DNA of 64,000 nt from a virus, in the IMG/VR virus record IMGVR_UViG_3300047321_000170, positions 18,937 through 82,936 of that record, one strand, 5' to 3'. Positions 1 through 64,000 of this stretch are shown piece after piece. Made by a program: the position numbers and the translations under genes. A model generated the notes under the pieces. That model did no database searches. It worked only from the letters and a program-made list of their open reading frames with translations, and was not told where the DNA came from. How positions within the stretch are numbered: the first letter of the stretch is position 1; each line of letters begins with the position of its first letter.

Positions 1-1224
1 CGCCCATTCAGTCCTGCCCCACCACCGGGCCGCAAGGATGCACTGATACGCACACTGAAGATCCAGCTCGGGCTCTCGTGCAACTACAGCTGCGAGTACT
101 GCTCGCAGCGCTTCGTGCCTCACGCGGAGCCAACCGGCCCTTACTCTGTCGACCACTTCATGTCTCGCCTCACCTGGTCCGTCACGCTGGCCGACGATGC
201 CGAAGTCGAGTTCTGGGGTGGTGAGCCGCTGGTCTACTGGAAGACGCTTGTTCCATTGGTGGACGCGCTTCGCATGCGCTACCCGGCGCTGACGCTGAAG
301 ATGATCACGAACGGCTCGCTGCTCGACGCGAACAAGGTCAGCTGGCTGGTCACGAACGGCTTCCATATCGGCCTGTCGCACGATGGCCCCGGTCAGAAGG
401 TGCGCGGTCCTGATCCGCTCGACGAGCCACAGACGCGCGACGCCATCCTCTCGCTGTATCGACGGCTCGCACCGCTGGGGCGCATGTCGTTCAACACGAT
501 GCTGCACAAGGACAACCGGTCGCGCGCGGCAGCGCAGGACTTCTTCGTCAAGCTGACGGGTGACGCGAACGTGCCCATCGGTGAGGGCATGCTGATCGAC
601 GCCTACGACGAAGGCGGCAAGGGCATGTCCATGCTGGATCTGGACGCGCACATCGACTACCGCAAGCAGACCTTCGACGAGCTGCGCGCTGGCCGCGCCG
701 TCAACTTCACGAGCGTTACCGGGAAGATCCATGACTTCGCGGACTCGCTTCAGACGAGCCGCCCCGGCTCCTCGGTCGGCCAGAAGTGCGGCTCGGATCG
801 CAGCGACGTGGTCACCGTGACACTGAACGGCGATGTGCTGACGTGCCAGAATGTGTCGGCAGTCTCGACGGCCCCCAACGGCAAGCCTCACCGAGCGGGC
901 TCCATCGAGAGCATCGACAGCGTAAAACTCGAGTCCTCGCGCCACTGGTCAACACGCGTGAACTGTTCGAGCTGCCCGGTCGTGCAGCTCTGCAAAGGCT
1001 CCTGCATGTTTCTGGAGGGCGACCTCTGGGACGTGACGTGTGAGAGCGCCTACAGCGACAACGTGGTGTTCCTGGCCACCGCCCTGTTCGAGCTGACTGG
1101 CTGCACCCTGAAGACTATCAAGCCGATGACGGGGCACTTGCCCGAGCACCGTCGCAACGTCTTCGGCCCACTCACCACCAAGCGGACCACCACCCGCCAA
1201 CCGATCTGGATCAAACAGCAATGA
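1..1224 (+). CDS. Radical SAM/SPASM enzyme (5' end uncertain or cut by window edge)
   Basis: The frame is open from base 1. It carries the radical SAM cluster motif CNYSCEYC, with cysteine codons at 79, 91 and 100, which binds the 4Fe-4S cluster that cleaves S-adenosylmethionine. A GGEPL SAM-binding motif follows. A C-terminal SPASM region (about 780-1050) has seven cysteines (QKCG, LTCQN, NCSSC, LCKGSC, VTCES), as in anaerobic sulfatase-maturase and RiPP-maturase relatives that modify peptides. GTG 115 lies after the cluster motif and cannot be the start. The start is upstream of the window, or possibly CTG 43 behind AAGGA 34-38. The stop overlaps the next ATG by 4 bases. Family assignment is firm; the substrate is unknown. 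Confidence 0.88.
   Translation, partial: RPFSPAPPPGRKDALIRTLKIQLGLSCNYSCEYCSQRFVPHAEPTGPYSVDHFMSRLTWSVTLADDAEVEFWGGEPLVYWKTLVPLVDALRMRYPALTLKMITNGSLLDANKVSWLVTNGFHIGLSHDGPGQKVRGPDPLDEPQTRDAILSLYRRLAPLGRMSFNTMLHKDNRSRAAAQDFFVKLTGDANVPIGEGMLIDAYDEGGKGMSMLDLDAHIDYRKQTFDELRAGRAVNFTSVTGKIHDFADSLQTSRPGSSVGQKCGSDRSDVVTVTLNGDVLTCQNVSAVSTAPNGKPHRAGSIESIDSVKLESSRHWSTRVNCSSCPVVQLCKGSCMFLEGDLWDVTCESAYSDNVVFLATALFELTGCTLKTIKPMTGHLPEHRRNVFGPLTTKRTTTRQPIWIKQQ
16..30 (+). promoter_or_regulatory. CCACCAC-loop hairpin
   Basis: GCCC (16-19) pairs with GGGC (27-30) around loop CACCACC. Bases 18-34 are identical to 61835-61851 in front of the major capsid gene. An AAGGA follows at 34-38. If this is a leader, as elsewhere in the genome, the radical SAM gene would start just after it. 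Confidence 0.5.
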
Positions 1225-1604
1225 ACGAAGCTACCCAAGCCCTCGACCCCCAACCGTTGATCGACGCACTGACGCGCCAGCGCAACGAACAATGCGACCG
1301 TGTCGCGCAAGCTGAGGCCGCGCTCTTCTCGACGCAGGCCGCGCTCCAGCAGACGCTGGCCAACCAGGCGAAGACGCAGTCGATGCTTGACGACACGCTG
1401 GTTGCGATGAAGCAACAGCAGGATCTGCACGCGACCAGTCTGGATGAACGAGAGCGCATCGAAGCCGGTCTGCGCGATCAGATCAAGAGCTTGGAGTCGC
1501 AGCTCGACTCCTACACGCGCGTACCCACAACCGTAGCCGTCTCTGTGGAGATGCCGCCTGAGGCTCCGGCACCGCTGGCCTATCCGGGGTCAATGCCTAC
1601 CTGA
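1221..1604 (+). CDS. Coiled-coil protein coupled to the radical SAM gene
   Basis: This 127-residue protein begins at an ATG that overlaps the radical SAM stop as ATGA, so the two are probably translated together. Residues about 15-95 are rich in Q, L, A, E and K with heptad-like spacing, consistent with a long coiled coil. The tail is Pro/Ala-rich (PPEAPAPLAYPGS). There is no signal peptide and no cysteine cluster. It may be the partner or substrate of the radical SAM enzyme or a small virion or assembly protein; the sequence does not decide. Confidence 0.75.
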   Translation: MNEATQALDPQPLIDALTRQRNEQCDRVAQAEAALFSTQAALQQTLANQAKTQSMLDDTLVAMKQQQDLHATSLDERERIEAGLRDQIKSLESQLDSYTRVPTTVAVSVEMPPEAPAPLAYPGSMPT

Positions 1605-1630
1605 CACCACCGTGGTTCAGCGTAGTTCAT

Positions 1631-1656
1631 AAGGGAACCTAACAGGTTCCCTTTTG
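1631..1656 (+). terminator. Rho-independent terminator after the radical SAM unit
   Basis: AAGGGAACC (1631-1639) and GGTTCCCTT (1645-1653) form a 9-bp stem with loop TAACA, followed by Ts. It separates the radical SAM pair from the lysis promoter. Confidence 0.85.
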
Positions 1657-1678
1657 CTTTGCTGTGCGAAGAAACTCT

Positions 1679-1707
1679 TTGTGTTGGGTTTACGCGGCCA
1701 ATAAAAT
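1679..1707 (+). promoter_or_regulatory. Sigma-70-type promoter for the lysis/fibre operon
   Basis: TTGTGT (1679-1684), a 17-base spacer and TAAAAT (1702-1707). The start site is expected near 1713, at the base of the hairpin at 1711. The -35 context CTCTTTGTGTTG closely resembles the promoter before the terminase. Confidence 0.75.
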
Positions 1708-1710
1708 TTC

Positions 1711-1736
1711 GGCACTCACCACCACCACAGAGTGCC
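1711..1736 (+). promoter_or_regulatory. CCACCAC-loop hairpin at the 5' end of the lysis mRNA
   Basis: GGCACTC and GAGTGCC form a perfect 7-bp stem around ACCACCACCACA. It lies at the predicted transcript start and ends 4 bases before the endolysin ATG, where a Shine-Dalgarno sequence would be; no AGGAG-like site is present. Confidence 0.7.
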
Positions 1737-1740
1737 CCTC

Positions 1741-2271
1741 ATGTCCGTCACATCCGATCAGCTGCGGAAGATCTGGACGCATGCTCCTTCAGTGCGCTGC
1801 GTGTCGTTCGCGCCGCTGCTGAGCAGCGCAATGCAGCGCTTTGGCATCGACACCCCCGAAGAGATCGTCGAGTTCCTGGCTCAAGTCTCGCACGAGTCTG
1901 GCGAAGGCCAGTGGCTCAAGGAGCTGGCCAGCGGCAAGGCCTACGAAGGCCGTAAGGATCTCGGCAACACGCAACCGGGCTGGGGTGTTCTCTACAAAGG
2001 CCGCGGCTTGATCCAATGCACGGGATACACGAACTACGTGCTTATGGGCCATCTGTTGGGCCTAGACCTGATCAACCATCCGGAGCTGCTGGAAGAGCCC
2101 GCTAACGCGTGCTTGAGCGCCGCAGCATTCTGGTGGAACCACCATCTCGATAACCTCGCGTTGAAGAAGGACTTCGTCGGTGTGACGAAGGTCATCAACG
2201 GCGGAACGAACGGCCTCAAGGAGCGTGAAGAGTATCTGGCGCTCGCCCGCGCCGCTCTGGGAGTGAACTGA
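1741..2271 (+). CDS. Endolysin, GH19 chitinase-like muramidase
   Basis: This protein of about 176 residues matches the phage GH19 endolysin fold. AQVSHESGE (about 47-55) carries the candidate catalytic Glu52, and YKGRGLIQCTGYTNY is the conserved GRG-Q-TG-NY block of the family. It would hydrolyse peptidoglycan at the end of infection. There is no signal peptide, so it needs a holin. ATG 1741 is preferred to GTG 1732, which lies in the hairpin arm. Its TGA overlaps the next ATG, starting the lysis cassette. Confidence 0.9.
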   Translation: MSVTSDQLRKIWTHAPSVRCVSFAPLLSSAMQRFGIDTPEEIVEFLAQVSHESGEGQWLKELASGKAYEGRKDLGNTQPGWGVLYKGRGLIQCTGYTNYVLMGHLLGLDLINHPELLEEPANACLSAAAFWWNHHLDNLALKKDFVGVTKVINGGTNGLKEREEYLALARAALGVN

Positions 2272-2681
2272 TGCCACGATCCAGCGACTTCATCGCAAGA
2301 CTAGGCTTCACGACCTACACACTGGTCGTGTGTCTCACTTCCATCTTCTCTAACAACTGGGTGGCGGTTGTGAGTCGGTATAGCGGAGGGGCGGTCTTCT
2401 CGACGCTCCTCCTGCTGACCGGCACGTTGCTGGTGATCGACCTGGTCATCAACGACCTCATGCCCGAGCGGTTCGTTTTCCAATGGGGTTTGAAGTGGCG
2501 TCACTGGGTCTACCCCTGCGTGTCATTTGCCTTCACGTCGCTCCTTTTTATCGCTGAACAAACCTATAAGAGCGTCCCTCTCGACGCCCTCGCGGTCTAC
2601 GGCTCGATGGCCCTTATCGGCGTCGTGCTGAGTTTCCGCAATCTCTTTTCTGAACGGGGTCGAGTGTGCAAAGAACACTAA
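2271..2681 (+). CDS. Multi-pass membrane protein of the lysis cassette
   Basis: A 136-residue protein with about four hydrophobic stretches (near 11-28, 38-60, 77-95 and 105-122) and basic loops. It starts in the endolysin stop (TGATG) and overlaps the following membrane gene. Position and topology suit a holin, antiholin or other lysis-timing protein. No family is recognised, so the role rests on context. Confidence 0.75.
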   Translation: MPRSSDFIARLGFTTYTLVVCLTSIFSNNWVAVVSRYSGGAVFSTLLLLTGTLLVIDLVINDLMPERFVFQWGLKWRHWVYPCVSFAFTSLLFIAEQTYKSVPLDALAVYGSMALIGVVLSFRNLFSERGRVCKEH

Positions 2682-3067
2682 GAATCTGGGCGCTCTTGCT
2701 GGCGCTCACCTGGTCCGCAGCGGCCTATGCAGCAACCCATGCACAAGTCGCATTCGGTTCTGACCTGGCCCGCATCCCGATGCTGGCCTATGTCATCACG
2801 ATCGTGCTGAGCGGCATCGGTGGCGCCGCTTCCACGCTTCAGAAGCTGTCGCGCGCCGCAGACCTGTCGCGCTGGCAGCTGGAGGTCGTGAAAGACACCG
2901 TGTCGGCAATCGTCGCGGGCCTGCTCGTGTTCTTCCTGTGCGAGTCGTTCGAGTGGGATTCAGCGCGCGAGGCCTTCGCGATCACGATCGCCGGCTACGG
3001 AAACTCGAAGCTGATCGACCTGATGTTCCGCAACTTCGTGAAGCAACTGCCGGAGCCGAAGCAATGA
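2666..3067 (+). CDS. Putative holin
   Basis: A 133-residue protein starting at GTG 2666. It has an N-terminal hydrophobic segment with a signal-like AAAYAATHA end, a second membrane segment (AYVITIVLSGIGGAAS), and a third (VSAIVAGLLVFFLC) before a charged C-terminus. This resembles phage holins that permeabilise the inner membrane for endolysin release. It overlaps the genes on both sides, so the cassette is tightly coupled. Which of the two membrane genes is the true holin cannot be decided here. Confidence 0.7.
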   Translation: MQRTLRIWALLLALTWSAAAYAATHAQVAFGSDLARIPMLAYVITIVLSGIGGAASTLQKLSRAADLSRWQLEVVKDTVSAIVAGLLVFFLCESFEWDSAREAFAITIAGYGNSKLIDLMFRNFVKQLPEPKQ

Positions 3068-3600
3068 GCCTCCAATTCACAGCCATTTGTGCCGCCGTCG
3101 CCGCGTTGGTTGCGGCAGGCGGCAGCTGGTACGTGACCCGCGATGTCTACAAAGCCGACATCGCAGTCATGCAACGCGACGCGGCGACTGCGGCGGAACA
3201 CGCGCAGCAGCATCTCGACAGCGCGCTGGCTTTCGCGCAGACGCAGTCTCAACTCGATCTCAACGCGATCGACCAGAACTACAGGACGAAGATCAATGAA
3301 AAGGATTCTCAGCATCAGCTCGATGTCGCTGCTGTGCGCAACGGCACTCTCCGCTTGCGTGACAGCGCCGCAACCTGCCGCGCCGCAGATGAACAAGTTC
3401 CAACTGGCACCAGTGTCAGCGGAGCTGATGGAGCCGGTGGTGCCGAACTATCGCCTGCGGCTACTGAGTTTCTTCTCGGAGAAGCCGACCGAGCAGACGG
3501 CCAAGCCCTTCGCGTTACAGCCCTCCAGCAAGTAGTCGCTGATGACCGCAAGGTCATCGACGAGCTGGTGCGCAGCTTGATGGGGGTAGCTGCAAAGTGA
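3064..3600 (+). CDS. Rz: Inner-membrane spanin (Rz-like)
   Basis: Starting at ATG 3064 the 178-residue protein has one N-terminal membrane segment (about 5-25) followed by a Gln/Ala/Asp-rich coiled-coil periplasmic region and LRLRDSAATC, typical of Rz proteins. With Rz1 it spans the periplasm and disrupts the outer membrane after the peptidoglycan is cut. A lipoprotein gene lies wholly inside it in another frame, the classic lambda-type Rz/Rz1 nesting. Confidence 0.85.
   Translation: MSLQFTAICAAVAALVAAGGSWYVTRDVYKADIAVMQRDAATAAEHAQQHLDSALAFAQTQSQLDLNAIDQNYRTKINEKDSQHQLDVAAVRNGTLRLRDSAATCRAADEQVPTGTSVSGADGAGGAELSPAATEFLLGEADRADGQALRVTALQQVVADDRKVIDELVRSLMGVAAK
3296..3535 (+). CDS. Rz1: Outer-membrane spanin lipoprotein (Rz1-like), nested in Rz
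   Basis: ATG 3296 opens a 79-residue frame inside the Rz gene. The signal peptide ends in lipobox LSAC, with Cys21 as the predicted lipidated residue, followed by a Pro-rich mature N-terminus (VTAPQPAAPQ). Both features are typical of Rz1. The coding is entirely out of frame with Rz. Confidence 0.85.
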   Translation: MKRILSISSMSLLCATALSACVTAPQPAAPQMNKFQLAPVSAELMEPVVPNYRLRLLSFFSEKPTEQTAKPFALQPSSK

Positions 3601-4301
3601 CCATCGCTGCTCCGCTCTCAGTCGCGCCTGTCAATCCGGAAGGCCAGCCGATCGTGCTGGTCATCGCGCCGGTCTACAACAATCTCGGAACAAACATGCC
3701 TGTGAAGCTCCTGCATGGAAGTGGTGCGCCGTCTAATGACATCGGTACGGACGGCGACTCCTACATGAACGACGACAACGGATACTTCTACGGGCCGAAA
3801 GCAAACGGCCTGTGGCCGTCTGGCTACTCGCTGAAGGGGAACACCGGGGATCGTGGGCTCGATGGCGCACCGGGCGATCCGGGGCCTGCTGGCCCCAAGG
3901 GCGCTGACGGCGCAGCTGGTCCGCAGGGTCCGAAAGGCGACAGCTTCTATGACGTGTTCACGTACCCGATTCCGGACGTGGCGCCGGGGGCGCATGCCGA
4001 GCTGGACATGACAGGCTCGGTCCCCTCCTTCGGCAAGACCACCGTCATGTTCCAGTCGGTGCGCGTGGTCGTGCAGACGGCCGATCCGTACCGCATCGAG
4101 ATCTGCGAGCGTGACGCGCAGAACGCCGACACGGTGATCTACGCAAGCGCGCCGCAGCTCGACGCTTCGTACCGTGACAGTCGGCCGTTCACTGCGGACA
4201 AGCTCGATCCTGCGAACAAGCTGATCTTCAAGTTCTATAACCAGGCGTCGAGCACGACGATCTCTGGCGCGCAGTTGCGCACTGTCTCGACGGGAGTGTA
4301 A
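3597..4301 (+). CDS. Collagen-like tail/fibre protein
   Basis: A 234-residue protein starting at GTG 3597, which overlaps the Rz stop as GTGA. The N-terminal part ends in GYFYGPKANGLWPSGYSL, a tail-attachment type of stretch. About 12 Gly-X-Y triplets follow (residues 83-118), then a beta-rich C-terminal domain. The collagen segment predicts trimerisation. It is probably a virion fibre or adhesin component, since fibre genes follow directly. Confidence 0.75.
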   Translation: MTIAAPLSVAPVNPEGQPIVLVIAPVYNNLGTNMPVKLLHGSGAPSNDIGTDGDSYMNDDNGYFYGPKANGLWPSGYSLKGNTGDRGLDGAPGDPGPAGPKGADGAAGPQGPKGDSFYDVFTYPIPDVAPGAHAELDMTGSVPSFGKTTVMFQSVRVVVQTADPYRIEICERDAQNADTVIYASAPQLDASYRDSRPFTADKLDPANKLIFKFYNQASSTTISGAQLRTVSTGV

Positions 4302-7235
4302 ATGCGACCACCGTGGGACTCAGTCAACGACTTCCTTCAGATCTACCCCGGTACGCTGAATCAGGGGCTGGACCCGGCGAACCTGCGCGACCAGTTCTTC
4401 CCGGCCAGCGCGTTCGTGCTGAACGAATCTTTCACGCTGCCTGGCGGAACTGGCAAGACTACCGGGGCGTGGTCGTCGGATTCTGGCGACCAGACGATGC
4501 CGGCCGCGCAGATGGAACCTCGCGTCTACTGCACGAAGGGCAAGGCAACGCTCAACTTCAACGGCACATCGCTGGTCCTGCGTATTCAGCTTGACTCGGA
4601 CTGGGGCACTGCCGCGATCTACATCGACGGCAAAGCTCCCAGCACGATGGGTCTGGCTACCGCGCTCGACACGATCAACTGCAACCTCGACACGTCCAGC
4701 TACCCCGGCATGCAGCCGGGAGTGCGTCAGTACATCGACGTGCTGGTGGCAGATGGACTGACACCAGGCCTGCACACGGTCGACCTGTATGCGACGAACG
4801 GCGGGACTACCAAGTACCTGGTGGTCTCGGGTGCGAAGGTACGCTCGTACAACAAGCAGCCGTTCGTGCTCAGCGGCTGGAAAGCAGCTAACCTGAATAC
4901 CGGCAAGCTGACGCTCGCGAACCGTGGTGCGGACGCCGTGCTGAACGTGACGTTGCAGGTTCCGGCGACGTTCAAGCAGGCAAGCGACGGCACCGCCTTC
5001 GCCTCACCGATCGCGGTCGGGAACCTGACGCCTGACTCACAGTTCGACCTCAACTATTCGATCGACGGCTCGGGCCAGCCCGACAACGTCTCGATCCCGC
5101 TGTACCTGTCGGGGCTCTACCGAGATCCAGCTGGCGCCGTCCAAGTGAACACGCCGTTCACCTATGGCATGACCAGCTCCGCGGTCACCTTCGGCCCGCT
5201 CAACGGCTGGTCGTTCGACGCGGATACACCCGATGGTTCCACGCGCGCGATCTCGAATGGCACGGCCAAGACGCTCAGCTTCTTCACGAGCGCAACCTCG
5301 GTGGACTTCACACTCCAGCGCGACAACGGCTGGGGCACAGCATCCGTACTGGTCAACGGCGTCTCGTACGGCACGCTCACGTCCAACGATGCAGTAGGTG
5401 GAGGCTTCCTCGCGGTTCAGACGATCTCTGGTCTGCCGGCTGGTAAGAAGCAGGTTGTCATCTCGACGCTCGGGACAGCAGCTCACCCACTCGTCATCAC
5501 CAAGATCGCTGGTCAGAACAGCGACTGGTACTCGCAGGTTAATGAAACCATCTTCGTCAACTACGCCTTCAGCAACGTACCTCCGTTCGCTGTTGATGCG
5601 GCATGGGCGAAGGACGATGTCGGCGTGACGTGGGTCAATCCCGACACCAGCAAGGTGGATCTCAGCATCCCGCGAGACAGCCGCAATGCAACCGGCGTGC
5701 GCGCGTATGCCCGGTTCCCCACCTTCGCGGTCTACTACCAGAGTGGCAAGCAGGACATCCTCTCCAGCTATGACCTCGTGATCGTGGACCCCAACGGGGT
5801 CTCACGACAGGACGTGCAGGCTCTTCAAGCCAAAGGGATCAAGGTTCTAGGATACGTCTCGTTCGGCGAAGAAGACGGCATCGTGCAGGACATCTACGAT
5901 CCGAACTCGCCGATCGGCCCGTGGAGGGATGACGGCCTGGGCACTGGCGGCTACGCCTCCTACTACAACAAGGGCGGCAACCTGTACGGCGAGCCCACCG
6001 AATGCAATCGCGACCTTCAGCGCACACAAGGCCTGAAGCAGTGCGAGCTGGGCCGCGCCGAATACTTCACGGGTCGCGGTCGATGCAGCCAGGCCTGCAC
6101 GTTCGACAGCCGCGCTGGCTACGTGACGTACAGCGCGGGTGGCAAATGCGGCGGTGGCTTCACGAGCAGCAATAACTGGATTCGTGACGAGTCGGCAGCA
6201 TGCACGAACGGTGACTGCCCCAAGTACACGCCGGTCAACAAGAAGTGCCCGAAGTGGATCGAACCAGATGTGGGTTGGGGGCAGGACTTTTCGCAGACGG
6301 AAGACTTCCCTGACCAGAACGGCATCTGGGGCTCGACGTACATCAACCCGCTCGCGCCAAGGTGGAAGGAGAAACTTCAAACCTTGTACCTTCCGACTGT
6401 GCTCGATGCTGGCGTGAAGTACATCGAAGAGGTCAAGACACTCGTGGCCTATGGCTCGACACAAATGAGCTTCCGTGCCGCCCACTGGCCGATCGACGAT
6501 GCCGAAGAGTTGGTCCTCACCAACGCTGACCGCAGCATCACGTACACGCCGAATCTGCACTTCGGATACGACAAGGCGACCGGCGCGTTCACGATGGACA
6601 ACAACGTTGGCGTGGAAGACTTCGGCTGGCCTCCGCTCGTCGCGGGACAACAGCTGTTGCTCACGTACACGCGCAAAGGCCTGCAATGCGATGGCGTGTT
6701 CATGGACACGGTCGATACGGTTGACATCTACCCGTCCGACGCATTCCAGCAGGCGATGGCTGACATGATCAACAGCCTGTTCGACGAGCGTAAGGCCACC
6801 ACGCCCAAGCTCTTCTGCTCGAACCGTGGCTTCACGATCCTGCCGAAGATCGTCCAGTCGTGTGAGTACGTCATGTTCGAGAGCTGGCTCACGGACTATG
6901 ACTTCGAGAAAGGCGTCTATGGCCCGATCACAGATCCTGAGTCCATCGCGTTCAACAACGGTGTGAAGGCGATGCTCCGTCAGCTGCGGCGTGAGCACAC
7001 CTTCGATGTTCTGTCGTTGAACTACTGCACGAACGGCCCTGCTGGCAACACGCTGCGTCAGTACCTGTATGACACCGACTCGGCGGAAGGCTACATGAGC
7101 TGGTCTTCCGTGATTGAACTCGACGACCCACTCCCGCAGCAGCAGATGCAAACGACTGTCGCCGCCGCGATCCGTTCGAACGTGTGGGCACTGCTGCGCA
7201 GCGGCGGTCTCACTGACGGCCAACCTAATAGCTAA
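4302..7235 (+). CDS. Tail-associated glycosidase, GH114-like TIM barrel with carbohydrate-binding modules
   Basis: A 977-residue protein. Two similar beta-sandwich modules (about 55-190 and 295-410) share a DxxWGTAxxxxxG motif and look like carbohydrate-binding domains. From about 465 the sequence matches the GH114/endo-alpha-1,4-polygalactosaminidase type: YDLVIVDPNGV, LQAKGIKVLGYVSFGE, GVFMDTVDTVD (about 798-808) and MFESW (about 860). An insertion at about 565-650 contains eight cysteines. The likely role is cleavage of a galactosamine-type exopolysaccharide or capsule on the host surface. The fold assignment is moderate, the substrate inferred. Confidence 0.78.
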   Translation: MRPPWDSVNDFLQIYPGTLNQGLDPANLRDQFFPASAFVLNESFTLPGGTGKTTGAWSSDSGDQTMPAAQMEPRVYCTKGKATLNFNGTSLVLRIQLDSDWGTAAIYIDGKAPSTMGLATALDTINCNLDTSSYPGMQPGVRQYIDVLVADGLTPGLHTVDLYATNGGTTKYLVVSGAKVRSYNKQPFVLSGWKAANLNTGKLTLANRGADAVLNVTLQVPATFKQASDGTAFASPIAVGNLTPDSQFDLNYSIDGSGQPDNVSIPLYLSGLYRDPAGAVQVNTPFTYGMTSSAVTFGPLNGWSFDADTPDGSTRAISNGTAKTLSFFTSATSVDFTLQRDNGWGTASVLVNGVSYGTLTSNDAVGGGFLAVQTISGLPAGKKQVVISTLGTAAHPLVITKIAGQNSDWYSQVNETIFVNYAFSNVPPFAVDAAWAKDDVGVTWVNPDTSKVDLSIPRDSRNATGVRAYARFPTFAVYYQSGKQDILSSYDLVIVDPNGVSRQDVQALQAKGIKVLGYVSFGEEDGIVQDIYDPNSPIGPWRDDGLGTGGYASYYNKGGNLYGEPTECNRDLQRTQGLKQCELGRAEYFTGRGRCSQACTFDSRAGYVTYSAGGKCGGGFTSSNNWIRDESAACTNGDCPKYTPVNKKCPKWIEPDVGWGQDFSQTEDFPDQNGIWGSTYINPLAPRWKEKLQTLYLPTVLDAGVKYIEEVKTLVAYGSTQMSFRAAHWPIDDAEELVLTNADRSITYTPNLHFGYDKATGAFTMDNNVGVEDFGWPPLVAGQQLLLTYTRKGLQCDGVFMDTVDTVDIYPSDAFQQAMADMINSLFDERKATTPKLFCSNRGFTILPKIVQSCEYVMFESWLTDYDFEKGVYGPITDPESIAFNNGVKAMLRQLRREHTFDVLSLNYCTNGPAGNTLRQYLYDTDSAEGYMSWSSVIELDDPLPQQQMQTTVAAAIRSNVWALLRSGGLTDGQPNS

Positions 7236-7245
7236 CGAGGCACCT

Positions 7246-8337
7246 ATGACAGTTCTCTTCACCGATGGCATGGACAGCTACGCAACTGCTGCCGATGTCG
7301 TGCTTAAGTGGGCCGCTTGCTCGATGGCCTTCGACTCTACTGCTGGCCGCTTCGGCGGTGGCTCGCTGCACGCCGCGGGTGTGACGCCCCAGTCGCTCGC
7401 GACGCCGCTCTTCCCGAGCAACGTCAAGTACGAGACGGTCTTCAACTTCGGCTTCAATTTCAAGTCGGTCGCCACCGACAGCTACGACTCGATCACCGCA
7501 GGCAAGCCGCTCGTCGCACTGCCTAACAACTTGGGCTCGGGCGCCCAGCTCGCAGGCATCCTGTATGTGAATCCGGCCAACGGTGGCGGCAACATCGTCA
7601 TGGGCCTGCTGGGCTCGACGAACCTGGGTCTGCAAGCAGCCGGCCGCGCGAACCTGCTTGATGGACGGCAGCACTGGGTCGAAGTGCAGCTGAAGATCTC
7701 GTCGAACGCAGCGAACGGCATCTGCACGGTCTACGTTGACGGCGTTCAGGACCTGGTCTACACGGGCGCGACGGCGGTGGGCGCGCTCACGTCGCTCAAC
7801 GGCAACGTCAACCTGTGGAACGGCGCACCGAACAACGCGAACGCCCACATCTGGTTCGACGACTTCATGCTCTGGGACACGACCGGCAACGCTGCATTGG
7901 ATCTCACAACCTTCCCGGTTGGTCCGCAGCGCATCGTAACGCTGGACCCGAACGCTGACGGTGACAACATCGACTTCACGCCGAGCGCGGTGGGCACACA
8001 CTTCGGTCTTGTCTCCGGTTCCTACAACTCGGCGAGCTACGTGAGCGACGCGAGCGGTAACACAGGCCATCTTGAACTCTTCAAGTTCCCTGCTCTCCCC
8101 TTCGTGCCGAACGCAATCACCACCCTGGTCCTGAACCTGTTCGGCCAGAACCCTGGCTCGACTGCGCTGAACATTCTGCCGAAGGTGAAGCTCTCGGGCA
8201 CCGTGGCCACGGGCGCGTCAATCAGGCTCTCGAACGGCGTGAACAAGCTCTCGCAGACATCGTTCCCGCGTGACCCGGCAGGCAACGTCTGGGTTCCGGC
8301 GAACGTCAACATCGTCCAAGCCGGCGTGGGTGACTAA
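7246..8337 (+). CDS. Tail/fibre protein with jelly-roll-like domain
   Basis: Starting at ATG 7246 behind GAGG, this 363-residue protein begins MTVLFTDGMDSY. It has a LamG/concanavalin-like beta pattern (HWVEVQLKISS, ICTVYVDGVQDLVY, IWFDDFMLWD). The C-terminal half is a second beta domain. Such modules occur in phage receptor-binding or tail-tip proteins. Its stop overlaps the next ATG as TAATG. Confidence 0.75.
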   Translation: MTVLFTDGMDSYATAADVVLKWAACSMAFDSTAGRFGGGSLHAAGVTPQSLATPLFPSNVKYETVFNFGFNFKSVATDSYDSITAGKPLVALPNNLGSGAQLAGILYVNPANGGGNIVMGLLGSTNLGLQAAGRANLLDGRQHWVEVQLKISSNAANGICTVYVDGVQDLVYTGATAVGALTSLNGNVNLWNGAPNNANAHIWFDDFMLWDTTGNAALDLTTFPVGPQRIVTLDPNADGDNIDFTPSAVGTHFGLVSGSYNSASYVSDASGNTGHLELFKFPALPFVPNAITTLVLNLFGQNPGSTALNILPKVKLSGTVATGASIRLSNGVNKLSQTSFPRDPAGNVWVPANVNIVQAGVGD

Positions 8338-8891
8338 TGGCCACCGCACTCAAGCGCGTCAGCAAGGTTCAGCAGGAGGTCGTAGCCAGCCAGGCTTCGA
8401 AGCCTGCTGCACGTCAGGTAACCAAGATCTCCGCTGAGCTGGTGCAGACGCTCGGCATCACTGAGGCAGCGGGGCGTGTCAGCAAGGCCCAGGTCGAAGC
8501 CGTGGTCGCGCCGTCCACGCGACCAGCTGCTCGTGCGCTCACGAAGGCGAACCTCGACGTGGTGGCCGCAGCACTGACGGACGCGCCCACGCGGCAAGTG
8601 CGGCGTGCCTACATCGAAGTGCTGTGTTCGCAACAGGAGAAGCTGGTTGTTGGTCTGCCGGATCTGGGCGAGGTCAACCCTTTCCTCGTGAACATGCCGG
8701 TCGTGGCTGTCGTTCGCACAGTGGCCAAAGTCAACGGCCAGGAAGTAGAGACGCCGCTGAATGACTGCAAGCGCGTCTGGTATCGGATGACGGTCACGAA
8801 GAGCAACGGGCAGCAGCTACTGCCTTTTGTCGACGACGAGCCACGGCTGAAGCCTAACCCCACAGGACACGACGAGCCTCAAACGTACTAA
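8337..8891 (+). CDS. Virion-module protein with internal repeats
   Basis: A 184-residue protein whose first 100 residues hold about two and a half copies of a repeat of about 37 residues with core RVSKxQxEVV, then PAARxxTK, then ExVxxL or similar. The remaining part is a small beta-rich domain. It lies between two tail genes with 1-base coupling upstream, so a tail or fibre role is likely, but no family is recognised. Confidence 0.7.
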   Translation: MATALKRVSKVQQEVVASQASKPAARQVTKISAELVQTLGITEAAGRVSKAQVEAVVAPSTRPAARALTKANLDVVAAALTDAPTRQVRRAYIEVLCSQQEKLVVGLPDLGEVNPFLVNMPVVAVVRTVAKVNGQEVETPLNDCKRVWYRMTVTKSNGQQLLPFVDDEPRLKPNPTGHDEPQTY

Positions 8892-8898
8892 GCACCAC

Positions 8899-8918
8899 CG
8901 CCCGTCCACCACCGGGCG
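8899..8918 (+). promoter_or_regulatory. CCACCAC-loop hairpin
   Basis: CGCCCG and CGGGCG form a perfect 6-bp stem with loop TCCACCAC. It lies between two co-directional tail genes, 18 bases before the next start, and is followed by a separate AAGGA site. Confidence 0.7.
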
Positions 8919-8936
8919 CCTACAAGGAAATGGATC

Positions 8937-9254
8937 ATGCCAGCTGGCCGCTACAACCTTTTGATCGAGCAAGGCGCAACCTTCCGCCTTCCGTTCATCT
9001 ATCGCGACGTGGGCGGTAATCCCGTCCAGTTCGACAACATGCAGGGCGTGATGACGCTGTTCGATCCGAATGGCACAGTAGTCCTGAAGAAAACATCACC
9101 AGATGGTGTGCGCCTCGCAGTCGCAGGCTCGATCGACATCGAGCTGACGGCGGTCGAGACCGCAGCCCTCTCGGTCGGTGGGACGTATCGCTTCGAGCTG
9201 GTCAACGGCACGGATGTCGATCGGGTGCTCAAGGGAACGTGGAGCCTCGAATGA
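8937..9254 (+). CDS. Small beta-sandwich tail protein
   Basis: A 105-residue protein of Ig-like beta pattern (YNLLIEQGATFRLPFIYRD, then GVMTLFDPNGTVVL). It resembles the protein starting at 63714 in its opening and size, so the two may be the same class of tail-assembly or fibre-linking protein. AAGGA at 8924-8928 supports ATG 8937. Its stop overlaps the collagen-fibre ATG. Confidence 0.75.
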   Translation: MPAGRYNLLIEQGATFRLPFIYRDVGGNPVQFDNMQGVMTLFDPNGTVVLKKTSPDGVRLAVAGSIDIELTAVETAALSVGGTYRFELVNGTDVDRVLKGTWSLE

Positions 9255-10738
9255 GCGATACCAATCTGGTTGTTGAAGTGCATCCGACGCTGCACAACAC
9301 CGTCGAAGTGCGCGCGGCCTCTAAGGCGGTGGACGTGCTCCCGCAGACGGGCAATCAAGTCGATACACATCCGCTCTCGCCGCTCGTCGAAGTGCGCGCG
9401 CCTGGCCTTCAGGGGCCGAAGGGAGATCCGGGTGATGTCGGCCCGACTGGTCCTGCTGGTGCGCAGGGCGAGCAAGGTCCGGAAGGTCCGCAGGGCGTGC
9501 CGGGTCCGAAGGGCGACGTGGGCGATCACGGGCCGCAGGGCATTCAGGGCGAGAAAGGTGACCCCGGCGCGCAGGGTCCACAGGGCCTTCCCGGTGTAAA
9601 GGGTGACACCGGGCCGCAGGGTTTGCAGGGGCCGAAGGGTGATCAGGGCGACCCTGGCCCGCAGGGGCCGCAAGGCCTGAAGGGCGACAAGGGCGATCAG
9701 GGCGACCAGGGGCCGCAGGGGATTCCGGGTGTGAAGGGTGACACCGGAGCGGCCGGCGCGGCTGGCGCGCAAGGGCCGGTCGGCCCTGCCGGTGCCGATG
9801 GTCTGCAAGGCCCAGCTGGTCCGAAAGGCGACAAGGGTGACCCTGGCGCGCAGGGGCCGCAGGGCGAGGTTGGCCCGATGGGACCGGCAGGCAGCGGTGA
9901 GGGAAGCATCGGCCCGGAGGGGCCGCAGGGTGTGGCCGGCCCGCAGGGGCCGAAGGGCGACACAGGCGACGTGGGACCGGCAGGCGCGCAGGGGCCGCAG
10001 GGTGAACAAGGGCCAGCCGGTGCGGACGGAGCGCAGGGGCCGCAGGGCATCCAGGGCGAGCCGGGTCCGAAGGGCGACACAGGCGCGCAGGGGCCGCAGG
10101 GTATCCAAGGCGAGAAAGGCGACACAGGGGCGCAAGGTCCGCAGGGGCTTCAGGGTCTGAAGGGTGACCAAGGTGACCCCGGTGCGCAAGGGCCGCAAGG
10201 GCTAAAGGGCGACACCGGGGCGCAAGGGCCGCAGGGCTTGAAGGGCGACACCGGGGCGGCAGGCGCGCAGGGCATTCAGGGGCCGCAGGGCACGCAAGGT
10301 GTGCAGGGCGTGAAAGGCGACACGGGCGTGCAGGGACCGCAAGGTGTTGCTGGTCCCACCGGCGCCACCGGCCCGCAAGGGCCGAAGGGTGACCCAGGCG
10401 CTACTGGCCCAGGAGCTATTCCGCTCCCCGGCACGATCGCCACCGCGTCCAAGACACTGGCTCTCACCGATGCGCCCTCCCCGGCCTATCAGGGTGGCGT
10501 GCCGATGAACGTGGCGACGGCGAACACCGTGACCGTCCCGCCGAACGCGAGCGTGGCCTTCCCGGTCGGCACCATGATCATGGTCGGCCAGCTAGGCGCG
10601 GGGCAGACCAGCATCGTGGCCGGATCTGGCGTGACGCTGCGCACCAGCTCGTCGCTGACGCTGCGCGCGCAGTACTCGTGTGCCACGCTCTGGAAGGTGG
10701 ACACCGATACGTGGATGGTGATGGGAGATCTGACGTGA
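9251..10738 (+). CDS. Long collagen-like tail fibre
   Basis: ATG 9251, overlapping the previous stop, gives 495 residues. There is a roughly 55-residue N-terminal attachment region, then more than 110 Gly-X-Y triplets dominated by GPQGxKGDxG types (about 54-400). A compact C-terminal head follows, with a small Ser/Thr-rich beta domain. This is a trimeric collagen-like fibre shaft with a receptor-binding tip. Proline-rich reverse-strand frames here are artefacts of the triplet repeat. Confidence 0.88.
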
Positions 10739-11460
10739 TCCCGGCTGCGTTCCGATACCGCCCGACGATTCCCTCGGGCGGGAGCATTCAGGTCGTCTCG
10801 ACATCGAGCGCGGTCGCTGACGTGGCCGTGGCCAACTCGGGCAACGCGTTCGCCACGCTGCCAGCGCCATCGGGCATCGTCGCGGGGAACCTGCTGTTTG
10901 CGTACGCGGTGTACGACGATTTGAACGCCGTGTCATCCCTCGCGCCTGCCGGTTGGACGGTGCAGCGCGCGTACAACTACTCGACCCACAACAACACCGG
11001 CTTCATAGCCACCTTGTGGAAGATCGCGACCGCCAACGAGCCCGCGAGCTATTCGTTTGGCAGCGCGAGCATCAACACGATCAGCGTGGGGTGCGTTCAG
11101 CTGTCAGGCGTTTCGCAGAGCAACCCGTTCGGCGGGATAGGCCCCACGAATACCAAGATCAACTCGGCCACGACGACCTTCGCGACGCTCACGCGGGCGG
11201 TAGCAGGGCTTGAATTGCTGGTAGCGGGCACGGGCTCCAACTACTCCAGCACTGTCGCGAACGCGTGGACGCCACCCTCTGGATATACCCAGCTGCCCGC
11301 CGTGACGGGCAACTACAACAAGAACAACACGTCCGAGTCGCAGGCGATCTTCGCGGCGTACAACCTCAACGCCCCGGTTGGTGCGACGGGGGCCTTGACC
11401 GGGACTCTCAATAAGGCTTACTACAACGGCACCTTCAATATCTCCTTCAACCCTGCCTGA
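10735..11460 (+). CDS. Fibre/receptor-binding-type protein
   Basis: GTG 10735 overlaps the fibre stop, giving 241 residues. The protein is beta-rich, with patterns such as LAPAGWTVQ, IATLWKIATANEPASYSFG and FATLTRAVAGLELLVAG. These are found in host-interaction domains of phage and prophage tail proteins. It is the last gene of the left-hand structural block. It is probably a fibre tip or accessory receptor-binding protein; the exact role is inferred from position. Confidence 0.72.
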   Translation: MIPAAFRYRPTIPSGGSIQVVSTSSAVADVAVANSGNAFATLPAPSGIVAGNLLFAYAVYDDLNAVSSLAPAGWTVQRAYNYSTHNNTGFIATLWKIATANEPASYSFGSASINTISVGCVQLSGVSQSNPFGGIGPTNTKINSATTTFATLTRAVAGLELLVAGTGSNYSSTVANAWTPPSGYTQLPAVTGNYNKNNTSESQAIFAAYNLNAPVGATGALTGTLNKAYYNGTFNISFNPA

Positions 11461-11504
11461 TCGCTGTCACTACGCTACGCAATGAGACGCTAAGGAACGC
11501 CCTG

Positions 11505-11519
11505 GACTATACGATAGTC
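11505..11519. promoter_or_regulatory. Dyad operator, AACTAT-type, before the excisionase gene
   Basis: GACTATACGATAGTC is a perfect dyad of the AACTATCNGATAGTT family, flanked by GCCC/GGGC pairing. It sits between the fibre operon and the excisionase-like gene, so it can control excisionase expression. Confidence 0.6.
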
Positions 11520-11595
11520 GGGGCGGAAGACTTGCAATTGAGGGAGAGCGCACATACGATGCGCCCTCTGGCCAACCCTCAACATGGAGCAAACG

Positions 11596-11787
11596 ATGAC
11601 ACCCACCACTGTCACCACGCCCACCCCGAAGCTGTACCGAATTCAAGCCGTCATGCAGCAGCTCAGCGTCTCGCGCGCGACCGTCTATCGTCTCGTGAAC
11701 AACGGCAAGCTGAAGCTGGTCAAGATCGGCGAACGCTCCAGCGGCATCACCGCGGAGAGCGTTGACGCTCTGGTAGCCGGCGCCTAA
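11596..11787 (+). CDS. AlpA/Xis-like HTH protein (putative excisionase)
   Basis: A 63-residue protein with a winged-helix HTH_17 pattern: LYRIQAVMQQLSVSRATVYRLVNNGKLKLVKIGERSSGI. This type binds attachment sites or prophage promoters and directs excision. GGAG at 11586-11589 supports ATG 11596; ATG 11584 is the alternative. It is immediately left of the attP region and integrase, with an AACTAT-type operator upstream. Confidence 0.8.
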   Translation: MTPTTVTTPTPKLYRIQAVMQQLSVSRATVYRLVNNGKLKLVKIGERSSGITAESVDALVAGA

Positions 11788-12101
11788 CCGGACTCCTCTC
11801 TCGGGGGCAGTTTCTCCGCTGCCCCAAGCGGGGCCACTCTCTGTGGCCCCGATCCCAAGAATCCCCGCCTCGACATCTCCTGCATCATCAGCACACGCAG
11901 CTTTTCCAGTGCGACCAGCTGGCCACCCACGTCAACTTCCCAGCAACGCTGCACGACAACCCGATAGCTTTCGACCTCGTCGAACAGCTCGCGCATTCGC
12001 ACGACCTCCAGCACGAGCGCGCGGATCTCGTCTTGAGGGTACGTCCGATACAGGCGTCGCAAGTCCGTCATCGTCGGCGTTCCGAAATCTGGCAATCGCA
12101 T
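11784..12101 (-). CDS. Small protein under an SOS box, next to attP
   Basis: A 105-residue protein (MRLPDFGTPTMTDLRRLYRTYPQDEI) predicted helical, with EVVRMRELFDEVESYR in the middle. It has no recognised family. AAGGAAG precedes the ATG, and a full LexA box lies 14 bases upstream of it. It runs convergently into the excisionase gene. DNA-damage control beside the integration module suggests a part in prophage induction, which is an inference from the box. Confidence 0.68.
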   Translation of the reverse strand: MRLPDFGTPTMTDLRRLYRTYPQDEIRALVLEVVRMRELFDEVESYRVVVQRCWEVDVGGQLVALEKLRVLMMQEMSRRGFLGSGPQRVAPLGAAEKLPPREESG

Positions 12102-12114
12102 GGCACTTCCTTAA

Positions 12115-12134
12115 TACTGTACGGATATACAGTA
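12115..12134 (-). promoter_or_regulatory. LexA (SOS) box
   Basis: The 20-base sequence has TACTGT at 12115-12120 and ACAGTA at 12129-12134, matching CTGT-N8-ACAG. It is centred about 25 bases upstream of the small minus-strand gene, at its promoter position. Confidence 0.8.
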
Positions 12135-12174
12135 TCACGAACGCGCGCGGATGCCAGTACACTCGGGCGATTTT

Positions 12175-12481
12175 GCAGCTACCCACCCTTCTGCCCTACC
12201 ACCCCAAAAGTGGGTAGCTAGTCGGGTAGCTAGAGCCTAATTTTACTGGTCTGTTCACCGCAAACCCTTATGCAGCAAGGCTGCGAGAAATTCATGAAGA
12301 TTGCCACCTGCAATCTCCATTGATGTGTTTTAACGTACCGGAGTGTTTCAGGCAATCCCCGGAAAGCCCTGCCCAGCAAGGGTTCGTGTTCCGTAGTGTT
12401 TCATAATGTTTCGCGATACCACGCGAAATATGGGTAGCTAGGTGGGTAGCTAGAGCACGTATAATCGCGCCTAGCTACCCA
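12175..12481. other. attP: Probable attP region with six mirrored arm-type repeats
   Basis: The 11-mer TGGGTAGCTAG occurs directly at 12211 (paired with CGGGTAGCTAG at 12223) and again at 12431 and 12443. Both pairs have the same 12-base pitch. Inverted copies lie outside each pair at 12175-12185 (9 of 11 bases) and 12471-12481 (exact). The mirror arrangement around a 197-base centre, between excisionase-like and integrase genes, fits integrase arm sites flanking a core. The core itself is not identified. The rest of 12102-12496 holds no credible gene. Confidence 0.65.
12460..12465 (+). promoter_or_regulatory. Integrase promoter -10 inside arm sites
   Basis: A perfect TATAAT lies between the last direct arm site and the inverted one. 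No good -35 is present, so activity is probably shaped by proteins bound to the arm repeats. Confidence 0.5.
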
Positions 12482-12496
12482 CCACAGAGACCTACG

Positions 12497-13780
12497 ATGG
12501 CGCGTAAAACACATCTTCTGGACGACATCCAGATCCGGCACTGGATCGCCAAGGGCGAGCCGGTCGCCAAGTCAGATGGTGAAGGCCTGACCTTTACCCT
12601 CTCCTCAGCCGGCACCGCGAGCTGGATCTTGCGCTACCGCCGAGGCGGCGGTCGCCGTAAGGAAATCACGATCGGCAACTATCCGGACATGACGCTCGCC
12701 GCGGCCCGAAAGGCTGCTCGTGCCCACCGCGTCGCGGTCGACAATGGGATAGACCCCGCAGCTGAGAAGAAGGTCGAGAAGGCGCGCTCCGTGCTCGCGT
12801 GGACCGTCAACGAGCTGTGCGACGACTACGAGGAGAAGCACCTGGTGGCGCCCCTCTCGAAGTCCACGATCTATTACCGGAAGTGGGACATCAAGAACAT
12901 CATCCGGCCTAAGCTGGGTTCGCTCGAAGTTCGCAAGATCCTGCCTGCTGACATCGTCTACATTCTGGAGAACAGCGGGCGCACCTGGACGGTGAATAAG
13001 CGAATCCTTACATCTATGAAGCAGCTCTTTGGCCATGCGCTAGGGAAGCGGATCATCGACGTGAACCCCGCCTTCGGTATCGAGATGAAGGCACTGTTCG
13101 GCAAACGCCCGCCCGTTCGCAAACGCCTGATGCTCACCGAGGGCGAGCTTCGCAAACTGCTGCCTGGCATTGACAAGAAGATCGGCCGCGAGAACGGCCT
13201 CATGCTGCGCGTGCTGCTGGCTACCTGCGTGCGAACGAACGAGCTGGTCATGGCCCGCAAGCAGTTCATCGATCTGAAGCGCGGCTCCTGGTTCGTACAC
13301 GACGAGTCGGTCAAGACTCGTCAAGGCTTCACCGTCCCGCTGGTTCCTGTCGTCATTGGCTGGATGAAAGAGCTGTACGCCCTGTCCGGAGACTCCGACT
13401 GGCTGTTGCCAGCTCGCAGCAACAAACGCCGCAACCGGCTTGGTGAAACTCATATCGGCAATACCACGCTGTGGGCCGCGATCACGCGAGCGTTCCAATC
13501 TGAGAAGCTGGAGATGCGTCGCTTCACGCCGCACGATACGCGCAGCACCGCCAAAAGCCATATGCGGAATCTGGGCATCTCGAACGAAGTCAGTGAGCTT
13601 GCGCTTAACCACAAGCTCAAAGGTATGGAAGGGATCTATGACGTGCGAGAAGAGATCCCCGAGCGACGCGAGGCGATGGAGATATGGGCGCAGTTCATTG
13701 CAGACTGCTGCGACGGTAAGGAACCGGAAACGGGCCGACCAACGAACGTGGTCGCATTGAGAAGGAAGGCTGCGGCTTGA
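12497..13780 (+). CDS. int: P4-type tyrosine recombinase (integrase)
   Basis: A 427-residue protein. It has the DUF4102-type N-terminal arm-binding domain (DGEGLTFTLSSAGTASWILRYRR, ITIGNYPDMTLAAARKAA). The C-terminal catalytic domain contains Arg near 245 (TCVRTNEL), HDTR near 346-349 and the Tyr nucleophile near 381 (EGIYDVREE). It catalyses site-specific integration of the phage at a host attB, often a tRNA gene in this family. The lead-in CCACCACAGAG is close to the start. It is followed by a minus-strand terminator. Confidence 0.93.
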   Translation: MARKTHLLDDIQIRHWIAKGEPVAKSDGEGLTFTLSSAGTASWILRYRRGGGRRKEITIGNYPDMTLAAARKAARAHRVAVDNGIDPAAEKKVEKARSVLAWTVNELCDDYEEKHLVAPLSKSTIYYRKWDIKNIIRPKLGSLEVRKILPADIVYILENSGRTWTVNKRILTSMKQLFGHALGKRIIDVNPAFGIEMKALFGKRPPVRKRLMLTEGELRKLLPGIDKKIGRENGLMLRVLLATCVRTNELVMARKQFIDLKRGSWFVHDESVKTRQGFTVPLVPVVIGWMKELYALSGDSDWLLPARSNKRRNRLGETHIGNTTLWAAITRAFQSEKLEMRRFTPHDTRSTAKSHMRNLGISNEVSELALNHKLKGMEGIYDVREEIPERREAMEIWAQFIADCCDGKEPETGRPTNVVALRRKAAA

Positions 13781-13781
13781 A

Positions 13782-13807
13782 TAAAAACGCCGGCTATGAG
13801 CCGGCGT
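13782..13807 (-). terminator. Terminator at the end of the minus-strand early operon
   Basis: ACGCCGGCT (13787-13795) and AGCCGGCGT (13799-13807) form a 9-bp stem with loop ATG. Read on the minus strand it is followed by five Ts. Confidence 0.8.
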
Positions 13808-13810
13808 GTC

Positions 13811-14044
13811 TTACTGTGCTGTCTGTTCAATCGGCCAAGGCATTTCCATACCTTCGCGAATGATTACCGCCATCTCGGTAGCTAGAACCAGCCGGATCTC
13901 TGGCGGCAAGTTCAACAGCGGATCTTTGATGTCCCTCCGGTCACACAGATCGTGCAGCACGCCTAGTGCAACGGCGTCCGCTCGATCAACTGGCTTGTGG
14001 CCGCTAAACGGGTACTGAATGCCTCTCGCGATGTCACGGTTCAT
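13811..14044 (-). CDS. Unknown 77-residue protein
   Basis: Last gene of the leftward operon, with a strong GGAGGATCAATC-ATG leader. The sequence (IQYPFSGHKPVDRADAVALG, LPPEIRLVLATEMAV) shows no known domain. It ends next to the operon terminator. Confidence 0.65.
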   Translation of the reverse strand: MNRDIARGIQYPFSGHKPVDRADAVALGVLHDLCDRRDIKDPLLNLPPEIRLVLATEMAVIIREGMEMPWPIEQTAQ

Positions 14045-14079
14045 GATTGATCCTCCAAGGTCTTAGCTGTCACTATAGC

Positions 14080-14424
14080 TCACGCTGTCAGCTCCATCAC
14101 GTCAACCAGCGCGCTCTCGAATTCGAACGGCTCGTAGTCGACCAGCTTGATGCCCCACGATCCATCGAGCGGTGGCCAGCCCTCTACCTCCCCGCTGTTG
14201 AACGCTGCCTCCGGGTCCATGCGTTCCACGGACAGCGCCATGAACTCGACGCAGAGCATCGTGAGTACGGCCAGCAGCGCGCTGCCATGCTCGAAGACGC
14301 GGTCTTCCGCTCCGCTCCAGAAGTTGTTCAGCTCGTGGGCCTTCTCGTCGGTCAAGATCGAATGATCGACCTCGACGGTCATGTCGTAGCCATCGGCGTA
14401 CGTCAGCTGGTATTGCTTCTTCAT
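14080..14424 (-). CDS. DUF2528-like protein
   Basis: 114 residues. MTVEVDHSILTDEKAHELNNFW and the ending GWPPLDGSWGIKLVDYEPFEFE resemble the DUF2528 family of phage and plasmid proteins of unknown function. The ATG overlaps the stop of the upstream gene, so it is part of a coupled chain. Confidence 0.75.
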   Translation of the reverse strand: MKKQYQLTYADGYDMTVEVDHSILTDEKAHELNNFWSGAEDRVFEHGSALLAVLTMLCVEFMALSVERMDPEAAFNSGEVEGWPPLDGSWGIKLVDYEPFEFESALVDVMELTA

Positions 14425-14651
14425 AGGATCTCCTGCTCGCTCGGCTCGAAGGAGTGATCTTCTTCGAAGCGATACTTCAGCTTACGTTTCCACGCGAACT
14501 CTTCAGCGCGGTCCTTGTTTGAGAACAACCACAGGCCCGCGTGCGGCCCAGTCGGGATGCTGCATCCAACCGCTTCCGGAAACAGCTTTTCGTCGAAGGA
14601 GAAGGCCGGTGTTTTAGGACACACTTCGAACACAATCTCGTTATCGCTCAT
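14421..14651 (-). CDS. Unknown 76-residue protein
   Basis: Coupled to the genes on both sides by ATGA overlaps. Acidic C-terminus (FEEDHSFEPSEQEIL). No recognisable domain. Confidence 0.65.
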   Translation of the reverse strand: MSDNEIVFEVCPKTPAFSFDEKLFPEAVGCSIPTGPHAGLWLFSNKDRAEEFAWKRKLKYRFEEDHSFEPSEQEIL

Positions 14652-14863
14652 GTCGGCTCCTTCGGAACAGTGGTCATGAAACCGTCGAACAGGTCGCGCA
14701 TCTTGTCCTGTACGTGCTCACTGGTGATCACGCTGGACTTCGCGACGATGCGAAGCTGGCGAGGCTGGTTGTTTTTGTCAAAACACTTCGCGCCGAACTC
14801 CCACGAGTGGTTGAGCAAGGCGCGGAAGCGGGCAGCGTCTGCCGCTTCAGATCTGCTGGTCAT
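14648..14863 (-). CDS. Unknown 71-residue protein
   Basis: A small basic protein (MTSRSEAADAARFRALLNHS) in the overlapping chain between a MazG-like gene and small unknown genes. No domain recognised. Confidence 0.63.
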   Translation of the reverse strand: MTSRSEAADAARFRALLNHSWEFGAKCFDKNNQPRQLRIVAKSSVITSEHVQDKMRDLFDGFMTTVPKEPT

Positions 14864-15177
14864 GGCGTCTCCTTTTCGACGAGACCCAGCGACTGCGAAT
14901 ACTCCAGGAAGTGCTGGACCTTCGCCAGCTTCTTGCTGATGGCCACATGGTCAGGCTGGCCGATGTCGAAGAAGAACTCTCCGTTCGAGACATCACCCAG
15001 GCGCTGCACCATAGCGAGCACGTCATTCAGCTCAGCATAAATCCGTTGTGCGTTCGTCTCAGTGCGCTCCGGGTGACGCTCGCTCAAGCCGAAGTGCGCG
15101 GCCTTCAACGCTATCTGCGCAACTTCTGCTGCTTCCTCGGCGAGCTTCACGAGGTAGTACTGCTGTAGCGTCATCAT
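14860..15177 (-). CDS. Small MazG-like NTP pyrophosphohydrolase fold
   Basis: 105 residues, all alpha. KLAEEAAEVAQIALKAAHFG gives the EExxE metal motif and ELNDVLAMVQRLG the ExxD-type second motif of all-alpha NTP pyrophosphatases. It may cleanse non-canonical nucleotides or lower alarmone pools. This is the first of two MazG-like genes in the operon. Confidence 0.75.
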   Translation of the reverse strand: MMTLQQYYLVKLAEEAAEVAQIALKAAHFGLSERHPERTETNAQRIYAELNDVLAMVQRLGDVSNGEFFFDIGQPDHVAISKKLAKVQHFLEYSQSLGLVEKETP

Positions 15178-15413
15178 GGCTTCGCTCCTTGCTTCTTCGC
15201 GTTGTACGCTGCGATCACTTCCTTCTCCTTCTCCTTGTCACGCTTCGGCATCGCGGCCCACGCGAGGTAGTTCTCGCCCAGCTCGCCCGACCACGTACCT
15301 GTGACCAGCACGCAACCGATGGTGAGCAGCATCATCTTTGCGCCGGCATGCTGCGGCTTCTCGTAGATCCACTTAACGTCCGGAGCCGAGACGTAGTCTT
15401 TACCGAGGGTCAT
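15174..15413 (-). CDS. Unknown small membrane-associated protein
   Basis: 79 residues with one hydrophobic stretch (AKMMLLTIGCVLVTGTW) and a Lys/Glu-rich C-terminus (PKRDKEKEKEVIAAYNAKK). Overlaps its neighbours by 4 bases. No family recognised. Confidence 0.63.
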   Translation of the reverse strand: MTLGKDYVSAPDVKWIYEKPQHAGAKMMLLTIGCVLVTGTWSGELGENYLAWAAMPKRDKEKEKEVIAAYNAKKQGAKP

Positions 15414-15583
15414 AGCTTTTGAAATCCTTTAAATTCTGGGATAAGGAGAACCAGCGCTGCCGCCACATCTGCTCGGTCCACTTTTCCGGACCACTTCAGA
15501 AGGCCGTCTGATAGCTTGACCTCAATGGTCACTTCACACGGTCTCGGGTGCGGGCAGGGTGGCGCAATCGTTCCACCTGACAT
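15410..15583 (-). CDS. Small 57-residue protein
   Basis: Begins MSGGTIAPPCPHPRP and continues CEVTIEVKLSDGLLKWSGKVD, a short beta-rich protein. Its TGA overlaps the next ATG as ATGA, and it fills what would otherwise be a gap in a continuous chain, which supports it as a real gene. Confidence 0.6.
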   Translation of the reverse strand: MSGGTIAPPCPHPRPCEVTIEVKLSDGLLKWSGKVDRADVAAALVLLIPEFKGFQKL

Positions 15584-15790
15584 TCAATCCTCCTGCGGAA
15601 ACGCTGTGCGGCGCGCGTCGTAGCTCACTTCGAGCATCCCTCCGCACACGTTGTCAGTGAACATCTCGCCCTTGAAGTCACCAGCTTGCAGCTCCAGCAG
15701 CCGGTTGCAGTGCGGGCACTTCACGAAGATGTCGTTGCTGTTGCTCTCGCGGTGATACTTCTTCACCCCCAGGATCTCATTGAGGGCCAT
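15584..15790 (-). CDS. Zinc-ribbon-like small protein
   Basis: ATG 15790 overlaps the upstream stop (TGATG) and gives 68 residues. CPHC near residue 25 and NVCGG near 47 form a partial zinc-ribbon pattern. Function unknown. Confidence 0.65.
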   Translation of the reverse strand: MALNEILGVKKYHRESNSNDIFVKCPHCNRLLELQAGDFKGEMFTDNVCGGMLEVSYDARRTAFPQED

Positions 15791-16098
15791 CAGTGCGTCT
15801 CCGTCACGATGGTTTCCGTCTCTTGCCGGTGGCAGTTCTTGCCGCAGCTCACGGTGTACTGACGGTCGGTCGAGACCATGCTGTTCGGGCACTTGGTGAA
15901 GTAGTGATTCGTGTCGCCTACCTTGAACGCGTAGACATCACAACCGTCCTTCTTACGGATGATGTGTGGCTCTCGCTCAGCTGCTTCGCGTGCAGCCTTT
16001 TCCGCCTCGCCCTTCTTGTACCAGTCGGACTCCGAGCAGCTGTACATGCCAAAGACGGCGAGCGCTCCGAGGCTGATAACAATGATGAAGTCTTTCAT
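15790..16098 (-). CDS. Membrane-anchored/lipoprotein-like DUF4884-type protein
   Basis: 102 residues. A hydrophobic N-terminus (FIIVISLGALAVFGMYSC) ends in a lipobox-like Cys. A charged linker follows, then a Cys-containing domain (DGCDVYAFKVGDTNHYFTKC). The last part resembles DUF4884 small phage proteins; function unknown. Confidence 0.65.
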   Translation of the reverse strand: MKDFIIVISLGALAVFGMYSCSESDWYKKGEAEKAAREAAEREPHIIRKKDGCDVYAFKVGDTNHYFTKCPNSMVSTDRQYTVSCGKNCHRQETETIVTETH

Positions 16099-16161
16099 CG
16101 GACACCTAATAAAATTTGGATAACTTTTAGTTGGGTAGATCCCGCCGAAGCGGGATCAACT

Positions 16162-16353
16162 TCAGTCCAGCAATGTATGGCAACGCCCACACTGGTCCCG
16201 AAGCTTCATGCCAGGGAACTTATGGCTCGGACCCGTCTTCCGCGTCTCACGCTTGTGATAGCCGAACAGGCACGTTACGCGCTGCCAGAACGGCATCCCC
16301 TCCGGGAACCAAGGCATTGACTCGTTGCGGCGTGTGATGTCATCTCCGTTCAT
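16162..16353 (-). CDS. Small Cys-rich protein
   Basis: 63 residues with a C-terminal CGRCH motif and an upstream CLFGYH stretch, which could bind one zinc ion. Its ATG overlaps the dNMP kinase stop. Unknown function. Confidence 0.62.
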   Translation of the reverse strand: MNGDDITRRNESMPWFPEGMPFWQRVTCLFGYHKRETRKTGPSHKFPGMKLRDQCGRCHTLLD

Positions 16354-16949
16354 TGGTCACCCAGCGCGTTGACCTTGTCGAACAGATCGTCGGCCTGCAA
16401 CTCCAGACCGTGAATGTCGCCCTCGACATTGGTGATCACGAAGTCGAACGGCCAGTCGTCGAGCCCGCCTTCGCTGCTGTGGTCCTGCACGGCACGCGGC
16501 ACGCCAGGGCGGTTCACGCGCACGAAGGTCGTCTGCACGTCAGACGCTATGAGGCGGTCGCCTTCTCCGTGCCGATAGCGCCAGTCATCGATCACATAGA
16601 TGCTATGAGGCTCGCTGCGTTCGTCGGCATGAATGCCCGTGACCACGAGGTTCGCCCAGAACAGCGGCGAAATCCTGCGGCCCATGTCGCCCAGCTCGCG
16701 CATCAACCCGCGTGGTGACATACCGAACAGCTCGCGGATAGGTAGGTTCTTCAGGGTCGCGTGGTCGACGATCTTTCGCGCTTCCATCAAGTCGTCCCCA
16801 GCGCTGGCCAACAGAACGGCGGTCATCTCCTTGATCGGAGCAGCAAAGCGCGTGCGCTTTACGCCGTATGTCGAAAGCAGGTAGTTGGCCACGGTGGACT
16901 TGCCGTGACCCATGTCGCCAGATAGCGCAATGATTCGAGGTTTCATCAT
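16350..16949 (-). CDS. Deoxynucleoside monophosphate kinase
   Basis: 199 residues with P-loop GDMGHGKS (11-18) and PRGLMRELGDMGRRI, VVTGIHADERS and VIDDWRYRHEGD-like strands. This matches phage dNMP kinases (T4 gp1 type), which phosphorylate dNMPs for DNA synthesis. The ThyX stop overlaps the start; ATG 16949 and 16946 are both possible. It is grouped with ThyX in one nucleotide-supply unit. Confidence 0.82.
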   Translation of the reverse strand: MMKPRIIALSGDMGHGKSTVANYLLSTYGVKRTRFAAPIKEMTAVLLASAGDDLMEARKIVDHATLKNLPIRELFGMSPRGLMRELGDMGRRISPLFWANLVVTGIHADERSEPHSIYVIDDWRYRHGEGDRLIASDVQTTFVRVNRPGVPRAVQDHSSEGGLDDWPFDFVITNVEGDIHGLELQADDLFDKVNALGDQ

Positions 16950-17917
16950 GCCTCCCGACGCGGGTAGATCTCGTCGGCATCCATCGCCGCCTGGACCTGC
17001 GCACGCAGCCCGCTTTTCTGCGATTGCGTCAACGGTTGACTGAAGAACTTCACCATCTCGTCGTGAGTCAACGTGCGTCGCAGCCGACCTCCTGTGTACG
17101 GCGGCAGCACGGCCTCGACTTCCTGACGGTGTTGCTTCCAGCCACGCAGGTTGCCGAAGCGCTCGTTCGCGCCGACAGTCGGCGTTGCCTGGTGCTCTGT
17201 CGGCGAGGCGTGGATTGGCTGGGCGCCGACGAGGCGGTCATAGCGCTCACGCTCCTTTTCGACGGACGGGTTGCCATCGAACGGCGTGTAGCTGATCCGT
17301 GCACAGCGAGCGACCGACAGCTTTTTCTGGTCGTCGAGCGGGAGCGAGCGGCGCTCTTCGGTGAGAACATACGGGAGATGCCATTCGCCCCCGCGCAGCA
17401 CGCGCGGAACGCTCAGCTCGATAGCAACCATGATCTCGATGGCCAGGTCGCGCATCGTGGGATCGGCGTCGGGGTGGCAGCGCAGCAGATCGAAGTTGTC
17501 CCAGTCCGTGCCGCTGAGCAGCGCGTCAACATACTGGTGCGCTTCGGTGACGCGGTTGGCAATCTGCTTGTGCGCGCCGAGCTTCATCATGCTCCAGCTG
17601 ATCGCTGCGGAGAGCTTCGCGTGCGTGCGCCAGAGTGCCTTCACGCCGAACAGACGCAGACCCGTCAGCGCCGCGCCCGCTTGCATGCCAGCCTGGTTGC
17701 TACCCCATTCGCTCGGACAGGCCGGGTCGCTCCAGATCTGCTTGAGCATGGTCTTCACAGGCTTCGCACGCGAGGAACCGGCGTTCTTCGACAGTGCGCG
17801 ATGCGTGTTGACTTCTGCTAGGACGATGCGCGGATAGCGCACCTGAACGGTCGTGAATCGAACACCCGCAAGAGAGATCGAATCTTCGATGACCTTGGCC
17901 AGAATAGTAGGTTTCAT
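16946..17917 (-). CDS. thyX: Flavin-dependent thymidylate synthase
   Basis: 323 residues. The ThyX signature region is HRALSKNAGSSRA (39-51), a variant of RHRxxSxNxxSxR, followed by SEWGSNQAGMQ and GHKQIANRVTE-like helices of the fold. It makes dTMP from dUMP with FAD, NADPH and methylene-folate. The arrangement next to dNMP kinase and MazG-like genes supports a role in dNTP supply. A CCACCAC-loop hairpin precedes the start. Confidence 0.9.
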   Translation of the reverse strand: MKPTILAKVIEDSISLAGVRFTTVQVRYPRIVLAEVNTHRALSKNAGSSRAKPVKTMLKQIWSDPACPSEWGSNQAGMQAGAALTGLRLFGVKALWRTHAKLSAAISWSMMKLGAHKQIANRVTEAHQYVDALLSGTDWDNFDLLRCHPDADPTMRDLAIEIMVAIELSVPRVLRGGEWHLPYVLTEERRSLPLDDQKKLSVARCARISYTPFDGNPSVEKERERYDRLVGAQPIHASPTEHQATPTVGANERFGNLRGWKQHRQEVEAVLPPYTGGRLRRTLTHDEMVKFFSQPLTQSQKSGLRAQVQAAMDADEIYPRREA

Positions 17918-17926
17918 CTTCGGTTC

Positions 17927-17948
17927 AGGGCCGGTGGTGGACGGCCCT
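17927..17948 (-). promoter_or_regulatory. CCACCAC-loop hairpin before thyX
   Basis: AGGGCCG and CGGCCCT form a perfect 7-bp stem; the loop on the mRNA is UCCACCAC. It is intercistronic, 9 bases before the ThyX ATG. Confidence 0.72.
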
Positions 17949-17961
17949 GCCTGTTGTCGTT

Positions 17962-18537
17962 TTAGGAGTTGCGTGCGTCGAGACCGCCCTTGTCTGCTCG
18001 TGCTTCAGCAGCGGCGTTCGAGTAGGCATCGGGGAATCGTTCGCGCAGCTTGGCGATGTTCTCTTCCATCACGTCTTCGATGGCGAAGCCCAGTGCGTCG
18101 CATGCGTGCGCTACCGCACAAACGACATTCAGGACACCACGCATAATGGAATCCTTCGACGACGCATCGCTCAAGTTCGGAAGCCCGAAGGCAATAAACC
18201 CGGTCTCGATGGCCAAGCGGAAAGAAACCAGCTTCAACTTCTCCGTGAGCGAATAGCTGTCGAAGTCGTCGAACAGATACTGATACTCGGGAATGTCGAA
18301 CTCCAGAGCGTCACAAGCGATAGCGGCATACCAGAGGGTGTCGCCCAGCTCTTCACGCATGTGCGCGACGAACTCGGGGCTTAGCTTCTTGCCGTAGATC
18401 GCAACCCGTTTCACTGTGGTGGTGAATTCGCCGCTCTCGGTGGCCAGACCGAGGATGGCGTGCTCAAGGCGCAGAAAGGCCGTGGCCAACGGCTTTTCTG
18501 TGCGAAGAGCGAGAGGTACGTATTCTTGAAAGTTCAT
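17962..18537 (-). CDS. MazG-like NTP pyrophosphohydrolase
   Basis: ATG 18537 gives 191 residues. LEHAILGLATESGEFTTTVKR carries the ExxE motif, EELGDTLWYAAIACD the ExxD motif and EENIAKLRERFPD the ending, as in phage MazG proteins. The start has no Shine-Dalgarno but is directly preceded by CACCACATC, as in two other genes here. Confidence 0.85.
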   Translation of the reverse strand: MNFQEYVPLALRTEKPLATAFLRLEHAILGLATESGEFTTTVKRVAIYGKKLSPEFVAHMREELGDTLWYAAIACDALEFDIPEYQYLFDDFDSYSLTEKLKLVSFRLAIETGFIAFGLPNLSDASSKDSIMRGVLNVVCAVAHACDALGFAIEDVMEENIAKLRERFPDAYSNAAAEARADKGGLDARNS

Positions 18538-18565
18538 GATGTGGTGGTAGTGGTGGTGGTGAAAT

Positions 18566-18913
18566 TCAATAGGTCTCGGGCGGCGCTGTGAACCACAGCC
18601 GGCGCGCGACGACTTCCTCGACGGGAAAGGCATACTGGATTAGGTAGCCTTCATCCATCTTCTGCATAAGCGTCAACTCCCCCTTGTCATGCTTGATCTT
18701 GCAGATTGCCAATCGTCCAAGATCCGCGTCGGGCCACCGGCGCTCGCCGCGGTTGCGGCGGGCGATGATGTGGGGGTAGTGCTTCGGCTCGCCCCACCCT
18801 GCGAGGGGTAGCTCGCGCATCACTTGGGCAACCCGCTCAACGGTGGTGTCGAGGAGCGTAGCGATGTCGGGCGGGGTGTAGTTCTGATCCAGTAGAGTCT
18901 TTATGTTTTCCAT
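18566..18913 (-). CDS. HTH-like protein of unknown function
   Basis: 115 residues. The first part, MENIKTLLDQNYTPPDIATL then DTTVERVAQVMREL, reads as a helix-turn-helix. The rest contains HYPHIIARRNRGERRWPDAD. It lies between the Rad50-like and MazG-like genes. DNA binding is likely, role unknown. Confidence 0.65.
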   Translation of the reverse strand: MENIKTLLDQNYTPPDIATLLDTTVERVAQVMRELPLAGWGEPKHYPHIIARRNRGERRWPDADLGRLAICKIKHDKGELTLMQKMDEGYLIQYAFPVEEVVARRLWFTAPPETY

Positions 18914-18924
18914 AGGCGGTCAGT

Positions 18925-20958
18925 TCATGCAGCTTCCTTCAGGGGTAGCGTGAAAACGTGATCTGCGATCGGCCGCTTGTGCGTCACAACGATCACCTGT
19001 TTGATGGTCTCCTTCAAACGCTGAAGGCACTCAGCGGTGTAACGGGCGCGCTTCTCGTCCATCGACTCGTCGAACTCGTCGGCCATGAACACAGAGAACA
19101 CACCGTTGGTCAGAACCTGACCGAGACCGATCCGCAAAGCGAGATTGGCCACGGCCTTGCCCGAACCCGACAACGTCTGAACCTGCTGGCCATCGACCGT
19201 GATGTTGAACTCGTCGTCAACGACGATTGAGCTGCGAGCACCACCCGTCATCTGGTTGATCAGCATGGACGCGACCTTGTTCAGCGATGGCACCAGGTAC
19301 GACTTGATGACCACCTTCGCCTCGGCGATCGCAGCCTTGGCGTTTGTCCAATCCGTGGACTGCTCCAGCAGCCCGTCCATCTTCAGCTTGTCCTCCACGT
19401 AGGAGCGCACAGAAGCCTCGTAGGCGCCCTGGGCCTGCTCATAAGCACGCGAGGCCACCAGGCGCTCTTCCAGAGCCACCAGACGCCCTTCTACGGGCTC
19501 CAGCTCCCGGATGCGTGCCTCGCGCTCCTTGAGCTGGGCGAAGAACTGCTCGTACGCGGCTACCTGCGCGCCGTGGGCCAGGAGCGCGCCATCGAACTTC
19601 TGGCGTTCAGCGATGCGCCCCGATTGGTCCGGATTCGCTTTCAGCAGATCGTCCAGCTGCACGATGTTCTTCGCGTTGGCCTCGAACGCCTCGACCTTCT
19701 CAGCGATCTGCTTGACCTTCTCGTCCATCTTGGCCGCGATCTGCTCTTTCTCAGCCGCAACGTCACGCTCCAGCTGCGGAATCGAGTCTTCGAGCTGCTT
19801 CTTCAGATCGACGTTGAACTGGAGAGCGCGCTGCGCGTTCAGGTAGCCAGCCGAATACTGCGACGGCTGGATCTCGATCGCGTCCGCATAGGCGTCCAGC
19901 TCCTCGCTCGCGACCGGCCAGGTGTGCGAGCACTTCGGGCACGAGTGGTGACCCTGTGCCAGCAGCTTCTGCTTCGCCGCCCAACGGGCGTGCTTCTCGT
20001 TGCGGCTGAACTGTTCGTCGATCGCGGCGGTCGTCATCTCCGGCAGCTTCAGCTCGGCCAGCTTCGCGCGGACCTGTGCCAGCTGCTTGGCCGAATACGA
20101 CTCACCATCGAGCTGGGCGGCGAGCTTCAGCAACTCACCCTCGACAGTCGTTTTCTCGCGCATGATCTGCGAGGCATTGCTGTCCGCCAGCTTGCGGGCG
20201 TCGAGCAGCTGCCCGCGGATGTCCTGAAGACTTTGAAGCGTCGCGACCGTCTCGTTGACCTCGCACACGGGCGCCACCGGCTCGGCTGGCTTGTTGGCAA
20301 CCATGCCGCGCAGCTGGTTCAACTCCGTCGCGATCAACACAGCTTCCTGACGCTTCAGCGCCAGCGTCGAGCTGCTTTCGTAGTTCTCCGGGACTTCCGG
20401 CTGGACTGGCTCACGCAAGACGCCCGCGATGCCCTCGGCCTGGCGCGCAAACTTCAGCGCCTGCTCGCCCGCTTCCTTGATCAGATCGTCCAGCACGGCG
20501 AGGCCGACAGTCTGGTCGACGATCTTCTTGCGCTCACCAGGCTTCGCGTCCGACAGAGCTTCGACGGCCCCTTGCATCACTGCGTTGGCCATCGTGAACA
20601 CGCTGTAGTCGTAGCCGAAGATCTCTTTCATCTTCAGGTTGACCGGCTTCGTACCGACCGCAACATCGTGCTCAGCGTTGTCGTTCAGCGGCGCACGAAT
20701 CAGTTTTGCGTTCTTGATCGTGCGGTTGACGCGGTAGCGCTGATCCTTGACGACGAAAGTCAGCGTGACATCGAGCTTCTTATAATCGTCGGCGACACCG
20801 CGCAGCGCGACGCTGCCCCACAGCGCGAACAGAATCATTTCAAGCGTGACCGACTTGCCAGATTCATTCTCACCAGTGATCGCTGTCTGGCCAGCCTGGA
20901 AGTTGAAGACCGAATGCGGATGACGGAAGCCGTTCTTGATGATCAATTGTTCAAGCAT
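18925..20958 (-). CDS. Rad50/SbcC-like recombination ATPase (gp46 type)
   Basis: 677 residues. Walker A GENESGKS (29-36), a long coiled-coil with zinc hook CPKC near 340, the ABC signature LSGSGKAVANLALRIGLG near 592 and Walker B/D-loop VFMADEFDES near 623. With the Mre11-like partner next door it forms an exonuclease complex for end processing and recombination-dependent replication. It is shorter than bacterial SbcC, as usual for phages. Confidence 0.92.
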   Translation of the reverse strand: MLEQLIIKNGFRHPHSVFNFQAGQTAITGENESGKSVTLEMILFALWGSVALRGVADDYKKLDVTLTFVVKDQRYRVNRTIKNAKLIRAPLNDNAEHDVAVGTKPVNLKMKEIFGYDYSVFTMANAVMQGAVEALSDAKPGERKKIVDQTVGLAVLDDLIKEAGEQALKFARQAEGIAGVLREPVQPEVPENYESSSTLALKRQEAVLIATELNQLRGMVANKPAEPVAPVCEVNETVATLQSLQDIRGQLLDARKLADSNASQIMREKTTVEGELLKLAAQLDGESYSAKQLAQVRAKLAELKLPEMTTAAIDEQFSRNEKHARWAAKQKLLAQGHHSCPKCSHTWPVASEELDAYADAIEIQPSQYSAGYLNAQRALQFNVDLKKQLEDSIPQLERDVAAEKEQIAAKMDEKVKQIAEKVEAFEANAKNIVQLDDLLKANPDQSGRIAERQKFDGALLAHGAQVAAYEQFFAQLKEREARIRELEPVEGRLVALEERLVASRAYEQAQGAYEASVRSYVEDKLKMDGLLEQSTDWTNAKAAIAEAKVVIKSYLVPSLNKVASMLINQMTGGARSSIVVDDEFNITVDGQQVQTLSGSGKAVANLALRIGLGQVLTNGVFSVFMADEFDESMDEKRARYTAECLQRLKETIKQVIVVTHKRPIADHVFTLPLKEAA

Positions 20959-20968
20959 GTCGTTCTCC

Positions 20969-21988
20969 TTAGACCGTTTCGTTGCGCTTTTCGAGGTACT
21001 TCGTCAGGAGCACGCTGGACGTTTCGGCGGTGACACCATGCTTCGTGAAGCAGCGCGACAGGATGTCCTGCATGTCGAACGATTCCGTTTGCACGGTGAT
21101 GTCCACGAAGTCCTCGCCGTTGTCGGCGATCGGCTGCGTCGTGGTAGCCCACGCATCGAACTCGAAGTCGATCTGCTCACCGGGCTTCAGCCGAACGCGC
21201 ACCGCCTTGTCGTGGAACTGGGTCGGGTCAGCCGCAACCGCCGCGCGCAGCTCTTCGAGCGACAACGTGACGTACGTGTTGTTGTCCGGATCTTCACCGT
21301 GACTGTACGGTTGCATCGAGCCGGGGAACACCACGCGAATGCCGTTGATCATGTCGTCGAACGGGCGGTGATCGTGGCCGCTGACCACCAGCTTGGTGAA
21401 GGGCTTCAGCTCGAATAGCGGCACGGCGTTGTGCGGATTCTCGTCGAACGTCACACGATCCCAATGGCCGACGACGAGATCAAACTCCATGAAGCCGTCT
21501 TTGCTGAGGCCAAGGTCGCGCGCCATCTCCTTCGAGTTGCGGAACGGATGCCACGGCACCACGCCGAGGCGGAACAGACCCGCCTGGATGATCTCGGTAT
21601 CGTCGAGCGAGATGACGATGTTCTGCACGCCGAGGAGCAGCTGATGGAGAAGATCGTAGGAGCTGGCTTTATCTGCGTCGCGCGAGGCGTCATGGTTTCC
21701 ACGCACCAGCACGAAGATCGTGTCCGGACGGGCCACAGCGGCTTTGCGATAAGCCATCGCCACTTCAAGGACGATCTCTGGCGGCACCACGTAGGTGTCG
21801 AAGATGTCGCCGAGGCAGATGTTGACATTCACTTCCGCGTACAGCTCTTCGTTGAACTGCGCAGCGATCGCGGCTTCACGTTCGCCGCGACGGTTCAGCG
21901 GGACACCAGTGAGAAAGTTGCGGCCCCGATGCACGTCGCCGATAAAGCCGACCTTCTGGCCAGCGATTTCCATAATCTTCATGTTCAC
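20969..21988 (-). CDS. Mre11/SbcD-like nuclease (gp47 type)
   Basis: 339 residues with all metallophosphoesterase motifs: GDVHRG (17-22), LGDIFD, RGNHDA, VGHWD and SGHDHR. It is the nuclease partner of the Rad50-like ATPase downstream. GTG 21988 overlaps the previous stop as GTGA; ATG 21982 is the alternative start. Confidence 0.92.
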   Translation of the reverse strand: MNMKIMEIAGQKVGFIGDVHRGRNFLTGVPLNRRGEREAAIAAQFNEELYAEVNVNICLGDIFDTYVVPPEIVLEVAMAYRKAAVARPDTIFVLVRGNHDASRDADKASSYDLLHQLLLGVQNIVISLDDTEIIQAGLFRLGVVPWHPFRNSKEMARDLGLSKDGFMEFDLVVGHWDRVTFDENPHNAVPLFELKPFTKLVVSGHDHRPFDDMINGIRVVFPGSMQPYSHGEDPDNNTYVTLSLEELRAAVAADPTQFHDKAVRVRLKPGEQIDFEFDAWATTTQPIADNGEDFVDITVQTESFDMQDILSRCFTKHGVTAETSSVLLTKYLEKRNETV

Positions 21989-22089
21989 GACCTTGTGAAA
22001 ATCTTGCTGAGGATGAAGATCACCGCGGCGGTGACTACCGCCGCGATGATTACTTCGATCGACTTGCGAATTCGATCAGGCAACGGCAT
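21985..22089 (-). CDS. Small single-pass membrane protein
   Basis: 34 residues starting MPLPDRIRKSIEVI, with one membrane helix (VIIAAVVTAAVIFILSKIF). It overlaps the end of the DEDD exonuclease and couples to the Mre11 GTG. GGAG precedes ATG 22089; an ATG at 22098 is also in frame. Confidence 0.5.
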   Translation of the reverse strand: MPLPDRIRKSIEVIIAAVVTAAVIFILSKIFTRS

Positions 22090-22687
22090 CGACGACATCT
22101 CCGGCTGCTTGCAGCGAAGGATGTTTCGTCGAGTGCTCGCGCACAGCAAACAGCACCTTGATCTGGTGGAACACGTCGAACAGGGCGCTATGGGCGGGGC
22201 CAACGAACGGGATCAGGCGCTCGAACTCGGGAGGGGTCTGCGGCCAGTAGCGGCCACGAATCCACGAGTTCATGTCGTTCGTCTGGCGGAAGTGGAACGG
22301 GTTCTGCACTTCGAACTGCTTGCAGTAACTTTCAATGAACGGATATTCGAAGTGCGACGGCTTCGCCCAGAGGCGCAGCGTGTCGTTGTACGGGTCAGTG
22401 CCGACGCGAGCCCACGTCACGAAGTCCTGCATGACCTTCGCGGGGTTCTCGCTGCGCTGCATGATGCTGGTCAGGATCTCGCGCTTGTCTTTGAGCCACC
22501 AGCTGCGCGTCTCTTCATCGAAGTAGCGCTTGGGCGGCATGATCAGGCAGCGGTCGAAGGTGTCAGGATGGATCTCGCCTGAAGCGAGGTCGAAGCGAAC
22601 GGCGGCGATCTGGATGATGGCGTTCTCGTCGGAGCGAGTACCAGTCGTTTCCAGGTCAACCATGAAATCAAGGCATTTTACGGTCAT
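22076..22687 (-). CDS. DEDD-family 3'-5' exonuclease
   Basis: About 203 residues. MVDLETTGTRSDENAIIQIA holds the DxE metal motif. KPSHFEYPFI and AHSALFDVFHQI supply later motifs of a DnaQ/Rv2179c-type exonuclease. It may act in proofreading or nucleotide scavenging together with the replication genes. ATG 22687 is preferred because the upstream gene ends at 22668. Confidence 0.8.
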   Translation of the reverse strand: MTVKCLDFMVDLETTGTRSDENAIIQIAAVRFDLASGEIHPDTFDRCLIMPPKRYFDEETRSWWLKDKREILTSIMQRSENPAKVMQDFVTWARVGTDPYNDTLRLWAKPSHFEYPFIESYCKQFEVQNPFHFRQTNDMNSWIRGRYWPQTPPEFERLIPFVGPAHSALFDVFHQIKVLFAVREHSTKHPSLQAAGDVVDAVA

Positions 22688-23132
22688 GTTGGGTGGCCAG
22701 AAGTTGTGAGAAAAGCACATGGTTCGAGATTCGGTGGTGGTCGATCTCGGCCCACTTCATCGACTTTGTGGTGTTATCGATGATGTGCGACGCGTGGACT
22801 GCATACCAGATTCCATACGACTCTCGCCGGATGAAGAAGTAATAGTCCCCGCCTGCTGCTACTGCCTTGCGTGCTGCGCGCCACTGGTTCTTGGCGATCA
22901 TGCTGAAGGGGAAAGACGGCTCCTTCACCGTGCTCTTCACTTCAGCGTAGAACATGCGGCCTTCCCATGTGACTGTGAAGTCAGAAGGCTGTGCGTCCTT
23001 GATTGCTCGTTGAAGCCCAGTGGCACCGCGCACATGCGCCGTGTCGGTAAGTCGCTCGACTGCTGCGCGCTTACCGAAAGGCGCAAAGAAGGAGATGAAC
23101 TCCTCCTCTGCATCCTTCCAGACTTGCTTCAT
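22668..23132 (-). CDS. PD-(D/E)xK nuclease, Holliday-junction-resolvase-like
   Basis: 154 residues with the nuclease core PSDFTVTWEGRMFYAEVKS (Asp, then ExK), preceded by an arginine-rich stretch and RGATGLQRAIK. This matches RecU/VRR-NUC type endonucleases. It probably resolves recombination intermediates made with Rad50/Mre11. It is the first gene after a strong promoter. Confidence 0.78.
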   Translation of the reverse strand: MKQVWKDAEEEFISFFAPFGKRAAVERLTDTAHVRGATGLQRAIKDAQPSDFTVTWEGRMFYAEVKSTVKEPSFPFSMIAKNQWRAARKAVAAGGDYYFFIRRESYGIWYAVHASHIIDNTTKSMKWAEIDHHRISNHVLFSQLLATQHDRKMP

Positions 23133-23147
23133 TTTTTCTTTGACTAC

Positions 23148-23214
23148 GTGGTGGTGGTGTGCATCGATTATATCTAGCTAGTACCTCTAAGGTTCAAGGA
23201 ACTAGCTGATAGTT
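23148..23214 (-). promoter_or_regulatory. Promoter, operator and CACCACCAC leader for the nuclease/recombination operon
   Basis: On the minus strand: operator AACTAGCTGATAGTT (23200-23214), -35 TTGAAC (23192-23197), a 19-base spacer, perfect -10 TATAAT (23167-23172), then CACCACCACCAC (23148-23159) at the predicted transcript start. Confidence 0.7.
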
Positions 23215-23215
23215 A

Positions 23216-24538
23216 TCACACTACTTTGTCTGTGCGAAAGCGCACGAACACCGGGTTGCGAAGCGACCCTTCGGAGGTCTTCTCCATGTACTCGCATTCG
23301 AGTATCCAGCCCAGCATCTCCTCACGCCGCTCCCAGAACTCGTGGCGTTGTGCGCGCGTATAGCCACCGCCCACGTTGACTCGGAACGAACTACCATCTT
23401 CCAATTTTCCCTCGATGGTGAAACCACCGAGTACGTGCTCGAACTGGCTCTTTTTCTTGCCGTTGTAAAAGCCGACAATGCGCCCTTCTGCCGTGTCCAG
23501 AGGCTTGCCCTTCAACCAATGCGGGCTGCGGCCCCACACATACGGCGCGCGCTTCGCCTTCAGCATGAAGCCCTCGAATCCCTGCGCGAGCGCCAGGTCG
23601 AAGAACGCCTTTACTTCGTCCCGGTTGTTCACGGTCTGCTTGTAGCTCGGCAGGAGCTTGCCGGTCCACTGGAGCCCTTCCTCCGTCTCGACCGCGCAGA
23701 CCTTCTCCAGCGCCGCGTCGAGCAGCTCGCTGCGCTCTTCCTGCGGGCGCACGCAAGTCTGCTGGTCCCACTCCACCTTCGTGAGCCAATCGTAGGCATA
23801 GAAGCGCAGCTGCGAGCGGTCAGCGCCATCCTTCTTGGACTTCGACGTGGCCGTCCAGCTTGGGTGCTTCTCGCCTGGAGCGACCACATGGATCATCAGC
23901 TCGCCGTCTAGCACCATCGGCTGATCGCCGACCAGCGCCTGGCGCAGTGCCTGCATGTCGGCGTCGAACAGCGTGCCCATCCAGTACGTCTGGTCAAGAC
24001 CATCGCGCGAATACCCGACGACCGGCTGGCCGGGGTAGACGAAGACCGCTGTGCGTTGGCCGTCCATCTTGAACTCGATCTGGGCGGGGAACTCTGGGTC
24101 ATGCTCGGCATACTTCTCGGCCAGCATCACGTCGAACACGGGGATCAGGCCGGGGAAGACCTTGTTGATCTCCTTCGCGCCGATGCCCACGCGCAGGTTC
24201 TTGCGCAGCACTGCCGCGAGGTTGTCGGCCGTCTCGACCGAGTATTGCGCCAGCGTGCAGCGAATCACGTCCTTCGCCGCGTTGCCGGTCAGTCGGCGCG
24301 TCGCCAGTGACAGCAGCAGCTGGACGAACTCTTCACCGTTGTCCACGTCCTCGGCGCGGTAGTCATCAGGCAGATCGAAGTCTTTCACCCCGTACGTCAC
24401 GAAAGGCGACAGCGCTGCGACCAGCATCTTCTTGGCAAACTCTTCAGGGTCAGCACCGAGCTTGGTGATAGCTTCGATCTTCTCGTTCTTGCTGCTTGTT
24501 GCCCGGCACTCGGCCATCAGTCGGTTGAAACGTCTCAT
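23216..24538 (-). CDS. ATP-dependent DNA ligase
   Basis: 440 residues. Motif I is EFKMDGQR near 156-161, with the nucleotidyl-accepting Lys. Later motifs include VLDGELMIH, EGFMLKAK and WLKGKPLDTAEGRIVGF, and an OB-fold with VGGGYTRAQR. It seals nicks in phage replication. The start is coupled to a 73-residue gene that overlaps the polymerase stop. Confidence 0.92.
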   Translation of the reverse strand: MRRFNRLMAECRATSSKNEKIEAITKLGADPEEFAKKMLVAALSPFVTYGVKDFDLPDDYRAEDVDNGEEFVQLLLSLATRRLTGNAAKDVIRCTLAQYSVETADNLAAVLRKNLRVGIGAKEINKVFPGLIPVFDVMLAEKYAEHDPEFPAQIEFKMDGQRTAVFVYPGQPVVGYSRDGLDQTYWMGTLFDADMQALRQALVGDQPMVLDGELMIHVVAPGEKHPSWTATSKSKKDGADRSQLRFYAYDWLTKVEWDQQTCVRPQEERSELLDAALEKVCAVETEEGLQWTGKLLPSYKQTVNNRDEVKAFFDLALAQGFEGFMLKAKRAPYVWGRSPHWLKGKPLDTAEGRIVGFYNGKKKSQFEHVLGGFTIEGKLEDGSSFRVNVGGGYTRAQRHEFWERREEMLGWILECEYMEKTSEGSLRNPVFVRFRTDKVV

Positions 24539-24756
24539 GCTTTCAAGTCCTCTTCTACTGCTGCCTTTGCTTCGGCGACGATACGCACGGCTTCGTCACC
24601 CTCCCCGTTGATCGTCATGAGCCGCGCGATCTCGCGAAGACCCTCTTTCAGCGCTTGCGAATCGTTGACTCTGCTGCCGAACGCCTCACGCGACCTGTAG
24701 CCACTAGCGGTGGCGATGTAGATATCAACTTCGCTGTGTACGATCTTGTTGCTCAT
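24535..24756 (-). CDS. Unknown 73-residue protein between polymerase and ligase
   Basis: MSNKIVHSEVDIYIATASGY, a helix-rich C-terminus (AVRIVAEAKAAVEEDLK). It overlaps both neighbours by ATGA. No family recognised. Tight coupling suggests a replication-associated role. Confidence 0.65.
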   Translation of the reverse strand: MSNKIVHSEVDIYIATASGYRSREAFGSRVNDSQALKEGLREIARLMTINGEGDEAVRIVAEAKAAVEEDLKA

Positions 24757-27473
24757 GCTGTTGCTTCCTCTTCCTGTTGTGCCTCAGCCGGCATGCCGTC
24801 GAGGATGTAGTCCAGAATCGCCTGGCGCTCTTCACGCGTGGCACGCTTGCCCCAACGGTCTTCCGCGATACACGGCAGACCCTTCTGCATTTCCATCAGC
24901 TCGACCTGGCCGTCAGGGCACTTCTCCTTGTTCCACGGCTGCATGGTCTTGCCGATAGCAAGGGAAGAGTCCAGCTTCAGGTTCTTCATCAAGCCAGCGT
25001 CTTCGATCATCACTTCGTAGAAGTCGTCAAAGAAGTCGATCACTTGCGAGCGCGGCACGCTGTAGATCAGTTCGTCGTGAATCAGCAGATAGAAGCGGGC
25101 GCGGTAGCCACGCTCAGCGATGCGCTGCTTCATGCGGATAATTGCGCGCTTCGCGAGCGCTCCACCGAGACCCTGAACCTTCGCGTTCACGCACTGGTTA
25201 CCAGCGCGGCGATTGATCTTCTTGATCACTGCATCACCGAAGGCTGCGATCGCCGGATCTCCATAAGAAGCGAACTTCTGCTTCATGATGTTGATCCACT
25301 CGTAGGTCGCCTCGAAGCGGTCACGGCGATGGTGATCGGGTAGTTCAACGTAGCCGCGCTCGCGGGCTTCCTCGATCGTGCTGACGCGCCACTCTTCAGC
25401 CACAGAGAACGTCGCGCGGTACTTGTCGACCATCTCCCACATGAACTCGCTCGACCATCCCAGCGCTTCGCCGGTCGTGCCCAGGGCGCCCGAATACCAG
25501 TAGCCGAAGTTCGCCGGCTTGCCGATGTCGGTACGCAGCTGCTTCTTGTTGGGGTTCGACTCGTACTCGTCGTCGGTCAGCCCCATCAGACCCGTCACGG
25601 CTTCCTTGTGCAGATCCTCGTGAGGCCGCTGGCCATAGGCCTTGCGGAACTTCGGATCGTTCGAGTAGTCGCCGATGATCACCAGCTCGACAGCGGACCA
25701 GTCGGCCGACACGAGCACATGCTCTTCGCCTTCAGCATCGTCGTCATCGGCCTCGAAGAAGCCGCGGACATACACCGCCTCGCCGAACTTGCTGAGCTGC
25801 TGGCCATTCGGGTTCTGGCACGAGCTGCGACGTGTCGCCAGCATCGACGACATCTGCGGGTACACACGACCTGTATCGGGATCGACTAGGCACAGGTAAG
25901 GCGTCAGGTACAGCTTCACGCGCTGTGAGATAGAAGCCATCTCCTTGTACGCGCGGAACATGGTCATGCCCGCCTCGTAGCGCTTGATCAGCTCCTGGAG
26001 CGCTGGCAACGTCTTGGCCGACAACTTCAGGTCAGCGCTGACCTCACCAGTCTTCTCGTCGATGCAACCCTTCAGGATCTCGTCGTTGTAGCGTTTGATC
26101 CAGCGACGCTCCAGCTCGACGCGGCAGTCACCATCGCTTTGCGTCTTGCCATCGGCCTGCATATACGAGCCACGCAGCAAGTCATAGATGATCGTCCGCA
26201 TCGGCATGTAGTGGATGAGGTTCACGCCGCTCGACTCTTTCACGCCGCGCTCGATCGCCCAGGCGTTCGATACCGGGCCGCGCGTCTGCATGCACTGCTC
26301 GAAGTCGTCGTCGCTGTCGTCGGACTTCGCCCACTTCTCGATCTGCGTGCGGTACTTCTTGTAGCCTTCGCTTCCCTTCGCAGGATCGAAGTACCACTTG
26401 TCGTACTTGGCCAGCTTCTCGTGTGGCTCCTCGGGGAACGGGAGCAGATCGCGGATCGCAGCCTTCATGGTCCGCAGGCAGCGCGCTTCGTTCTCGCGCT
26501 CCTGATCGCGTCGGGAGAGCACCGCCTTACCGTTCAGCTTGATGCCGTGTTGCCACGCCTTCGAGGCCTCTTCGACGAAAGGCATCTCCTGTTGCATGAA
26601 CGTGTTGAACACGGGCGGGTTCGTCGCCATGATGAAAGCCATCACGCGGTGGAAGAGCTGCAAGCACCAGTAGGCGTCATCGACGCCGTACTCGTAGACC
26701 TCGTCGCCCGTCAGCTGACCCATGTGGGCGCGGCCCCGTAGCGTCTCCTCGAAGGTCGCCATCTTGTAGCCGAACCAGCTGTGGACGGCCCGCTTCAGGT
26801 CGTAGCCGATCTTGATCGACGCGACGTAGCCGTTGTAGCTGTGCGCTGAATCCGACTCCTTCGCGATGACCTTGTAGAGCAGATCTTCCTGGTCCGCGTT
26901 CATGGTCTGGCCAGGCTCGTATCCAGCGAACACGCGCGAGACGGCCGGCAGCAGGCGCTCGATGCCACCGAGTCCCGGTTCGCGGAACCGATCGATGAAG
27001 TAGGTATCCGGCGAGTACGCCGTCACGCACAGCTGCAACGTGCAGATGACGCGTGTGCCGAGATCAAAGCCTGCGGCTTTGGCCATCATCGTCCACTCGA
27101 AGCTCGCGTTGTGGATGACCCAGTACGCGTCGGGCTTCTTCGCGGCCAGCAATGTGAGCGCTTGCGCAAGCGGCACACGGTTCTCGATGTCGGCGTGTGC
27201 GAGGTTGATGTAATACCCATGATGGTTTTCATCCGGGTACAGCGAGAATCCAGTTACGGTCGTGCGGTTCGTGTCGAAGACGAGCTTGGTGTTGCCGCCC
27301 TTCTTGCCTTCGTCGTTGATCTTCATGAGACGGTTCAGACCCTCGTGTCGACGAGAGTCTTCCGTTTCAATGTCGAATCCGATGAACCCCTTGCCCGCAA
27401 CTTCTTCAATGATGCGCGGAGCCAGTTCGGCCCAATTGCGCGCATCAACGAGAACTTTGCGATCGGCTTCCAT
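24753..27473 (-). CDS. Family A DNA polymerase with 3'-5' exonuclease
   Basis: ATG 27473 behind GGAG gives 906 residues. Exo motif I is FIGFDIETED (Asp34, Glu36) and exo II HNASFEW, where the usual Asp appears as Glu. Polymerase motif A is VSADWSAVELV near 590, motif B RTDIGKPANFGYWYSG and motif C LLIHDELIYSVP near 799. It is the T7/Pol I-type replicase of the phage. It has no N-terminal 5'-3' nuclease; that is a separate gene upstream. Confidence 0.95.
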   Translation of the reverse strand: MEADRKVLVDARNWAELAPRIIEEVAGKGFIGFDIETEDSRRHEGLNRLMKINDEGKKGGNTKLVFDTNRTTVTGFSLYPDENHHGYYINLAHADIENRVPLAQALTLLAAKKPDAYWVIHNASFEWTMMAKAAGFDLGTRVICTLQLCVTAYSPDTYFIDRFREPGLGGIERLLPAVSRVFAGYEPGQTMNADQEDLLYKVIAKESDSAHSYNGYVASIKIGYDLKRAVHSWFGYKMATFEETLRGRAHMGQLTGDEVYEYGVDDAYWCLQLFHRVMAFIMATNPPVFNTFMQQEMPFVEEASKAWQHGIKLNGKAVLSRRDQERENEARCLRTMKAAIRDLLPFPEEPHEKLAKYDKWYFDPAKGSEGYKKYRTQIEKWAKSDDSDDDFEQCMQTRGPVSNAWAIERGVKESSGVNLIHYMPMRTIIYDLLRGSYMQADGKTQSDGDCRVELERRWIKRYNDEILKGCIDEKTGEVSADLKLSAKTLPALQELIKRYEAGMTMFRAYKEMASISQRVKLYLTPYLCLVDPDTGRVYPQMSSMLATRRSSCQNPNGQQLSKFGEAVYVRGFFEADDDDAEGEEHVLVSADWSAVELVIIGDYSNDPKFRKAYGQRPHEDLHKEAVTGLMGLTDDEYESNPNKKQLRTDIGKPANFGYWYSGALGTTGEALGWSSEFMWEMVDKYRATFSVAEEWRVSTIEEARERGYVELPDHHRRDRFEATYEWINIMKQKFASYGDPAIAAFGDAVIKKINRRAGNQCVNAKVQGLGGALAKRAIIRMKQRIAERGYRARFYLLIHDELIYSVPRSQVIDFFDDFYEVMIEDAGLMKNLKLDSSLAIGKTMQPWNKEKCPDGQVELMEMQKGLPCIAEDRWGKRATREERQAILDYILDGMPAEAQQEEEATA

Positions 27474-27475
27474 CG

Positions 27476-27655
27476 TTACTCCTGCGCAGCTTTTTGCGCG
27501 CCGACCAGCGCGATGGCCAGGTTGGCGTGCTCCGGGTGTGCATTGAGCAGATCGTGGAGCTGGTTGGCGAGCCCCCACACCTTCGCCTTGACGATAGGTT
27601 CGAGCTTGCCTATCTCGTCCTCGACGAGCTTCAGTTGATGCTGAGCGATGTTCAT
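27476..27655 (-). CDS. Small 59-residue protein before the polymerase
   Basis: MNIAQHQLKLVEDEIGKLEP, predicted helical. It ends 2 bases before the polymerase ATG and carries that gene's Shine-Dalgarno in its last codons, so it is probably translated in a coupled way. Unknown function. Confidence 0.65.
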   Translation of the reverse strand: MNIAQHQLKLVEDEIGKLEPIVKAKVWGLANQLHDLLNAHPEHANLAIALVGAQKAAQE

Positions 27656-27661
27656 TGTTTT

Positions 27662-27681
27662 GATCCGTGGTGGTGGTGATC
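27662..27681 (-). promoter_or_regulatory. CCACCAC-loop hairpin, weak stem
   Basis: GATC pairs with GATC around a 12-base loop ACCACCACCACG on the mRNA, the same loop length as the hairpin before the endolysin. It lies 7 bases before ATG 27655. Confidence 0.45.
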
Positions 27682-28457
27682 TACAGCAGGAAATCCTTCA
27701 GAACTTCGTTGAGCACGCGGTCATTGCGCTCTCCGACTACCAGGTTCTTCAGGAGGTCTTCATGGGGCATCTCATAGAAGCCTGTGATCTCCCACATGGC
27801 CTTGAGGACTGCCTCGTTCTCTTTGACCCAAGTGAGAGGCTTCTTACCGAGATTGAAGGAGCCAGCTTCGCTGTCCCAGGACGGGACATAACCCTCGGTG
27901 AAGTATTGGAGCCAGCGCTCGCGGTCGCAGTGTTCCCACGCCTTCTCGCCGAATCCTGGGATGCCTGTGATCTTGTCCGACTTGTCGCCGACGAGCGTCT
28001 TCATGAGGCGCACTTCAGACCACGCGGTGTTGTCGTAGTGGATGTTGTCGCGACCCATGATGTGCGTGTGTACGCCATCACAGGACGCGAGAAAGTCGCC
28101 GTCTGTCGAGTGGATGTTGATGCGGTCTACGAGCGGCCGGTAATGCTTGGCCAGCTGCGTGATCACGTCATCTGCTTCCCAGCCAGCGATCTCCAGCGAC
28201 ATGCAGCGCGTAAAGCGCAGCACCTGCTTGAAGAGGTCCATCGTCTTGTAGAACACATCGGGTGGCGGCACTCGGCCTACCTTATAGCCAGGGTAAATCT
28301 TGCGACGGCGCTCTTTCGAGCCGTGGCCGTCCCAGACCCAGATGATTGTGTCGAACATGGGGAGCATGTTCATTTCATAGAGAACGTCACGGATCGTGCC
28401 GTTCGTCTCGAACTTGACGCGGAACTGGTTGTTCCCGTCGATCAGGTGAAGTGCCAT
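27681..28457 (-). CDS. 5'-3' exonuclease (FEN/T7 gp6 type)
   Basis: 258 residues. LIDGNNQFR (Asp7), IIWVWDGHGSKERRRKIYPGYK, EIAGWEADDVITQLAK and HSTDGDFLASCDG hold the metal-binding acidic residues. SDKITGIPGFGEKAW is the helix-hairpin-helix-type segment. It removes RNA primers and flaps, complementing the polymerase, which lacks this domain. Confidence 0.92.
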   Translation of the reverse strand: MALHLIDGNNQFRVKFETNGTIRDVLYEMNMLPMFDTIIWVWDGHGSKERRRKIYPGYKVGRVPPPDVFYKTMDLFKQVLRFTRCMSLEIAGWEADDVITQLAKHYRPLVDRINIHSTDGDFLASCDGVHTHIMGRDNIHYDNTAWSEVRLMKTLVGDKSDKITGIPGFGEKAWEHCDRERWLQYFTEGYVPSWDSEAGSFNLGKKPLTWVKENEAVLKAMWEITGFYEMPHEDLLKNLVVGERNDRVLNEVLKDFLL

Positions 28458-28477
28458 GTGGTCCTCGCGTGGACGTA

Positions 28478-28511
28478 GAAAAAGCCGCGGGCTCTTTCGA
28501 GTCCGCGGCTT
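28478..28511 (-). terminator. Terminator after the ssDNA-binding-like gene
   Basis: AAGCCGCGG (28482-28490) and CCGCGGCTT (28503-28511) form a 9-bp stem; on the minus strand it is followed by a T run. Confidence 0.8.
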
Positions 28512-28528
28512 CCGATGACGCTAGGCAG

Positions 28529-29269
28529 TTACGCCGTCGCGCCTTCTTCCTGCTCCACTTCGACGTATTCGCCGAGCGACGCCCAGCACATCACGCCCCA
28601 GGCGTTGCCCGCCTTGTTCGTCATGCGCTTCGACGTGACCTTCACATGCACTTGCGCGCCGATCAGACCTTCCTGCATTACGCGCTGGTAGAAGTCCTGC
28701 CATTCGCGCCAGTTGGTCGTCGAGGTCGCGTAGCCCACGCGTTGACCGGCCTTCGCCAGCACCGTGCCGTCCGGTGCGAGGACATCCTTGATCAGAACCA
28801 TCGGCACGTCAACGGAGCGGTACGGCTTCGCCTTGTTGTCGATGTTCGCAGCCTTGGTGACTGCTTCGTTCCACGAGATGCCCTTGTCCGACTGCACGCC
28901 GTCATACGTCGACCAGTACTGCGCCGGGTTACCGGCCTTGATCGACATCTTCGGCGCGAAGCCGATGCCTTCGGTCATGTCGATGTAGGCTTCGAATTCG
29001 GTGATCAGCTTGTCGCCGGCAGTGCCGATCAACATACCGAATTCTTTCACCTTCGCCCAGACATCGACGTTCATCGCGCCGGTCATGAGCTGGTCCATCG
29101 ACAACTTCTGGCCGGGGGCCGCAACTGCGCCCACTGCGGTCGTACCTACGACTGCGGGAACACCAGCGCCGCCTGCTGCTGCGGCTGCTGCTGCGGAGGG
29201 TGCGGCTGCTGCTGCGATCGCGCCAGCGTTAGCTTGAGCGCGTTCGATTGCTGCTTGGATCGGGTCCAT
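28529..29269 (-). CDS. Ala-rich replication-module protein, possible ssDNA-binding protein
   Basis: 246 residues with a low-complexity Ala/Gly N-terminus (about 1-55), a mixed alpha/beta body (DKLITEFEAYIDMTEGIGFAPK, KPYRSVDVPMVLIKD) and an acidic C-terminus (YVEVEQEEGATA). The acidic tail, position before the exonuclease and polymerase, own promoter and own terminator suit an abundant ssDNA-binding protein. No fold signature is certain. Confidence 0.6.
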   Translation of the reverse strand: MDPIQAAIERAQANAGAIAAAAAPSAAAAAAAGGAGVPAVVGTTAVGAVAAPGQKLSMDQLMTGAMNVDVWAKVKEFGMLIGTAGDKLITEFEAYIDMTEGIGFAPKMSIKAGNPAQYWSTYDGVQSDKGISWNEAVTKAANIDNKAKPYRSVDVPMVLIKDVLAPDGTVLAKAGQRVGYATSTTNWREWQDFYQRVMQEGLIGAQVHVKVTSKRMTNKAGNAWGVMCWASLGEYVEVEQEEGATA

Positions 29270-29315
29270 GTAAAAGCTCCAGTTTCATTAGCCAGGTTTC
29301 TGTGTCTTACTGCCC

Positions 29316-29346
29316 TCGCTGCTAAGGTGGTGGATCTCAGCGGCGA
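29316..29346 (-). promoter_or_regulatory. CCACCAC-loop hairpin at the predicted mRNA 5' end
   Basis: GCTGAG pairs with CTTAGC (one G-U) and the stem extends four further pairs past a mismatch; the loop is AUCCACCAC. It begins at about +2 of the promoter at 29355-29383. Confidence 0.68.
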
Positions 29347-29354
29347 GTTCGAAG

Positions 29355-29383
29355 ATCTTAACTTCGACCTTCTAACTATTCAA
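29355..29383 (-). promoter_or_regulatory. Sigma-70-type promoter for the ssDNA-binding-like gene
   Basis: TTGAAT (29378-29383), 17-base spacer, TAAGAT (29355-29360) on the minus strand. The start is expected near 29348, at the foot of the hairpin. Confidence 0.65.
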
Positions 29384-29445
29384 TCGCATGTATATGCTAC
29401 TTGCGACTGATAGATCCGCTTACGTGCTACTGCGCACATTCATTT

Positions 29446-30888
29446 TCATGAGAAGTCAGCCATAGAGATTTTGCGAGCGTGTGCCTTGCTCTTATCGAAC
29501 ATCTCTTTCTGGTCCTGACGCCGTTGTTCTGACAGCCTGAAGATCTCCTTCGTCGGATCGACCTTGTTTGCCTCAGTAGACTTCTGCTCGATGATCTGCA
29601 TGATCCGCTGGTCAATCGAGTCGCGGTATTCGAGCACGTAGATCAGCAACGCTGTCTCACGCTTTCCACGAATACCTCGGCGATATGCCTGTACGAATGA
29701 GTCATCCATGTAGTTGAGCGAGCAGAAGACCATCACCTTCAGATGGTTCCAGTTAAAGCCAACGCCTGCCGTGTCAGCTGATGCAACCACGCAGTCGAGA
29801 TGCCCAGCGCGGAACGCCTGGTCGATACCAGCTCGGCGTGCAGACGACACCGTGCCGTTGATCAGTCCGACGCGCAGACCCATCGACTTGGCGATTTCAA
29901 CGATGCGCTCCTGCTCGGGGATAAGACACGCGAAGATCGCGATCGGCTCGCCCGACTGCTTGGCATCTGCCAGGTGGATCTTCAAGCGTTCGTCCTTGCC
30001 TGTAGATTCGCCCTTGGCAATACCGAAGGTCTCCGGATGCGACATGATCTGACGGCATCGCATGGCATTGACTGCGGGTGTTGCTCCCTCCAGGAACTCG
30101 TCTTCCAGCTCGACCAGCGCTTCGTCTTCCATCTCCTCGTATGCGACGCGCTGCTTCGGCGACATGTCGCACAGCTCGGTGACAATCACCTTGGCCTCTG
30201 GACCGTGGACTTCAGTGAAGGTATGGCGCACCGCGACGCGGGCCAGCACTGCCGACAACTTCTCGTGGTTGGTCCAACCGATCGTTTCGCCGTTAGCGCC
30301 TTGCAAGCGGTGGTAGCCGAGGAAGCCACCATAGGAGCCATAGAAGCGAGGTTCGATCACTTCGATCGTTGGGTATGCACTGCCGAGATTGCCCTTGATG
30401 ATCGTGCCGGTCATGCCCAGGTAATACTCGATCTGACGCATCGACAAGATCCAGTTCGTCGTGCGGCCGGCATTGTAGCCAGCGTAGCCAAGGTGCAGTT
30501 CGTCAACGACCACGGCGTTCAGCTCGGGCTGATAACTCTTCATCGCCTGCCAGTTATCTGACCACTGCTGGAAGCCCATGATGAAGACTTTGGCTTCACG
30601 GTTCTGCATCTGCCTTTGGCGGCGCTTGCGATCACCATCGACTACCTGGACATCCTTGCTGTTGAAGCGCGTGAACTCCAGGATCTCGTCGCGGTTCTTA
30701 CGCAGTAGCGACATCGGCATGACGAACGCCGTCTTCACGCCGCAGTTGTGCCAGAGGTAGTCCATGTAGACGACCGCACTGCCGGTCTTCTGGCACGCCG
30801 GGTCAGACAAATTGAGGCAGCGCTTGGTCGCGATGTAGAACGCAAGATCGGCGATCTGGTGCTCGCGTAGAGCTTTCTTTTCAGTCAT
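29446..30888 (-). CDS. SNF2-like superfamily 2 helicase with degenerate P-loop
   Basis: 480 residues. Motif I is SDPACQKTGSAV (28-39), which keeps the Lys-Thr but has lost the usual glycines. Motif II is VVVDELH, motif III GMTGTIIKGNLGSAYP, and the second lobe has ASADTAGVGFNWN and QAYRRGIRGKR (motifs V and VI). It probably translocates on DNA during replication or recombination; with the altered P-loop, ATPase activity needs proof. It starts right after the small genes upstream. Confidence 0.82.
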   Translation of the reverse strand: MTEKKALREHQIADLAFYIATKRCLNLSDPACQKTGSAVVYMDYLWHNCGVKTAFVMPMSLLRKNRDEILEFTRFNSKDVQVVDGDRKRRQRQMQNREAKVFIMGFQQWSDNWQAMKSYQPELNAVVVDELHLGYAGYNAGRTTNWILSMRQIEYYLGMTGTIIKGNLGSAYPTIEVIEPRFYGSYGGFLGYHRLQGANGETIGWTNHEKLSAVLARVAVRHTFTEVHGPEAKVIVTELCDMSPKQRVAYEEMEDEALVELEDEFLEGATPAVNAMRCRQIMSHPETFGIAKGESTGKDERLKIHLADAKQSGEPIAIFACLIPEQERIVEIAKSMGLRVGLINGTVSSARRAGIDQAFRAGHLDCVVASADTAGVGFNWNHLKVMVFCSLNYMDDSFVQAYRRGIRGKRETALLIYVLEYRDSIDQRIMQIIEQKSTEANKVDPTKEIFRLSEQRRQDQKEMFDKSKAHARKISMADFS

Positions 30889-31177
30889 TGGTTCTTCTCT
30901 TCTTCAGCTCAGCTTCCATCACTTGAAGACGGCGGCTAATGCGCTGTTTCAGATACCGCTCCAGTTCGGCGTCGAACTCTTGCTCAGCGAACATCTGGGC
31001 GTACTCACCTGTCAGCCCGGTCGGCGGAAGTGGGCGTGGCAGCGCTTCAGTGGGCGTGACCCATCCGTTGCGACGCAGGAATTTGATCGCGTTGTCCAGA
31101 TGCGCGTCGTCCATCTGCACGATAGAGAGTTCGCGCCCATCTCGGGTTCTCCAGACGGTGGGGTCAGGCCTACTCAT
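30881..31177 (-). CDS. Unknown 98-residue small phage protein
   Basis: Begins MSRPDPTVWRTRDGRELSIV and continues with MDDAHLDNAIKFLRRNG, a pattern common in small phage and plasmid proteins of unknown role. The basic helical C-terminus overlaps the helicase start. Confidence 0.68.
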   Translation of the reverse strand: MSRPDPTVWRTRDGRELSIVQMDDAHLDNAIKFLRRNGWVTPTEALPRPLPPTGLTGEYAQMFAEQEFDAELERYLKQRISRRLQVMEAELKKRRTND

Positions 31178-31397
31178 CGTGGGTCTCCTCCATGTCCATT
31201 GCAAAGTTATGCAGCGCTTTCGTCGCCTCTTCAAAGCGACGTTCTGCCTTTCGCAGCTTGCGGTAGGCCTTCACCCACTCCGGGTGCTCGCGTTCGAGAT
31301 CCGGCAGGATCTTCTCGAAGTCAACGAAGCTCTCAGGCTGCTTTTTCTCGGTGTAGTAGCAGAGGCTGAAGAGGTCGCCGGCTTTCAGCTTGCTCAT
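31170..31397 (-). CDS. Unknown 75-residue helical protein
   Basis: MSKLKAGDLFSLCYYTEKK, then a Glu/Lys-rich helix. Overlaps the next gene by 8 bases. No family recognised. Confidence 0.65.
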   Translation of the reverse strand: MSKLKAGDLFSLCYYTEKKQPESFVDFEKILPDLEREHPEWVKAYRKLRKAERRFEEATKALHNFAMDMEETHDE

Positions 31398-31657
31398 GCC
31401 GATCCTCCCGCGTCTGCATGCCGCGCGTCGTGGTAGCTGCACCACGCGTCGGGCGACACCTTGTAGTAGAAGCCGTTGCGATCCTGGATCAGCAGCCGAT
31501 GCTCCATCAGCTTGCCGAGGATCGCTCCAGCGGTGCGGCCATGTGCGTTGGCCATGTCGGCGAGCGACATGCCCGACTCGAAGCGCGCCTTCAGCTGTGC
31601 GCGCTCTTCCGGCGTCCAGGTCGTTCCAGCGTTACTGCGGTTGAAGGTCTCGCTCAT
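31394..31657 (-). CDS. HTH protein (putative regulator)
   Basis: 87 residues. WTPEERAQLKARFESGMSLADM then NAHGRTAGAILGKL reads as a helix-turn-helix of the homeodomain-like type. The C-terminus has a conserved-looking aromatic stretch. It is probably a DNA-binding regulator in the small-gene operon. ATG 31657 is coupled to the upstream stop. Confidence 0.7.
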   Translation of the reverse strand: MSETFNRSNAGTTWTPEERAQLKARFESGMSLADMANAHGRTAGAILGKLMEHRLLIQDRNGFYYKVSPDAWCSYHDARHADAGGSA

Positions 31658-31932
31658 TTGTTCTTGCTCCCATCGTTCCAGTCCCACGCTTGCCAGTCGC
31701 CGTTTTCTGGCAGCTCAGCCTTGACCTCGCGACCGGCCCACTTCTCGAAGGCTTCCATGCTCACCTTCGGGTAGCGACGACCGTTGGTGACACTTGGGCT
31801 GTCGTACTGGACCTGCGAACCGAACGAGTCGATCCAGAGAATTTGGCGATCATTCACCAGCGGCCTCAACATTGAGCCGGCAGCGACCGGGCGCTTCGCG
31901 CGCCATACCTGCCCCACCTGGAACTTGCTCAT
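31654..31932 (-). CDS. Unknown 92-residue protein
   Basis: MSKFQVGQVWRAKRP opens like a small SH3/KOW-like beta barrel. ATGA overlaps on both sides. Function unknown. Confidence 0.65.
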   Translation of the reverse strand: MSKFQVGQVWRAKRPVAAGSMLRPLVNDRQILWIDSFGSQVQYDSPSVTNGRRYPKVSMEAFEKWAGREVKAELPENGDWQAWDWNDGSKNK

Positions 31933-32648
31933 GCTGCCCTCCCCCGTGCCTGCGGCAGATCCGAAAGCGGATCTTCGCGCCGCGCGTGCCGCTTCAGCAC
32001 CGTCATGCCAAGGGCTTCGAGCGGCAACGAAACGATGTGGCCTTCCTCACCGGCCAGGAGAGCCGTTTGCAGCCGCACAGCGGGCTTGCTGACGATCAGG
32101 TCAGCCGTACCCGTCACGATTACGCGGCGGGCGCTGTAGCGGGCCTGGGAGACGATCTCGTCGAGGATCTTCTGGTGCTTCGGCGTGGCCTGCGTGAGGA
32201 CCAGCGGTTGCACGTTCGTGCGGTCCAGCTCGAAGACCAGGTCCGACATCGAGAAGTGCCATATGCGGCGCACGATCGGCGTGAGCGGGCTGCTCATGCG
32301 CGACAGCGTCAGCAGCGTCAGGTTCAGCTCGTCGTTGGTGTCTTCCACCACGTAGACGCCGGCCTCGTGGTCCTGCTTAGGGATCGGCAGCATGGCCTGG
32401 ACCAACGGGTCGCGCGCAAGCGCCTGAAACTGCTTCCAGTGGATGACATCCGGCACTGGGGCGCCGGTCGGGAACAGGTGGTTGCACATCGCGCGTCTCG
32501 ACGGGACGACCAGGAACGGCGACGGCGCGCGCAGCGACATGAAGTTCTGCACGGAGCGCGCCTGGTGCAGATAGGCGATGCCTTCAGGCGTCCAGTGCAG
32601 GCCATACATCGCCACTTCGATCTTGTTGTTCTGTACTTCTGTATTCAT
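31929..32648 (-). CDS. Unknown 239-residue protein
   Basis: The protein includes IAYLHQARSVQNFMSLRAPSP and LEALGMTVLKRHARREDPL. No domain is recognised. It is the longest gene of this stretch and is coupled to the HTH gene upstream and a small gene downstream. Confidence 0.68.
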   Translation of the reverse strand: MNTEVQNNKIEVAMYGLHWTPEGIAYLHQARSVQNFMSLRAPSPFLVVPSRRAMCNHLFPTGAPVPDVIHWKQFQALARDPLVQAMLPIPKQDHEAGVYVVEDTNDELNLTLLTLSRMSSPLTPIVRRIWHFSMSDLVFELDRTNVQPLVLTQATPKHQKILDEIVSQARYSARRVIVTGTADLIVSKPAVRLQTALLAGEEGHIVSLPLEALGMTVLKRHARREDPLSDLPQARGRAA

Positions 32649-33049
32649 AGCTTGACCAGTTCGTTGAGCGGCTTCTTCGTGTACTGCACGAGATCCATAA
32701 GATCCATGAGCGTCACGTCATAGCGCCCGTGTTCGACAGCGAGCACCTTGTGTGCGGTCCAGCCCAAGCGTTCCGCGCATTCGCGGCGGGTTTGCTTGAG
32801 TTCCAGGACGCGGTGGGTGGCCAGTAGTTCGCCGAGCTTTTCATGCACGCGCGAGAGGGACTTGCGCGGCTGCTTCGGCTGATCGTCGGGGGTCTCTGGC
32901 TTCTTCCGGTTTGCAGCGGTCACGCCTTTGGCGCGCACGATCGCCCTGATCGATGGAACCGATAGGGAGAAGTCGCGCGCGAGCTTCGAGGCGGGAACAC
33001 CGGACGCGTAGAGATCCGCGATCTGTTGATCGCGTTCCTCTTTGCACAT
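32645..33049 (-). CDS. Protein with two helix-turn-helix segments
   Basis: 134 residues. The N-terminus (IADLYASGVPASKLARDFSL then VPSIRAIVRAKG) is a resolvase-type HTH. The C-terminus (RRECAERLGWTAHKVLAVEHG then RYDVTLMDLMDLVQY) is a Xre-type HTH. A Pro/Lys linker joins them. A transcription regulator is likely; it could recognise one of the dispersed dyads in this window, which is untested. Confidence 0.75.
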   Translation of the reverse strand: MCKEERDQQIADLYASGVPASKLARDFSLSVPSIRAIVRAKGVTAANRKKPETPDDQPKQPRKSLSRVHEKLGELLATHRVLELKQTRRECAERLGWTAHKVLAVEHGRYDVTLMDLMDLVQYTKKPLNELVKL

Positions 33050-33056
33050 GGGAAGA

Positions 33057-33284
33057 TCAGACCTTCTGGAAAGGGAAAGTCTGGGGGTTCTTCTTGATCA
33101 GCCGGCTGAAGGTGCTGCCGAACGATTCCGCGGTGGTCAGTTGATCGACCGTGCCTTGATCGACGTTGCTGTACTGATACTCGTCGCCGTTCTTCACGAA
33201 GACGATGTTCAGCTTCTTGTTGTTCGCGTCATAGGCGAACGCCGAGATTTGTGACGAAGTCACAGGTGTGTAGCCAGGTTTCAT
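33057..33284 (-). CDS. KTSC-domain protein
   Basis: 75 residues with the KTSC pattern: SSQISAFAYDANNKKLNIVF, then GDEYQYSNVDQGTVDQL and AESFGSTFSRLIKKNP. The family, found alone or fused to RNA-linked enzymes, has no firm function. The ATG is preceded by a CCACCAC-loop hairpin. Confidence 0.8.
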   Translation of the reverse strand: MKPGYTPVTSSQISAFAYDANNKKLNIVFVKNGDEYQYSNVDQGTVDQLTTAESFGSTFSRLIKKNPQTFPFQKV

Positions 33285-33318
33285 GTTTCGATCCAGTAGA
33301 TGAAAGTTATTACAGTAG

Positions 33319-33342
33319 GACGCTCGGTGGTGGACGTGCGTC
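33319..33342 (-). promoter_or_regulatory. CCACCAC-loop hairpin before the KTSC gene
   Basis: Eight-base arms GACGCTCG and CGTGCGTC pair with one T-T mismatch. The loop on the mRNA is UCCACCAC. The hairpin lies between two co-directional genes. Confidence 0.65.
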
Positions 33343-33356
33343 TTACCGTATGCTGT

Positions 33357-33629
33357 TTAGATAACTGCCGTGATGTTCTCCTTCTTGACGGGGTGTTCCA
33401 TGTGGACGGAGACGACCGGATGCGTGCGACCGTAGATCGTGAGACAGATCGGATCGCCAGCATTCAGCCGTGCAAGTTCTTCAGGAGTCGGCAACCAGAA
33501 TGAAGAGTAGGCATTCGACTCTTCATCGCGGTGTGCTGGCAGCGTGTGGCACTTGCCGTCTTTCGCCTCGTCCCAGTTAGTGGGTGCGCCGAGCCGCGCG
33601 TTCGTCAGCGTTGTGTCAACGATGTTCAT
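33357..33629 (-). CDS. Conserved small phage protein
   Basis: 90 residues. Its central part SNAYSSFWLPTPEELARLNAG resembles a small protein seen widely in phages and prophages. Function unknown; possibly cytosolic regulation. Coupled to the next upstream gene. Confidence 0.72.
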   Translation of the reverse strand: MNIVDTTLTNARLGAPTNWDEAKDGKCHTLPAHRDEESNAYSSFWLPTPEELARLNAGDPICLTIYGRTHPVVSVHMEHPVKKENITAVI

Positions 33630-33847
33630 GCGGTCCTCCCGTGCGCGGCCTTCCAGACGATCCAGTAGCGGTGGACCTCGCTGTTGAGGTAGCCATCGTC
33701 TTTCGGATCACGTTCGAGCGACAGGCCTTCGAGGATTTCCAGCTTCTCGAACACGTCGCGGCGCAGCCAGCCATAGCGGCGCTTCTCGTACTTGCGCCGG
33801 ATCGGCATGGGGAACGGGCTGGCGGGTTGGGGCTGTGCTGTGGTCAT
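33626..33847 (-). CDS. Unknown 73-residue protein
   Basis: Basic N-terminus (PIRRKYEKRRYGWLRRDVFEK) and a helical remainder, ending in WIVWKAAHGRTA. ATGA overlaps on both sides. No domain recognised. Confidence 0.65.
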   Translation of the reverse strand: MTTAQPQPASPFPMPIRRKYEKRRYGWLRRDVFEKLEILEGLSLERDPKDDGYLNSEVHRYWIVWKAAHGRTA

Positions 33848-34104
33848 GACGGAACCCTCGTGCGCCGCAGGCGGTCACGCAGACCCTTGAGCTTGTTCTT
33901 CTGCTCTTTGGTCAGCATGTTCGTGTTGAGCAGGTTCTTGACTGCCTTGTTCCACTTCTCGCGGTTGACGGTCTTGGGCTCCGGATCACCCTCTTCGGTG
34001 ATCGCGATCAGCTCCTTGTAGGTGAGCAGCTTCTCGCCGGTCGTCATCATCGCGGTGAACGCGGCGGAAGCCGCGTTAGGCGTGGTGGTCGATTTCGATT
34101 CCAT
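33844..34104 (-). CDS. Unknown basic 86-residue protein
   Basis: MESKSTTTPNAASAAFTAMM then a Lys/Asn-rich helical part (TKEQKNKLKGLRDRLRR). It overlaps the gene upstream by 29 bases. Role unknown. Confidence 0.63.
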   Translation of the reverse strand: MESKSTTTPNAASAAFTAMMTTGEKLLTYKELIAITEEGDPEPKTVNREKWNKAVKNLLNTNMLTKEQKNKLKGLRDRLRRTRVPS

Positions 34105-34402
34105 TGTGGGTGCTCATGAAGATGCCCACGATCGACGGATCGTCGATTGCTTGTCCGAACCAGTGGCCAGGGTCCAGACGGGCATTGATGATTGTTTTCA
34201 TCTCCTCCCACATCTTCAAGCCTTCATCGTTCCAGAACATGTGGTGGTTGTCCCGGATCGCCTGCTTGAGTCCATGCGGAAGGTACTTTTCTTTCAGCTC
34301 GACGAACGCGTCGATGTCAACTTTTAGCAACACTCCAAGGCCGACATCGACCACGTCACGCATCGCGCCGCTCTCGGCCTGATACACGACGAGTGCGGTC
34401 AT
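34076..34402 (-). CDS. Unknown 108-residue protein
   Basis: ATG 34402 overlaps the previous stop and gives MTALVVYQAESG, then DAFVELKEKYLPHGLKQAIR and a His-rich end. No family recognised. Confidence 0.65.
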   Translation of the reverse strand: MTALVVYQAESGAMRDVVDVGLGVLLKVDIDAFVELKEKYLPHGLKQAIRDNHHMFWNDEGLKMWEEMKTIINARLDPGHWFGQAIDDPSIVGIFMSTHNGIEIDHHA

Positions 34403-34611
34403 TGCGTCACTACCGCGTTCGGCGGGAACTCGCTCAGCTCGAAGAGATTGAACTTCTCGACTACTTGCAGAGCCTTGAGCGTGTTCATCGTCTTCATCCA
34501 CGCGTCGAGCACGCGTGGGTGATCGAAGTAACGCGTCTGGACTTCTCCCGACGCGTACGTGATAAACATCACGAGCTTGTCACCTGGATAGATGGTCTTT
34601 TCCAACGGCAC
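34399..34611 (-). CDS. Unknown 70-residue protein
   Basis: MPLEKTIYPGDKLVMFITYA, a beta-rich N-terminus and helical C-terminus. It overlaps the end of the HNH-like gene by 32 bases. Confidence 0.63.
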   Translation of the reverse strand: MPLEKTIYPGDKLVMFITYASGEVQTRYFDHPRVLDAWMKTMNTLKALQVVEKFNLFELSEFPPNAVVTQ

Positions 34612-35128
34612 GTAAAACCTCCTTGATCATCTCTGGCGGAAAATCCGCCATGTATGGGTGGTTAGCGACATCATCGTAACAACGCGGCTGCGTGACGGCG
34701 AGCAGAGACTCCATCAGCTCCTTGCATTCCTGCCGTTGCTCGGTGCGCGGATCTCCGGTTGGCGTTCCGGCCATGAACATCGCTGCATCCTTATCGCGCA
34801 ATAGCCAGTGATCGGGGTTGCAACACAGGGTGTTGCCGCAACGGTTCACCAGGCGGTACTTCGGCGTCTTCAGGATATGCGGGGTCGACCACTCGTACAC
34901 GATCTTGTGCGGAGCCATGCGCTTGTTCTTTCCCAGCTTCACGAGACCGTAGGGCTTCGTGACGACAGGCTGATAGAACGGCGTACGGTCGCGGGTTCGC
35001 ATCATCTGCAAACGCGGGCCGGCCTTCGTCTTGGCTCCTGTCCAGGGCCAGCAGACGTTAGGCGTTCCGAAGTTGGTGATGCGAGACTTGATGCGATCGA
35101 CGAGCAGCTGAAGCTGTTCCTCGGTCAC
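34580..35128 (-). CDS. HNH-like endonuclease, altered motif
   Basis: 182 residues. CWPWTGAKTK, HKIVYEWS and LVNRCGNTLCCNPDHWLL follow the layout of HNH homing-type endonucleases, but the first catalytic His is Asn in LVNRCGN. GTG 35128 overlaps the stop of a mini-ORF as GTGA. It is either an inactive relative or a variant nuclease. Confidence 0.68.
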   Translation of the reverse strand: MTEEQLQLLVDRIKSRITNFGTPNVCWPWTGAKTKAGPRLQMMRTRDRTPFYQPVVTKPYGLVKLGKNKRMAPHKIVYEWSTPHILKTPKYRLVNRCGNTLCCNPDHWLLRDKDAAMFMAGTPTGDPRTEQRQECKELMESLLAVTQPRCYDDVANHPYMADFPPEMIKEVLRAVGKDHLSR

Positions 35129-35167
35129 AGGCCACCTTTGCGGGGCGCAGAAGAAAGGGGTTTCATG
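35126..35167 (-). CDS. Leader mini-ORF coupled to the HNH-like gene
   Basis: ATG 35167 encodes MKPLSSAPRKGGL and stops at 35126-35128, overlapping the GTG of the HNH-like gene. TGGAG lies upstream. It could gate translation of the GTG-started gene. Confidence 0.4.
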
Positions 35168-35192
35168 TTGACTCCATTGTCAGAATGCTCAA

Positions 35193-35210
35193 GCGCGGTG
35201 GTGGTCGCGC
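35193..35210 (-). promoter_or_regulatory. CCACCAC-loop hairpin
   Basis: GCGCG and CGCGC form a 5-bp stem; the mRNA loop is ACCACCAC. It lies between the terminator at 35224-35256 and the leader mini-ORF. Confidence 0.62.
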
Positions 35211-35223
35211 ATCCTACAGATAC

Positions 35224-35256
35224 AAAAAAGCCGCGCCTGGCAGGGCGCGGCTTTTT
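35224..35256 (-). terminator. Terminator after the gene at 35267
   Basis: GCCGCGCC (35230-35237) and GGCGCGGC (35244-35251) form an 8-bp stem flanked by A and T runs, so it can work in both directions. It directly follows the 140-residue gene. Confidence 0.85.
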
Positions 35257-35266
35257 CGGGTACGGC

Positions 35267-35689
35267 TTAGTGCGCCGACTTAGCCAGCGTCGGGATCAGC
35301 TTGAAGTGCTTCGACAGATACGTCAGCACCTGGTCGCCGTGTTCCGCGAGGTTCGACAGCAGCGCTTCTTCGGTGATCGCGGCCGGCAGCGTGCGACCTT
35401 CAGCGACCGTGGTGCCGTCGACAACGACCGGCTCGATCACTTCGGTCTTCGCGCCCTTGAACAACAGGCCGATGGCCTGCTTCAGCGTCGCGGTGCGCTC
35501 GGCGACGAACGCTTCACGGGCCTTCTGTTGAGCCTGGAAGGCGGCTTCTTGTGCCGGGGTCCAGTTGGTCGCGGCCTTCGGTGCGCCGCGCAGTGCGCGA
35601 GGCGTCTTACCGTCATTGCCACCCTTGCTCTTGGCCGGGGCTGCGTTCGTCTTCGTCGTCTTTGCGTTCGTGGTGGTGTTCGTGTCCAT
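35267..35689 (-). CDS. Unknown 140-residue protein with Thr/Asn/Lys-rich N-terminus
   Basis: The first 40 residues are low complexity (MDTNTTTNAKTTKTNAAPAK). The rest is helical (AREAFVAERTATLKQAIGLL). It forms its own unit with a strong terminator, suggesting high expression. No family recognised. Confidence 0.7.
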   Translation of the reverse strand: MDTNTTTNAKTTKTNAAPAKSKGGNDGKTPRALRGAPKAATNWTPAQEAAFQAQQKAREAFVAERTATLKQAIGLLFKGAKTEVIEPVVVDGTTVAEGRTLPAAITEEALLSNLAEHGDQVLTYLSKHFKLIPTLAKSAH

Positions 35690-35745
35690 CTTCTAGTTCC
35701 TGGTACAGGTTAAAGAACGTCAGGCCAGTGACGTGGTTTCACCTA

Positions 35746-35760
35746 GCCCGTGGTGCGGGC
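35746..35760 (-). promoter_or_regulatory. CACCA-loop hairpin
   Basis: GCCCG and CGGGC form a 5-bp stem; the mRNA loop is CACCA, a short form of the recurrent loop. It is between the 79-residue and 140-residue genes. Confidence 0.45.
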
Positions 35761-35787
35761 CGGGCAGTTTCGATCCGGTATCGGGTA

Positions 35788-36027
35788 TTACAGAGCGCGG
35801 TTGTTCGCCAGCTCGGCGTTGAACACGCGACCGCGAGCAGTATTGCCGCGCAGTTCGTAGGAGACCTTAGCATCCTCGAACTGCTTAGTGATATAGCCGT
35901 GGATTTCAACGCCATCCCATTCAGCAGGCATCACTTCGATTGCCTTTACGACCTTGTCGGTCACCGTCTTCAGGAGGTCTTTAGCGAACTTGCGCTTTTG
36001 GGCCAGGCTCAGCGTCTTCTGTTGCAT
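35788..36027 (-). CDS. Unknown 79-residue protein
   Basis: MQQKTLSLAQKRKFAKDLLK, a Lys-rich helix, then a small beta domain (EIHGYITKQFEDAKVSYELR). A 278-base leader region with an operator and a hairpin lies upstream, so its expression is probably controlled. Confidence 0.67.
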   Translation of the reverse strand: MQQKTLSLAQKRKFAKDLLKTVTDKVVKAIEVMPAEWDGVEIHGYITKQFEDAKVSYELRGNTARGRVFNAELANNRAL

Positions 36028-36305
36028 TTGGTTACAAATCCTTTATAGGTCGTCGATATTACCTTACTAGGTCGCTCTGTGGTGGAAGATTTGACCTTTC
36101 TTTTTGTGCTTAAGACATCCTCTCACACGTTGACCGCCTGCTCAGGATATGTCTTGCGTGAAGGCGTATAACCGCCGACCCGTCTGTACGCTGCACGGCG
36201 TACATCGAAGGTTCGAATTGTAAGATGAAACCTTCAATCTTGGGGCTGCAACTATACGATAGTTACGTTCCTTTCTTCTCGTAAGGTTCGCCACCGCACA
36301 GTCTT
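36028..36305. other. Non-coding control region with dyads
   Basis: No credible gene. It holds a CCACCAC-loop element (36070-36096, GGTC/GACC with TCT/AGA), an imperfect inverted pair AAGACAT/ATGTCTT starting near 36113, a 7-bp hairpin TGTACGC/GCGTACA (36185-36204), GAAGGTT/AACCTTC (36207-36235) and an AACTAT-type operator at 36250-36264. Confidence 0.55.
36250..36264. promoter_or_regulatory. AACTAT-type dyad operator
   Basis: AACTATACGATAGTT, a perfect dyad apart from the central base. It lies upstream of the 79-residue gene and has the same centre (ACG) as the site before the excisionase gene. Confidence 0.6.
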
Positions 36306-36488
36306 TCAGATCCCTAATTCTTTTGCCACCAGGGCAACTTCCTCGTCGCTCAATGCGGCGAACTGTTGTATTAGCAGGGTGCTCAAGGCATGCTCATAGC
36401 CGACTGTGCAGGCCTGCACCATCGCGGCAGCAACGAGCGCGGTGCGGATCACTTCAGGTTCACGAAGCATCATGGTCGTATCCTTCAA
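36306..36488 (-). CDS. Unknown 60-residue helical protein
   Basis: MKDTTMMLREPEVIRTALVA, then a helical part (AALSDEEVALVAKELGI). Follows a terminator; internal Met starts are possible. Confidence 0.55.
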   Translation of the reverse strand: MKDTTMMLREPEVIRTALVAAAMVQACTVGYEHALSTLLIQQFAALSDEEVALVAKELGI

Positions 36489-36513
36489 GAAAGAAGCCGC
36501 CTCGCGGCGGCTT
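36489..36513 (-). terminator. Terminator after the lipoprotein gene
   Basis: AAGCCGCC and GGCGGCTT form an 8-bp stem with loop TCGC; on the minus strand a T-rich tail follows. Confidence 0.72.
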
Positions 36514-36529
36514 TGATAGATGGGCTACC

Positions 36530-36943
36530 TCACTCGACAGCTGGCTGTAGGTGGATTGAGTCGTCCATTGAGATTCGGTACAGACGCGAGCGCGTCGGGA
36601 TCGTCACAGACACCGTCGAGTCGGCCGCGCCGAGTGCCCGTAGTGAGTTCAGGCCAGCTGTAATGATGTGCTCGCCGGCAGGCAGGTAGACCGTGAGCGC
36701 TTCACGCTGCTCGATCGTCGCCACTTTCGCGCCGTCTACCCAGACAGCCAGCGTTGCCCCTCCCTTTCCAAAGCCGGCATCGCGTACGATCGTCAGGCTC
36801 TGCGCGCCCTCGCGTGGGCTTGTGAGACTCGTCGCCAGGATCTGATCTCTCGGGACGGGCTTCGTTTCGCTCAGTGGCACCAAGCTAGTCGCGCAGCCGG
36901 CAAGTGCGGCGGCAAAGGTGAGCATTATCAGGATGCGGCGCAT
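36530..36943 (-). CDS. Phage-encoded lipoprotein
   Basis: 137 residues. The signal peptide ends in lipobox LAGC with Cys17 as the lipidation site. The mature part has two beta segments, the second (ALTVYLPAGEHIITAGL) resembling a PEGA-type surface domain. It stands alone with its own terminator among early genes. A surface lipoprotein expressed in the cell or the lysogen could block superinfection, which is an inference. Confidence 0.75.
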   Translation of the reverse strand: MRRILIMLTFAAALAGCATSLVPLSETKPVPRDQILATSLTSPREGAQSLTIVRDAGFGKGGATLAVWVDGAKVATIEQREALTVYLPAGEHIITAGLNSLRALGAADSTVSVTIPTRSRLYRISMDDSIHLQPAVE

Positions 36944-37002
36944 TGAATCCCCGTCTTATAGTTGAAAGGATCGAAGTATGCCGCATCATGGTGTCGCTCC
37001 GC

Positions 37003-37782
37003 TCAGTCAAGGAAGAAGTGGCCGTTCTCTTCGGTGAATCCGTTATGCCGCAGATCCCCTTCCCAGTAGTGCTCCCAGTCGATGTAGCCGAACATCGGAT
37101 GCTGGTCGTCGATCAGCCCGGTCTCGACGGCCCAGTCCATCGCGAAGTCCTTTACGCTGTCCCAGTGGCCGCGATATGCGTCGCGGAACTTGTCGACCGA
37201 CGCGTCCTTGAGGTCGCCGCTCTGGCATGTATTGACCCAGATCATAAAGGCTTCCATCTCTTCGTCGCTGTCCAGCTCGCCGAGCACTTCCTCGATCTTC
37301 GCGATCTCGGACAGCGGCGTGTACTCGCCGATCAGCCCGTTCGGGTAGCCTTCGTGATCGTGGATCGCGTACTCCTCTGACGAGGGCAACTTGCCTGCCC
37401 CGTGGCAGCGCTCGCACACCTTGACCTCGATGTTCTCGCCGGCCTGGAACGCCTCCAGCGCGGCAAGGCGTGTCGCGCCCACGTAGTTCATCGCGTCGAG
37501 GTCCTGCTCAGCCACCCAGCGACCATCGGCCAGCATGCGGGCGTTCCAGCCCTTCGTCTCGATGGCGTTGTCCAGCTGCTCTTCGAGTGTGTTGTCCCCC
37601 TCGCAGTCGGGGCACGTCACCAGCACGTTCGGGAAGCGGCTGGTCAATAAGACCTTGTCTCGTACTTCCTCGTACAGCTCGTCGGCGTCCATGCCTTCGG
37701 TGTCGATCCAGGTGCCATGCAGAACGCCGTTGTTGTACGACGCAAGACAGGCCACATAAATGCGGCGGTCGGTTGTAGTCAT
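37003..37782 (-). CDS. ardA: ArdA-type antirestriction protein with zinc-binding insertion
   Basis: 259 residues, against about 165-180 for ordinary ArdA. The ArdA core is clear: RIYVACLASYNNGVLHGTWID, EEYAIHDHEGYPNGLIGEY and FRDAYRGHWDSVKDFAMDWA. Between the first two blocks about 65 extra residues carry CPDC (57-60) and CERCHG (123-128), a split zinc-ribbon. ArdA mimics DNA and inhibits type I restriction enzymes. The insertion is unusual and may change the target. The start follows CACCACCACATC. Confidence 0.85.
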   Translation of the reverse strand: MTTTDRRIYVACLASYNNGVLHGTWIDTEGMDADELYEEVRDKVLLTSRFPNVLVTCPDCEGDNTLEEQLDNAIETKGWNARMLADGRWVAEQDLDAMNYVGATRLAALEAFQAGENIEVKVCERCHGAGKLPSSEEYAIHDHEGYPNGLIGEYTPLSEIAKIEEVLGELDSDEEMEAFMIWVNTCQSGDLKDASVDKFRDAYRGHWDSVKDFAMDWAVETGLIDDQHPMFGYIDWEHYWEGDLRHNGFTEENGHFFLD

Positions 37783-37873
37783 GATGTGGTGGTGATGTTA
37801 GGTACAGACGGGCAGACAGAGCGCGGGGCCAGCCGCTTCTCTGTGAGCTATGGAATTGGGGGCTGCGGGTATG

Positions 37874-37899
37874 AAAACAGCGCGCCTCAGCGCGCTGTT
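37874..37899 (-). terminator. Terminator between the coiled-coil gene and ardA
   Basis: AACAGCGCG (37876-37884) and CGCGCTGTT (37891-37899) form a 9-bp stem; on the minus strand TTTTC follows. Confidence 0.7.
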
Positions 37900-37931
37900 C
37901 TTGCTGCTATTCGGTGCTGCGATTCTCCGGC

Positions 37932-38150
37932 TTACAGGTTTGTAGCCATCGAGTTGTGCAACGTTTCGCGCTCGTCTGCGGCGACTTGCGTGCTGAGGCG
38001 GGTCTTGCGGTTCTTCAGGCCCGCGACCTTTGCAGCCCAGTGCTCTTGAGCGGCTTGCGCTTCGAGCAGTTCGAGTTCGCACTCGCGCAGTTGGTGCTTC
38101 GCTTCCGCTTTCGGGTTTTTGAAATTAAACAGGCTGGCCAGATAACGCAT
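37932..38150 (-). CDS. Small coiled-coil protein
   Basis: 72 residues. MRYLASLFNFKNPKAEAKHQ, then an amphipathic helix (LRECELELLEAQAAQEHW). The leader has CACCACCACCACCAC and AAGGATCA before the ATG. Unknown function. Confidence 0.65.
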   Translation of the reverse strand: MRYLASLFNFKNPKAEAKHQLRECELELLEAQAAQEHWAAKVAGLKNRKTRLSTQVAADERETLHNSMATNL

Positions 38151-38181
38151 GATTGATCCTTCAATGTGGTGGTGGTGGTGA

Positions 38182-38406
38182 TTACAACGGTGCTTCTACG
38201 GCCTGCTGCTCTGACGTGATCTGGAATCCGCACTCGCGCATCCAGTCGAGGGCGATGTTCGCCCAGTCAGTTGTTCCGAGTTCCCAACCGAACAGCTCTT
38301 CGAGCTTTTCGATCGGCGTCATAGCCAGGATCTGCCTGTCCTGGCTCATGTCGGTCTCGTCAAGGTTGCGTCGTTGACGCAGGATCTGCAAAACGTCGAG
38401 TCGCAT
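38182..38406 (-). CDS. Unknown 74-residue protein
   Basis: MRLDVLQILRQRRNLDETDM, then KLEELFGWELGTTDWANIAL. No domain recognised. Sits at the head of the next small-gene chain. Confidence 0.62.
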   Translation of the reverse strand: MRLDVLQILRQRRNLDETDMSQDRQILAMTPIEKLEELFGWELGTTDWANIALDWMRECGFQITSEQQAVEAPL

Positions 38407-38412
38407 GCCGCC

Positions 38413-38634
38413 TCACTTGAGGTAGTGCTGAATGATGCCCATTGCGACGATGACCGTGAAGCCGAGGCCGTACAGCTTGTTACTCAGACGCGACTCCATC
38501 AGCTCAAGATCCTTCTTCGTGGCTACCTGATCCACGAGCGCTTCATTGAGACTTTCGGCCAAGGCTTCAGCCTGTTCGCGGGTCATCGAACCTTTGTCCT
38601 GCATCTTTCTTGCGAACTTCAGGGTGTCGATCAT
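38413..38634 (-). CDS. DUF1640-like coiled-coil membrane protein
   Basis: 73 residues. MIDTLKFARKMQDKGSMTRE then AEALAESLNEALVDQVATKK and a C-terminal membrane helix (GLGFTVIVAMGIIQHYL) match the DUF1640/CCDC90 type common in phages and bacteria. Function unknown. Confidence 0.78.
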   Translation of the reverse strand: MIDTLKFARKMQDKGSMTREQAEALAESLNEALVDQVATKKDLELMESRLSNKLYGLGFTVIVAMGIIQHYLK

Positions 38635-38688
38635 TGTTGGTTCCCTCATTTCCTTTTCACCATTCTAGAACTTTCCGCAGCTCGGCAG

Positions 38689-39369
38689 CTATTGTTGATA
38701 GACCAGGTTGTCGTCGCCGAGATACAGGTCAACATTGCCCGCGCTCTTCGCCGCCGCAGTGAGCGCGTCGCGCACGTCCTGCGGCAGCTCGTTGCGGTCC
38801 CAGAAGCCGGTGCCGTGGCCGGCGCGTGTCAGCCAGAAGTCGTGACCGGCGCGCTCGGCCGTGTAGCCGTTGACTTGCAGCGCGGCGAGCAGTTGCGGCT
38901 CTGCGAAGTCGCAGAAGTCCTTGCACTCTTCGCGAAACGTGGTACGCGTCTCGTCGGCCGGTTCGTACTCGTCGAGACTGACAGTTGTCTCGCCATCGTC
39001 ATCAACGACGACATCTGTGCTCGACCACAGCGCGGCGGTCTCGTAGCCCTGGACGAAGTCGTCGAACCACAGCTCACGCGGGGTCTCGACGATCTCGACG
39101 TTCGGGTACTCGGCGCGGACAGCCTCCAGAGCCTCCCAGCGGTCCTTGGCACGCAGGAAGAACTCCACGTCACCCTCAACCTCGACAGCCCGCCACAGCG
39201 GCTCTCCTGCGCCCCAGTACGCCCCTCCCGCGTCATAGTCGCCGTCGACGAACGGGATATGGTGGACGACGAGCTTGATCGCGCCTTCGCGATCCCCGTC
39301 AGTGTGCGTGTCGGGGCGACCCATTGGGGCGCCGCGTGCGCTGCCTACTTCGGTGAGTGCTCGGATCAT
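38689..39369 (-). CDS. Acidic conserved plasmid/phage protein
   Basis: 226 residues, very acidic. VVHHIPFVDGDYDAGGAYWG and ERAGHDFWLTRAGHGTGFWD then LPQDVRDALTAAAKSAGNVD resemble a conserved protein of plasmids and phages without known role. The high acidity and the antirestriction neighbourhood make a DNA-mimic function possible but unproved. Confidence 0.75.
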   Translation of the reverse strand: MIRALTEVGSARGAPMGRPDTHTDGDREGAIKLVVHHIPFVDGDYDAGGAYWGAGEPLWRAVEVEGDVEFFLRAKDRWEALEAVRAEYPNVEIVETPRELWFDDFVQGYETAALWSSTDVVVDDDGETTVSLDEYEPADETRTTFREECKDFCDFAEPQLLAALQVNGYTAERAGHDFWLTRAGHGTGFWDRNELPQDVRDALTAAAKSAGNVDLYLGDDNLVYQQ

Positions 39370-39860
39370 TGCGGGCCTCCAAGCTCGTCGGGCACGTCCA
39401 CTTCTTCGCGGAAAGTCGAGGCCACGTAGCAGCGCATGGCTGCGATCTTCGCGGTCGGTCCATACGTCACGCTGGCCACGTAGAACTGATACATCGCGTC
39501 ATGCTGCTGATGCTCGGTCGATTCGGACCAGGATTGTTGCCCGCGCTCGGCGCACCACACGGGGATACGGACATCGTTGGTATAGCCCTGCGCGTCCTTG
39601 CCCCAGTCGTCATCGCTGCGAATGATGCTGATGCCTTCGCGCTCGATGATGTCCATCGCCTGCAAGCTGTCGACGGACGGGCAGAAGCGGTGGAAGTGCG
39701 GCGCGGAGCCGGGGTGGTTCTCGCGCTCGATCCACGCTGGCGTCGTCGCTTCGACGCGGCAAATCTTCACGACACGGTCTTCCTTCCACTGCTTGTTGAG
39801 TGCAGCGGCTACAGCCCAGTCAAGCGCCGCGCCGAGCAAGTCTTTAGTTTTGATCTTCAT
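39366..39860 (-). CDS. NinX/DUF2591-like protein
   Basis: 164 residues from ATG 39860. MKIKTKDLLGAALDWAVAAA at the start and KIAAMRCYVASTFREEVDVP at the end are the two hallmark segments of DUF2591 (NinX) phage proteins. Function unknown. Confidence 0.8.
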   Translation of the reverse strand: MKIKTKDLLGAALDWAVAAALNKQWKEDRVVKICRVEATTPAWIERENHPGSAPHFHRFCPSVDSLQAMDIIEREGISIIRSDDDWGKDAQGYTNDVRIPVWCAERGQQSWSESTEHQQHDAMYQFYVASVTYGPTAKIAAMRCYVASTFREEVDVPDELGGPQ

Positions 39861-39864
39861 GTTT

Positions 39865-40197
39865 TTAGTCCGAGTAGCGTGCTTCACGAATTCGATTGCC
39901 TTCGACGAGATCGCCCCAGCAGCCGACCGTCATGTTCAGGCCGTGAAAGAGGATCGTCGTTGCGTAGGTGTCGCCGGCATTGCAGTAGTACACGTCGTAG
40001 CCGGTGCTGCGATGCACGCCCAGGAACTCGACGCCATACGTTTCGATCAGCTTGTCGATCTGGTCGCGCGCATCTTTGCGGTTCGTGACTGTCTTCCAGA
40101 CCTTGCGCACCTGCGCGGCGATCTGAGGCGTGACATCCTTGATCTCTTGCAGCCGCTTGCTCGAAGCGGCGCGGCGGTCGTTGATGTGGGCCATCAC
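39865..40197 (-). CDS. Unknown 110-residue protein
   Basis: MMAHINDRRAASSKRLQEIK, basic helix, then a beta-rich C-terminus (GYDVYYCNAGDTYATTILF). Part of the overlapping chain. No family recognised. Confidence 0.65.
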   Translation of the reverse strand: MMAHINDRRAASSKRLQEIKDVTPQIAAQVRKVWKTVTNRKDARDQIDKLIETYGVEFLGVHRSTGYDVYYCNAGDTYATTILFHGLNMTVGCWGDLVEGNRIREARYSD

Positions 40198-40427
40198 TCG
40201 CCTCGCTCGATCTTGATGATCGGATACTTCAGCGTCAGCACATCGTCGTGCTTAGTGATGATCGCGAGGGCCATGCCGACCTTGAGGTCCGGGTAATCAA
40301 GGAGGGTCGTGCCGTTCCACAGATCTGCCTGGAATGGCTGACTGTCCATGACTTTGCCGTCTTCGTCTATCGTCCAGCGGAGAAAGTCCTGGCCGTGGTC
40401 TTCGAACTCAATGCGGGTGGTAGTCAT
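40194..40427 (-). CDS. Unknown 77-residue protein
   Basis: MTTTRIEFEDHGQDFLRWTI, beta-rich. ATG 40427 lies in the previous stop (TGATG). No domain recognised. Confidence 0.65.
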   Translation of the reverse strand: MTTTRIEFEDHGQDFLRWTIDEDGKVMDSQPFQADLWNGTTLLDYPDLKVGMALAIITKHDDVLTLKYPIIKIERGE

Positions 40428-40726
40428 CACTCGTCGTCCTCGTCTTTGACGGGGACCATGCGCTTGCCGGCGAAGTGCTCGTCGAGCGTCGCCTTCACTT
40501 CCTTCGCGGCGTCGCGCCAGGCAAGCGGGTGGATAAGGCCGTTGTTGCCGATCTGCTCGACGGCTTCTTCGTCGGTCAGCTTGGCGACTTTGTCGGCGTG
40601 CTTCGCCAGCGCGTCCATGATGAAGAGCTGGGAGATAGGACCGCACTTCGCGAATTCCATCAACTCGGTGATGGTCTCAGTGTTCGTTGCGTTACGCATT
40701 TGCTTTTGCTTTTGCTTCTTGGCCAT
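40427..40726 (-). CDS. Unknown 99-residue protein with Lys/Gln N-terminus
   Basis: MAKKQKQKQMRNATNTETIT then a helical region and an acidic end (VPVKDEDDE). The leader has a CCACCAC-loop hairpin, CACCACCACAGAG, and a 21-base dyad upstream. Confidence 0.67.
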   Translation of the reverse strand: MAKKQKQKQMRNATNTETITELMEFAKCGPISQLFIMDALAKHADKVAKLTDEEAVEQIGNNGLIHPLAWRDAAKEVKATLDEHFAGKRMVPVKDEDDE

Positions 40727-40730
40727 GATT

Positions 40731-40747
40731 ACTCTGTGGTGGTGAGT
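40731..40747 (-). promoter_or_regulatory. CCACCAC-loop hairpin
   Basis: ACTC pairs with GAGT; the mRNA loop is ACCACCACA. The sequence continues AGAGTAATC-ATG, so the hairpin arm overlaps the Shine-Dalgarno position. Confidence 0.55.
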
Positions 40748-40758
40748 GAGTGATGATG

Positions 40759-40779
40759 GAATGTTCAAAGTTAACATTC
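40759..40779. promoter_or_regulatory. Dyad GAATGTT-N7-AACATTC
   Basis: Perfect 7-base arms with a 7-base centre, ending just inside the stop of the next gene. It is upstream of the 99-residue gene and may be an operator. Confidence 0.45.
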
Positions 40780-41005
40780 AGAAGAGCTGGATTTCAGCTC
40801 CGTGCAGCTTGTGTTGCAGGCACTGCTGTGTAGCCCACTGCTCGGTTTCTTCGAGCGTGAACCAGTCGCGGCGACGCGTCTCGCGGCAATAGTCGCGGAT
40901 GACTCCATCGTTGTTCTTGATCTTGAACACGACTTGCCAGTTATTGTTCTTCCGCCATTCGGCGGTCAGGTCTTCGTCGGTGAAGCGACGTGTGATTTCA
41001 GGCAT
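40778..41005 (-). CDS. Unknown 75-residue protein
   Basis: MPEITRRFTDEDLTAEWRKN then WQVVFKIKNNDGVIRDYC, with a basic surface. No family recognised. Confidence 0.64.
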   Translation of the reverse strand: MPEITRRFTDEDLTAEWRKNNNWQVVFKIKNNDGVIRDYCRETRRRDWFTLEETEQWATQQCLQHKLHGAEIQLF

Positions 41006-41013
41006 GTTCGCTC

Positions 41014-41307
41014 CTAGTCGTTCCAGACGAGATAACGCTGGGCGCAATTGCCACAGGTTTCGAGGCTGGGACTGTTCCCCTCCGGGCTGATGACGTGAGG
41101 TAGAGTCCGAGCGCCACACAGCAGGCACGTTGTCGGCTGATCCCCGGCGAGTATGTCGCGCACAGGCTCATTCGATCTGTTGGCGCGGTCGGACAGGTCC
41201 TTGCCAAGGGCACGTTGCCGGTCCATCGAGGTCTTGCTCCACGTATGGTCGGCGGGTAGCTCAGGACGCCGTGTCAGGCTTAGCAGCTTCTTGATCCAGT
41301 TCTTCAC
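41014..41307 (-). CDS. Zinc-ribbon protein
   Basis: 97 residues. CLLCGAR and CGNCAQRY near the C-terminus form a four-Cys zinc site. Basic N-terminus (MKNWIKKLLSLTRRPEL). Possible nucleic-acid binder. Confidence 0.66.
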   Translation of the reverse strand: MKNWIKKLLSLTRRPELPADHTWSKTSMDRQRALGKDLSDRANRSNEPVRDILAGDQPTTCLLCGARTLPHVISPEGNSPSLETCGNCAQRYLVWND

Positions 41308-41549
41308 TTCTTCCCCTCAAGTTGAACAGTCAGACACTCGTCATACTTCTTGCCGAGATAGTGGAACGCGCGACCGCGCGTCCACTTCGTTCGCACACGC
41401 CACCAACGGCTGTTCCACAGCACGAGGTAGTACGGCTCTTCTTGCTCGTTCACGGGCAAGATGTATTGCACCTGGACGCGTGTTGTGCAGAAGCTGTCGA
41501 ACGAAGTGCCGTCGAGCGTGCGGCACTTCGTATGAACCCAGGCTTTCAT
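41304..41549 (-). CDS. Unknown 81-residue protein
   Basis: MKAWVHTKCRTLDGTSFDSF then VQVQYILPVNEQEEPYYLVL, beta-rich with aromatic clusters. ATGA overlaps on both sides. Confidence 0.64.
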   Translation of the reverse strand: MKAWVHTKCRTLDGTSFDSFCTTRVQVQYILPVNEQEEPYYLVLWNSRWWRVRTKWTRGRAFHYLGKKYDECLTVQLEGKK

Positions 41550-41890
41550 GCGCGCACCCAATAGGTCTCGTCGCTGAAGCTGACTTCCTTGTAGTCCTGC
41601 TTCAGCGCGTCAGCGGCTTTGGTCCAGTCGATGTAGTCATACGGCCAGCCGCTGACATTGCCCATGCCCGAGGCGTAGTCTTCGCACCACTTCTCAAAGT
41701 GGTGGTCAGCGATCAGGGTCCACTCATCGCAGCTCCCGGTTGCGCTGTCGCCTTCGTCGAGCAGATCCGTCAGGTCTTTCAGAAGCTGCGCGTCATTTCC
41801 GTCACACGTCTCCTTGACCTGATCGGCCTGCTCACCAATCGCGGCGATGATGTCGCTGCGAGTGATGATTCGTTGTCCGGTGTCGATCAT
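41546..41890 (-). CDS. Conserved accessory protein, 114 residues
   Basis: MIDTGQRIITRSDIIAAIGE then KWCEDYASGMGNVSGWPYDY and an aromatic end (SFSDETYWVRA) resemble a conserved accessory protein of plasmids and phages of unknown function. It sits in the chain with other accessory genes. Confidence 0.68.
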   Translation of the reverse strand: MIDTGQRIITRSDIIAAIGEQADQVKETCDGNDAQLLKDLTDLLDEGDSATGSCDEWTLIADHHFEKWCEDYASGMGNVSGWPYDYIDWTKAADALKQDYKEVSFSDETYWVRA

Positions 41891-42378
41891 TTCGATTCCC
41901 CGTTGAGAATGCGTACAGCCTTGTTGTATTCGACGCGCTCCGGTGCCCACTCTTCGTAGGGCTCTTCAAAGCGCGGCTTGAGCTGGTCGAGCGCCCACGT
42001 CAGCACCTGTTCGAGCTGCCAGATCCGATAGCGCAGCTGCTCCTTCTCGCTCTCTTCGCGTTCGAGCGTGTGCCGCACAGACTCGGCCTCTTCCTTCGTC
42101 AGGAACTCGTCGCTGTACACGCCACCGCCGCGATGGCGGCTGACGCGGAAGCGTGGTATCGAACCTTCACGCTGCAACGTCTCGACAACAAACGGGCAAT
42201 GGTTATACGTCGCCGGCTTGAGCTTCGACTGGAACTTGTGCTCGCGGTTGACGCACTCGACGATGTGCTTCGCGTCGGCCTCTTCCATGTCGCTCGCGAC
42301 CAGCATGTCGTTGGCGTCGAAGATCTGGCTGTAGTTGCCTTTTGCTGCCCAGTTCCAAGGCAGCTTCTTCACTTCCAT
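41887..42378 (-). CDS. Unknown 163-residue protein with coiled-coil
   Basis: MEVKKLPWNWAAKGNYSQIF at the N-terminus, then VRHTLEREESEKEQLRYRIW, a likely coiled-coil. No family recognised. Confidence 0.67.
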   Translation of the reverse strand: MEVKKLPWNWAAKGNYSQIFDANDMLVASDMEEADAKHIVECVNREHKFQSKLKPATYNHCPFVVETLQREGSIPRFRVSRHRGGGVYSDEFLTKEEAESVRHTLEREESEKEQLRYRIWQLEQVLTWALDQLKPRFEEPYEEWAPERVEYNKAVRILNGESK

Positions 42379-42746
42379 ATTTCCTCCAATTGGTCTTTGT
42401 AGATCTCAAGGATTGCGGCGTGATTCTTGATGTCGCCTTCCTTGTACACGTAGCGGATCAGCTCCTTGATCATCCGCATGTCATGGATCAAGGAGCTGTA
42501 ATAGTCGGGACCGTTGTCGCTGAAGCGGGCGCCTGTGCAGATGCCCGCGTTTCCATCGAAGTGCAGCCGCAGCACATAGCACTCGACCTCTTCACCTTTG
42601 AAGTACGACAGGCGATCCCACGGGCCGACGATCAGCCGGTCGGCCGCGATGAAGCGCTCCATGACTTCGGTCTTCACCTTGATCATTCGATCCGTGTTGT
42701 GATGCGGCTCGAACTTCCACTCGCGACCGAACTTGTCCGTGTGCAT
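42369..42746 (-). CDS. Unknown 125-residue protein
   Basis: MHTDKFGREWKFEPHHNTDR, KGEEVECYVLRLHFDG, then a helical C-terminus. It overlaps the next gene by 10 bases. No domain recognised. Confidence 0.65.
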   Translation of the reverse strand: MHTDKFGREWKFEPHHNTDRMIKVKTEVMERFIAADRLIVGPWDRLSYFKGEEVECYVLRLHFDGNAGICTGARFSDNGPDYYSSLIHDMRMIKELIRYVYKEGDIKNHAAILEIYKDQLEEIWK

Positions 42747-42747
42747 G

Positions 42748-43065
42748 TCACTCCTCCTTCAGGATGAAGCCGCAGTAAGCGGTGTCTTTCACGATGATCG
42801 CCGGGTGGCCGTAGCCTTCCGGCCCGCTCGTCGTCGCTTCGAGCGTGTGATCGGCCCAGCGCTGCCAGCCAGTTAGCTCTTGCGAGGTCTCGTAAGACTC
42901 CTGATCGACGAACTCGATGGTCAACGTGTGCAGCCACTCGAAGTGGAAGATGCCGTTGATTTCGAAGCTCTTGTCTTTCGCCGCGTCGTTGATAGCGTCA
43001 GACTCGGCTTCAGTCAGGCCTTGAGGGTACGGGAACGGGTAGCCGTTCAGAAGGATCAGCCGCAT
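42748..43065 (-). CDS. Unknown 105-residue protein
   Basis: MRLILLNGYPFPYPQGLTEA then FHFEWLHTLTIEFVDQE and GHPAIIVKDTAYCGFIL. Acidic, mixed alpha/beta. No family recognised. Confidence 0.65.
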   Translation of the reverse strand: MRLILLNGYPFPYPQGLTEAESDAINDAAKDKSFEINGIFHFEWLHTLTIEFVDQESYETSQELTGWQRWADHTLEATTSGPEGYGHPAIIVKDTAYCGFILKEE

Positions 43066-43433
43066 GATTCGTTGTTCTCCTCTTCATACTTCAACCACAC
43101 CCACGCTTGCACGAAGCAGCCTTCGTCACCACGCGAGACGAGTGCACCATCGTCGATCTCGATGTTGTCGTCGGAGCCAATCGCATAATTGTCGCGAGCG
43201 GCCTCGATCTCGGCGGGCGTCGCGCGCTCTTCTTCAGGCTTCACGATGTAAGCCATCGTGTCGCACTCAGGGCAGCGGCCGGCCGGCGACGGATCACCAG
43301 GCGTGAGCGAACAGTCGTCGATGTCCTTGAGATCGGAGAACACGCCTTTCCAGTCGCAGTCATCACAATGGCAACGAGCGTCGTCCGCGATGCCGTCGAT
43401 GGACGCGGTGTAGGTGAAAAATCGATCGCTCAT
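43056..43433 (-). CDS. Zinc-binding protein with two Cys pairs
   Basis: 125 residues. CHCDDC and CPEC segments (about 21-26 and 54-57) form a zinc-finger-like N-terminus. The C-terminus is acidic. Unknown role. Confidence 0.68.
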   Translation of the reverse strand: MSDRFFTYTASIDGIADDARCHCDDCDWKGVFSDLKDIDDCSLTPGDPSPAGRCPECDTMAYIVKPEEERATPAEIEAARDNYAIGSDDNIEIDDGALVSRGDEGCFVQAWVWLKYEEENNESCG

Positions 43434-43912
43434 AGGTATTTCCTTTTCACTGCTTCAACAACACGATCACAGGTCGCCACGTCGAACCATCCGATGTGGC
43501 ATACATCGACGCTTGCGAGGCCCAGCATCTTGGCGAGCCAGGCATAGGCCTCCTTGCGCGTCATCAAGCGTGTCTGCCACAGCGGGTTGAATGCCGCCTT
43601 CGCTCGCTTGCGTGCCTCGCGTGTCGGCGCATCGGCGAGAGTGCCCAGTGGTATTCCGGTGAACGGGTGCAGCCCTACATACGCGCCGCATCCGCCGCAC
43701 AGAAACGCCCAAGGCCATTCGCCGTAGGGTCGGCCGTAGATCTCCTCGTTGTTGACGATCGAGACACTGCCAGGGCAGTACGGACAGGTCGTGGGCTGCG
43801 GCAACGGGTTCGTGACTCGTGCCGTCGCGCGCCGAGACGGATTCCACGGCGTCTTGCCACCGCTTGCGCGGTCAAACGCTTCTTGCATCGCGTTCATGGT
43901 CAGTGCGTTCAT
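43430..43912 (-). CDS. DUF3268 zinc-finger protein
   Basis: 160 residues. CPYCPGSVSIVNNEE, CGGCGAYVGLHPFTGIPLG, AAFNPLWQTRLMTRKEAYAW and CHIGWFD match DUF3268, a zinc-finger-containing domain of phage and bacterial proteins. Function unknown. ATG 43912 overlaps the previous stop. Confidence 0.82.
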   Translation of the reverse strand: MNALTMNAMQEAFDRASGGKTPWNPSRRATARVTNPLPQPTTCPYCPGSVSIVNNEEIYGRPYGEWPWAFLCGGCGAYVGLHPFTGIPLGTLADAPTREARKRAKAAFNPLWQTRLMTRKEAYAWLAKMLGLASVDVCHIGWFDVATCDRVVEAVKRKYL

Positions 43913-44178
43913 CCGTTGAGCCTCGCGTTGTCGTAGGCGAAGCTCTGCGCGTCGTCGATGTCCGTGTTGAACGGACAGATCACTTCGTAGACGCTGACGG
44001 AGTAGCCAGCACGGTGGTCGATGTTGGCCTGCTCGTCACGGTCATCGACAAACGAGAACAGCTTGACGACGAGATCGCCGTTGTTGCGGTTCTTCGACTC
44101 GACCGCGTGGAAGATGACGGTCTCGTCACTGCGCATGTCTATCGCCGAGAGCTTGGCGATGTAGCGGTTGAGGCTCAT
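43909..44178 (-). CDS. Unknown 89-residue protein
   Basis: MSLNRYIAKLSAIDMRSDET then LVVKLFSFVDDRDEQANIDH. Chain member with ATGA overlaps. No domain recognised. Confidence 0.65.
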   Translation of the reverse strand: MSLNRYIAKLSAIDMRSDETVIFHAVESKNRNNGDLVVKLFSFVDDRDEQANIDHRAGYSVSVYEVICPFNTDIDDAQSFAYDNARLNG

Positions 44179-44411
44179 GCCTGCTCCTCGATAAGTGCAG
44201 GACTGCACGTATCGACGTGCTCGTCGGTGTGGAAGATGACTTCAACGCGTTGCATACGCGCGACGAAGAACTCTTTCTGGACGTAGCCGCTGCCGCCCTT
44301 GTTTGCTTCCTGCTTGGCGTGGGCGATCGCGTTCTTCGAAGATGCGAACTCACGCGCTCGATAAGCACCCGTCTTGGTGGTGATGCGGGTGCGATAGATC
44401 GGTTTGCTCAT
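44175..44411 (-). CDS. Unknown 78-residue protein
   Basis: MSKPIYRTRITTKTGAYRAR, basic, then VARMQRVEVIFHTDEHVDTC. A GTGCAG dyad lies within its last codons. Confidence 0.65.
   Translation of the reverse strand: MSKPIYRTRITTKTGAYRAREFASSKNAIAHAKQEANKGGSGYVQKEFFVARMQRVEVIFHTDEHVDTCSPALIEEQA
44195..44208. promoter_or_regulatory. GTGCAG-N2-CTGCAC dyad
   Basis: GTGCAGGACTGCAC, inside the 3' end of a coding gene and just upstream of the 89-residue gene. Confidence 0.5.
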
Positions 44412-44611
44412 GACGTTTTGTTTTCCAGTTGCTCGATGCGTTTCAGCGCCTGTTCGAGTCTTGATTCAAGTTGACCGACATAGTCGGCGAGCCAGAGCAC
44501 ACCTTCCTGAGTCTGTGCAATGCGCTCGCCTTCAGTGAGGTCACGTATGGTCACAGTGAGGACGCCGCCCGTGAGCGGATCACGGGCGCGACCTCTGCGT
44601 TCGCGGGGCAT
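44408..44611 (-). CDS. Small coiled-coil protein
   Basis: 67 residues ending in a heptad helix (LESRLEQALKRIEQLENK). Basic start MPRERRGRARDP. Unknown role. Confidence 0.63.
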   Translation of the reverse strand: MPRERRGRARDPLTGGVLTVTIRDLTEGERIAQTQEGVLWLADYVGQLESRLEQALKRIEQLENKTS

Positions 44612-44613
44612 GC

Positions 44614-45177
44614 TCAGTCATCCGTCATAACGTCGCGCTCGGCCCAGAACTGAGCTTTAGCGGCTTCATGCGCGTCTTCTTCAGCCTCGCGCTTCTCTTC
44701 TTCCTTCGCCTGATACTCGCGCTCGCGATCCGCAGCGTGTTCAGCCATGCTGTCCGCGGCGTAGGCCGCTGACATCTCTTCGTCGTAGACGTGGTAGCTG
44801 ACCTCACTAGCCATACCCTCGCCCATGCTCCAACCTGCAAGCCATCCGCGACCATGTGGCAACGCCAGCACTAGGCCGCGGATCTTCGCGTCCTGATAGT
44901 CATCGCAGTACCAGCCGGTGTGGTGGATTCGCGTAGCAATGTCGTCGCACCACTTCCAGCGCAGCTGGAACGGATTGCCGCCGCTGTCGGACAGGTAGAA
45001 GCCGATACCATCGGTGTTGTTGGGCGTCGGCGATCCGTAGTAGCCGCTCGTGCAGCAGCGCTTTGCTTCTTGCACGCGCTTCGGCAGCGGGCCGCGCGGA
45101 AGCGACCATTGCCACTTCGGGAAGTTGAAACCTGCGAACGTGAACTCGGTCTCGAGTTTTCGTGTCATCGACTTCAT
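44614..45177 (-). CDS. Unknown 187-residue protein
   Basis: KSMTRKLETEFTFAGFNFPK, FYLSDSGGNPFQLRWKW, DDIATRIHHTGWYCDDYQDA and a Glu-rich coiled end. ATG 45168 is an alternative start. No family recognised. Confidence 0.67.
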   Translation of the reverse strand: MKSMTRKLETEFTFAGFNFPKWQWSLPRGPLPKRVQEAKRCCTSGYYGSPTPNNTDGIGFYLSDSGGNPFQLRWKWCDDIATRIHHTGWYCDDYQDAKIRGLVLALPHGRGWLAGWSMGEGMASEVSYHVYDEEMSAAYAADSMAEHAADREREYQAKEEEKREAEEDAHEAAKAQFWAERDVMTDD

Positions 45178-45470
45178 CGCGCCACTCCATTCGCCGAGTA
45201 CAAGGCCTCCGACAGATCCCCTCCGTACAGGGTGGGGTTCTTTGTGTTAAAGCCAGGCGGTCGGCGGTCGCTGCGATTGCGCATAGAGAGAAACGCAGCA
45301 TGACCGCGCACTTCGGATGCACTGATCTCGGCGCGCTTTGCCAACGCGTCAGAAAACGTGCCGACGAACTCGTCGTTGTAATAGGTTCGCGAGCCCATCG
45401 CGATAGCGACAGATCCGATCTCCTGCTTTGCCGGGTAGAGGGTGATGCGGAACTGGTAGGTCTTAGCCAT
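45174..45470 (-). CDS. Unknown 98-residue protein
   Basis: MAKTYQFRITLYPAKQEIGS, then TYYNDEFVGTFSDALAKRAE. Overlaps both neighbours. No domain recognised. Confidence 0.65.
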   Translation of the reverse strand: MAKTYQFRITLYPAKQEIGSVAIAMGSRTYYNDEFVGTFSDALAKRAEISASEVRGHAAFLSMRNRSDRRPPGFNTKNPTLYGGDLSEALYSANGVAR

Positions 45471-45828
45471 TCTGGTTCCCCTCTTCTTCCTCGGATAACT
45501 GGACGCCCAACTTCTTCGCCAGATCCAGCGCTTTCTCGCGGATCTCAACCGTGCTCAACGGCGCCGTGTAGTTGTTGAACTCGCCATTGCGGCTGTAGCA
45601 GTCAAGCAGCTCGGCCATGAAGTCAGCGAGTTCGCCGAGCACGTCATCAGCGCACACGGCTTCGATGTCAGCGATTCGCGCGGTCATCTCTACGCGATCC
45701 TCGTCCGTGTAGTGACGCCGCTCTTCATTCTCCATGCGTGACAGGTCGTCGCGCAGCGAGGCCAGCAGTTCCTCCTGCATGTAAGAATGAGCTTCACTGA
45801 CGCTCGCAAAAAATTGAAGTGCAGTCAT
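45463..45828 (-). CDS. Unknown 121-residue helical protein
   Basis: MTALQFFASVSEAHSYMQEE, then an acidic helical region, ending KLGVQLSEEEEGNQNG. No family recognised. Confidence 0.66.
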   Translation of the reverse strand: MTALQFFASVSEAHSYMQEELLASLRDDLSRMENEERRHYTDEDRVEMTARIADIEAVCADDVLGELADFMAELLDCYSRNGEFNNYTAPLSTVEIREKALDLAKKLGVQLSEEEEGNQNG

Positions 45829-45962
45829 GGTTTAACTCCCGGCCCGAGTTCGGCCCAATCCGTGATCAAGTGATAGTTGCATTCGCAGACCCAGCCTTCG
45901 CTGAGGCTGACGCCGCAGCAGCACGGGTTGTACTTCAGTCGCTTTTCTGGCAGCTGTCGCAC
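45825..45962 (-). CDS. Small Cys-rich protein, GTG start
   Basis: 45 residues from GTG 45962 with NPCCCGVSLSEGWVCECNYH, a likely zinc-binding cluster. It overlaps the end of the upstream gene by 28 bases and the next gene by 4, fitting the chain. The start is uncertain. Confidence 0.5.
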   Translation of the reverse strand: MRQLPEKRLKYNPCCCGVSLSEGWVCECNYHLITDWAELGPGVKP

Positions 45963-46297
45963 TTCCCGATCTGCGAGTCTTCGAGGGGTTCGTTGCAGTC
46001 GTCGCAGTGCTCGCGCGAGGACTCGTCGGAGCCGTACGCTGATTGAATCTTTTCGTTTGTATGAGCGCATGTAAGCTCCGTGTCTTCCCAATTGATGTCC
46101 ATCGCGATCACGAACCAACCGCTGCTTTTGTCGCGGGTGATGATCGCGTCCCGAATCAAGTCCGCGTTTTCCTGTGCTGCCTTGAACGACAGAGGTTCAC
46201 AGTCGTGGCAAAGGAAGTAATGCGGGTAGCCACCGGGCCATGCGTATGGCCCGATGTCCAGCGCCTTGTTGAAGTCAAAGACGTGGCGGATGTTCAT
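45935..46297 (-). CDS. Zinc-binding protein with C-terminal Cys pairs
   Basis: 120 residues from ATG 46297, coupled as ATGA to the gene before. YFLCHDCEP and the ending HCDDCNEP then KCDSCQKS give three Cys pairs. Unknown role. Confidence 0.67.
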   Translation of the reverse strand: MNIRHVFDFNKALDIGPYAWPGGYPHYFLCHDCEPLSFKAAQENADLIRDAIITRDKSSGWFVIAMDINWEDTELTCAHTNEKIQSAYGSDESSREHCDDCNEPLEDSQIGKCDSCQKSD

Positions 46298-46413
46298 GTC
46301 GACCTTCTCCAATACGACCAGCCATAGCCGCGCTGCACACGACAGTGCAGCGTGTTAGAGAACCCGCCGCGTTCGTAGAACTCGCGGCGGCTGATTCGCA
46401 GGTAACCGAGCAC
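46294..46413 (-). CDS. Small conserved phage protein, 39 residues
   Basis: GTG 46413 gives YLRISRREFYERGGFSNTL, then a Trp-rich end (RGYGWSYWRRST). The ISRREFY-GGF pattern is familiar from small phage proteins. GTG is 1 base after the upstream stop and the TGA overlaps the next ATG. Confidence 0.6.
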   Translation of the reverse strand: MLGYLRISRREFYERGGFSNTLHCRVQRGYGWSYWRRST

Positions 46414-46414
46414 G

Positions 46415-46723
46415 TCAGTGGCTGGTGTAGATGACCGAACCTTCGAACTGCGCATCGACCGTGACCTTCCCGTTGTAGTCACGGCGAACGTTCCAGATGG
46501 TGGCGCCGGTTTCGATCTCGAATTCGCGCAGCATGGCTTCCATCTTCAGGCCGAGCAGTTGAGCTGCGGTCTTGATCTCACGAGCGTGGTACGGAGCAGG
46601 CGCTTCGTTCTTGACTATCGTGAGCGCCGGTTGGGTGTTGGGTGTATCTGCGCTGTAGGCTTCGACGAGAGCGTCGGCAGCGGATTGTTGTGCGGGGCCA
46701 GCGTTGACGGTGGTGGTCGTCAT
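46415..46723 (-). CDS. Unknown 102-residue protein
   Basis: MTTTTVNAGPAQQSAADALV, then a helix and a beta end (GKVTVDAQFEGSVIYTS). Its leader holds a GTGCAG dyad and a CACCACCAC hairpin. Confidence 0.66.
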   Translation of the reverse strand: MTTTTVNAGPAQQSAADALVEAYSADTPNTQPALTIVKNEAPAPYHAREIKTAAQLLGLKMEAMLREFEIETGATIWNVRRDYNGKVTVDAQFEGSVIYTSH

Positions 46724-46740
46724 GATTTGATCCTCAAAAT

Positions 46741-46755
46741 GTGCAGTGACTGCAC
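46741..46755. promoter_or_regulatory. GTGCAG-N3-CTGCAC dyad
   Basis: GTGCAGTGACTGCAC, 18 bases before the 102-residue gene. It lies between the gene and the CACCACCAC hairpin. Confidence 0.6.
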
Positions 46756-46780
46756 GTTGTGGTGGTGAAGGTGAAACGTG
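46753..46780 (-). promoter_or_regulatory. CACCACCAC-containing hairpin
   Basis: CACGTT pairs with AACGTG, with the mRNA loop UCACCUUCACCACCAC. It overlaps the GTGCAG dyad by 3 bases. Confidence 0.5.
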
Positions 46781-46781
46781 T

Positions 46782-46973
46782 TTAGTCCGGGGCGTGGCTG
46801 TACTTCTCGAACAGTTCGGGCCAGGTCTGTTCGATCTTTCGACGGTTGGTGGAATCAGCGACGGTGTAAATGTCGCCGAGCTTGGAAGAGAAGCCGCTGC
46901 CGTGGCGCATCATCTTTTGGGCGATGGTCGTCTTCTCTTCCGCTGTCATGTCATCGACAAAGCGCCGGGTCAT
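46782..46973 (-). CDS. Unknown 63-residue protein
   Basis: MTRRFVDDMTAEEKTTIAQK, then KLGDIYTVADSTNRRKIEQT. Coupled to its neighbour by ATGA. No domain recognised. Confidence 0.63.
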   Translation of the reverse strand: MTRRFVDDMTAEEKTTIAQKMMRHGSGFSSKLGDIYTVADSTNRRKIEQTWPELFEKYSHAPD

Positions 46974-47428
46974 TGCTTGTTCTCCTTGCGCAGCTTTGCT
47001 GCTTTACGTGCGCGCTTCGCTTTAGCTGCTGCGATGCGCTCAAGATCGTGGTGTGTGAGTGGCGGCTCGACATAAGTCGTTGCCTTGACCGAACGGTCGC
47101 GCGGCTTCAGCAGACGGTCGATGACTGACAGATCCGGCAACACAGGCAAAGCCATCTCGTCGAGCAGCACTGTCTTGCCACCTTCAAAGCCCAAGCGCAC
47201 AGCCTCAAGCGAGCTGCGATAGCGCGGACCAGCGCCGACGACGATGGGATCATCACGGCGCACCACATCAACGTCGATGCCTTGGGCCTTGAAGTCTTTG
47301 ACGATGCCTTCGAACAGCTGCTCCTGATCTGCGAAGATTGCGATTCGGGTCTCACGCCGCAAATCTTGCAGTTCACCGACTGGCTCGCCGTCGATGTAGG
47401 CTTGAAAACGAACGTTGTTGTCGCTCAT
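46970..47428 (-). CDS. Unknown 152-residue protein
   Basis: VRFQAYIDGEPVGELQDLRR, DEMALPVLPDLSVIDRLLKP and a basic Lys/Arg-rich tail (AAAKAKRARKAAKLRKENK). No family recognised. Confidence 0.66.
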   Translation of the reverse strand: MSDNNVRFQAYIDGEPVGELQDLRRETRIAIFADQEQLFEGIVKDFKAQGIDVDVVRRDDPIVVGAGPRYRSSLEAVRLGFEGGKTVLLDEMALPVLPDLSVIDRLLKPRDRSVKATTYVEPPLTHHDLERIAAAKAKRARKAAKLRKENKQ

Positions 47429-47652
47429 GCTGTTAGTCCTTTCCCATTGAGCGCCTTGACCACACGTTCATCGCCTGAGCGTGTGATGCAATCAAGGTCA
47501 TCCGTGTAACCAAGTCGGCGAAGGCGCTCGAAGTCGTGGCTCGCGGTGCCGCACACAACCGCGCTAACGGGCGAACCTCGATACAGCGCCATGAGGATAA
47601 TCATCTGGTTACAGGTGAGTCGTAAGTCGCTCACGTCGCTCACGTCGCTCAC
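47425..47652 (-). CDS. Unknown 75-residue protein with repeated GTG start codons
   Basis: Three tandem GTGAGCGAC units place GTG starts at 47652, 47643 and 47634 before DLRLTCNQMIILMALYR. The first GTG overlaps the upstream stop as GTGA. Any of the three could initiate. Role unknown. Confidence 0.62.
   Translation of the reverse strand: MSDVSDVSDLRLTCNQMIILMALYRGSPVSAVVCGTASHDFERLRRLGYTDDLDCITRSGDERVVKALNGKGLTA
47626..47652 (-). repeat. Three tandem 9-base repeats at a gene start
   Basis: GTGAGCGAC three times on the minus strand; each copy provides an in-frame GTG and encodes Val/Met-Ser-Asp. Slippage would add or remove starts without a frameshift. Confidence 0.7.
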
Positions 47653-47918
47653 GTCGCCACCGCTTCTTCCACGGTGTACGTGTAGCGTGCCGAGCCGAGC
47701 TTGCCGTCCATCGCGATGACGATCCCGCATTGCGCAGCGAGACGATCGATGAAGTCTTCGAAGCTGTAGAAGTTGCGCGTATCCACGTTCTCGATCATGA
47801 GTTCTTCGAGCACAACGTGAATAGCGGGGCCAGCGTAGGAAACTCGCTTCTTCATATCCGCGATCATGTCGCCGAAGAAGTGGAAGTAACCGATCTCTTC
47901 TTTCGTGGTGGTGGACAC
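47649..47918 (-). CDS. Unknown 89-residue protein, start codon inside a hairpin
   Basis: GTG 47918 begins MSTTTKEEIGYFHFFGDMIA, then helical. The GTG is in the arm of a 5-bp CCACCAC-loop hairpin, and the ACCACCACG of the loop is also codons 3-5. AAGGA lies upstream. Confidence 0.68.
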   Translation of the reverse strand: MSTTTKEEIGYFHFFGDMIADMKKRVSYAGPAIHVVLEELMIENVDTRNFYSFEDFIDRLAAQCGIVIAMDGKLGSARYTYTVEEAVAT

Positions 47919-47920
47919 GA
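47903..47920 (-). promoter_or_regulatory. CCACCAC-loop hairpin enclosing a start codon
   Basis: TCGTG and CACGA form a 5-bp stem; the mRNA loop is UCCACCAC. The stem contains the GTG start. Confidence 0.7.
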
Positions 47921-47935
47921 GTTCTTGATCCTTTG

Positions 47936-48247
47936 TTAGTGGTGAGTGATTCGCAGCTTTGGAATGACAGCGTCATTCGCGGCCGGCGCTTCGAACTTCT
48001 TCCAGCGCTCAACCTTGGGGATCGGGCAACGCTTCTGCACGACACGCACGATGCGCGCTGCTACCTCGCGCTCTTCGGGAGTGAGCCTGTCGAACCCTTT
48101 GCCGGTGCGAACGTCGCACATAGCCAGTGGATAGCTGGTTGGGAGCGCGAAAAACGCTTGATACAAGACGATGATCTCGACCTCCATCATCTCTTCCTCA
48201 GTCATTCCAAGCACTTTCAACACGAGCTGCGGGTTGGGGTTTGCCAT
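47936..48247 (-). CDS. Unknown 103-residue protein
   Basis: MANPNPQLVLKVLGMTEEEM, helical, with MCDVRTGKGFDRLTPEEREV. No family recognised. Confidence 0.66.
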   Translation of the reverse strand: MANPNPQLVLKVLGMTEEEMMEVEIIVLYQAFFALPTSYPLAMCDVRTGKGFDRLTPEEREVAARIVRVVQKRCPIPKVERWKKFEAPAANDAVIPKLRITHH

Positions 48248-48269
48248 GCTCCCTCCTAAGTTCGAAAAC

Positions 48270-48473
48270 CTACGAGCTACGACGAACGACTATCTTGTCG
48301 TCGAACTTGTCGTGGGTGATCAGGGTTTCGCGCACGTATTGAGCCGTGCAGTTGCGGTTGTAATAGACGGTGTCAATCTTCTCGACACCAAGAAACACAT
48401 CCCAGCCGATATGTGCAGTGGCTGCACTTACCTGCTGGCCTCGAACCAGTGAAAGCGATTTGCGAAGCATCAT
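48270..48473 (-). CDS. Unknown 67-residue protein
   Basis: MMLRKSLSLVRGQQVSAATA, then DTVYYNRNCTAQYVRETLIT. Its coding sequence contains a GTGCAG dyad at 48413-48427. Confidence 0.62.
   Translation of the reverse strand: MMLRKSLSLVRGQQVSAATAHIGWDVFLGVEKIDTVYYNRNCTAQYVRETLITHDKFDDKIVVRRSS
48413..48427. promoter_or_regulatory. GTGCAG-N3-CTGCAC dyad
   Basis: GTGCAGTGGCTGCAC, within a small gene and 46 bases inside its start. An intragenic position suggests binding to DNA rather than chance codon use. Confidence 0.5.
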
Positions 48474-48487
48474 GTTGGACTGGTCTC

Positions 48488-48778
48488 CTATGCGAACAGC
48501 GGTTCGAGCGGCATGTGCATCGACGCGTCGCTGAACTGTTTGAGATGACTCATGAGAACGCGCGGGTTCTGGCGATTGGCCAGCATCACACGCAGCACGT
48601 TGTCGATGGTCTTGAGTGTTGCGTCGTCGGTGACTGCGCCGTGCTCAGCTGCATAGAGCTTGAGCATCAACGTGCGCAGTCGAGCGGGAATCGCGGTGTT
48701 GACTTCATGCGCCGCGCACTCGGCCATCGTGTCGAACACGAGACCGTCGCAGGAGCGGTAGCGTTTGAGTTCACGCAT
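48488..48778 (-). CDS. Unknown protein, second copy of a tandem pair
   Basis: 96 residues. LKRYRSCDGLVFDTM, TAIPARLRTLMLKLY and NRQNPRVLMSHLKQF align with the upstream gene (LKRY, DG-V, TAIP, QN), so these are tandem paralogues. Eight bases overlap the upstream stop. Function unknown. Confidence 0.68.
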   Translation of the reverse strand: MRELKRYRSCDGLVFDTMAECAAHEVNTAIPARLRTLMLKLYAAEHGAVTDDATLKTIDNVLRVMLANRQNPRVLMSHLKQFSDASMHMPLEPLFA

Positions 48779-49118
48779 TGCCAGCCTCTTGCGGCAGCGC
48801 GTTGAAGCCCTTCTCAACGAGGATGTGGTTAGCCGTCTCGCGGCTGCGAATGCGCTGATCCATCTCGTTGACCGCTTCGGCGTTTTCGAGGAAGTCCGAC
48901 AGGATCTCGATCACGTTCTGCGCGTCTCCCATGATGGCTTCAGCGATGGCGTTCGCCGTGTGATCGCTCAACTCGGCGATGCACTTCTCCTTGATCAGCT
49001 TCCCCAGTTGCTTCGGGATCGCGGTGAAGTATTCGTGGCGAATGGCCAGCTCGTGTTCGTTATGCACCACGCCGTCGCGAGTTTCGTAGCGCTTGAGGGT
49101 CTTCAGATGCTTGTTCAT
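48771..49118 (-). CDS. Unknown protein, first copy of a tandem pair
   Basis: 115 residues. LKTLKRYETRDGVVHNEHEL, YFTAIPKQLGKLIKEK and AQNVIEILSDFLENA share several motifs with the next gene. Duplicated and diverged. Role unknown. Confidence 0.68.
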   Translation of the reverse strand: MNKHLKTLKRYETRDGVVHNEHELAIRHEYFTAIPKQLGKLIKEKCIAELSDHTANAIAEAIMGDAQNVIEILSDFLENAEAVNEMDQRIRSRETANHILVEKGFNALPQEAGNA

Positions 49119-49228
49119 TAGTCTTGATCCTGAGATTGGAGTTGGTACAGGAACGGCAGCGAGTCAAGCGACGAATCGAGTTCGCGCAAGTGCTCACCGA
49201 CCAGTTCGGCCAGTGTTTCAAAGCTCAT
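49118..49228 (-). CDS. Small 36-residue protein
   Basis: MSFETLAELVGEHLRELDSS, then acidic, ending QSQDQD. The TAA overlaps the next ATG by 1 base (TAATG). The leader has CACCACCACG and a GTGCAG dyad. Confidence 0.5.
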   Translation of the reverse strand: MSFETLAELVGEHLRELDSSLDSLPFLYQLQSQDQD

Positions 49229-49251
49229 GGGTTAGTTCGTGGTGGTGTTAA

Positions 49252-49265
49252 GTGCAGTGCTGCAC
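49252..49265. promoter_or_regulatory. GTGCAG-N2-CTGCAC dyad
   Basis: GTGCAGTGCTGCAC, 24 bases upstream of the 36-residue gene, next to CACCACCAC. Confidence 0.6.
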
Positions 49266-49268
49266 GTT

Positions 49269-49436
49269 TCAGGCGACGACGCCCAGAATGCTTTCCGGAT
49301 GCAGGAAACGACCGCCGCCGATGAAGACGATGCCGCTTCTCTCGCCAATGCGCACGATCACAGCAGTCTTCTCGACGCCATACGACATGTAGCGCACGGT
49401 CTGTCCTACCTTGTACTGGCTCGTCGCTCCGCTCAT
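49269..49436 (-). CDS. Small 55-residue protein
   Basis: MSGATSQYKVGQTVRYMSYG, then IVRIGERSGIVFIGGGRFLH, a small beta-rich barrel-like protein. ATG overlaps the previous stop as ATGA. Confidence 0.6.
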   Translation of the reverse strand: MSGATSQYKVGQTVRYMSYGVEKTAVIVRIGERSGIVFIGGGRFLHPESILGVVA

Positions 49437-49831
49437 GCTGCGATCTCCTGCGTCAACGCGTGGTGATACACGTCATGCAGGTAGGTCTTGATGTCGTTGC
49501 GGTTGCGGCCCGTGATCTTGATGACCGCGCCCCATTCGAGCGATGGCGTGACGATGACTTTGTGCTCGGTCCAGCCGTCATACATCCCCACGTCATTCAT
49601 GTGGTGGAAGTCGGCTTGAAAGACCAGCTTGTTGGATTTGCACTCGTGCGCCAGCAGCTTTGTGCCTGCGTCGATACCAGAGCCGCTAGGCAGCGGCTTG
49701 AGCATGGCGTCGAGGCGTTCTTCGTGCATGTCGATGCACGAACGCTGCGAGTCGTTAGCTGAAGGGGATTTACAACGCTCGATGGTGGCGAGCTGACGAG
49801 CAATCGCCTGATAAAGCGGTTGAGGTTTCAT
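49433..49831 (-). CDS. Unknown 132-residue protein
   Basis: MKPQPLYQAIARQLATIERC, then KLLAHECKSNKLVFQADFHH and DIKTYLHDVYHHALT. His-rich. No family recognised. The leader has a CCACCACCAC hairpin. Confidence 0.66.
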   Translation of the reverse strand: MKPQPLYQAIARQLATIERCKSPSANDSQRSCIDMHEERLDAMLKPLPSGSGIDAGTKLLAHECKSNKLVFQADFHHMNDVGMYDGWTEHKVIVTPSLEWGAVIKITGRNRNDIKTYLHDVYHHALTQEIAA

Positions 49832-49837
49832 TGCATG

Positions 49838-49853
49838 TTTCCGTGGTGGTGGA
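49838..49853 (-). promoter_or_regulatory. CCACCAC-loop hairpin, 4-bp stem
   Basis: TTCC and GGAA pair; the mRNA loop is ACCACCAC, 6 bases before the ATG at 49831. Confidence 0.5.
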
Positions 49854-49961
49854 AGTTTTGATCCTCCAGGAGCCTCTTGGCGGGGCTCCCGGCACTGCGG
49901 GTGCTACCTTGGTACTACTGACGGCCGGCCAGGGCCACCAACGGGCTGTATTCCAGCCCAA

Positions 49962-50438
49962 TCATCCCAACTGCTTGAGCAGGACCGTGCCAACGAGTCC
50001 TGCTACTGCTCCAATGCCTGCTACGAGACCGATGATCCGGTCCCAACGATCAGCGCTGCGCTGCTGCGGCATCGACAGATTCACGACGACGCTGAAGTCG
50101 CGCGTCGGTGTCGCTATCGCTATCGCTGTCGCGCGTCGCAGTCGCTGCGGCAGATATCGCTCGACCGTGAATTCCGCATGGCGTAGCGATTTGTGCAGCT
50201 CTGCACTTTCCGTCGCTGTCGCTGTCGCTTGTCGCAGTCGCTGCTCCAGGTTGGAGCGGGTTGGCGGTGCGGGGGTAGCGCCATACGCAACGACCATGTT
50301 CTGGATCGTGGTGTACTCGACCACAGCAGCGCGGTTAGCCAGCAGTACGGCGGGAGCTACCCGCAGATCGCTCGCTGCAACCAGGGTTGCGTTGTTCGAG
50401 TGGTGCAAGAATACAGGTTTACGGACGGCAGTTTTCAT
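49962..50438 (-). CDS. Unknown 158-residue protein with C-terminal membrane segment
   Basis: The first 25 residues are basic, the middle has Ala/Thr-rich repeats (ATATATESAELH and AIAIATPTRD, from GTCGCT-type repeats in DNA), and the C-terminus is hydrophobic (IIGLVAGIGAVAGLVGTVLL). It begins at the left edge of the candidate origin, with an AACTAT operator and CACCACCAC in its leader. Confidence 0.66.
   Translation of the reverse strand: MKTAVRKPVFLHHSNNATLVAASDLRVAPAVLLANRAAVVEYTTIQNMVVAYGATPAPPTRSNLEQRLRQATATATESAELHKSLRHAEFTVERYLPQRLRRATAIAIATPTRDFSVVVNLSMPQQRSADRWDRIIGLVAGIGAVAGLVGTVLLKQLG
50193..50206. promoter_or_regulatory. GTGCAG-N2-CTGCAC dyad
   Basis: GTGCAGCTCTGCAC, inside the 158-residue gene between the two repeat segments. 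Confidence 0.5.
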
Positions 50439-50813
50439 TTGTGGTGGTGAACTATCAGATAGTTGTGATGATTTCGCTCGCGGGCCAGCGCGGGGCTCAA
50501 AAACGGTGCAGGAATAGACTTTCCAAATCCTTTTTCTATAGTTAAATAAAACTATCTGATAGTTGGAGTCCTCACTCGTGGATCGATTTTTAAAGTCTAT
50601 TCAACCAACCTCTTCTCTTCTTGAATGGGGAATTGGAAGGAAGAAAAAGAAGAGAATAGGAAAAGCTAAGTGCTTGAAACGCAAAGCCAAAAGCTCCACA
50701 AACCACAACTATCTGATAGTTTGCGTTCGGCGCTCGATCCTACCCGTGGTCGGACTGGCCGCTCCGATTGGTATGCAAGTGGGCTCTCTGTGGAAGCGAT
50801 CTGTAATGTGGAG

Positions 50814-50822
50814 TTATCCACA
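50814..50822. promoter_or_regulatory. DnaA box
   Basis: TTATCCACA, a perfect match to the standard DnaA-binding sequence, between two AACTAT dyads. Confidence 0.65.
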
Positions 50823-50935
50823 GCTTTGAGGCCGGCCGGTTACGCCTTGGACCTTTTGCCCACTGGTGGAACAACGCTACCCCTCCACCGCCCATCCCGC
50901 ATTGCGCACATCACTAGCCGCTCAACTATCTGATA

Positions 50936-50949
50936 GTGCAGTTCTGCAC
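50936..50949. promoter_or_regulatory. GTGCAG dyad overlapping an AACTAT dyad
   Basis: GTGCAGTTCTGCAC shares its first three bases with the end of AACTATCTGATAGTG (50924-50938), so two regulators could compete here. Confidence 0.6.
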
Positions 50950-51010
50950 CTTGACATTTGCCAAGGAGCCGTATTCCGCAACACTAACTATCCGATAGTT
51001 GCGCCCACAA

Positions 51011-51445
51011 CTATCTGATAATTGGCGCGATGTGATCTCGCACGCGAGCGCCCCACGCTTCGGCCAATTGCCCCAGCGCATCCTTCACGCCGCTGCTCCT
51101 CCAACGCTCGGCGCGCTCCCGCTCCTGCTCCTGCTGCTCGGCTACACGAGCCCGCTTACGGGTCAGCTTGCGCTCCACATGCGAGCTATAGACGCGTGTC
51201 TCAGGAGCCGGAGCGGTAGCGGGCGCCCAGGGCTCATAGCGCGCCCACTGCGGTAGCTCGTCCAGTTCCATATCACCGTTCTCGACGCAGGCCCAGAGCA
51301 TCGCGATGGTGGCCAGGCGTTCCGCGCGCTCGCCGTGTTGCTGATCAAAGTCGAGCTGCACCGCATACGCCCGTTGCGCATCAACCCCTGCCGTGATGGC
51401 CTTCGTATAGTTGCTGATGGTTGGATCGAGATAACGCATGGTCAA
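51011..51445 (-). CDS. Unknown 144-residue protein beside the candidate origin
   Basis: MTMRYLDPTISNYTKAITAG, then a helical domain and a Lys/Arg/Glu-rich region (KLTRKRARVAEQQEQERERA). ATG 51439 is an alternative. It ends in the last AACTAT dyad, and a GTGCAG operator lies 12 bases upstream of its start. A DNA-related role near the origin is possible. Confidence 0.67.
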   Translation of the reverse strand: MTMRYLDPTISNYTKAITAGVDAQRAYAVQLDFDQQHGERAERLATIAMLWACVENGDMELDELPQWARYEPWAPATAPAPETRVYSSHVERKLTRKRARVAEQQEQERERAERWRSSGVKDALGQLAEAWGARVRDHIAPIIR

Positions 51446-51457
51446 TCTCCTGAAAAG

Positions 51458-51471
51458 GTGCAGAACTGCAC
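51458..51471. promoter_or_regulatory. GTGCAG-N2-CTGCAC dyad
   Basis: GTGCAGAACTGCAC, 12 bases before the start of the 144-residue gene. Confidence 0.65.
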
Positions 51472-51666
51472 TTTGTCCGGTATCAAGTCGGCGCGGCCTA
51501 TAGGAGACCTGAATTACGCCACGTCAACCGCTGCGCTCGAACGCTACAGCGGCACAATCAGGCGTTCTCGCTTGACGGTGCGGACGACTCACAATCCGCA
51601 CGAGCAAACGCGCCCCTTATACATACAGCACAGCACGACCGGCCTCTCAGCCAGTCGCGTTTGCCG

Positions 51667-52368
51667 TTACGCTGCGGTCAGTGCGGGGAACGCCGCCAGT
51701 TCCGCCAGTTCCGCCAGCATGGCGCGGGCGTACTCTTTGCGCTGTGCTTCGGACATGTTCGCCAACACTTGACGCGTCAGTGTCACGAAGTCGCCCACTG
51801 TATCGATGCTTGCGCGCACCGATTCAACCGGCGCCCCCGTTTCGTCAAGCGCTTTCTGGGGCGCGGGCGATTCAACCGGGCCAGCATCTTTAGGCGTCTT
51901 TTCTTTCGGCTTTTTCTCGCTAGTCGGTTTGCTGAAACCGAATTCAGCGAAGAGTGCGTCCGTGCTGTGGCATTGCAGGCTAAAGAGCCATGCCTTAACG
52001 ATCGCGGCCGCGTCTTTATCGTCCGCTGCGTTCAACACTTCCACGACTTGCAACCCCTTGGTTGCCGCTTGCTTGCAAATGCCTACGGCTTTTTCGACAT
52101 AACGCTTAGCGGTGCCCATGCATGCATCCGCCAGTGTTGCGCGCGCCACTTCGTCCAGTGCGTCCCATGCTTTTGCGCCCTGACGTTGCGCCGCCAGTTC
52201 AAACGCGACGGGGCGCGTATTGTTCGTGGCAAAACCGCGTTCTGCGAACGAACCTTGACGCAGATAGACCGCGACCAATGCAGAGTAAGCGCCGCCTACA
52301 ACCGACTTTTCCGCCGTGACAATTGCTTTAACGGCAAACTTGATTTGTTCGATAGTCGGAACGTTCAT
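51667..52368 (-). CDS. Unknown 233-residue protein under two GTGCAG operators
   Basis: MNVPTIEQIKFAVKAIVTAE, then a helical domain to about 120, a Lys/Pro-rich linker (SEKKPKEKTPKDAGPVESP) and a helical C-terminus (AELAELAAF, from four TTCCGCCAG-type DNA repeats). Two GTGCAG dyads and a palindrome lie upstream, so it may be an autoregulated phage regulator or a major early protein. No family is recognised. Confidence 0.7.
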   Translation of the reverse strand: MNVPTIEQIKFAVKAIVTAEKSVVGGAYSALVAVYLRQGSFAERGFATNNTRPVAFELAAQRQGAKAWDALDEVARATLADACMGTAKRYVEKAVGICKQAATKGLQVVEVLNAADDKDAAAIVKAWLFSLQCHSTDALFAEFGFSKPTSEKKPKEKTPKDAGPVESPAPQKALDETGAPVESVRASIDTVGDFVTLTRQVLANMSEAQRKEYARAMLAELAELAAFPALTAA

Positions 52369-52384
52369 TGTAGAAACTCCAGTG

Positions 52385-52396
52385 ATAAGCGCTTAT
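52385..52396. promoter_or_regulatory. Palindrome ATAAGCGCTTAT
   Basis: A perfect 12-base palindrome 17 bases before the 233-residue gene; possible third operator type. Confidence 0.5.
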
Positions 52397-52423
52397 GTGT
52401 GCGCTGATTAGCCAGTATGTAAA

Positions 52424-52437
52424 GTGCAGTTCTGCAC
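52424..52437. promoter_or_regulatory. GTGCAG-N2-CTGCAC dyad
   Basis: AAGTGCAGTTCTGCACTT, the best extended version of this dyad family. Confidence 0.65.
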
Positions 52438-52460
52438 TTTTCTTTTTCCCCTTGCTAAAA

Positions 52461-52475
52461 GTGCAGACGCTGCAC
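52461..52475. promoter_or_regulatory. GTGCAG-N3-CTGCAC dyad
   Basis: GTGCAGACGCTGCAC, 24 bases from the preceding dyad, flanked by AAAA and TTTT. Confidence 0.65.
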
Positions 52476-52509
52476 TTTTGCGCGGGCTATGGGCGCATGC
52501 ACCCATAGC

Positions 52510-52531
52510 GGGCGTGGTGGTGGACACGCCC
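52510..52531 (-). promoter_or_regulatory. CCACCAC-loop hairpin
   Basis: GGGCGTG and CACGCCC form a perfect 7-bp stem; the mRNA loop is UCCACCAC. It is 142 bases before the 233-residue gene. Confidence 0.72.
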
Positions 52532-52697
52532 TGCTTCGCTCTCCCTTGCGGGATTAGTAACACTATACCTAGATATTATTAGAGGGGGAAGCGAGAAGAA
52601 TCCGATTACCCGAAAACCAGTCATTTTAAAATTTCCGATTTTCTTATATAGGTATAGTATTATCAAAATTCACCGCCACAGCCCCATCCCCTGCCCT

Positions 52698-53261
52698 ATG
52701 TCCCAAGATAAATTCACCCGAGACCAATTCACCGTCGAGCTTGCGAGAGAGTGGTTTGCCTACGATGCTGAAGCCGGCGTAGTAATCAGGATCAAGAATC
52801 CTAAGAAGGGTCCGCAGACGGCCGGCACGCGAGCCGGAGCGCCTCATAAAGCGAGTGGCATGCGCCAGGTCATCTTTCGTGGCGTGAGCGTCTATGAGCA
52901 GCAGCTCGTCTGGGCGCTATGCAAGGGAGCGTGGCCGACATCCAAGCTCAGGTTCAAAGACGGCGACCCTCTCAACTGTCGAATTGAGAACTTGTGTGGG
53001 GCAACGAATACAGCAGATGATTACAAGGCGTTACAGTCCAAGACTGTCAGGGAATCCTTACCCCTCTCTGGCGTAATTCCTACCTCAAGTGGGAAGTTCA
53101 AGGCTCAAATTTTCCGAGAGCGGATGATCTATCTAGGCACGTTCGATACTCCTGAGAGTGCAAGTGCGGCATACCTGACAGCCAAGTCAGTCCTTCATGA
53201 TCCGCTTAATAGAGGGAAATCGACAGTTGAGCTACTTGAGGGACTACCAAAACTGGGTTAA
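52698..53261 (+). CDS. HNH/AP2-type endonuclease with degenerate HNH motif
   Basis: 187 residues. The HNH_3-like part is YEQQLVWALCKGAWPTSKLR then DGDPLNCRIENL; the usual His residues of HRLVW and DHINGD are absent (EQQLVW, RFKDGD). The C-terminal AP2 DNA-binding domain is GKFKAQIFRERMIYLGTFDT. It is isolated on the plus strand amid minus-strand genes, is less GC-rich, and is probably a homing-type mobile gene, perhaps inactive. Confidence 0.78.
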   Translation: MSQDKFTRDQFTVELAREWFAYDAEAGVVIRIKNPKKGPQTAGTRAGAPHKASGMRQVIFRGVSVYEQQLVWALCKGAWPTSKLRFKDGDPLNCRIENLCGATNTADDYKALQSKTVRESLPLSGVIPTSSGKFKAQIFRERMIYLGTFDTPESASAAYLTAKSVLHDPLNRGKSTVELLEGLPKLG

Positions 53262-53609
53262 GGAAACCTTAAAGCCAAGTTTTGAGAGGTTGACTTTAGA
53301 GTTTGGTAGCTCCAACCCTTGCAAACGCACCTCAAGATGTTTATAGTTCCGTCTCAAGTGCTGCGTGATCTGTGGTGGTGAGCGCAGCAGCAGAGATGTC
53401 ATGTCTCTGTCACGACTGAGGGGTGGCCAGCTCCAAAGTCAACCGTCCTAGACGGTAGTTTTGATCCATTGTAGAAGCTCAAAAGCCCCACCGACTAGCT
53501 ATCGGCGGGGCTTTTCCTTTTTCAGCCTGAGAATCTAGGGCTGAACTCCAAGACTACTGTGTTTACATACAGCGTCAATACTTGTACTCCTTGTTGAACA
53601 CCTGCAGGT
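53262..53609. other. Non-coding region between HNH and primase genes
   Basis: No gene seen. Contains inverted repeats GGTTGACTTT (53289-53298) and AAAGTCAACC (53435-53444), a GCTGCG/CGCAGC hairpin holding CCACCAC on the minus strand (53360-53388), and a terminator at 53481-53515. Confidence 0.6.
53481..53515. terminator. Bidirectional terminator
   Basis: AAAAGCCCC-A-CCGA and TCGG-C-GGGGCTTTT pair with loop CTAGCTA; A and T runs flank it, so it can stop both the HNH transcript and the leftward primase transcript. Confidence 0.8.
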
Positions 53610-56129
53610 CTAGGCGGTGACGGGCTGCTCTCCAGAATGGTCCTTCGTCGTACTCGACGTACTCCCCGCTCCCACAAGTGTGAGGTTCTTGTACTCGACA
53701 GACTGGCCTCCCATCGGGGTTTGCTCGATCGTAAGTTTGAATCCGAACTCGGTAGCCAATTCCCTCATCTTTGCTCTGAACTGAGTCGATCCAACAGGCC
53801 GCGCAGATCCCGGCCCGACGCAGAAGGACCAATATGCCTGATAGAGCTTCGTTTCCGGTACGGATGTGGGGGTCGAAGTCTTCGACCCAGCGGACTCCTC
53901 TTGTTGGAGAGCGAGAATCCGCACTTTCCCGCTCTCCATGAGAAAAAAACGTACGCTGTTGTTCAGGTTCGCTACTTCACGCATGATCTGGGAGTGCGAA
54001 GTCGGGATCGTGAACTCGTTCGTGAGCTTCAGTCGTGACATCGCCTGCACTGCCCACGCAACGATGGCCTCACGCTCTTCAACCACGATGGCATCACCGA
54101 GATCCAGCCGACGCTCCGACGCTTTCACCGGACGGTTAAATTGGAGTACGAGCCATCTCCGATTGAACCCTTCCGATGTATCTTCCGTGCGCGGGTAGTG
54201 ATTCGACGCAAACCAATGCGTACAGATAGGGTTGAACCGGAAAATTTGCCCGCCCTTCATCTGTCCGGACATCTCAGCGCCGTCGATGATGTCCTTGAAC
54301 TTCTGGCCATCGACAGTCTTCTTCTCGCTCAGCTCACCAGCCACGTTGATGATCTTTTCGAACATTTGCGTCGGCAAAAACTTGTCGCTCCACTCGTTAG
54401 GAGGCACCGCGGAACGAGCTGTGTCTGGCACAAGCGCCTGTGCGATCTTCAACAGCTGTGATTTCCCTGACTTCGGAGCGCCTTGCAGCAAAATCGCACG
54501 TTGATAACGCGGTCCAAGACCGAAAAGCGTAACTGCCAAGGCTTCTTGGAGAGCCTGAATCTTGGCCTCGCAATCCTCGTCTTCACCCCAACTCTTCCTC
54601 AGAAAATCGAAAAACATCGTCGAATGACCAGCCGCTTCCGGCAAATAGCGGAACGGAAGCGTGTACGTCATGCCGTAACCCTGGTCATGCGGCAGCAATT
54701 TGAGGTCTTCCGTGAGAAAACCGTTCGCGAAGTTGACGCCCTTAACATCAATCGACTTAATTCCCTGTGTCATGAGCATTTTCATGACTTGAGAGACGCC
54801 GCGAATGTCGTTGAACTTCTTGCAGGCCGCGAGATGCCCATAATCAGAGCTGATCCGGGACATGATGTATTGGTCGTCCACCTTCTCCCAATGTGAACCG
54901 GCCCATTTCCACACGAACCCATTATGAGCGCGCACGGCATACAGCTGCTCCAGGTCTTTAATCACCGCGCGAGCGATCTCAGACTGGTCCTGGCCTTTGA
55001 TCTCGCCCATGCGCAGCTCTTTGATACGCGCTTTTAGGCTGGAAACACGAATTCCCATGCCAGCAGTCTGCGCGATGAACTCAAGCAGCCGGTCCTCTTC
55101 CAGCTTATTCAAAGTCGATGTGGTCGCAACCTTTTGCAACGCCTTGTCGACCGATGTTGCTCGACCCGGTGACTCCTTCGGATAGCGCTCAAACTCGTCA
55201 ATCAGGAACTGTTTCAAGTCCTCGAACGACCACTCCTCCTGCTCCTTCGTGATCTCAAGCCCCCACGACTCCTTCTCGGCGTCCGTCATGCCCTCGTCCC
55301 AGCCGGTCGGCAGCACCTTCTGCTTCTCGAACACGTCTCGCTGGAGGAACTTCAGCATGTTGCGGATGTGCTTATCCACATCGATAGGGTCGCCCGCGAC
55401 GTTCTCCACGAAGTCAGCTGCGTACGCCTGAAGCATGCCGATGGCTTCCTTCAATGTGCGATCGCCGCGGATCACCGCGTAAGCGAACAGTCCTGCGCGC
55501 TCAGTCAGGCTCGTGTCGCGCGAGCCCGCCGAAGCATAGTCCACCACGCGCGTCCAACCAGAGTGCGACAGCTCGACGCCGGCCTCGGTGAGCGCGGCGC
55601 GCAGCAGAACCTCGATGTTCTCGTCGAGCGGCTGGAGATTCTTGTGAACGTCAACCAGGTCGCAGTTAGCCTGGTACGGCAGCTGCGTGTCCGGATGGAT
55701 CGACGGCGGCAGCACCGACTGCGTGCGAGCCGACAGCATTTCGCAGATCGTCTGCCCGCTGGTGTTCTTGATCCGGAAGGTCTTCAGGCCCGAGTAGCGA
55801 TACGCGAGCATGACGCCCTTCTTGCCGATGCGGCGCCAAGGAGAAACCGGCAACAGCTGCTCGATCACGTTCATCAACCGCACGTCTTCCGTGTCGATGT
55901 CCATCATCACGATGCCCGACTGCGGGCCGAGCACGATGCCGATGTTCGAGTCGCGGCACTGCTCAATCCAGCTGGCCTGTTGCTCAGGCTCGACCGGATG
56001 ATCGAAGTAACGCGACCAGTCGTTCGGGATAGGCTTCTTTTCGCGCGGGTACAGCGGAATCACTGGCAGGCCGGCCGCGTAGTAGCGCGGCGCGGTCTCA
56101 GCGAAGATGGGGAGGCGTTCGATCTTCAT
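53610..56129 (-). CDS. Primase-polymerase/SF3-like helicase
   Basis: 839 residues. The N-terminal prim-pol domain has YYAAGLPVIPLYPREKKPI, IGIVLGPQSGIVMMDIDTED (catalytic acidic residues) and PSIHPDTQLPYQ. The C-terminal helicase half has Walker A GAPKSGKS near 551, FLPTQMFEKIINVAGELSE and FNRRWLVLQFNRP. It primes and unwinds for the phage polymerase and is the only clear replicative helicase seen. The leader is CCCCACCACAGAAGAGACC. Confidence 0.88.
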   Translation of the reverse strand: MKIERLPIFAETAPRYYAAGLPVIPLYPREKKPIPNDWSRYFDHPVEPEQQASWIEQCRDSNIGIVLGPQSGIVMMDIDTEDVRLMNVIEQLLPVSPWRRIGKKGVMLAYRYSGLKTFRIKNTSGQTICEMLSARTQSVLPPSIHPDTQLPYQANCDLVDVHKNLQPLDENIEVLLRAALTEAGVELSHSGWTRVVDYASAGSRDTSLTERAGLFAYAVIRGDRTLKEAIGMLQAYAADFVENVAGDPIDVDKHIRNMLKFLQRDVFEKQKVLPTGWDEGMTDAEKESWGLEITKEQEEWSFEDLKQFLIDEFERYPKESPGRATSVDKALQKVATTSTLNKLEEDRLLEFIAQTAGMGIRVSSLKARIKELRMGEIKGQDQSEIARAVIKDLEQLYAVRAHNGFVWKWAGSHWEKVDDQYIMSRISSDYGHLAACKKFNDIRGVSQVMKMLMTQGIKSIDVKGVNFANGFLTEDLKLLPHDQGYGMTYTLPFRYLPEAAGHSTMFFDFLRKSWGEDEDCEAKIQALQEALAVTLFGLGPRYQRAILLQGAPKSGKSQLLKIAQALVPDTARSAVPPNEWSDKFLPTQMFEKIINVAGELSEKKTVDGQKFKDIIDGAEMSGQMKGGQIFRFNPICTHWFASNHYPRTEDTSEGFNRRWLVLQFNRPVKASERRLDLGDAIVVEEREAIVAWAVQAMSRLKLTNEFTIPTSHSQIMREVANLNNSVRFFLMESGKVRILALQQEESAGSKTSTPTSVPETKLYQAYWSFCVGPGSARPVGSTQFRAKMRELATEFGFKLTIEQTPMGGQSVEYKNLTLVGAGSTSSTTKDHSGEQPVTA

Positions 56130-56683
56130 ACGGTCTCTTCTGTGGTGGGGTCAGTCGCGCCATCGTCAGCTGCTGCTGAACGGGCCAGGACGCTCCTGAG
56201 TCGATCCATAACGTCCGTACGCTGGTCAGGCGACAGGACTTCTTCCATGATCGTGAGCACGGTGTCCTGGAAGTCTTTGATCTGCTTGACTCCCAGCGCG
56301 CGCTCGCGAGCATTCACAAGACGTTCGAGCAAACTGGTCGCGGTGCGGAAATAGGCCATCCGCTCCGTTTGATCCGACTGCCCGATGGTCTTGCCGTAGG
56401 CTTTCAGCTCCGTGAAGACTGAGTGCAAGTCTCCAGCGAGCGTGCTGTCAATTTCATCCTCCGATACGGGGGCTGAGACAGGCGGTTTCTCGGTTGACTC
56501 TTCTTTTTCCTCCCTTGATCCGTTGCCGAACGCGATAGCACGGTCAATGATGTTCTTGAACTGTGCGTCATAGGGACAATCAGGACTACGGAGGTACAGG
56601 ACATCCTCACTGGCCAGAGTGAGAATCGTCTTGACAGCCCACGTAGCGTGGTCCGTCAGATCGGGATAGTGGTAGTCGCTCAT
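56126..56683 (-). CDS. Possible terminase small subunit or replication-associated protein
   Basis: 185 residues from ATG 56683. MSDYHYPDLTDHATWAVKTI, then TATSLLERLVNARERALGVK and VLTIMEEVLSPDQRTDVMDR, a helical pattern that resembles some small terminase subunits. It overlaps the primase ATG and is divergent from TerL. The assignment is weak; a primase accessory role is equally plausible. Confidence 0.5.
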   Translation of the reverse strand: MSDYHYPDLTDHATWAVKTILTLASEDVLYLRSPDCPYDAQFKNIIDRAIAFGNGSREEKEESTEKPPVSAPVSEDEIDSTLAGDLHSVFTELKAYGKTIGQSDQTERMAYFRTATSLLERLVNARERALGVKQIKDFQDTVLTIMEEVLSPDQRTDVMDRLRSVLARSAAADDGATDPTTEETV

Positions 56684-56803
56684 GGGTTCTCTCGTCGGGA
56701 GGGGCAAGAATATGCGCTTCCGCACAGAAGGAAAATGAAAATCAGCGCGACTATCAGATAAAAACCGAGAACTATCGTCTGCTTACGCACATACATTTTT
56801 TCT

Positions 56804-56832
56804 TTGTGTTGCGCCGACGCCTAACTGAGAAT
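56804..56832 (+). promoter_or_regulatory. Late promoter before the terminase
   Basis: TTGTGT (56804-56809), 17-base spacer, GAGAAT (56827-56832). It shares TCTTTGTGTTG with the lysis promoter. A CCTG/CAGG hairpin with loop CTAAA follows at the expected transcript start. Confidence 0.62.
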
Positions 56833-56848
56833 AGCGCCTGCTAAACAG

Positions 56849-58633
56849 GTGTCCTCAGTGAATAACCAGTACCTCCAGACTCTCCTCGATCGCGCGGCGA
56901 ATCGCTGGTCCAATGACCGGGCGACGATGACCTATGGCGACTGGATGTGTGAGAACACGACCCTGCGCGACCGGAAGTTCAGCTTCGCGCGCTATCCGTT
57001 CCAGAAGGCGATCGCCGACGACATGAGCCCGTCGCTCGATTGCATCAAGCCCTCACAGGTCGGCCTCACCGAGCTTCAGATCCGCAAGACGCTGGCCTTC
57101 ATCGCGCGTCAGCGCGGCGTGAACGTGATCTACACGCTGCCCGACGAGAAGATGATGGAGCGGATCGCCAAGGGCCGTATCCGCCCCCTGGTGGACGAGG
57201 AAAAGGTCTTCAACCTGGAGTCGATCGGCGGTGGCAAGCCAACCCGCACGAACGAAATCATCCAAGTCGGCAAGAGCTTCATGTACGTCACCGCAGCCGG
57301 CGAAGGCGCGGCGACCTCGATCTCGGCCGACATGGTCGTGAACGACGAAGTGGACTTGACCGATCAGTCGATCCTCGCCCTCTTCCAGTCCCGGCTCCAA
57401 GGCTCGGACTACCGTATCGCGCACCGCTTCTCGACGCCGACGCACACCGACTTCGGCATCGACCAGACATTCAAGATCACCGACCAGATGGAGTACATGC
57501 TCAAGTGCTCCCACTGCAACCACCGGCAGATCCCGGACTTCGACAAGAAGTTCGTGCATCTCCCCGGCCTCGGTGACAAGGAATTCGAGGAGATCGACCA
57601 GTCGATGATCGACTCGGGCACGATCGACCTCAGCACCGCCTCAATCCGCTGCGAGCACTGCGGCGGGCTGCTCAACCTGGGCGACCACGCGAACCGTGAG
57701 TGGGTCGCCAAGTATCCGCAGCGCAAGGACCGGCGCGGCTACCGCGTACGCCCGTTCTCGACCGAACGGCTCGATGTCCGCTACATCATCAACCAGCTGT
57801 TCGAATACAAGCGACTGAACTTCATCCGCGGCTGGTACAACACCGTGCTCGGGCGCTCGTACACGGGCGGCGACCAGCGCTTGACCGACGCGGACATCGA
57901 GCGCGCCTTCACCGGCGACATGTTCAAGCGCCCACCGATCCCCGGCCTGCCCGCGTGGATCGGCATCGACATGGGCGCAACCTGCCACATCGTCGTCGGT
58001 CAGGGCTATGACGTGAACTCGATCCAGGTCCGCGAGTTCATCACCGTGCCGGCTGCGCGCCTGGTCGAAGAGCTGCAACGGATCTGCGCCGAATACCGCG
58101 TGGTCGCAGGCTCCTGCGACCGCCACCCGTACACGCCGACCGCCGAAGCCGCGCGCGACGTGACCTATGGCCGCGTTCTGCCTAACGAGTATCGCGGCCA
58201 GAAGGAAATCAACCTGATCAAAGACGCAGCGGGCGAAGTCCTGTACATGCAGTCCAACCGGACCATGTTGCTGGACGAAGTCTCGCGCGTCGTGCGCCTT
58301 GGGCGCATCAAGTTCTCGGGATACGGCACGCAGAAGTCCGTGATCTTCGAGCACCTGAAAGACATGGTTCGCAATGAGGAACCTGAGAAAGAAGCCGAGT
58401 GGAAGAAGCTGAACGGCAACGACCACTACTTCCACGCCCTTGGCTTCATGTTGAGTGCCGTAAAGCTGCATACGACAAACGCCTCGGCTCTGTTCAACAC
58501 CGAAGTACGAAGCGTCATCGCCATCGCGGGCGCCGACATGGGCATGAACAAGACCCCGAGCCTGGTCCAGAACACCACCACCACGAAGAAACAGATCTAT
58601 GGCCAAGCCCCAAGCAACATCATCCTCTTCTAA
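56849..58633 (+). CDS. terL: Terminase large subunit (GpA type)
   Basis: 594 residues from GTG 56849; GTG 56858, behind CAGGTG, is the likelier start. The ATPase has KPSQVGLTELQIRKT as P-loop-type motif and SADMVVNDEVD as Walker B. Then a Cys4 zinc-type part (CSHC, CEHC) and the nuclease domain (GIDMGATCHIVVGQG). It packages DNA into proheads, as lambda GpA. Its C-terminal codons contain CACCACCACCAC before the portal start. Confidence 0.92.
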   Translation: MSSVNNQYLQTLLDRAANRWSNDRATMTYGDWMCENTTLRDRKFSFARYPFQKAIADDMSPSLDCIKPSQVGLTELQIRKTLAFIARQRGVNVIYTLPDEKMMERIAKGRIRPLVDEEKVFNLESIGGGKPTRTNEIIQVGKSFMYVTAAGEGAATSISADMVVNDEVDLTDQSILALFQSRLQGSDYRIAHRFSTPTHTDFGIDQTFKITDQMEYMLKCSHCNHRQIPDFDKKFVHLPGLGDKEFEEIDQSMIDSGTIDLSTASIRCEHCGGLLNLGDHANREWVAKYPQRKDRRGYRVRPFSTERLDVRYIINQLFEYKRLNFIRGWYNTVLGRSYTGGDQRLTDADIERAFTGDMFKRPPIPGLPAWIGIDMGATCHIVVGQGYDVNSIQVREFITVPAARLVEELQRICAEYRVVAGSCDRHPYTPTAEAARDVTYGRVLPNEYRGQKEINLIKDAAGEVLYMQSNRTMLLDEVSRVVRLGRIKFSGYGTQKSVIFEHLKDMVRNEEPEKEAEWKKLNGNDHYFHALGFMLSAVKLHTTNASALFNTEVRSVIAIAGADMGMNKTPSLVQNTTTTKKQIYGQAPSNIILF

Positions 58634-60185
58634 GGGCGTCGGAGGGGCGATCGGCTCCATGCTCGCCGTCATCCTGCCGCGCACACGCGCCGCGGGCAAA
58701 GGTTCGTCGATGCCGGGGACGTTCAACCCAGCCTCGCCAGACCAGATCCTCTCGATGCCGGCGTATCGGGACCACCTTACTGACATCTTCTCTACTCGCT
58801 CGTCCAGTGACTCCCGAGCGCTTATCAAGACCCTGTTTCAGCAAGATCCGGACATGTCGGCCGCAGTCAACGCGTACCTGACCGTCTCCAACACGGACAT
58901 GGTAGCGATCGCCTATGACGTGAACGGCATGATCGACCGGCAGGCCCAGCAGATTCTGAATCAGGTCATGGAGTCGTACGACACGCGCTTCGACTACACG
59001 AAGGGCTTCGACTTCCGCCCCTCCTGGAAGGAGCTGGCCGAGAACTTCCGCTACATGCTGCTGGCCAGCGGCTCGCTGCCTGTCGAGATGGTGCTGTCCA
59101 AGACGTTCACGCCTCAAGAGTTCCGGATCATCGACCCGAAGACGCTTAACTGGAAGGAGACGCAACCCGGCGTCAAGAACCCTATCCAGAAGACGAGCGA
59201 CGGCAAGGAGATCGACCTGGCCATCCCGACCTTCTTCGTCAAGTTCTTCCGGCGTGATCCGACGAGCCTTTACACCTACTCGCCCTTCGTCTCGACGATC
59301 AACACCATCGCCGCGCGTCAACAGGTCATCAACGACCTGTACCGGATCATGCAGCTGACGGGCTACCCCCGCATGGAGGTAAAGATCGTCGAGGAAGTGG
59401 TGACGAAGAACGCCCCACTGGAGGTCAAGGCAGACCCCGAGAAGCTGAAGACCTACGTCGCGTCCATTCTCGGCTCGCTTAGCACGCAGATCTCCAACAT
59501 CCGCCCTGATCAAGCGTTCGTCCATACGGATGCTTCTGAGATCAGCATGATCAACGACAAGAACCCAGGCATGGCCCTGGACATCTCGAAGATCATCGAC
59601 ACGCTCAACTCGCAGAACCAAGCTGGCTTGCGGATCATGGGCACGATCATCGGTCGAGGCAATGCCGGTGTGAACACCGCGTCGGTCGAGGCACGAATCT
59701 TCAGCATGATCGCGGAAGAGCTGAACCAACCTATCGCGGATTTGTTCGCCGACATGCTAACGCTGGCCATTCGCCTGCAAGGTTCGCAGTCGCGCGTGCG
59801 TGTGAAGTTCAAGCCCGTCGAGCTGCGCCCGATGACGGAACTGGAGCCGCAGCTCACGATGCGTCAGGCGCGACTGAAGTCCGACCTGTCGCTCGGCATC
59901 ATCACCGACGACGAGTACTGCCTTGAGATGTACGGTCGCCTCAGCGCGGACGGTGCTGTGCAGCTCAGCGGCACGAACTTCATGCCGGGGACCAACGTAC
60001 AGGTGCAAGCGCAACTCGACGCGGCAGCAGCTGCAAACACGGACCAGACTAACTCGAACAGCAAGACAAGCAAGGCCGATCCGAGTTCGAACGCGAAGAA
60101 GGTCAGCCCCAATTCTGACCCGCTCGGAAAGAGTCTTGCACCGAAGGGTGGGAAGGGAGCGAGCGGCAATAACGTGAAGCCCTAA
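58599..60185 (+). CDS. Portal protein
   Basis: 528 residues. SMPAYRDHLTDIFSTRSSSD, FQQDPDMSAAVNAYLTVSN and TMRQARLKSDLSLGIITDDE follow phage portal proteins. A Ser/Asn/Lys-rich tail ends it. It overlaps the terminase end by 35 bases. Forms the dodecameric DNA channel at the capsid vertex. Confidence 0.88.
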   Translation: MAKPQATSSSSKGVGGAIGSMLAVILPRTRAAGKGSSMPGTFNPASPDQILSMPAYRDHLTDIFSTRSSSDSRALIKTLFQQDPDMSAAVNAYLTVSNTDMVAIAYDVNGMIDRQAQQILNQVMESYDTRFDYTKGFDFRPSWKELAENFRYMLLASGSLPVEMVLSKTFTPQEFRIIDPKTLNWKETQPGVKNPIQKTSDGKEIDLAIPTFFVKFFRRDPTSLYTYSPFVSTINTIAARQQVINDLYRIMQLTGYPRMEVKIVEEVVTKNAPLEVKADPEKLKTYVASILGSLSTQISNIRPDQAFVHTDASEISMINDKNPGMALDISKIIDTLNSQNQAGLRIMGTIIGRGNAGVNTASVEARIFSMIAEELNQPIADLFADMLTLAIRLQGSQSRVRVKFKPVELRPMTELEPQLTMRQARLKSDLSLGIITDDEYCLEMYGRLSADGAVQLSGTNFMPGTNVQVQAQLDAAAAANTDQTNSNSKTSKADPSSNAKKVSPNSDPLGKSLAPKGGKGASGNNVKP

Positions 60186-60192
60186 AAACTCT

Positions 60193-60221
60193 TTGACTCT
60201 TGTTTAGCCCATCGAAATAAT
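60193..60221 (+). promoter_or_regulatory. Sigma-70-type promoter for the protease/capsid genes
   Basis: TTGACT (60193-60198), 17-base spacer, AATAAT (60216-60221). The -35 context is CTCTTTG as in the other late promoters. TAGCCC/GGGCTA arms (60205-60210 and 60224-60229) flank the -10, a possible operator. Confidence 0.72.
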
Positions 60222-60262
60222 ACGGGCTACTTTCACCAGGTGGTCCTAAACGCACCAACGTC

Positions 60263-61387
60263 ATGCCGAAGAGCGTTCCAATCACACCGCGGATTCAAAA
60301 CCTGATCGCCCAGAACAACGGCGGTGAGGTCGTTGACTACAGCCAGATCGTAGTCTTCGAGGCGTCGGTGCTGAACACTCGCCCGCTGTCGAAACCCGGC
60401 TCTATCTTTGATAAGGGCCGCGTCACGGACGACACGCTCAAGCAGATGTCAACGTACCTGAACAGCGGTGGTTTCGTGCCGCTTCAGACGTTGCATCCTA
60501 ACGGGGACGAGCTGCCGCTCGGCCGCTTCTTCTACGGTGAAGTGCTGCCCTCCACGCTCGGCGACGGCTCGACGGAACTGGTCTGCCTCTTCTACCTGCC
60601 GCGCACCGACGAGAACGTCACGAAGCTGGATAACGGCATCATCGACGAAGTCAGCGTTGGCTTCGTAGGCCAACAGCTTCTCTGCTCGGAGTGCGGCTGG
60701 GACTATCGCGGTCCCGATGCCACGCTGCTGAACTTCTTCGACCGCGTCTGCGCTAACGACCACACGCTCGGCACCGATGGCACCTATCTGAAGATCAACG
60801 GCCTCGACCGCTGGACCGAAACCTCCCTCGTGTCGAAGGGTGCCGCGCACAACGCAAAGATCATGGGCCGTGCTAAACAGCGGCTCGGCCAGGAGCAGTA
60901 CGAGCGCCTGGCGGCTTCGGGTATCGCTCCCGAGCAAATTTTGTTGACTGCTACCACAACCGATACCCGGAGTAAGAAAAAGATGGATAAGGAAATGATC
61001 GAGATGGTCAACCAGCTCGCAGAGCTGAAGGCCGACGCAAAGCATCACAACATCGCACTGACGGCCAAGGACGGCGAGATCGCCACCCTGAAGGCGTCGG
61101 TCGAAGCCAAGGACGCTGAAATCGCGAAGCTGAAGGAAGGTACGGAGCTGAAAGACGCGACGACCAAGCTGACCGAAGCAGAGGGCAAGGTCACCGAGCT
61201 GACCGCCTCGAAAGAATCCGCAGACGCGAAGATCGCTGAACTCGAAGCGAAACTCAGCACGGCGGAAACACAAGTCGCTGCGTTGCAAGCGGGCGCCGGT
61301 AACGGTGGTCGCGGCAACGGTGCAGGCGGCGAATCCGTGACGTTGTCGGCCTCGAACGCTGCGTTCAAGGCTGCACCGCGTCGTTAA
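60263..61387 (+). CDS. Prohead protease fused to scaffold-like coiled-coil
   Basis: 374 residues. LQTLHPNGDELPLGRFFYGE and IIDEVSVGFVGQQ resemble the His and Ser regions of prohead proteases. An inserted zinc-ribbon-like part has CSECGWDYRG and a later Cys (about 141-165). From about 250 a long Lys/Glu/Ala coiled-coil ends in GGRGNGAGG and a basic tail, like a scaffold. One polypeptide probably serves both assembly roles. Confidence 0.8.
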   Translation: MPKSVPITPRIQNLIAQNNGGEVVDYSQIVVFEASVLNTRPLSKPGSIFDKGRVTDDTLKQMSTYLNSGGFVPLQTLHPNGDELPLGRFFYGEVLPSTLGDGSTELVCLFYLPRTDENVTKLDNGIIDEVSVGFVGQQLLCSECGWDYRGPDATLLNFFDRVCANDHTLGTDGTYLKINGLDRWTETSLVSKGAAHNAKIMGRAKQRLGQEQYERLAASGIAPEQILLTATTTDTRSKKKMDKEMIEMVNQLAELKADAKHHNIALTAKDGEIATLKASVEAKDAEIAKLKEGTELKDATTKLTEAEGKVTELTASKESADAKIAELEAKLSTAETQVAALQAGAGNGGRGNGAGGESVTLSASNAAFKAAPRR

Positions 61388-61411
61388 TCACTCGCAACCC
61401 GAGAGGAAAGC

Positions 61412-61822
61412 ATGAGCAATGTAATCGGCAACGGAGTTTCGCTTCGTGGCATGTACCACGACGAATTCCAGTACCCGTTCCTGCTCGCTGCCGGGATCAC
61501 CAAAGCCGATGAAGGCAAAGCTGTTACTCCGGATGCGAGTGCGGCGAACACGGTGAAGCTGGCTGGCGACGGCGATCAGATCATCGGTCGCCTGGAAGTG
61601 GTCGAAATCCGCATCCAGGAAGGCATCAACATCGGTACGGTCTCGATCCAGGGTGGTCTCGACTACCCGTTGAAGGCTGCTGAAGCTGCACTCGTCAACG
61701 GCGACCGCGTCGTCGGCGGCGGCAGCGGCACGATCCGCAAAGCAGCCGCGGGCGTGTACTCGGCCTTCATGGCGACGGGCGAAACCAGCCCGAGCGGCAA
61801 CCCGGTAGTGATCAAAGCCTAA
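61412..61822 (+). CDS. Capsid decoration/stabilisation protein
   Basis: 136 residues. MSNVIGNGVSLRGMYHDEFQ then GITKADEGKAVTPDASAANT and GYSAFMATGETSP-type ending, a beta-rich head protein. GAGAGGA precedes the start. Position between protease and major capsid fits decoration or cement protein. Confidence 0.8.
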   Translation: MSNVIGNGVSLRGMYHDEFQYPFLLAAGITKADEGKAVTPDASAANTVKLAGDGDQIIGRLEVVEIRIQEGINIGTVSIQGGLDYPLKAAEAALVNGDRVVGGGSGTIRKAAAGVYSAFMATGETSPSGNPVVIKA

Positions 61823-61833
61823 CTCTGCTGCTC

Positions 61834-61847
61834 GCCCACCACCGGGC
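61834..61847 (+). promoter_or_regulatory. CCACCAC-loop hairpin before major capsid
   Basis: GCCC and GGGC pair with loop ACCACC; the sequence around it repeats 17 bases of the leader at 18-34. Confidence 0.55.
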
Positions 61848-61870
61848 CGCAGGAACTGGCTGAAGTACCC

Positions 61871-61904
61871 CGCGCGCGACACCGTCCACCACCGGCCGCG
61901 CGCG
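61871..61904 (+). promoter_or_regulatory. Extended CCACCAC-loop hairpin before major capsid
   Basis: CGCGCGCG pairs with CGCGCGCG, then CCG with CGG after a small internal loop; the loop is UCCACCAC. The strongest stem of the family, 30 bases before the capsid start. Confidence 0.72.
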
Positions 61905-61934
61905 GCAGACGAACAAAACTCTTTGGATCAAAAC

Positions 61935-63122
61935 ATGGCCGATCTGATCGATATCAAGCGTGAAGCACCCGAAGTAGTGCTTAGCAATCTGCGTCCGGAC
62001 GACGCGAGCGACCAAGGCCGCTCGATCCTCGCCGGTCAAAAGCTGGTTCGCCTCGCGGCGGAAACCGGCCTCAACCTGCGTGACTACCTCACGCTCGCGA
62101 TCGACCCGCGCAAAGCCGAGCAACCGGCTCGCTTCGAAGGCCTCAACGGCTATGAAGCAGCGCTGTCGTACCTGAACCTGCCGGTTAAGCAAGACCTCGA
62201 AAACGGCGTGCTCCTGCAAGCCGCGAGCGAGACGTTCCAGACCTATCCGGGTACGCGCGCAATGTTCCCGGAAGTGATGGACGATGTGCTGCGCTGGCGC
62301 AACCGTCAGGACCAGCTGGAATCGGTCGGCCCGCTGCTCGCGCAATCGCGCACGATCAGCGGCACCGAGATGATCTCGACCTTCGTCGACGACGACAGCG
62401 CAGAGCGCGGTACGCAGTCGGTCGCTGAATTCGGCCGCGTGCCGGTTCGCACGATCCGTACGTCGCAGTCCAGCGTCGGCATCTTCAAGCACGGCTCGGG
62501 CTACCGTACTTCGTACGAGTTCAACCGCCGCGCTTCGCTTGACATCATGACGCCGTTTGCGGCGCGCGTGGGTCGCGAGCTGGAAATCTCAAAGGTGCGC
62601 GCAGCAACGGGCATCCTGATCAACGGCGACGGCATCAACGCCGCAGCCCCGGTGGTTAAGGTCAGCCAGTTCGGCGGCGACGGCACGAAGGCGTTCTCGA
62701 CGAACTACAAGGCTCTGGCCAAGTGGCTCATGTCGCGCGCCAAAGCTGGCTACCCGATCGACACGATCGTCGGCAACTACGACATGTTCGTCGAGCTGCT
62801 GTTCATGTTCCAGCCGGTCGTGGGTCTGGGCACGACCACGGACATTCAGGCGCTCGTCGCACAAGGCACGCCGAAGATCAACACAAGCCTGCCGATTCTG
62901 AACAAGTCGGTGGACTTCGTGCTGTCGTCTTCGATGCCGGAAGGTCAGCTGCTGGGCATGACGAAGGACGAAACGCTCGAAGAGCTGATCGAAGCTGGCT
63001 CGAACATCTCGGAAAACGAGCGTTCGATCCTGAACCAGTCGATCACGTACGTGCGTACCGAAAACACCGGCTACAAGCTCGCGTTCGGCGACACGCGCCA
63101 GATCCTCGACACCACGCAGTAA
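61935..63122 (+). CDS. Major capsid protein
   Basis: ATG 61935 behind GGA gives 395 residues. MADLIDIKREAPEVVLSNLR, TYPGTRAMFPEVMDDVLRWR, GSGYRTSYEFNRRASLDIMT and KLAFGDTRQILDTTQ follow an HK97-like major capsid pattern. Position after portal, protease and decoration, and a strong terminator, agree. Confidence 0.9.
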   Translation: MADLIDIKREAPEVVLSNLRPDDASDQGRSILAGQKLVRLAAETGLNLRDYLTLAIDPRKAEQPARFEGLNGYEAALSYLNLPVKQDLENGVLLQAASETFQTYPGTRAMFPEVMDDVLRWRNRQDQLESVGPLLAQSRTISGTEMISTFVDDDSAERGTQSVAEFGRVPVRTIRTSQSSVGIFKHGSGYRTSYEFNRRASLDIMTPFAARVGRELEISKVRAATGILINGDGINAAAPVVKVSQFGGDGTKAFSTNYKALAKWLMSRAKAGYPIDTIVGNYDMFVELLFMFQPVVGLGTTTDIQALVAQGTPKINTSLPILNKSVDFVLSSSMPEGQLLGMTKDETLEELIEAGSNISENERSILNQSITYVRTENTGYKLAFGDTRQILDTTQ

Positions 63123-63142
63123 GTCGAGTCGGCTGAAACAAA

Positions 63143-63172
63143 AAGCCCGCCCCTCACGGGCGGGCTTTTTTC
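63143..63172 (+). terminator. Strong terminator after major capsid
   Basis: AAAGCCCGCCC and GGGCGGGCTTT form an 11-bp stem with loop CTCAC and six Ts. Confidence 0.92.
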
Positions 63173-63193
63173 ATGAACCCCGCGGATACCCAC

Positions 63194-63550
63194 ATGAAAG
63201 TCATCGCACACACCACTGGCTCTTTCCAGCTGCTCGACAACCTCAGCGGCGACCACATTCCACACCACCGCCCCGCAGTGGTCACGAAGACCTCTTTCCT
63301 CACCCAGCGACTCGCGGTTGAGCAAGTGAAGTTCGTCACCGAAGTGCCGGATGCGGCCACCGATGCCGAGTTCGCAAAGCACTGGGCAGAAAGCGACCAC
63401 GACCTCGAACTCGCTGTGGAGTCATTCCTCGCAACCTTCGAACAACCGGAGGCTGAGTCGGACCAGGAACCGGGCGCCGGTACTGAACCGGGCGCGGACA
63501 ACGCCCCGGCGCGCGCACCGCGTGGCGCGAAGAAGTCTGCTGCTGAGTAA
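63194..63550 (+). CDS. Head-tail module protein
   Basis: 118 residues from ATG 63194 (MKVIAHTTGSFQLLDNLSG); ATG 63173 lies against the terminator T run and is less likely. The C-terminus is Glu/Ala/Pro-rich with a Lys end. It follows the capsid gene, as head-tail connector or tail genes do. No family recognised. Confidence 0.7.
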   Translation: MKVIAHTTGSFQLLDNLSGDHIPHHRPAVVTKTSFLTQRLAVEQVKFVTEVPDAATDAEFAKHWAESDHDLELAVESFLATFEQPEAESDQEPGAGTEPGADNAPARAPRGAKKSAAE

Positions 63551-63555
63551 ATGGC

Positions 63556-63717
63556 ATGAAGACGCTGGCAGTCATCGGCGCCGTCCTCGCGGCGTACCAA
63601 ATCGGCTACATCGTCGCGCATATGACGGTGGCGACGGAGTGCCGGCGTCTCGGTGCTTTCTATGTCGGCAAGAGCATCTTTAAGTGTATCGAGATCAAGG
63701 ATAAGAAAGCACCATGA
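63556..63717 (+). CDS. Small membrane protein, 53 residues
   Basis: MKTLAVIGAVLAAYQIGYIV, one membrane segment, then Cys residues and a Lys-rich end. The TGA overlaps the next ATG as ATGA. Confidence 0.6.
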   Translation: MKTLAVIGAVLAAYQIGYIVAHMTVATECRRLGAFYVGKSIFKCIEIKDKKAP

Positions 63718-64000
63718 AATGGTTCCAAGCTGGTGAAGACCTCACCTTCGACATCGAGCTGATCGTCGGCGGCGTCCCCACGCAGCCCGACGCCGGCACC
63801 GTCACGGCCACCGTGCGCGACCAGACGGGCCAGGTCGTCGCCGGCTTGGACCATAAGCCGATCACCGTGCCGGGGACGACCGCGTCGATCTCCGTGCCGG
63901 CCGGCGCCAACGCGATCGCGAGCGAAACCGAATCCCGGTACGTGACGCTCTCCTACATCGCGGGCGGTCAGAGCCGCCAACAGCACGCTGCCTATAGCCT
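63714..64000 (+). CDS. Small beta-sandwich tail protein (cut by window end)
   Basis: At least 95 residues. MKWFQAGEDLTFDIELIVGG then TVTATVRDQTGQVVAGLDHK, ending at the window edge. Its opening and size resemble the protein at 8937. It is probably a tail or connector protein; incomplete here. Confidence 0.7.
   Translation, partial: MKWFQAGEDLTFDIELIVGGVPTQPDAGTVTATVRDQTGQVVAGLDHKPITVPGTTASISVPAGANAIASETESRYVTLSYIAGGQSRQQHAAYS

Follow-up and report, generated by a model that had tools for sequence, protein, structure and literature searches.

Pairing of a phage radical SAM/SPASM enzyme with tail fibres that carry an Asn-Cys repeat, and its possible role in fibre-tip maturation

Radical SAM/SPASM enzymes acting on a Cys-rich sequence encoded beside them are represented by the ranthipeptide and SCIFF maturases (PapB, CteB) and by the NxxcA enzyme. 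Beta-thioethers from Cys to Asn (NxxcA) and from Cys to Asp (freyrasin) are known (PMC8326336), and varied spacing is accepted by PapB (PMC9413430). From phages, a radical-SAM module has been described in Cumys and phiMa of Thermus, and DNA modification was suggested by its describers (PMC11437467). The gene treated here lies at the left edge of the window (the whole stretch of DNA analysed, 64,000 nucleotides), which corresponds to positions 18937-82936 of the full viral record G000 (82,936 bases). The features of the locus were as follows, in window coordinates unless the record or L002 is named.

L002:12541-16158, upstream of the window: lambda-J-like central fibre
Record 16683-18116 (same numbers in L002), outside the window, two genes upstream of the enzyme: tail fibre of 477 aa that contains an Asn-Cys repeat and then a Hint domain
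Record 18113-18814, outside the window, between fibre and enzyme: accessory protein of 233 aa
1-1224, + strand: 3' portion of the radical SAM/SPASM enzyme gene, comprising the final 407 of its 449 codons
79-102, + strand: CNYSCEYC, the radical-SAM cluster motif (CX3CX2C), identified by reading the sequence and unchanged in all 63 aligned sequences
217-231, + strand: SAM-binding motif GGEPL, read in the sequence, GGEP invariant in the 63-sequence alignment
787-1041, + strand: SPASM domain with seven auxiliary-cluster cysteines, TIGR04085 above cut-off, all seven invariant
1221-1604, + strand: coiled-coil-like protein of 127 aa, ATGA overlap with the enzyme gene
1631-1653, + strand: terminator-like hairpin found in the sequence, end of the operon
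1741-2271: GH19 endolysin (PF00182)
2666-3067: holin (PF16083)

The 5' end of the enzyme gene is cut by the window edge. Translation begins 125 bases outside it, at an ATG that overlaps the stop of the preceding gene, and in the full record the gene is complete at 18811-20160 (L003:811-2160; 449 aa). An intact radical SAM/SPASM enzyme with CNYSCEYC, GGEPL and seven SPASM cysteines had been reported in the first-pass annotation, and this description was confirmed; none of the ten cluster cysteines varies across the 63 diverse sequences aligned. The SPASM cysteines (C305, C324, C364, C367, C373, C377 and C389) are spaced canonically as CX13GX4C...CX2CX5CX3C...C, within the membership motif CX9-15GX4C...CX2CX5CX3C...C. 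The TIGR04085 SPASM model scored 29.6 bits (cut-off 27) and the radical SAM family phrog_1802 of PHROG matched with E = 1e-58, while Pfam Radical_SAM gave 26 bits, slightly below its 29.5-bit cut-off. The structure model (pLDDT 92.7, pTM 0.90) matched radical-SAM structures, and together with the alignment it displayed the partial TIM-barrel core with CX3CX2C; the nearest solved structures were CteB, a thioether-forming enzyme and the best fold match, and anSME. The gene at window 1-1224 is a canonical radical SAM/SPASM enzyme.

Comparison with HMMs of the SPASM subfamilies, which had been proposed as a check, upheld the domain through TIGR04085 and gave no family name. The enzyme fell far under the cut-off of every curated maturase family in the profile comparison; the top NCBIfam profile was PapB (49.7 bits against a cut-off of 340), followed by QhpD (TIGR03906; 48 bits against 453), and the sulfatase maturase ranked lower and was likewise far below its cut-off. 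The reaction is therefore not readable from family membership, and by these profile scores the enzyme would not be classed as a member of the ranthipeptide or sactipeptide maturases.

The late-region setting described earlier also stood, with the ATGA overlap to the coiled-coil gene and the hairpin at 1631-1653 followed by endolysin and holin; a terminator is annotated at the equivalent place in the record of Achromobacter phage JWF. The position of the 127-aa gene is conserved in JWF and in Achromobacter phage 2-1, but with identity of merely 24-30%. This coiled-coil partner had been offered as a possible substrate; it has a single Cys and was rejected, as was the 233-aa neighbour on the same count. 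The virion protein offered as another candidate gained support, in the form of the 477-aa fibre. In that protein the repeat NCNCNCACT (residues 298-306) is followed directly by CFPAGTRI, the start of the Hint domain. The fibre partner had escaped the first-pass annotation because its gene is situated upstream of the window. Operon order and motif recur unchanged in JWF and 2-1, and the order fibre, accessory, enzyme is conserved across phages and contigs. Between the central fibre and the 477-aa fibre lies a gene whose 153-aa product matches a lectin below threshold.

Several other features of the record and its relatives were noted. A tyrosine integrase with an Arm-DNA-binding domain is encoded at window 12497-13780, so the phage is probably temperate. 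A 977-aa fibre-region protein (window 4302-7235) showed sub-threshold matches to GH114 and to a carbohydrate esterase N-terminal domain. A long collagen-like Gly-X-Y protein (499-aa ORF, window 9239-10738) belongs to a second fibre gene group, and a shorter collagen match lies within window 3597-4301. The genome of Burkholderia paludis MSh1 holds a close relative of the enzyme locus (L111).

Viral contigs were scanned for relatives with the enzyme; the enzyme profile, for which 16 relatives picked up by their similarity to the window enzyme were used, can miss distant partners. At least 599 matching stretches were obtained, of which at least 553 were confirmed relatives. For this family, the statement that such enzymes are rare in phages is therefore not borne out. 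All prevalence figures are lower bounds covering part of the scan matches, and sequence relatedness inflates the counts somewhat. In the forward direction, near-copies were removed, at least 5 kb of upstream sequence was required, and a tail protein was accepted on the same strand within 7 kb. Among the matches listed, a protein with an Asn-Cys tail was found near 60 of 79 radical-SAM loci. Some of the 19 loci with no detected tail are artefacts of the strict filter, for example those ending in TNCACACEC or GYCSYCSYCTCACSDCSC before the stop. One branch of chromosomal enzyme loci, from Variovorax, Ramlibacter and others, seems genuinely tail-less; it includes L169, L173, L174, L176, L177 and L180 (Variovorax, Ramlibacter and a gammaproteobacterium).

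The reverse test took as its starting point a DNA pattern encoding NCNCNC-x-C, independently of the enzyme. Matches at the C-terminus of ORFs 60 aa or longer were retained, and a radical-SAM gene was accepted on the same strand within 5.5 kb. Among the matches listed, such a gene was present in 31 of 31 cases with at least 4 kb downstream and in 18/20 with 1.5-4 kb, and the Hint cases with room gave 4/4; the background was 1/13 for matches in no ORF frame and 0/5 for short ORFs. The 31 positives represent 29 clearly different enzymes; a few match weakly, at 50-135 bits, and two or more of the lowest-scoring ones may be fragments. With (Ala-Cys)4 as control pattern, radical-SAM neighbours were seen in 2 of the 120 stretches listed, and both tails also contain Asn-Cys (Fisher p = 3e-16 for 31/31 against 2/33). 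Codons for the NC units were mixed in 110/125 tails, with a usage resembling that of the rest of the gene, which argues that the repeat is kept as protein; on this ground and on that of the nearly negative control, a DNA-repeat artefact was rejected. The X of the (XC)n repeat was Asn in 68%, Ala in 14% and Asp in 10%.

The longer NC proteins matched PHROG tail-fibre families, often strongly, and are located among tail genes, as expected of tail fibres; several short ones had no PHROG match. A Cys-rich candidate substrate thus stands beside the enzyme, as it does for ranthipeptide and sactipeptide maturases, and linkage to phage genes, the absence of which in relatives had been named as grounds for abandoning the annotation, was found in both directions (60/79 and 31/31 of the matches listed). 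The pairing of fibre and enzyme is conserved. Apparently the enzyme belongs to a widespread phage system that is undescribed as far as could be found; no published account of it was found in the open-access literature.

Because enzyme and Asn-Cys tail co-occur in this way, the repeat of the fibre is very probably the substrate, a strong inference from sequence. This bears on the reading that the enzyme is a relative of the sulfatase maturases, or is directed at the host, and is merely adjacent to the fibre gene. The depositors of JWF named the enzyme an anaerobic sulfatase-maturating enzyme, and anSME is among the nearest folds; a host sulfatase would be a conceivable target. The record contains no sulfatase (PF00884), the Cys repeat has no CxPxR/CxAxR motif, and chance falls far short of explaining the two-way association with Asn-Cys tails, which spans 29 clearly different enzymes. 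The reading, which had also figured in the first-pass annotation, is thus highly improbable.

The enzyme is best explained as a maturase dedicated to the tail fibre of its own phage, an account to which, taken as a whole, a probability of about 0.6 is given. It would act on the repeat NCNCNCACT of the fibre encoded two genes upstream and would most likely form thioether bonds, by radical chemistry, from Cys sulfur to the beta (or alpha) carbon of nearby Asn or Asp, as in ranthipeptides and sactipeptides. The 233-aa protein is probably a recognition or assembly factor. A floppy Cys-rich tail would become a compact, oxidation-proof and possibly interchain-stapled fibre tip, which would be the presumable benefit to the virion.

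The Hint domain, which starts exactly at the Cys after the repeat, would cut there and leave the repeat as the mature C-terminus. The Hint part of the fibre was modelled confidently, the Asn-Cys repeat being disordered in the model, and a fold search with the Hint part returned Tetrahymena BIL domains, inteins and hedgehog; at the level of the model, the Hint fold of the C-terminal domain was confirmed. Cys1 and the block-B His are invariant in 16/16 aligned sequences. Neither a conserved terminal His-Asn nor a C-extein was found in the Hint alignment, so the domain does not qualify as a splicing intein, and self-cleavage at the N-terminal side, not splicing, is to be expected. Cleavage of the fibre by its Hint domain is accordingly considered likely. 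Cleavage before Cys1 would yield a C-terminus of the type encoded directly by Hint-less relatives, in which the fibre's own end is the repeat (for example YNCNCNCNCTCK, NCNCNCNCNCACDCNCGDA or YNCNCDCNCC before the stop). In a FastTree phylogeny of 113 enzymes six changes of the Hint state were needed, of which branches with good support force four or more; the tree thus appears to ask for repeated gain or loss of the domain. Divergent Hint domains after an Asn-Cys repeat were seen in several lineages (L016, L051, L062, L161, L163-L165, L258 and L273).

Thioether chemistry at the fibre tail is given an even chance. It is favoured since every unit supplies a sulfur, Asn and Asp acceptors are precedented, PapB tolerates varied spacing, and the nearest profiles and best fold point the same way; the geometry of adjacent Asn and Cys counts against it, as rings would be tight unless bonds skip residues or cross chains. 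Another chemistry could operate on the same tail, either Asn epimerisation by a PoyD-like reaction or oxidation of Asn or Cys side chains. SPASM enzymes are varied in their chemistry, YydG epimerase was among the weaker PDB profile matches of the enzyme, and the strict alternation of residues recalls polytheonamide, which is epimerised at every second residue (PMC8326336). Epimerisation needs no Cys in every unit, however, and the nearest profiles and folds are those of thioether formers and the sulfatase maturase. The presence of 2OG oxygenases in 48/105 clusters speaks for another chemistry on the tail. Overall these alternatives are judged unlikely, although they carry more weight than any other rival.

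A further possibility is that a trimeric fibre binds metal or an Fe-S cluster at its tip through the Asn-Cys tail, and that the enzyme would help to load or prepare this site with no cross-linking. HxH iron sites in T4 fibres provide a model, the alternating Cys would point inward in a trimer, and in Thermus phage Cumys an H-x-D-repeat protein stands beside a radical-SAM gene. Such a site leaves the preference for Asn over other residues unexplained, and no radical SAM/SPASM enzyme is known to load metal into a structural protein; the proposal is regarded as improbable.

The reading as a fibre maturase can be extended to the other genes of the clusters. At most loci one of two accessory families stands between fibre and enzyme: among 105 loci an Ig-like protein was counted in 67 and a relative of the 233-aa protein in 16, the two never co-occurring, and no homology was found between the two families. 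A 2OG-Fe(II) oxygenase was present in 48/105 loci, so the final modification may exceed thioethers; PF13759 and PF13640 members lie between fibre and enzyme in L016, L017, L019, L025, L026, L038, L068, L171 and many others. A few loci encode, in addition, another radical SAM enzyme or proteins whose His boxes resemble those of desaturases (recognised by eye; no Pfam match). These extra enzymes suggest multi-enzyme modification of the tail; the lineage of the window has the simplest gene set. The general proposition, that a large class of tailed phages finishes its fibre tips with RiPP-type radical chemistry, a C-terminal Asn-Cys repeat, native or Hint-exposed, being stapled by a dedicated maturase and often treated by a 2OG oxygenase or further enzymes, is held to be slightly better than an even bet.

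Which bacteria a phage can bind is decided by its tail-fibre tips, and these are usually considered to consist of amino acids without modification, in some cases with bound metal ions. If the proposal is true, radical-SAM modification would be a new layer of virion maturation at these tips and would account for many radical-SAM genes that stand without annotation in the late regions of phages. Chemists would also gain natural enzymes able to act on a short repeat that ends a large protein. The system is present in two isolated phages, Achromobacter JWF and 2-1, and is directly testable there. For the JWF fibre, the C-terminal peptide predicted after Hint cleavage and digestion with trypsin is QNCNCDCNCNCS, with a mass of 1319.346 Da unmodified and a calculated 1604.453 Da with all five Cys free and carbamidomethylated; that of phage 2-1 is predicted as ANCNCDCNCS (1045.272 Da). 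Each thioether would lower these masses by 2.016 Da; epimerisation leaves the mass as it is.

Weaker matches from phages differed from this arrangement. Campylobacter phage CC_R7 (a cultured phage) has a distant radical-SAM gene with no nearby Cys repeat and was set aside, as were three fecal 'Bacteriophage sp.' records (L311, L313 and L314; MT836984, MT837846 and MT836452), in which genes for SCIFF-like small Cys-rich peptides stand beside the radical-SAM gene instead and which may be bacterial DNA. In the viral contigs L202, L208, L260 and L305 a short protein ending in THTHIFFDDYSTACNCNCNCNCTRGIL adjoins at least one divergent radical-SAM gene, with up to three per locus.

Among known systems, the anaerobic sulfatase-maturating enzyme shares a similar fold and SPASM clusters, whereas neither a sulfatase nor a CxPxR-type target occurs here. 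QhpD, the quinohemoprotein amine dehydrogenase maturase, is also a radical SAM/SPASM enzyme and forms thioethers on a subunit of a larger complex; no quinohemoprotein genes are present here, and the proposed substrate is a phage fibre repeat. The Hint/BIL domains of inteins, hedgehog and Tetrahymena have the fold, Cys1 and the block-B His in common with the fibre domain, which differs in standing at a phage fibre end directly after an Asn-Cys repeat and in the lack of a terminal His-Asn. In the Cumys/phiMa module, too, the radical-SAM gene belongs to the late region and immediately follows that of a protein rich in repeats (H-x-D), but identity is about 25% over part of the enzyme, the partner is a DUF483 protein and there is no Cys repeat. 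In Cumys (PQ109079; L309:4940-7230) a 343-aa protein consisting mostly of H-x-D repeats (HTDTHSDTHTD...) directly precedes the radical-SAM gene and a DUF483 gene, and it may form with the former a parallel repeat-tail pair. PapB, CteB and the NxxcA enzyme are likewise radical SAM/SPASM enzymes encoded beside a Cys-rich precursor. Unlike in those maturases of ranthipeptide and SCIFF type, a winged-helix RRE domain is not evident at the N-terminus of the enzyme model, and where their precursor is a short peptide with a leader, the proposed one is a tail fibre, 100-600 aa long, that has the repeat at the C-terminal end.

Follow-up and report, generated by a model that had tools for sequence, protein, structure and literature searches.

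Hairpins with a fixed loop

The window analyzed here is a stretch of 64,000 nucleotides from an 82.9-kb siphophage genome, in which small intergenic hairpins with different stems present the same loop. This raises the question of whether they form an RNA element and in which process it would take part. The original prediction counted about 16 hairpins, which is too many: about ten were counted in the window, with loops mostly NCCACCAC, and the majority of the copies of the shared word, CCACCAC, lie instead in open C/A-rich stretches. The hairpin is just one way to display the motif.

The hairpin at 8897–8920 (+) closes the loop UCCACCAC with CGCCCG/CGGGCG, upstream of the gene that begins at 8937 (covariance model, E 7e-5); the one at 17926–17949 (−) has the same loop between CAGGGCCG and CGGCCCUG, immediately upstream of the ThyX-like gene, which starts at 17917; and that at 52509–52532 (−), GGGCGUG/CACGCCC around UCCACCAC, belongs to the 5′ region of a gene with its start at 52368 and is matched by the model. 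Their loops and stems are as described earlier for 8899, 17927 and 52510. The hairpins given as near-perfect at 33319 and 61871–61904 are indeed so. The former spans 33311–33350 (−), 5′ of the KTSC-domain gene, with an imperfect 16-bp stem and the loop UCCACCAC, and is a model match; the latter (+), also with loop UCCACCAC, is the second of a tandem pair upstream of the major capsid gene, with an inner model match only (E 0.76). The first of the pair, at 61824–61853 (+) with loop CCCACCAC, is matched by the model; it was absent from the earlier list. At 47903–47920 (−), previously called perfect, a hairpin is present, but its stem has 5 bp and includes the called GTG start, the motif forming codons 2–5 (E 0.7).

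Three of the reported variants were retained: 1711–1736 (+), GGCACUC/GAGUGCC with the 12-nt loop ACCACCACCACA, upstream of a gene that starts at 1741; 29316–29345 (−), with the 9-nt loop AUCCACCAC; and 35190–35213 (−; reported at 35193), with the 5-bp stem GCGCG/CGCGC around ACCACCAC, a model match. Those at 40731 and 49838 have stems of 4 bp only and are unconvincing as hairpins. The covariance-model search, which had been proposed earlier, matched most hairpins of the window, was weak for 61871–61904 and 47903–47920, and gave matches elsewhere that were in part taken as chance. No Rfam match at gathering score was found in the window. The 3′ flanks of the CCACCAC hairpins, read in the phage genome, hold no U-tract, and intrinsic terminators were rejected on this ground.

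The hairpins recur in the relatives G001–G009 with rewritten stems. That of the ThyX-like gene is kept in G001 (where its loop, the one 7-nt loop, is found), G002, G003, G005 and G007–G009, the stem being changed in some; that of the KTSC-domain gene is rewritten in G001 and G002; and at the 29316 site G005–G009 keep CCACCAC in the loop of different stems. The claim that stems covary around a fixed loop was borne out, as all eight pairs tested change on both sides and none of 500 shuffles reaches the score. Over ten genomes, 50 of the 246 sense intergenic copies have a stem score of at least 15, against 3.4 expected by flank shuffles; for copies antisense to genes the values are 3/67 and 3.3. 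The loop has 8 nt in 33 of these 50 strong hairpins, and fewer in none of them. The motif is also unpaired more than with shuffled flanks (0.852 vs 0.705, p 2e-15), an excess not found for antisense copies, and hairpin-forming rows contain nine G.U against two A.C. These results support CCACCAC as an RNA element with a fixed loop, a covarying stem and a sense orientation.

Strand and enrichment of the motif

The 34 intergenic copies of the phage genome form 24 clusters. The gene starts came from our own gene caller, which rewards Shine-Dalgarno (SD) sequences and missed at least one gene, an HNH gene at 52698–53261 (+); the stretch 52368–53610, once considered noncoding, was rejected as such when this gene was found. 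Before it was added, 34/34 copies faced the next gene, 31 of them in the window; with it, 33/34 do, and the sole exception is at 53372–53378. The earlier claim of "always" the sense strand nearly holds for this genome and is looser in relatives (in ten genomes, 17 intergenic copies out of 263 are not oriented toward the next called gene).

The comparison with shuffled intergenic sequence gave 33 copies in co-directional gaps (30 with the HNH gene counted) against a mean of 0.96 and a maximum of 4 in 100 dinucleotide shuffles. Equal numbers on the antisense strand, which the original prediction had named as refuting evidence, were not seen, the reverse complement GTGGTGG having no occurrence in these gaps. 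Coding copies of GTGGTGG do exist and were listed for four genomes. The enrichment is of the exact heptamer and not of C/A richness, as seven permuted heptamers occur 0–2 times in any genome. Among hexamers in the 50 nt preceding the starts of the phage genome, CACCAC has the strongest enrichment (49 vs 4.1 expected). The HNH gene was left out of this enrichment, of the first strand and gap counts, and of the ten-genome counts of stem scores, non-facing copies and leader SD strength, only the phage genome being recounted.

Some results count against a sense-strand translation element. Four of the 17 non-facing copies form hairpins, against 0.4 expected, and one of these is conserved in G007–G009; in addition, seven intergenic copies of G006 are non-facing, and its co-directional gaps contain six GTGGTGG.

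Translation starts and Shine-Dalgarno strength

Relative to start codons, the copies are concentrated between about −60 and +18, with codons 2–6 included. In ten genomes, this interval holds 192 of the 246 sense copies between genes and 88 of the 182 sense copies in coding sequence (for the latter, 14.7 expected). CACCAC is found in the first 18 nt of 44/1004 genes, with 1–10 in later bins (18 in one), and of 6/555 genes in the outgroups. The position is loose, unlike that of the SD, and 93 of 122 phage genes have no CCACCAC from −130 to +18.

Open copies without an SD include a cluster at 18541–18559 (−), which abuts the start of the MazG-like gene (18537); 23148–23157 (−), in the RecU-like gene leader; 37786–37792 (−), ending 3 nt before the ArdA-like gene start; and 50441–50447 (−), which stops 2 nt short of a start codon. 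Among the other open copies, a (CAC)n motif at 38166–38178 (−) precedes the SD of a gene that starts at 38150; 27667–27676 (−) reads CACCACCACCAC-GGATCAAAACA-ATG; 12479–12485 (+) is in the integrase gene leader; and 46759–46765 (−) is in the leader of gp99 (46415–46723), whose first codons carry the motif too. The copy at 56142–56148 (−) precedes the primase start (56129) and falls in the last part of the gene upstream.

The relation of the motif to SD strength, scored against an anti-SD sequence, is inverse. In the phage genome, 21 motif genes have −2.29 kcal/mol and 101 others −6.16 (p 5e-7); in ten genomes, with leaders of at least 15 nt, 114 genes with the motif have −2.49 and 330 without it −5.22 (p 2e-16). 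In G003 the difference is short of significance (p 0.06). Compared with 770 genes without motif (−6.06), the SD is weak both when the motif is upstream of the SD region (−3.96, 72 genes) and when it is only downstream of the start (−4.23, 34 genes), which argues against mere displacement. SDs are stronger in the JWF and 2-1 orthologs (10 pairs each, p 0.01 and 0.004, matching starts not required). Within ortholog families with matched starts, a test which lessens but does not fully remove the SD bias of the gene caller, motif-less members have the stronger SD in 29/35 (p 1.4e-4) and the opposite holds in six. For the capsid gene, G006, without the hairpins, has AAAGGA, and orthologs with the hairpins have GGAUC. 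The open copies by starts and the tie to weak SDs point to translation initiation and away from the suggested processing or stability signal. The earlier interpretation as an RNA element is kept.

RNA element after the primase gene

A conserved RNA element at 53321–53478 (−) occupies the gap where the primase and HNH genes converge with their 3′ ends. It presents the 17-nt loop CUCACCACCACAGAUC(A/G), with a varying closing stem at 53358–53390, and in the phage genome no same-strand start follows within about 1 kb downstream. The element was found in nine of the ten genomes; the tenth, G001, is a fragment without the primase gene.

Distribution among phages and in the host

Among the genomes examined the motif is clade-restricted, with no CCACCAC excess in JWF, 2-1, Lumi, G010 or G011. 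In the 8.6-Mb genome of a lysogen, 11 of 27 matches to CACCACCACN{2,14}ATG (CACCACCAC followed by ATG) fall in a 78-kb prophage stretch, two of the 11 overlapping. A 14-mer scan of IMG/VR returned at least 119 stretches, and 137 loci, from the scan and beyond, were gene-called; among the matches listed, the top ones outside the clade were L134 (six facing, one not) and L186 (three facing, none not), which resemble GC-rich coding sequence and were rejected as motif carriers. A scan with CACCACCACGGATCAAAACATG gave two records, both of the clade.

The covariance model was run on 34 loci, namely 25 of the at least 119 scan loci, eight remote relatives and the 23S locus, with five matches at E <0.01. 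Three were taken as chance: L119 is antisense to a called gene, L196 has no called gene, and L059, which is the G010 site matched earlier by the same model, has no CCACCAC. Such matches mean that the model alone is no proof of membership. A literature search, whose coverage excluded most subscription journals, found no description of the motif.

Proposed role and alternative explanations

We propose, with a probability of about one half, that CCACCAC is a clade-specific, positively acting cis element of translation initiation, read as single-stranded mRNA by a trans-acting factor; the proposal is drawn from sequence comparisons. Two forms of display would serve: an open, C/A-rich leader (CACCACCAC), or a small hairpin that carries the motif in its loop and needs no more of its stem than pairing. 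A factor encoded or recruited by the phage would bind the motif and promote initiation at starts close by, which would then do without a good SD. That the motif acts positively on translation is inferred, as are the factor itself and its origin. More tentatively, and at odds well short of even, the motif may be an initiation code of the phages' own: a phage factor tethered to the ribosome would read single-stranded CCACCAC in leaders, loops and first codons and recruit phage mRNAs without SD pairing over host mRNAs, and the orphan RNA with the same loop would tune the free factor. Should the motif stand in for the SD, a whole phage clade would be using a different start signal, perhaps together with a small protein of the phage that directs host ribosomes to viral mRNA. 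Such a signal would be a tool for translating chosen messages selectively and would allow the evolutionary swapping of translation signals to be tested, since JWF and 2-1 use the SD at the same genes where the clade has the motif.

An operator of a global Csr/Rsm- or RegA-like repressor, with a phage protein blocking initiation on CCACCAC and the post-primase RNA as decoy, seems unlikely. It would fit the start-region sites, the display in hairpin loops, the orphan RNA conserved in nine of ten genomes, and gp99, with the motif in leader and first codons; by itself it does not explain why motif genes lack the SD of their motif-less orthologs, and the motif stands on replication, nucleotide-metabolism and capsid genes alike. 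CsrA/RsmA binding sites have GGA in the loop, and the decoy RNA has many sites. What the element shares with that regulon is a short word in single-stranded RNA at gene starts, in many cases within a hairpin loop, and a possible decoy; the word, however, is CCACCAC and not GGA, it accompanies weak SDs instead of overlapping the SD, and the orphan RNA has one conserved CCACCAC loop and no array. An element of transcription or mRNA stability (antitermination site, processing hairpin or promoter hairpin read as DNA) is highly improbable. The hairpin of the ThyX-like gene does occupy the place of a terminator hairpin that is T-tailed in 2-1 and annotated in JWF, and TATAAT boxes precede two or more of the open motifs; but the hairpins here keep the loop fixed and lack a U-tract, open copies need no hairpin, and the position tracks start codons, codons 2–6 included. 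The SD relation, the single-strandedness of the mRNA strand and the excess of G.U over A.C also speak against it. Promoters of the N4 virion RNA polymerase, a giant enzyme with its own phage gene, have a 5–7-bp stem and a 3-nt loop. They too are small hairpins upstream of phage genes, but the loop here has 8 nt, most sites have no hairpin, positions are tied to start codons, and no RNA polymerase was found among 58 phage proteins scanned.

The closest known system is that of the ACA motifs of enteric bacteria, which enhance translation of yifK and dppA (Yang et al. 2014; PMC3879156). A C/A-rich enhancer of this type, read by host machinery such as ribosomal protein S1 with no phage factor, is nonetheless quite unlikely here. 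Both are short C/A-rich mRNA words near starts with no strict position, and CA repeats act downstream of starts (PMC3879156); ACA is present within 3 nt of the heptamer in 88/181 open copies. However, it is inside the heptamer in none of 231 copies (15 of intermediate stem score left out) and nearby in only 5/50 hairpin copies. One exact heptamer in one phage clade, dedicated hairpins with covarying stems, first-codon copies, weak SDs and a motif that is not common before host starts also set it apart. Pairing of CCACCAC with a G/U-rich small RNA of host or phage is very unlikely. Small RNAs such as GcvB act in the same mRNA region (PMC3879156), and the 23S rRNA of the lysogen has GUGGUGGA, an 8-nt complement, near its 5′ end; but this locus holds 4.8% of all 8-mers, and the match was judged likely chance. 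An antisense phage RNA was rejected on the absence of GUGGUGG from the co-directional gaps of the phage, and 16S rRNA pairing on that of GUGGUG from three 16S loci of relatives of the lysogen, no 16S having been found in the lysogen genome itself.

Candidate readers

For the translation element that we propose, one speculative reader of CCACCAC is gp93 (44175–44411, −), a basic protein of 78 aa present in 8/8 motif-bearing near-complete genomes and in 0/5 outgroups. Its predicted fold has no match at E ≤0.001 in PDB or BFVD; weak matches include DdrB, which binds ssDNA, and Dmd, a phage antitoxin. No RNA-binding regulator was found among 58 proteins with Pfam and 10 proteins with PHROGs. The structure model of gp99 has a mean pLDDT of 69. 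Weak matches were obtained to Alc at 48771–49118 (E 0.002) and to an HTH at 32645–33049 (E 8e-5, under the curated cut-off).

The phage and its relatives

The window spans bases 18937-82936 of a virus record 82,936 bases long. The record belongs to a siphophage akin to the Achromobacter phages JWF and 2-1 (primase identity 68-70%), and a prophage of Burkholderia paludis MSh1 is also related (major capsid protein 81% identical). Since an integrase gene is encoded, the phage is probably temperate. Nearer relatives are found in IMG/VR (G001-G009), which together with this phage form the ten genomes compared here; JWF, 2-1, Lumi, G010 and G011 are the outgroups. The window also carries an ArdA-like antirestriction protein (37003-37782) and, at 48771-49118, a gene whose product weakly matches the T4 Alc family (E 0.002).

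Excess of the motif before genes

Co-directional gaps of this phage hold 33 copies of CCACCAC on the mRNA strand, or 30 once the HNH gene missed by the gene caller (52698-53261, +) is added, against a mean of 0.96 and a maximum of 4 in 100 shuffles. Its reverse complement is absent from these gaps and each of seven permuted heptamers occurs 0 or 1 time. The relatives G001-G009 have 11-32 copies in such gaps and the outgroups 1-4. In the 8.6-Mb genome of B. paludis, 11 of the 27 matches to CACCACCACN{2,14}ATG (two of the 11 overlapping) fall in C1:183185-261430, the stretch carrying G007-like prophage sequence; the prophage ends were set from sequence offset, and the last match lies about 75 bases beyond them. 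The reversed control pattern has 8 matches in that genome. In this one host genome, the motif before starts is thus not a general host feature.

The original prediction held that the motif is always sense to the next gene. This is true of 33 of the 34 intergenic copies (34 of 34 by gene calls alone, before the HNH gene was added), and the sole exception here lies in an RNA after the primase gene. A conserved hairpin, GACUCACG-CCACCAC-GCGCGAG(U/C)C, in G007 (39027), G008 (40002) and G009 (37702) is not oriented towards the next called gene and is another exception.

The position of the motif is linked to translation starts. In the 50 nt before the starts of this phage, no hexamer is more enriched than CACCAC (49 vs 4.1 expected); AAAGGA occurs there 8 times (0.7 expected). 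Among coding sense copies, 88 of 182 lie within -60 to +18 of a start, with 14.7 expected, and 44 of 1004 genes have CACCAC within their first 18 nt, giving protein starts such as Met-Thr-Thr and Met-Ser-Thr-Thr.

Hairpin and open forms

Three of the hairpins first described are perfect (8899, 17927 and 52510) and two near-perfect (33319 and 61871). An additional one (61824-61853) precedes 61871-61904, and the two form a tandem pair ahead of the capsid gene. The hairpins at 1711, 29316 and 35193 are present in a looser form, the one at 47903 is present but short and on a called start codon, and those at 40731 and 49838 are not convincing.

Of the 246 intergenic copies in sense orientation across the ten genomes, 50 reach a stem score of at least 15 (3.4 expected from flank shuffles), and 33 of these 50 share the exact 8-nt loop NCCACCAC. 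For copies that run antisense to genes there is no stem excess (3 vs 3.3 expected, n=67). Covariation was measured on a set chosen without regard to stem, namely every copy in the interval from 125 to 5 nt ahead of the capsid, ThyX-like and KTSC genes and the gene at 28529-29269; the 51 copies, less six overlapping registers, gave 45 aligned rows (39 distinct), two of them kept in the shifted register in which the aligner placed them. Each of the eight pairs varies at both positions, 70.8% of cells are paired (47.6% when shuffled), and the covariation score of 0.536 (0.202 shuffled) is reached by 0 of 500 shuffles and by no slid register. In the number of both-side-changed pairs and of pair types the real rows do not stand out: 317 and 334 of the 500 shuffles do as well. 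The stems before the KTSC gene in G001 and G002 bear little resemblance to that of this phage, with the loop unchanged and the flanks conserved. In hairpin-forming rows G.U cells outnumber A.C cells by 9 to 2, which fits the expectation for the mRNA strand. A covariance model built from 26 hairpins and run on 15 genomes gave 34 matches at E <0.01: the 26 training sites, seven hairpins already chosen by stem score and a G001 site with a 7-nt loop. None lay in the five outgroups, where the best match was E 0.013 in G010. The predicted hairpins with a fixed loop and covarying stems are thus RNA structures under selection.

The motif occurs in two forms, as a hairpin and as open copies: 181 of the 246 score below 12 and are aCACCACCAC-like in C/A-rich surroundings. 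With both forms pooled, the native flanks leave the heptamer more unpaired than shuffled ones do (0.852 vs 0.705, p 2e-15), and antisense copies show no such difference (0.562 vs 0.533, p 0.36).

Relation to the Shine-Dalgarno sequence and possible mechanism

Mean Shine-Dalgarno (SD) pairing energy in this phage is -2.29 kcal/mol for the 21 genes that carry CACCAC near their start and -6.16 for the other 101 (p 5e-7); in G003 the difference was not significant (p 0.06). In JWF and in 2-1, the mean over ten orthologs apiece is -4.8, against -1.5 in this phage (p 0.01 and 0.004). In 35 families having members with and without the motif, the SD is weaker with it in 29 and stronger in 6 (p 1.4e-4); eleven control hexamers gave p 0.05 or more, and a twelfth had too few families. 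The effect is still present with the motif outside the SD region. The capsid gene has two motif hairpins in seven of nine genomes and one hairpin plus one open copy in G003; G006 has none there, but an AAAGGA SD. These comparisons suggest that the motif stands in for the SD.

The motif could act as an anchor for the 30S subunit, which would account for its loose position, its need to be unpaired, the first-codon copies and the inverse relation to the SD. Such an anchor has been argued for ACA motifs, with S1 as a tentative candidate (Yang et al. 2014, PMC3879156). Unlike those motifs, the heptamer is exact and lacks ACA; with its hairpin display and rarity before host starts, this argues for a more specific reader. 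A repressor acting through the motif is a possible alternative. Candidate readers, by correlation only, are the proteins gp93 (44175-44411, -), gp99 (46415-46723, -), gp105 and a 265-aa G002 protein; tblastn from four genomes places them in all eight near-complete genomes with the motif and in none of the five outgroups. The basic, 78-aa gp93 has a predicted beta-beta-alpha-beta-beta fold (pLDDT 80) with no significant structural match in PDB or BFVD. Separately, the 5' region of the lysogen 23S rRNA (L116), GUGGUGGA, is complementary over 8 nt to the commonest loop, UCCACCAC, possibly by chance.

Orphan RNA and other repeats

A 17-nt loop, CUCACCACCACAGAUC(A/G), lies on the primase strand in nine of the ten genomes, the exception being the fragment G001. 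In this genome it sits where the primase and HNH genes converge, between their 3' ends, with no same-strand start within about 1 kb. Both sides of its closing stem vary (GCUGCG/CGCAGC, GCUUCG/CGAAGC, GCUUGA/UCAAGC), and the G005 and G006 stems each contain a single mismatch. This RNA may be a decoy, or the leader of an uncalled small gene.

Two other palindromes look operator-like. AACTATnnnATAGTT has five copies (36250, 50450, 50550, 50707 and 50986), four within 50.4-51.0 kb. GTGCAG-n2/3-CTGCAC has ten (36406, 44195, 46741, 48413, 49252, 50193, 50936, 51458, 52424 and 52461); G002 and G004 carry 11 apiece and the other clade members none. JWF (loci L012 and L013) repeats GGTTCGTAACGAACC, and Lumi (L014 and L015) repeats TTACTAG(A/T)CTAGTAA; the palindromes differ by lineage, as if each had its own repressor operator.
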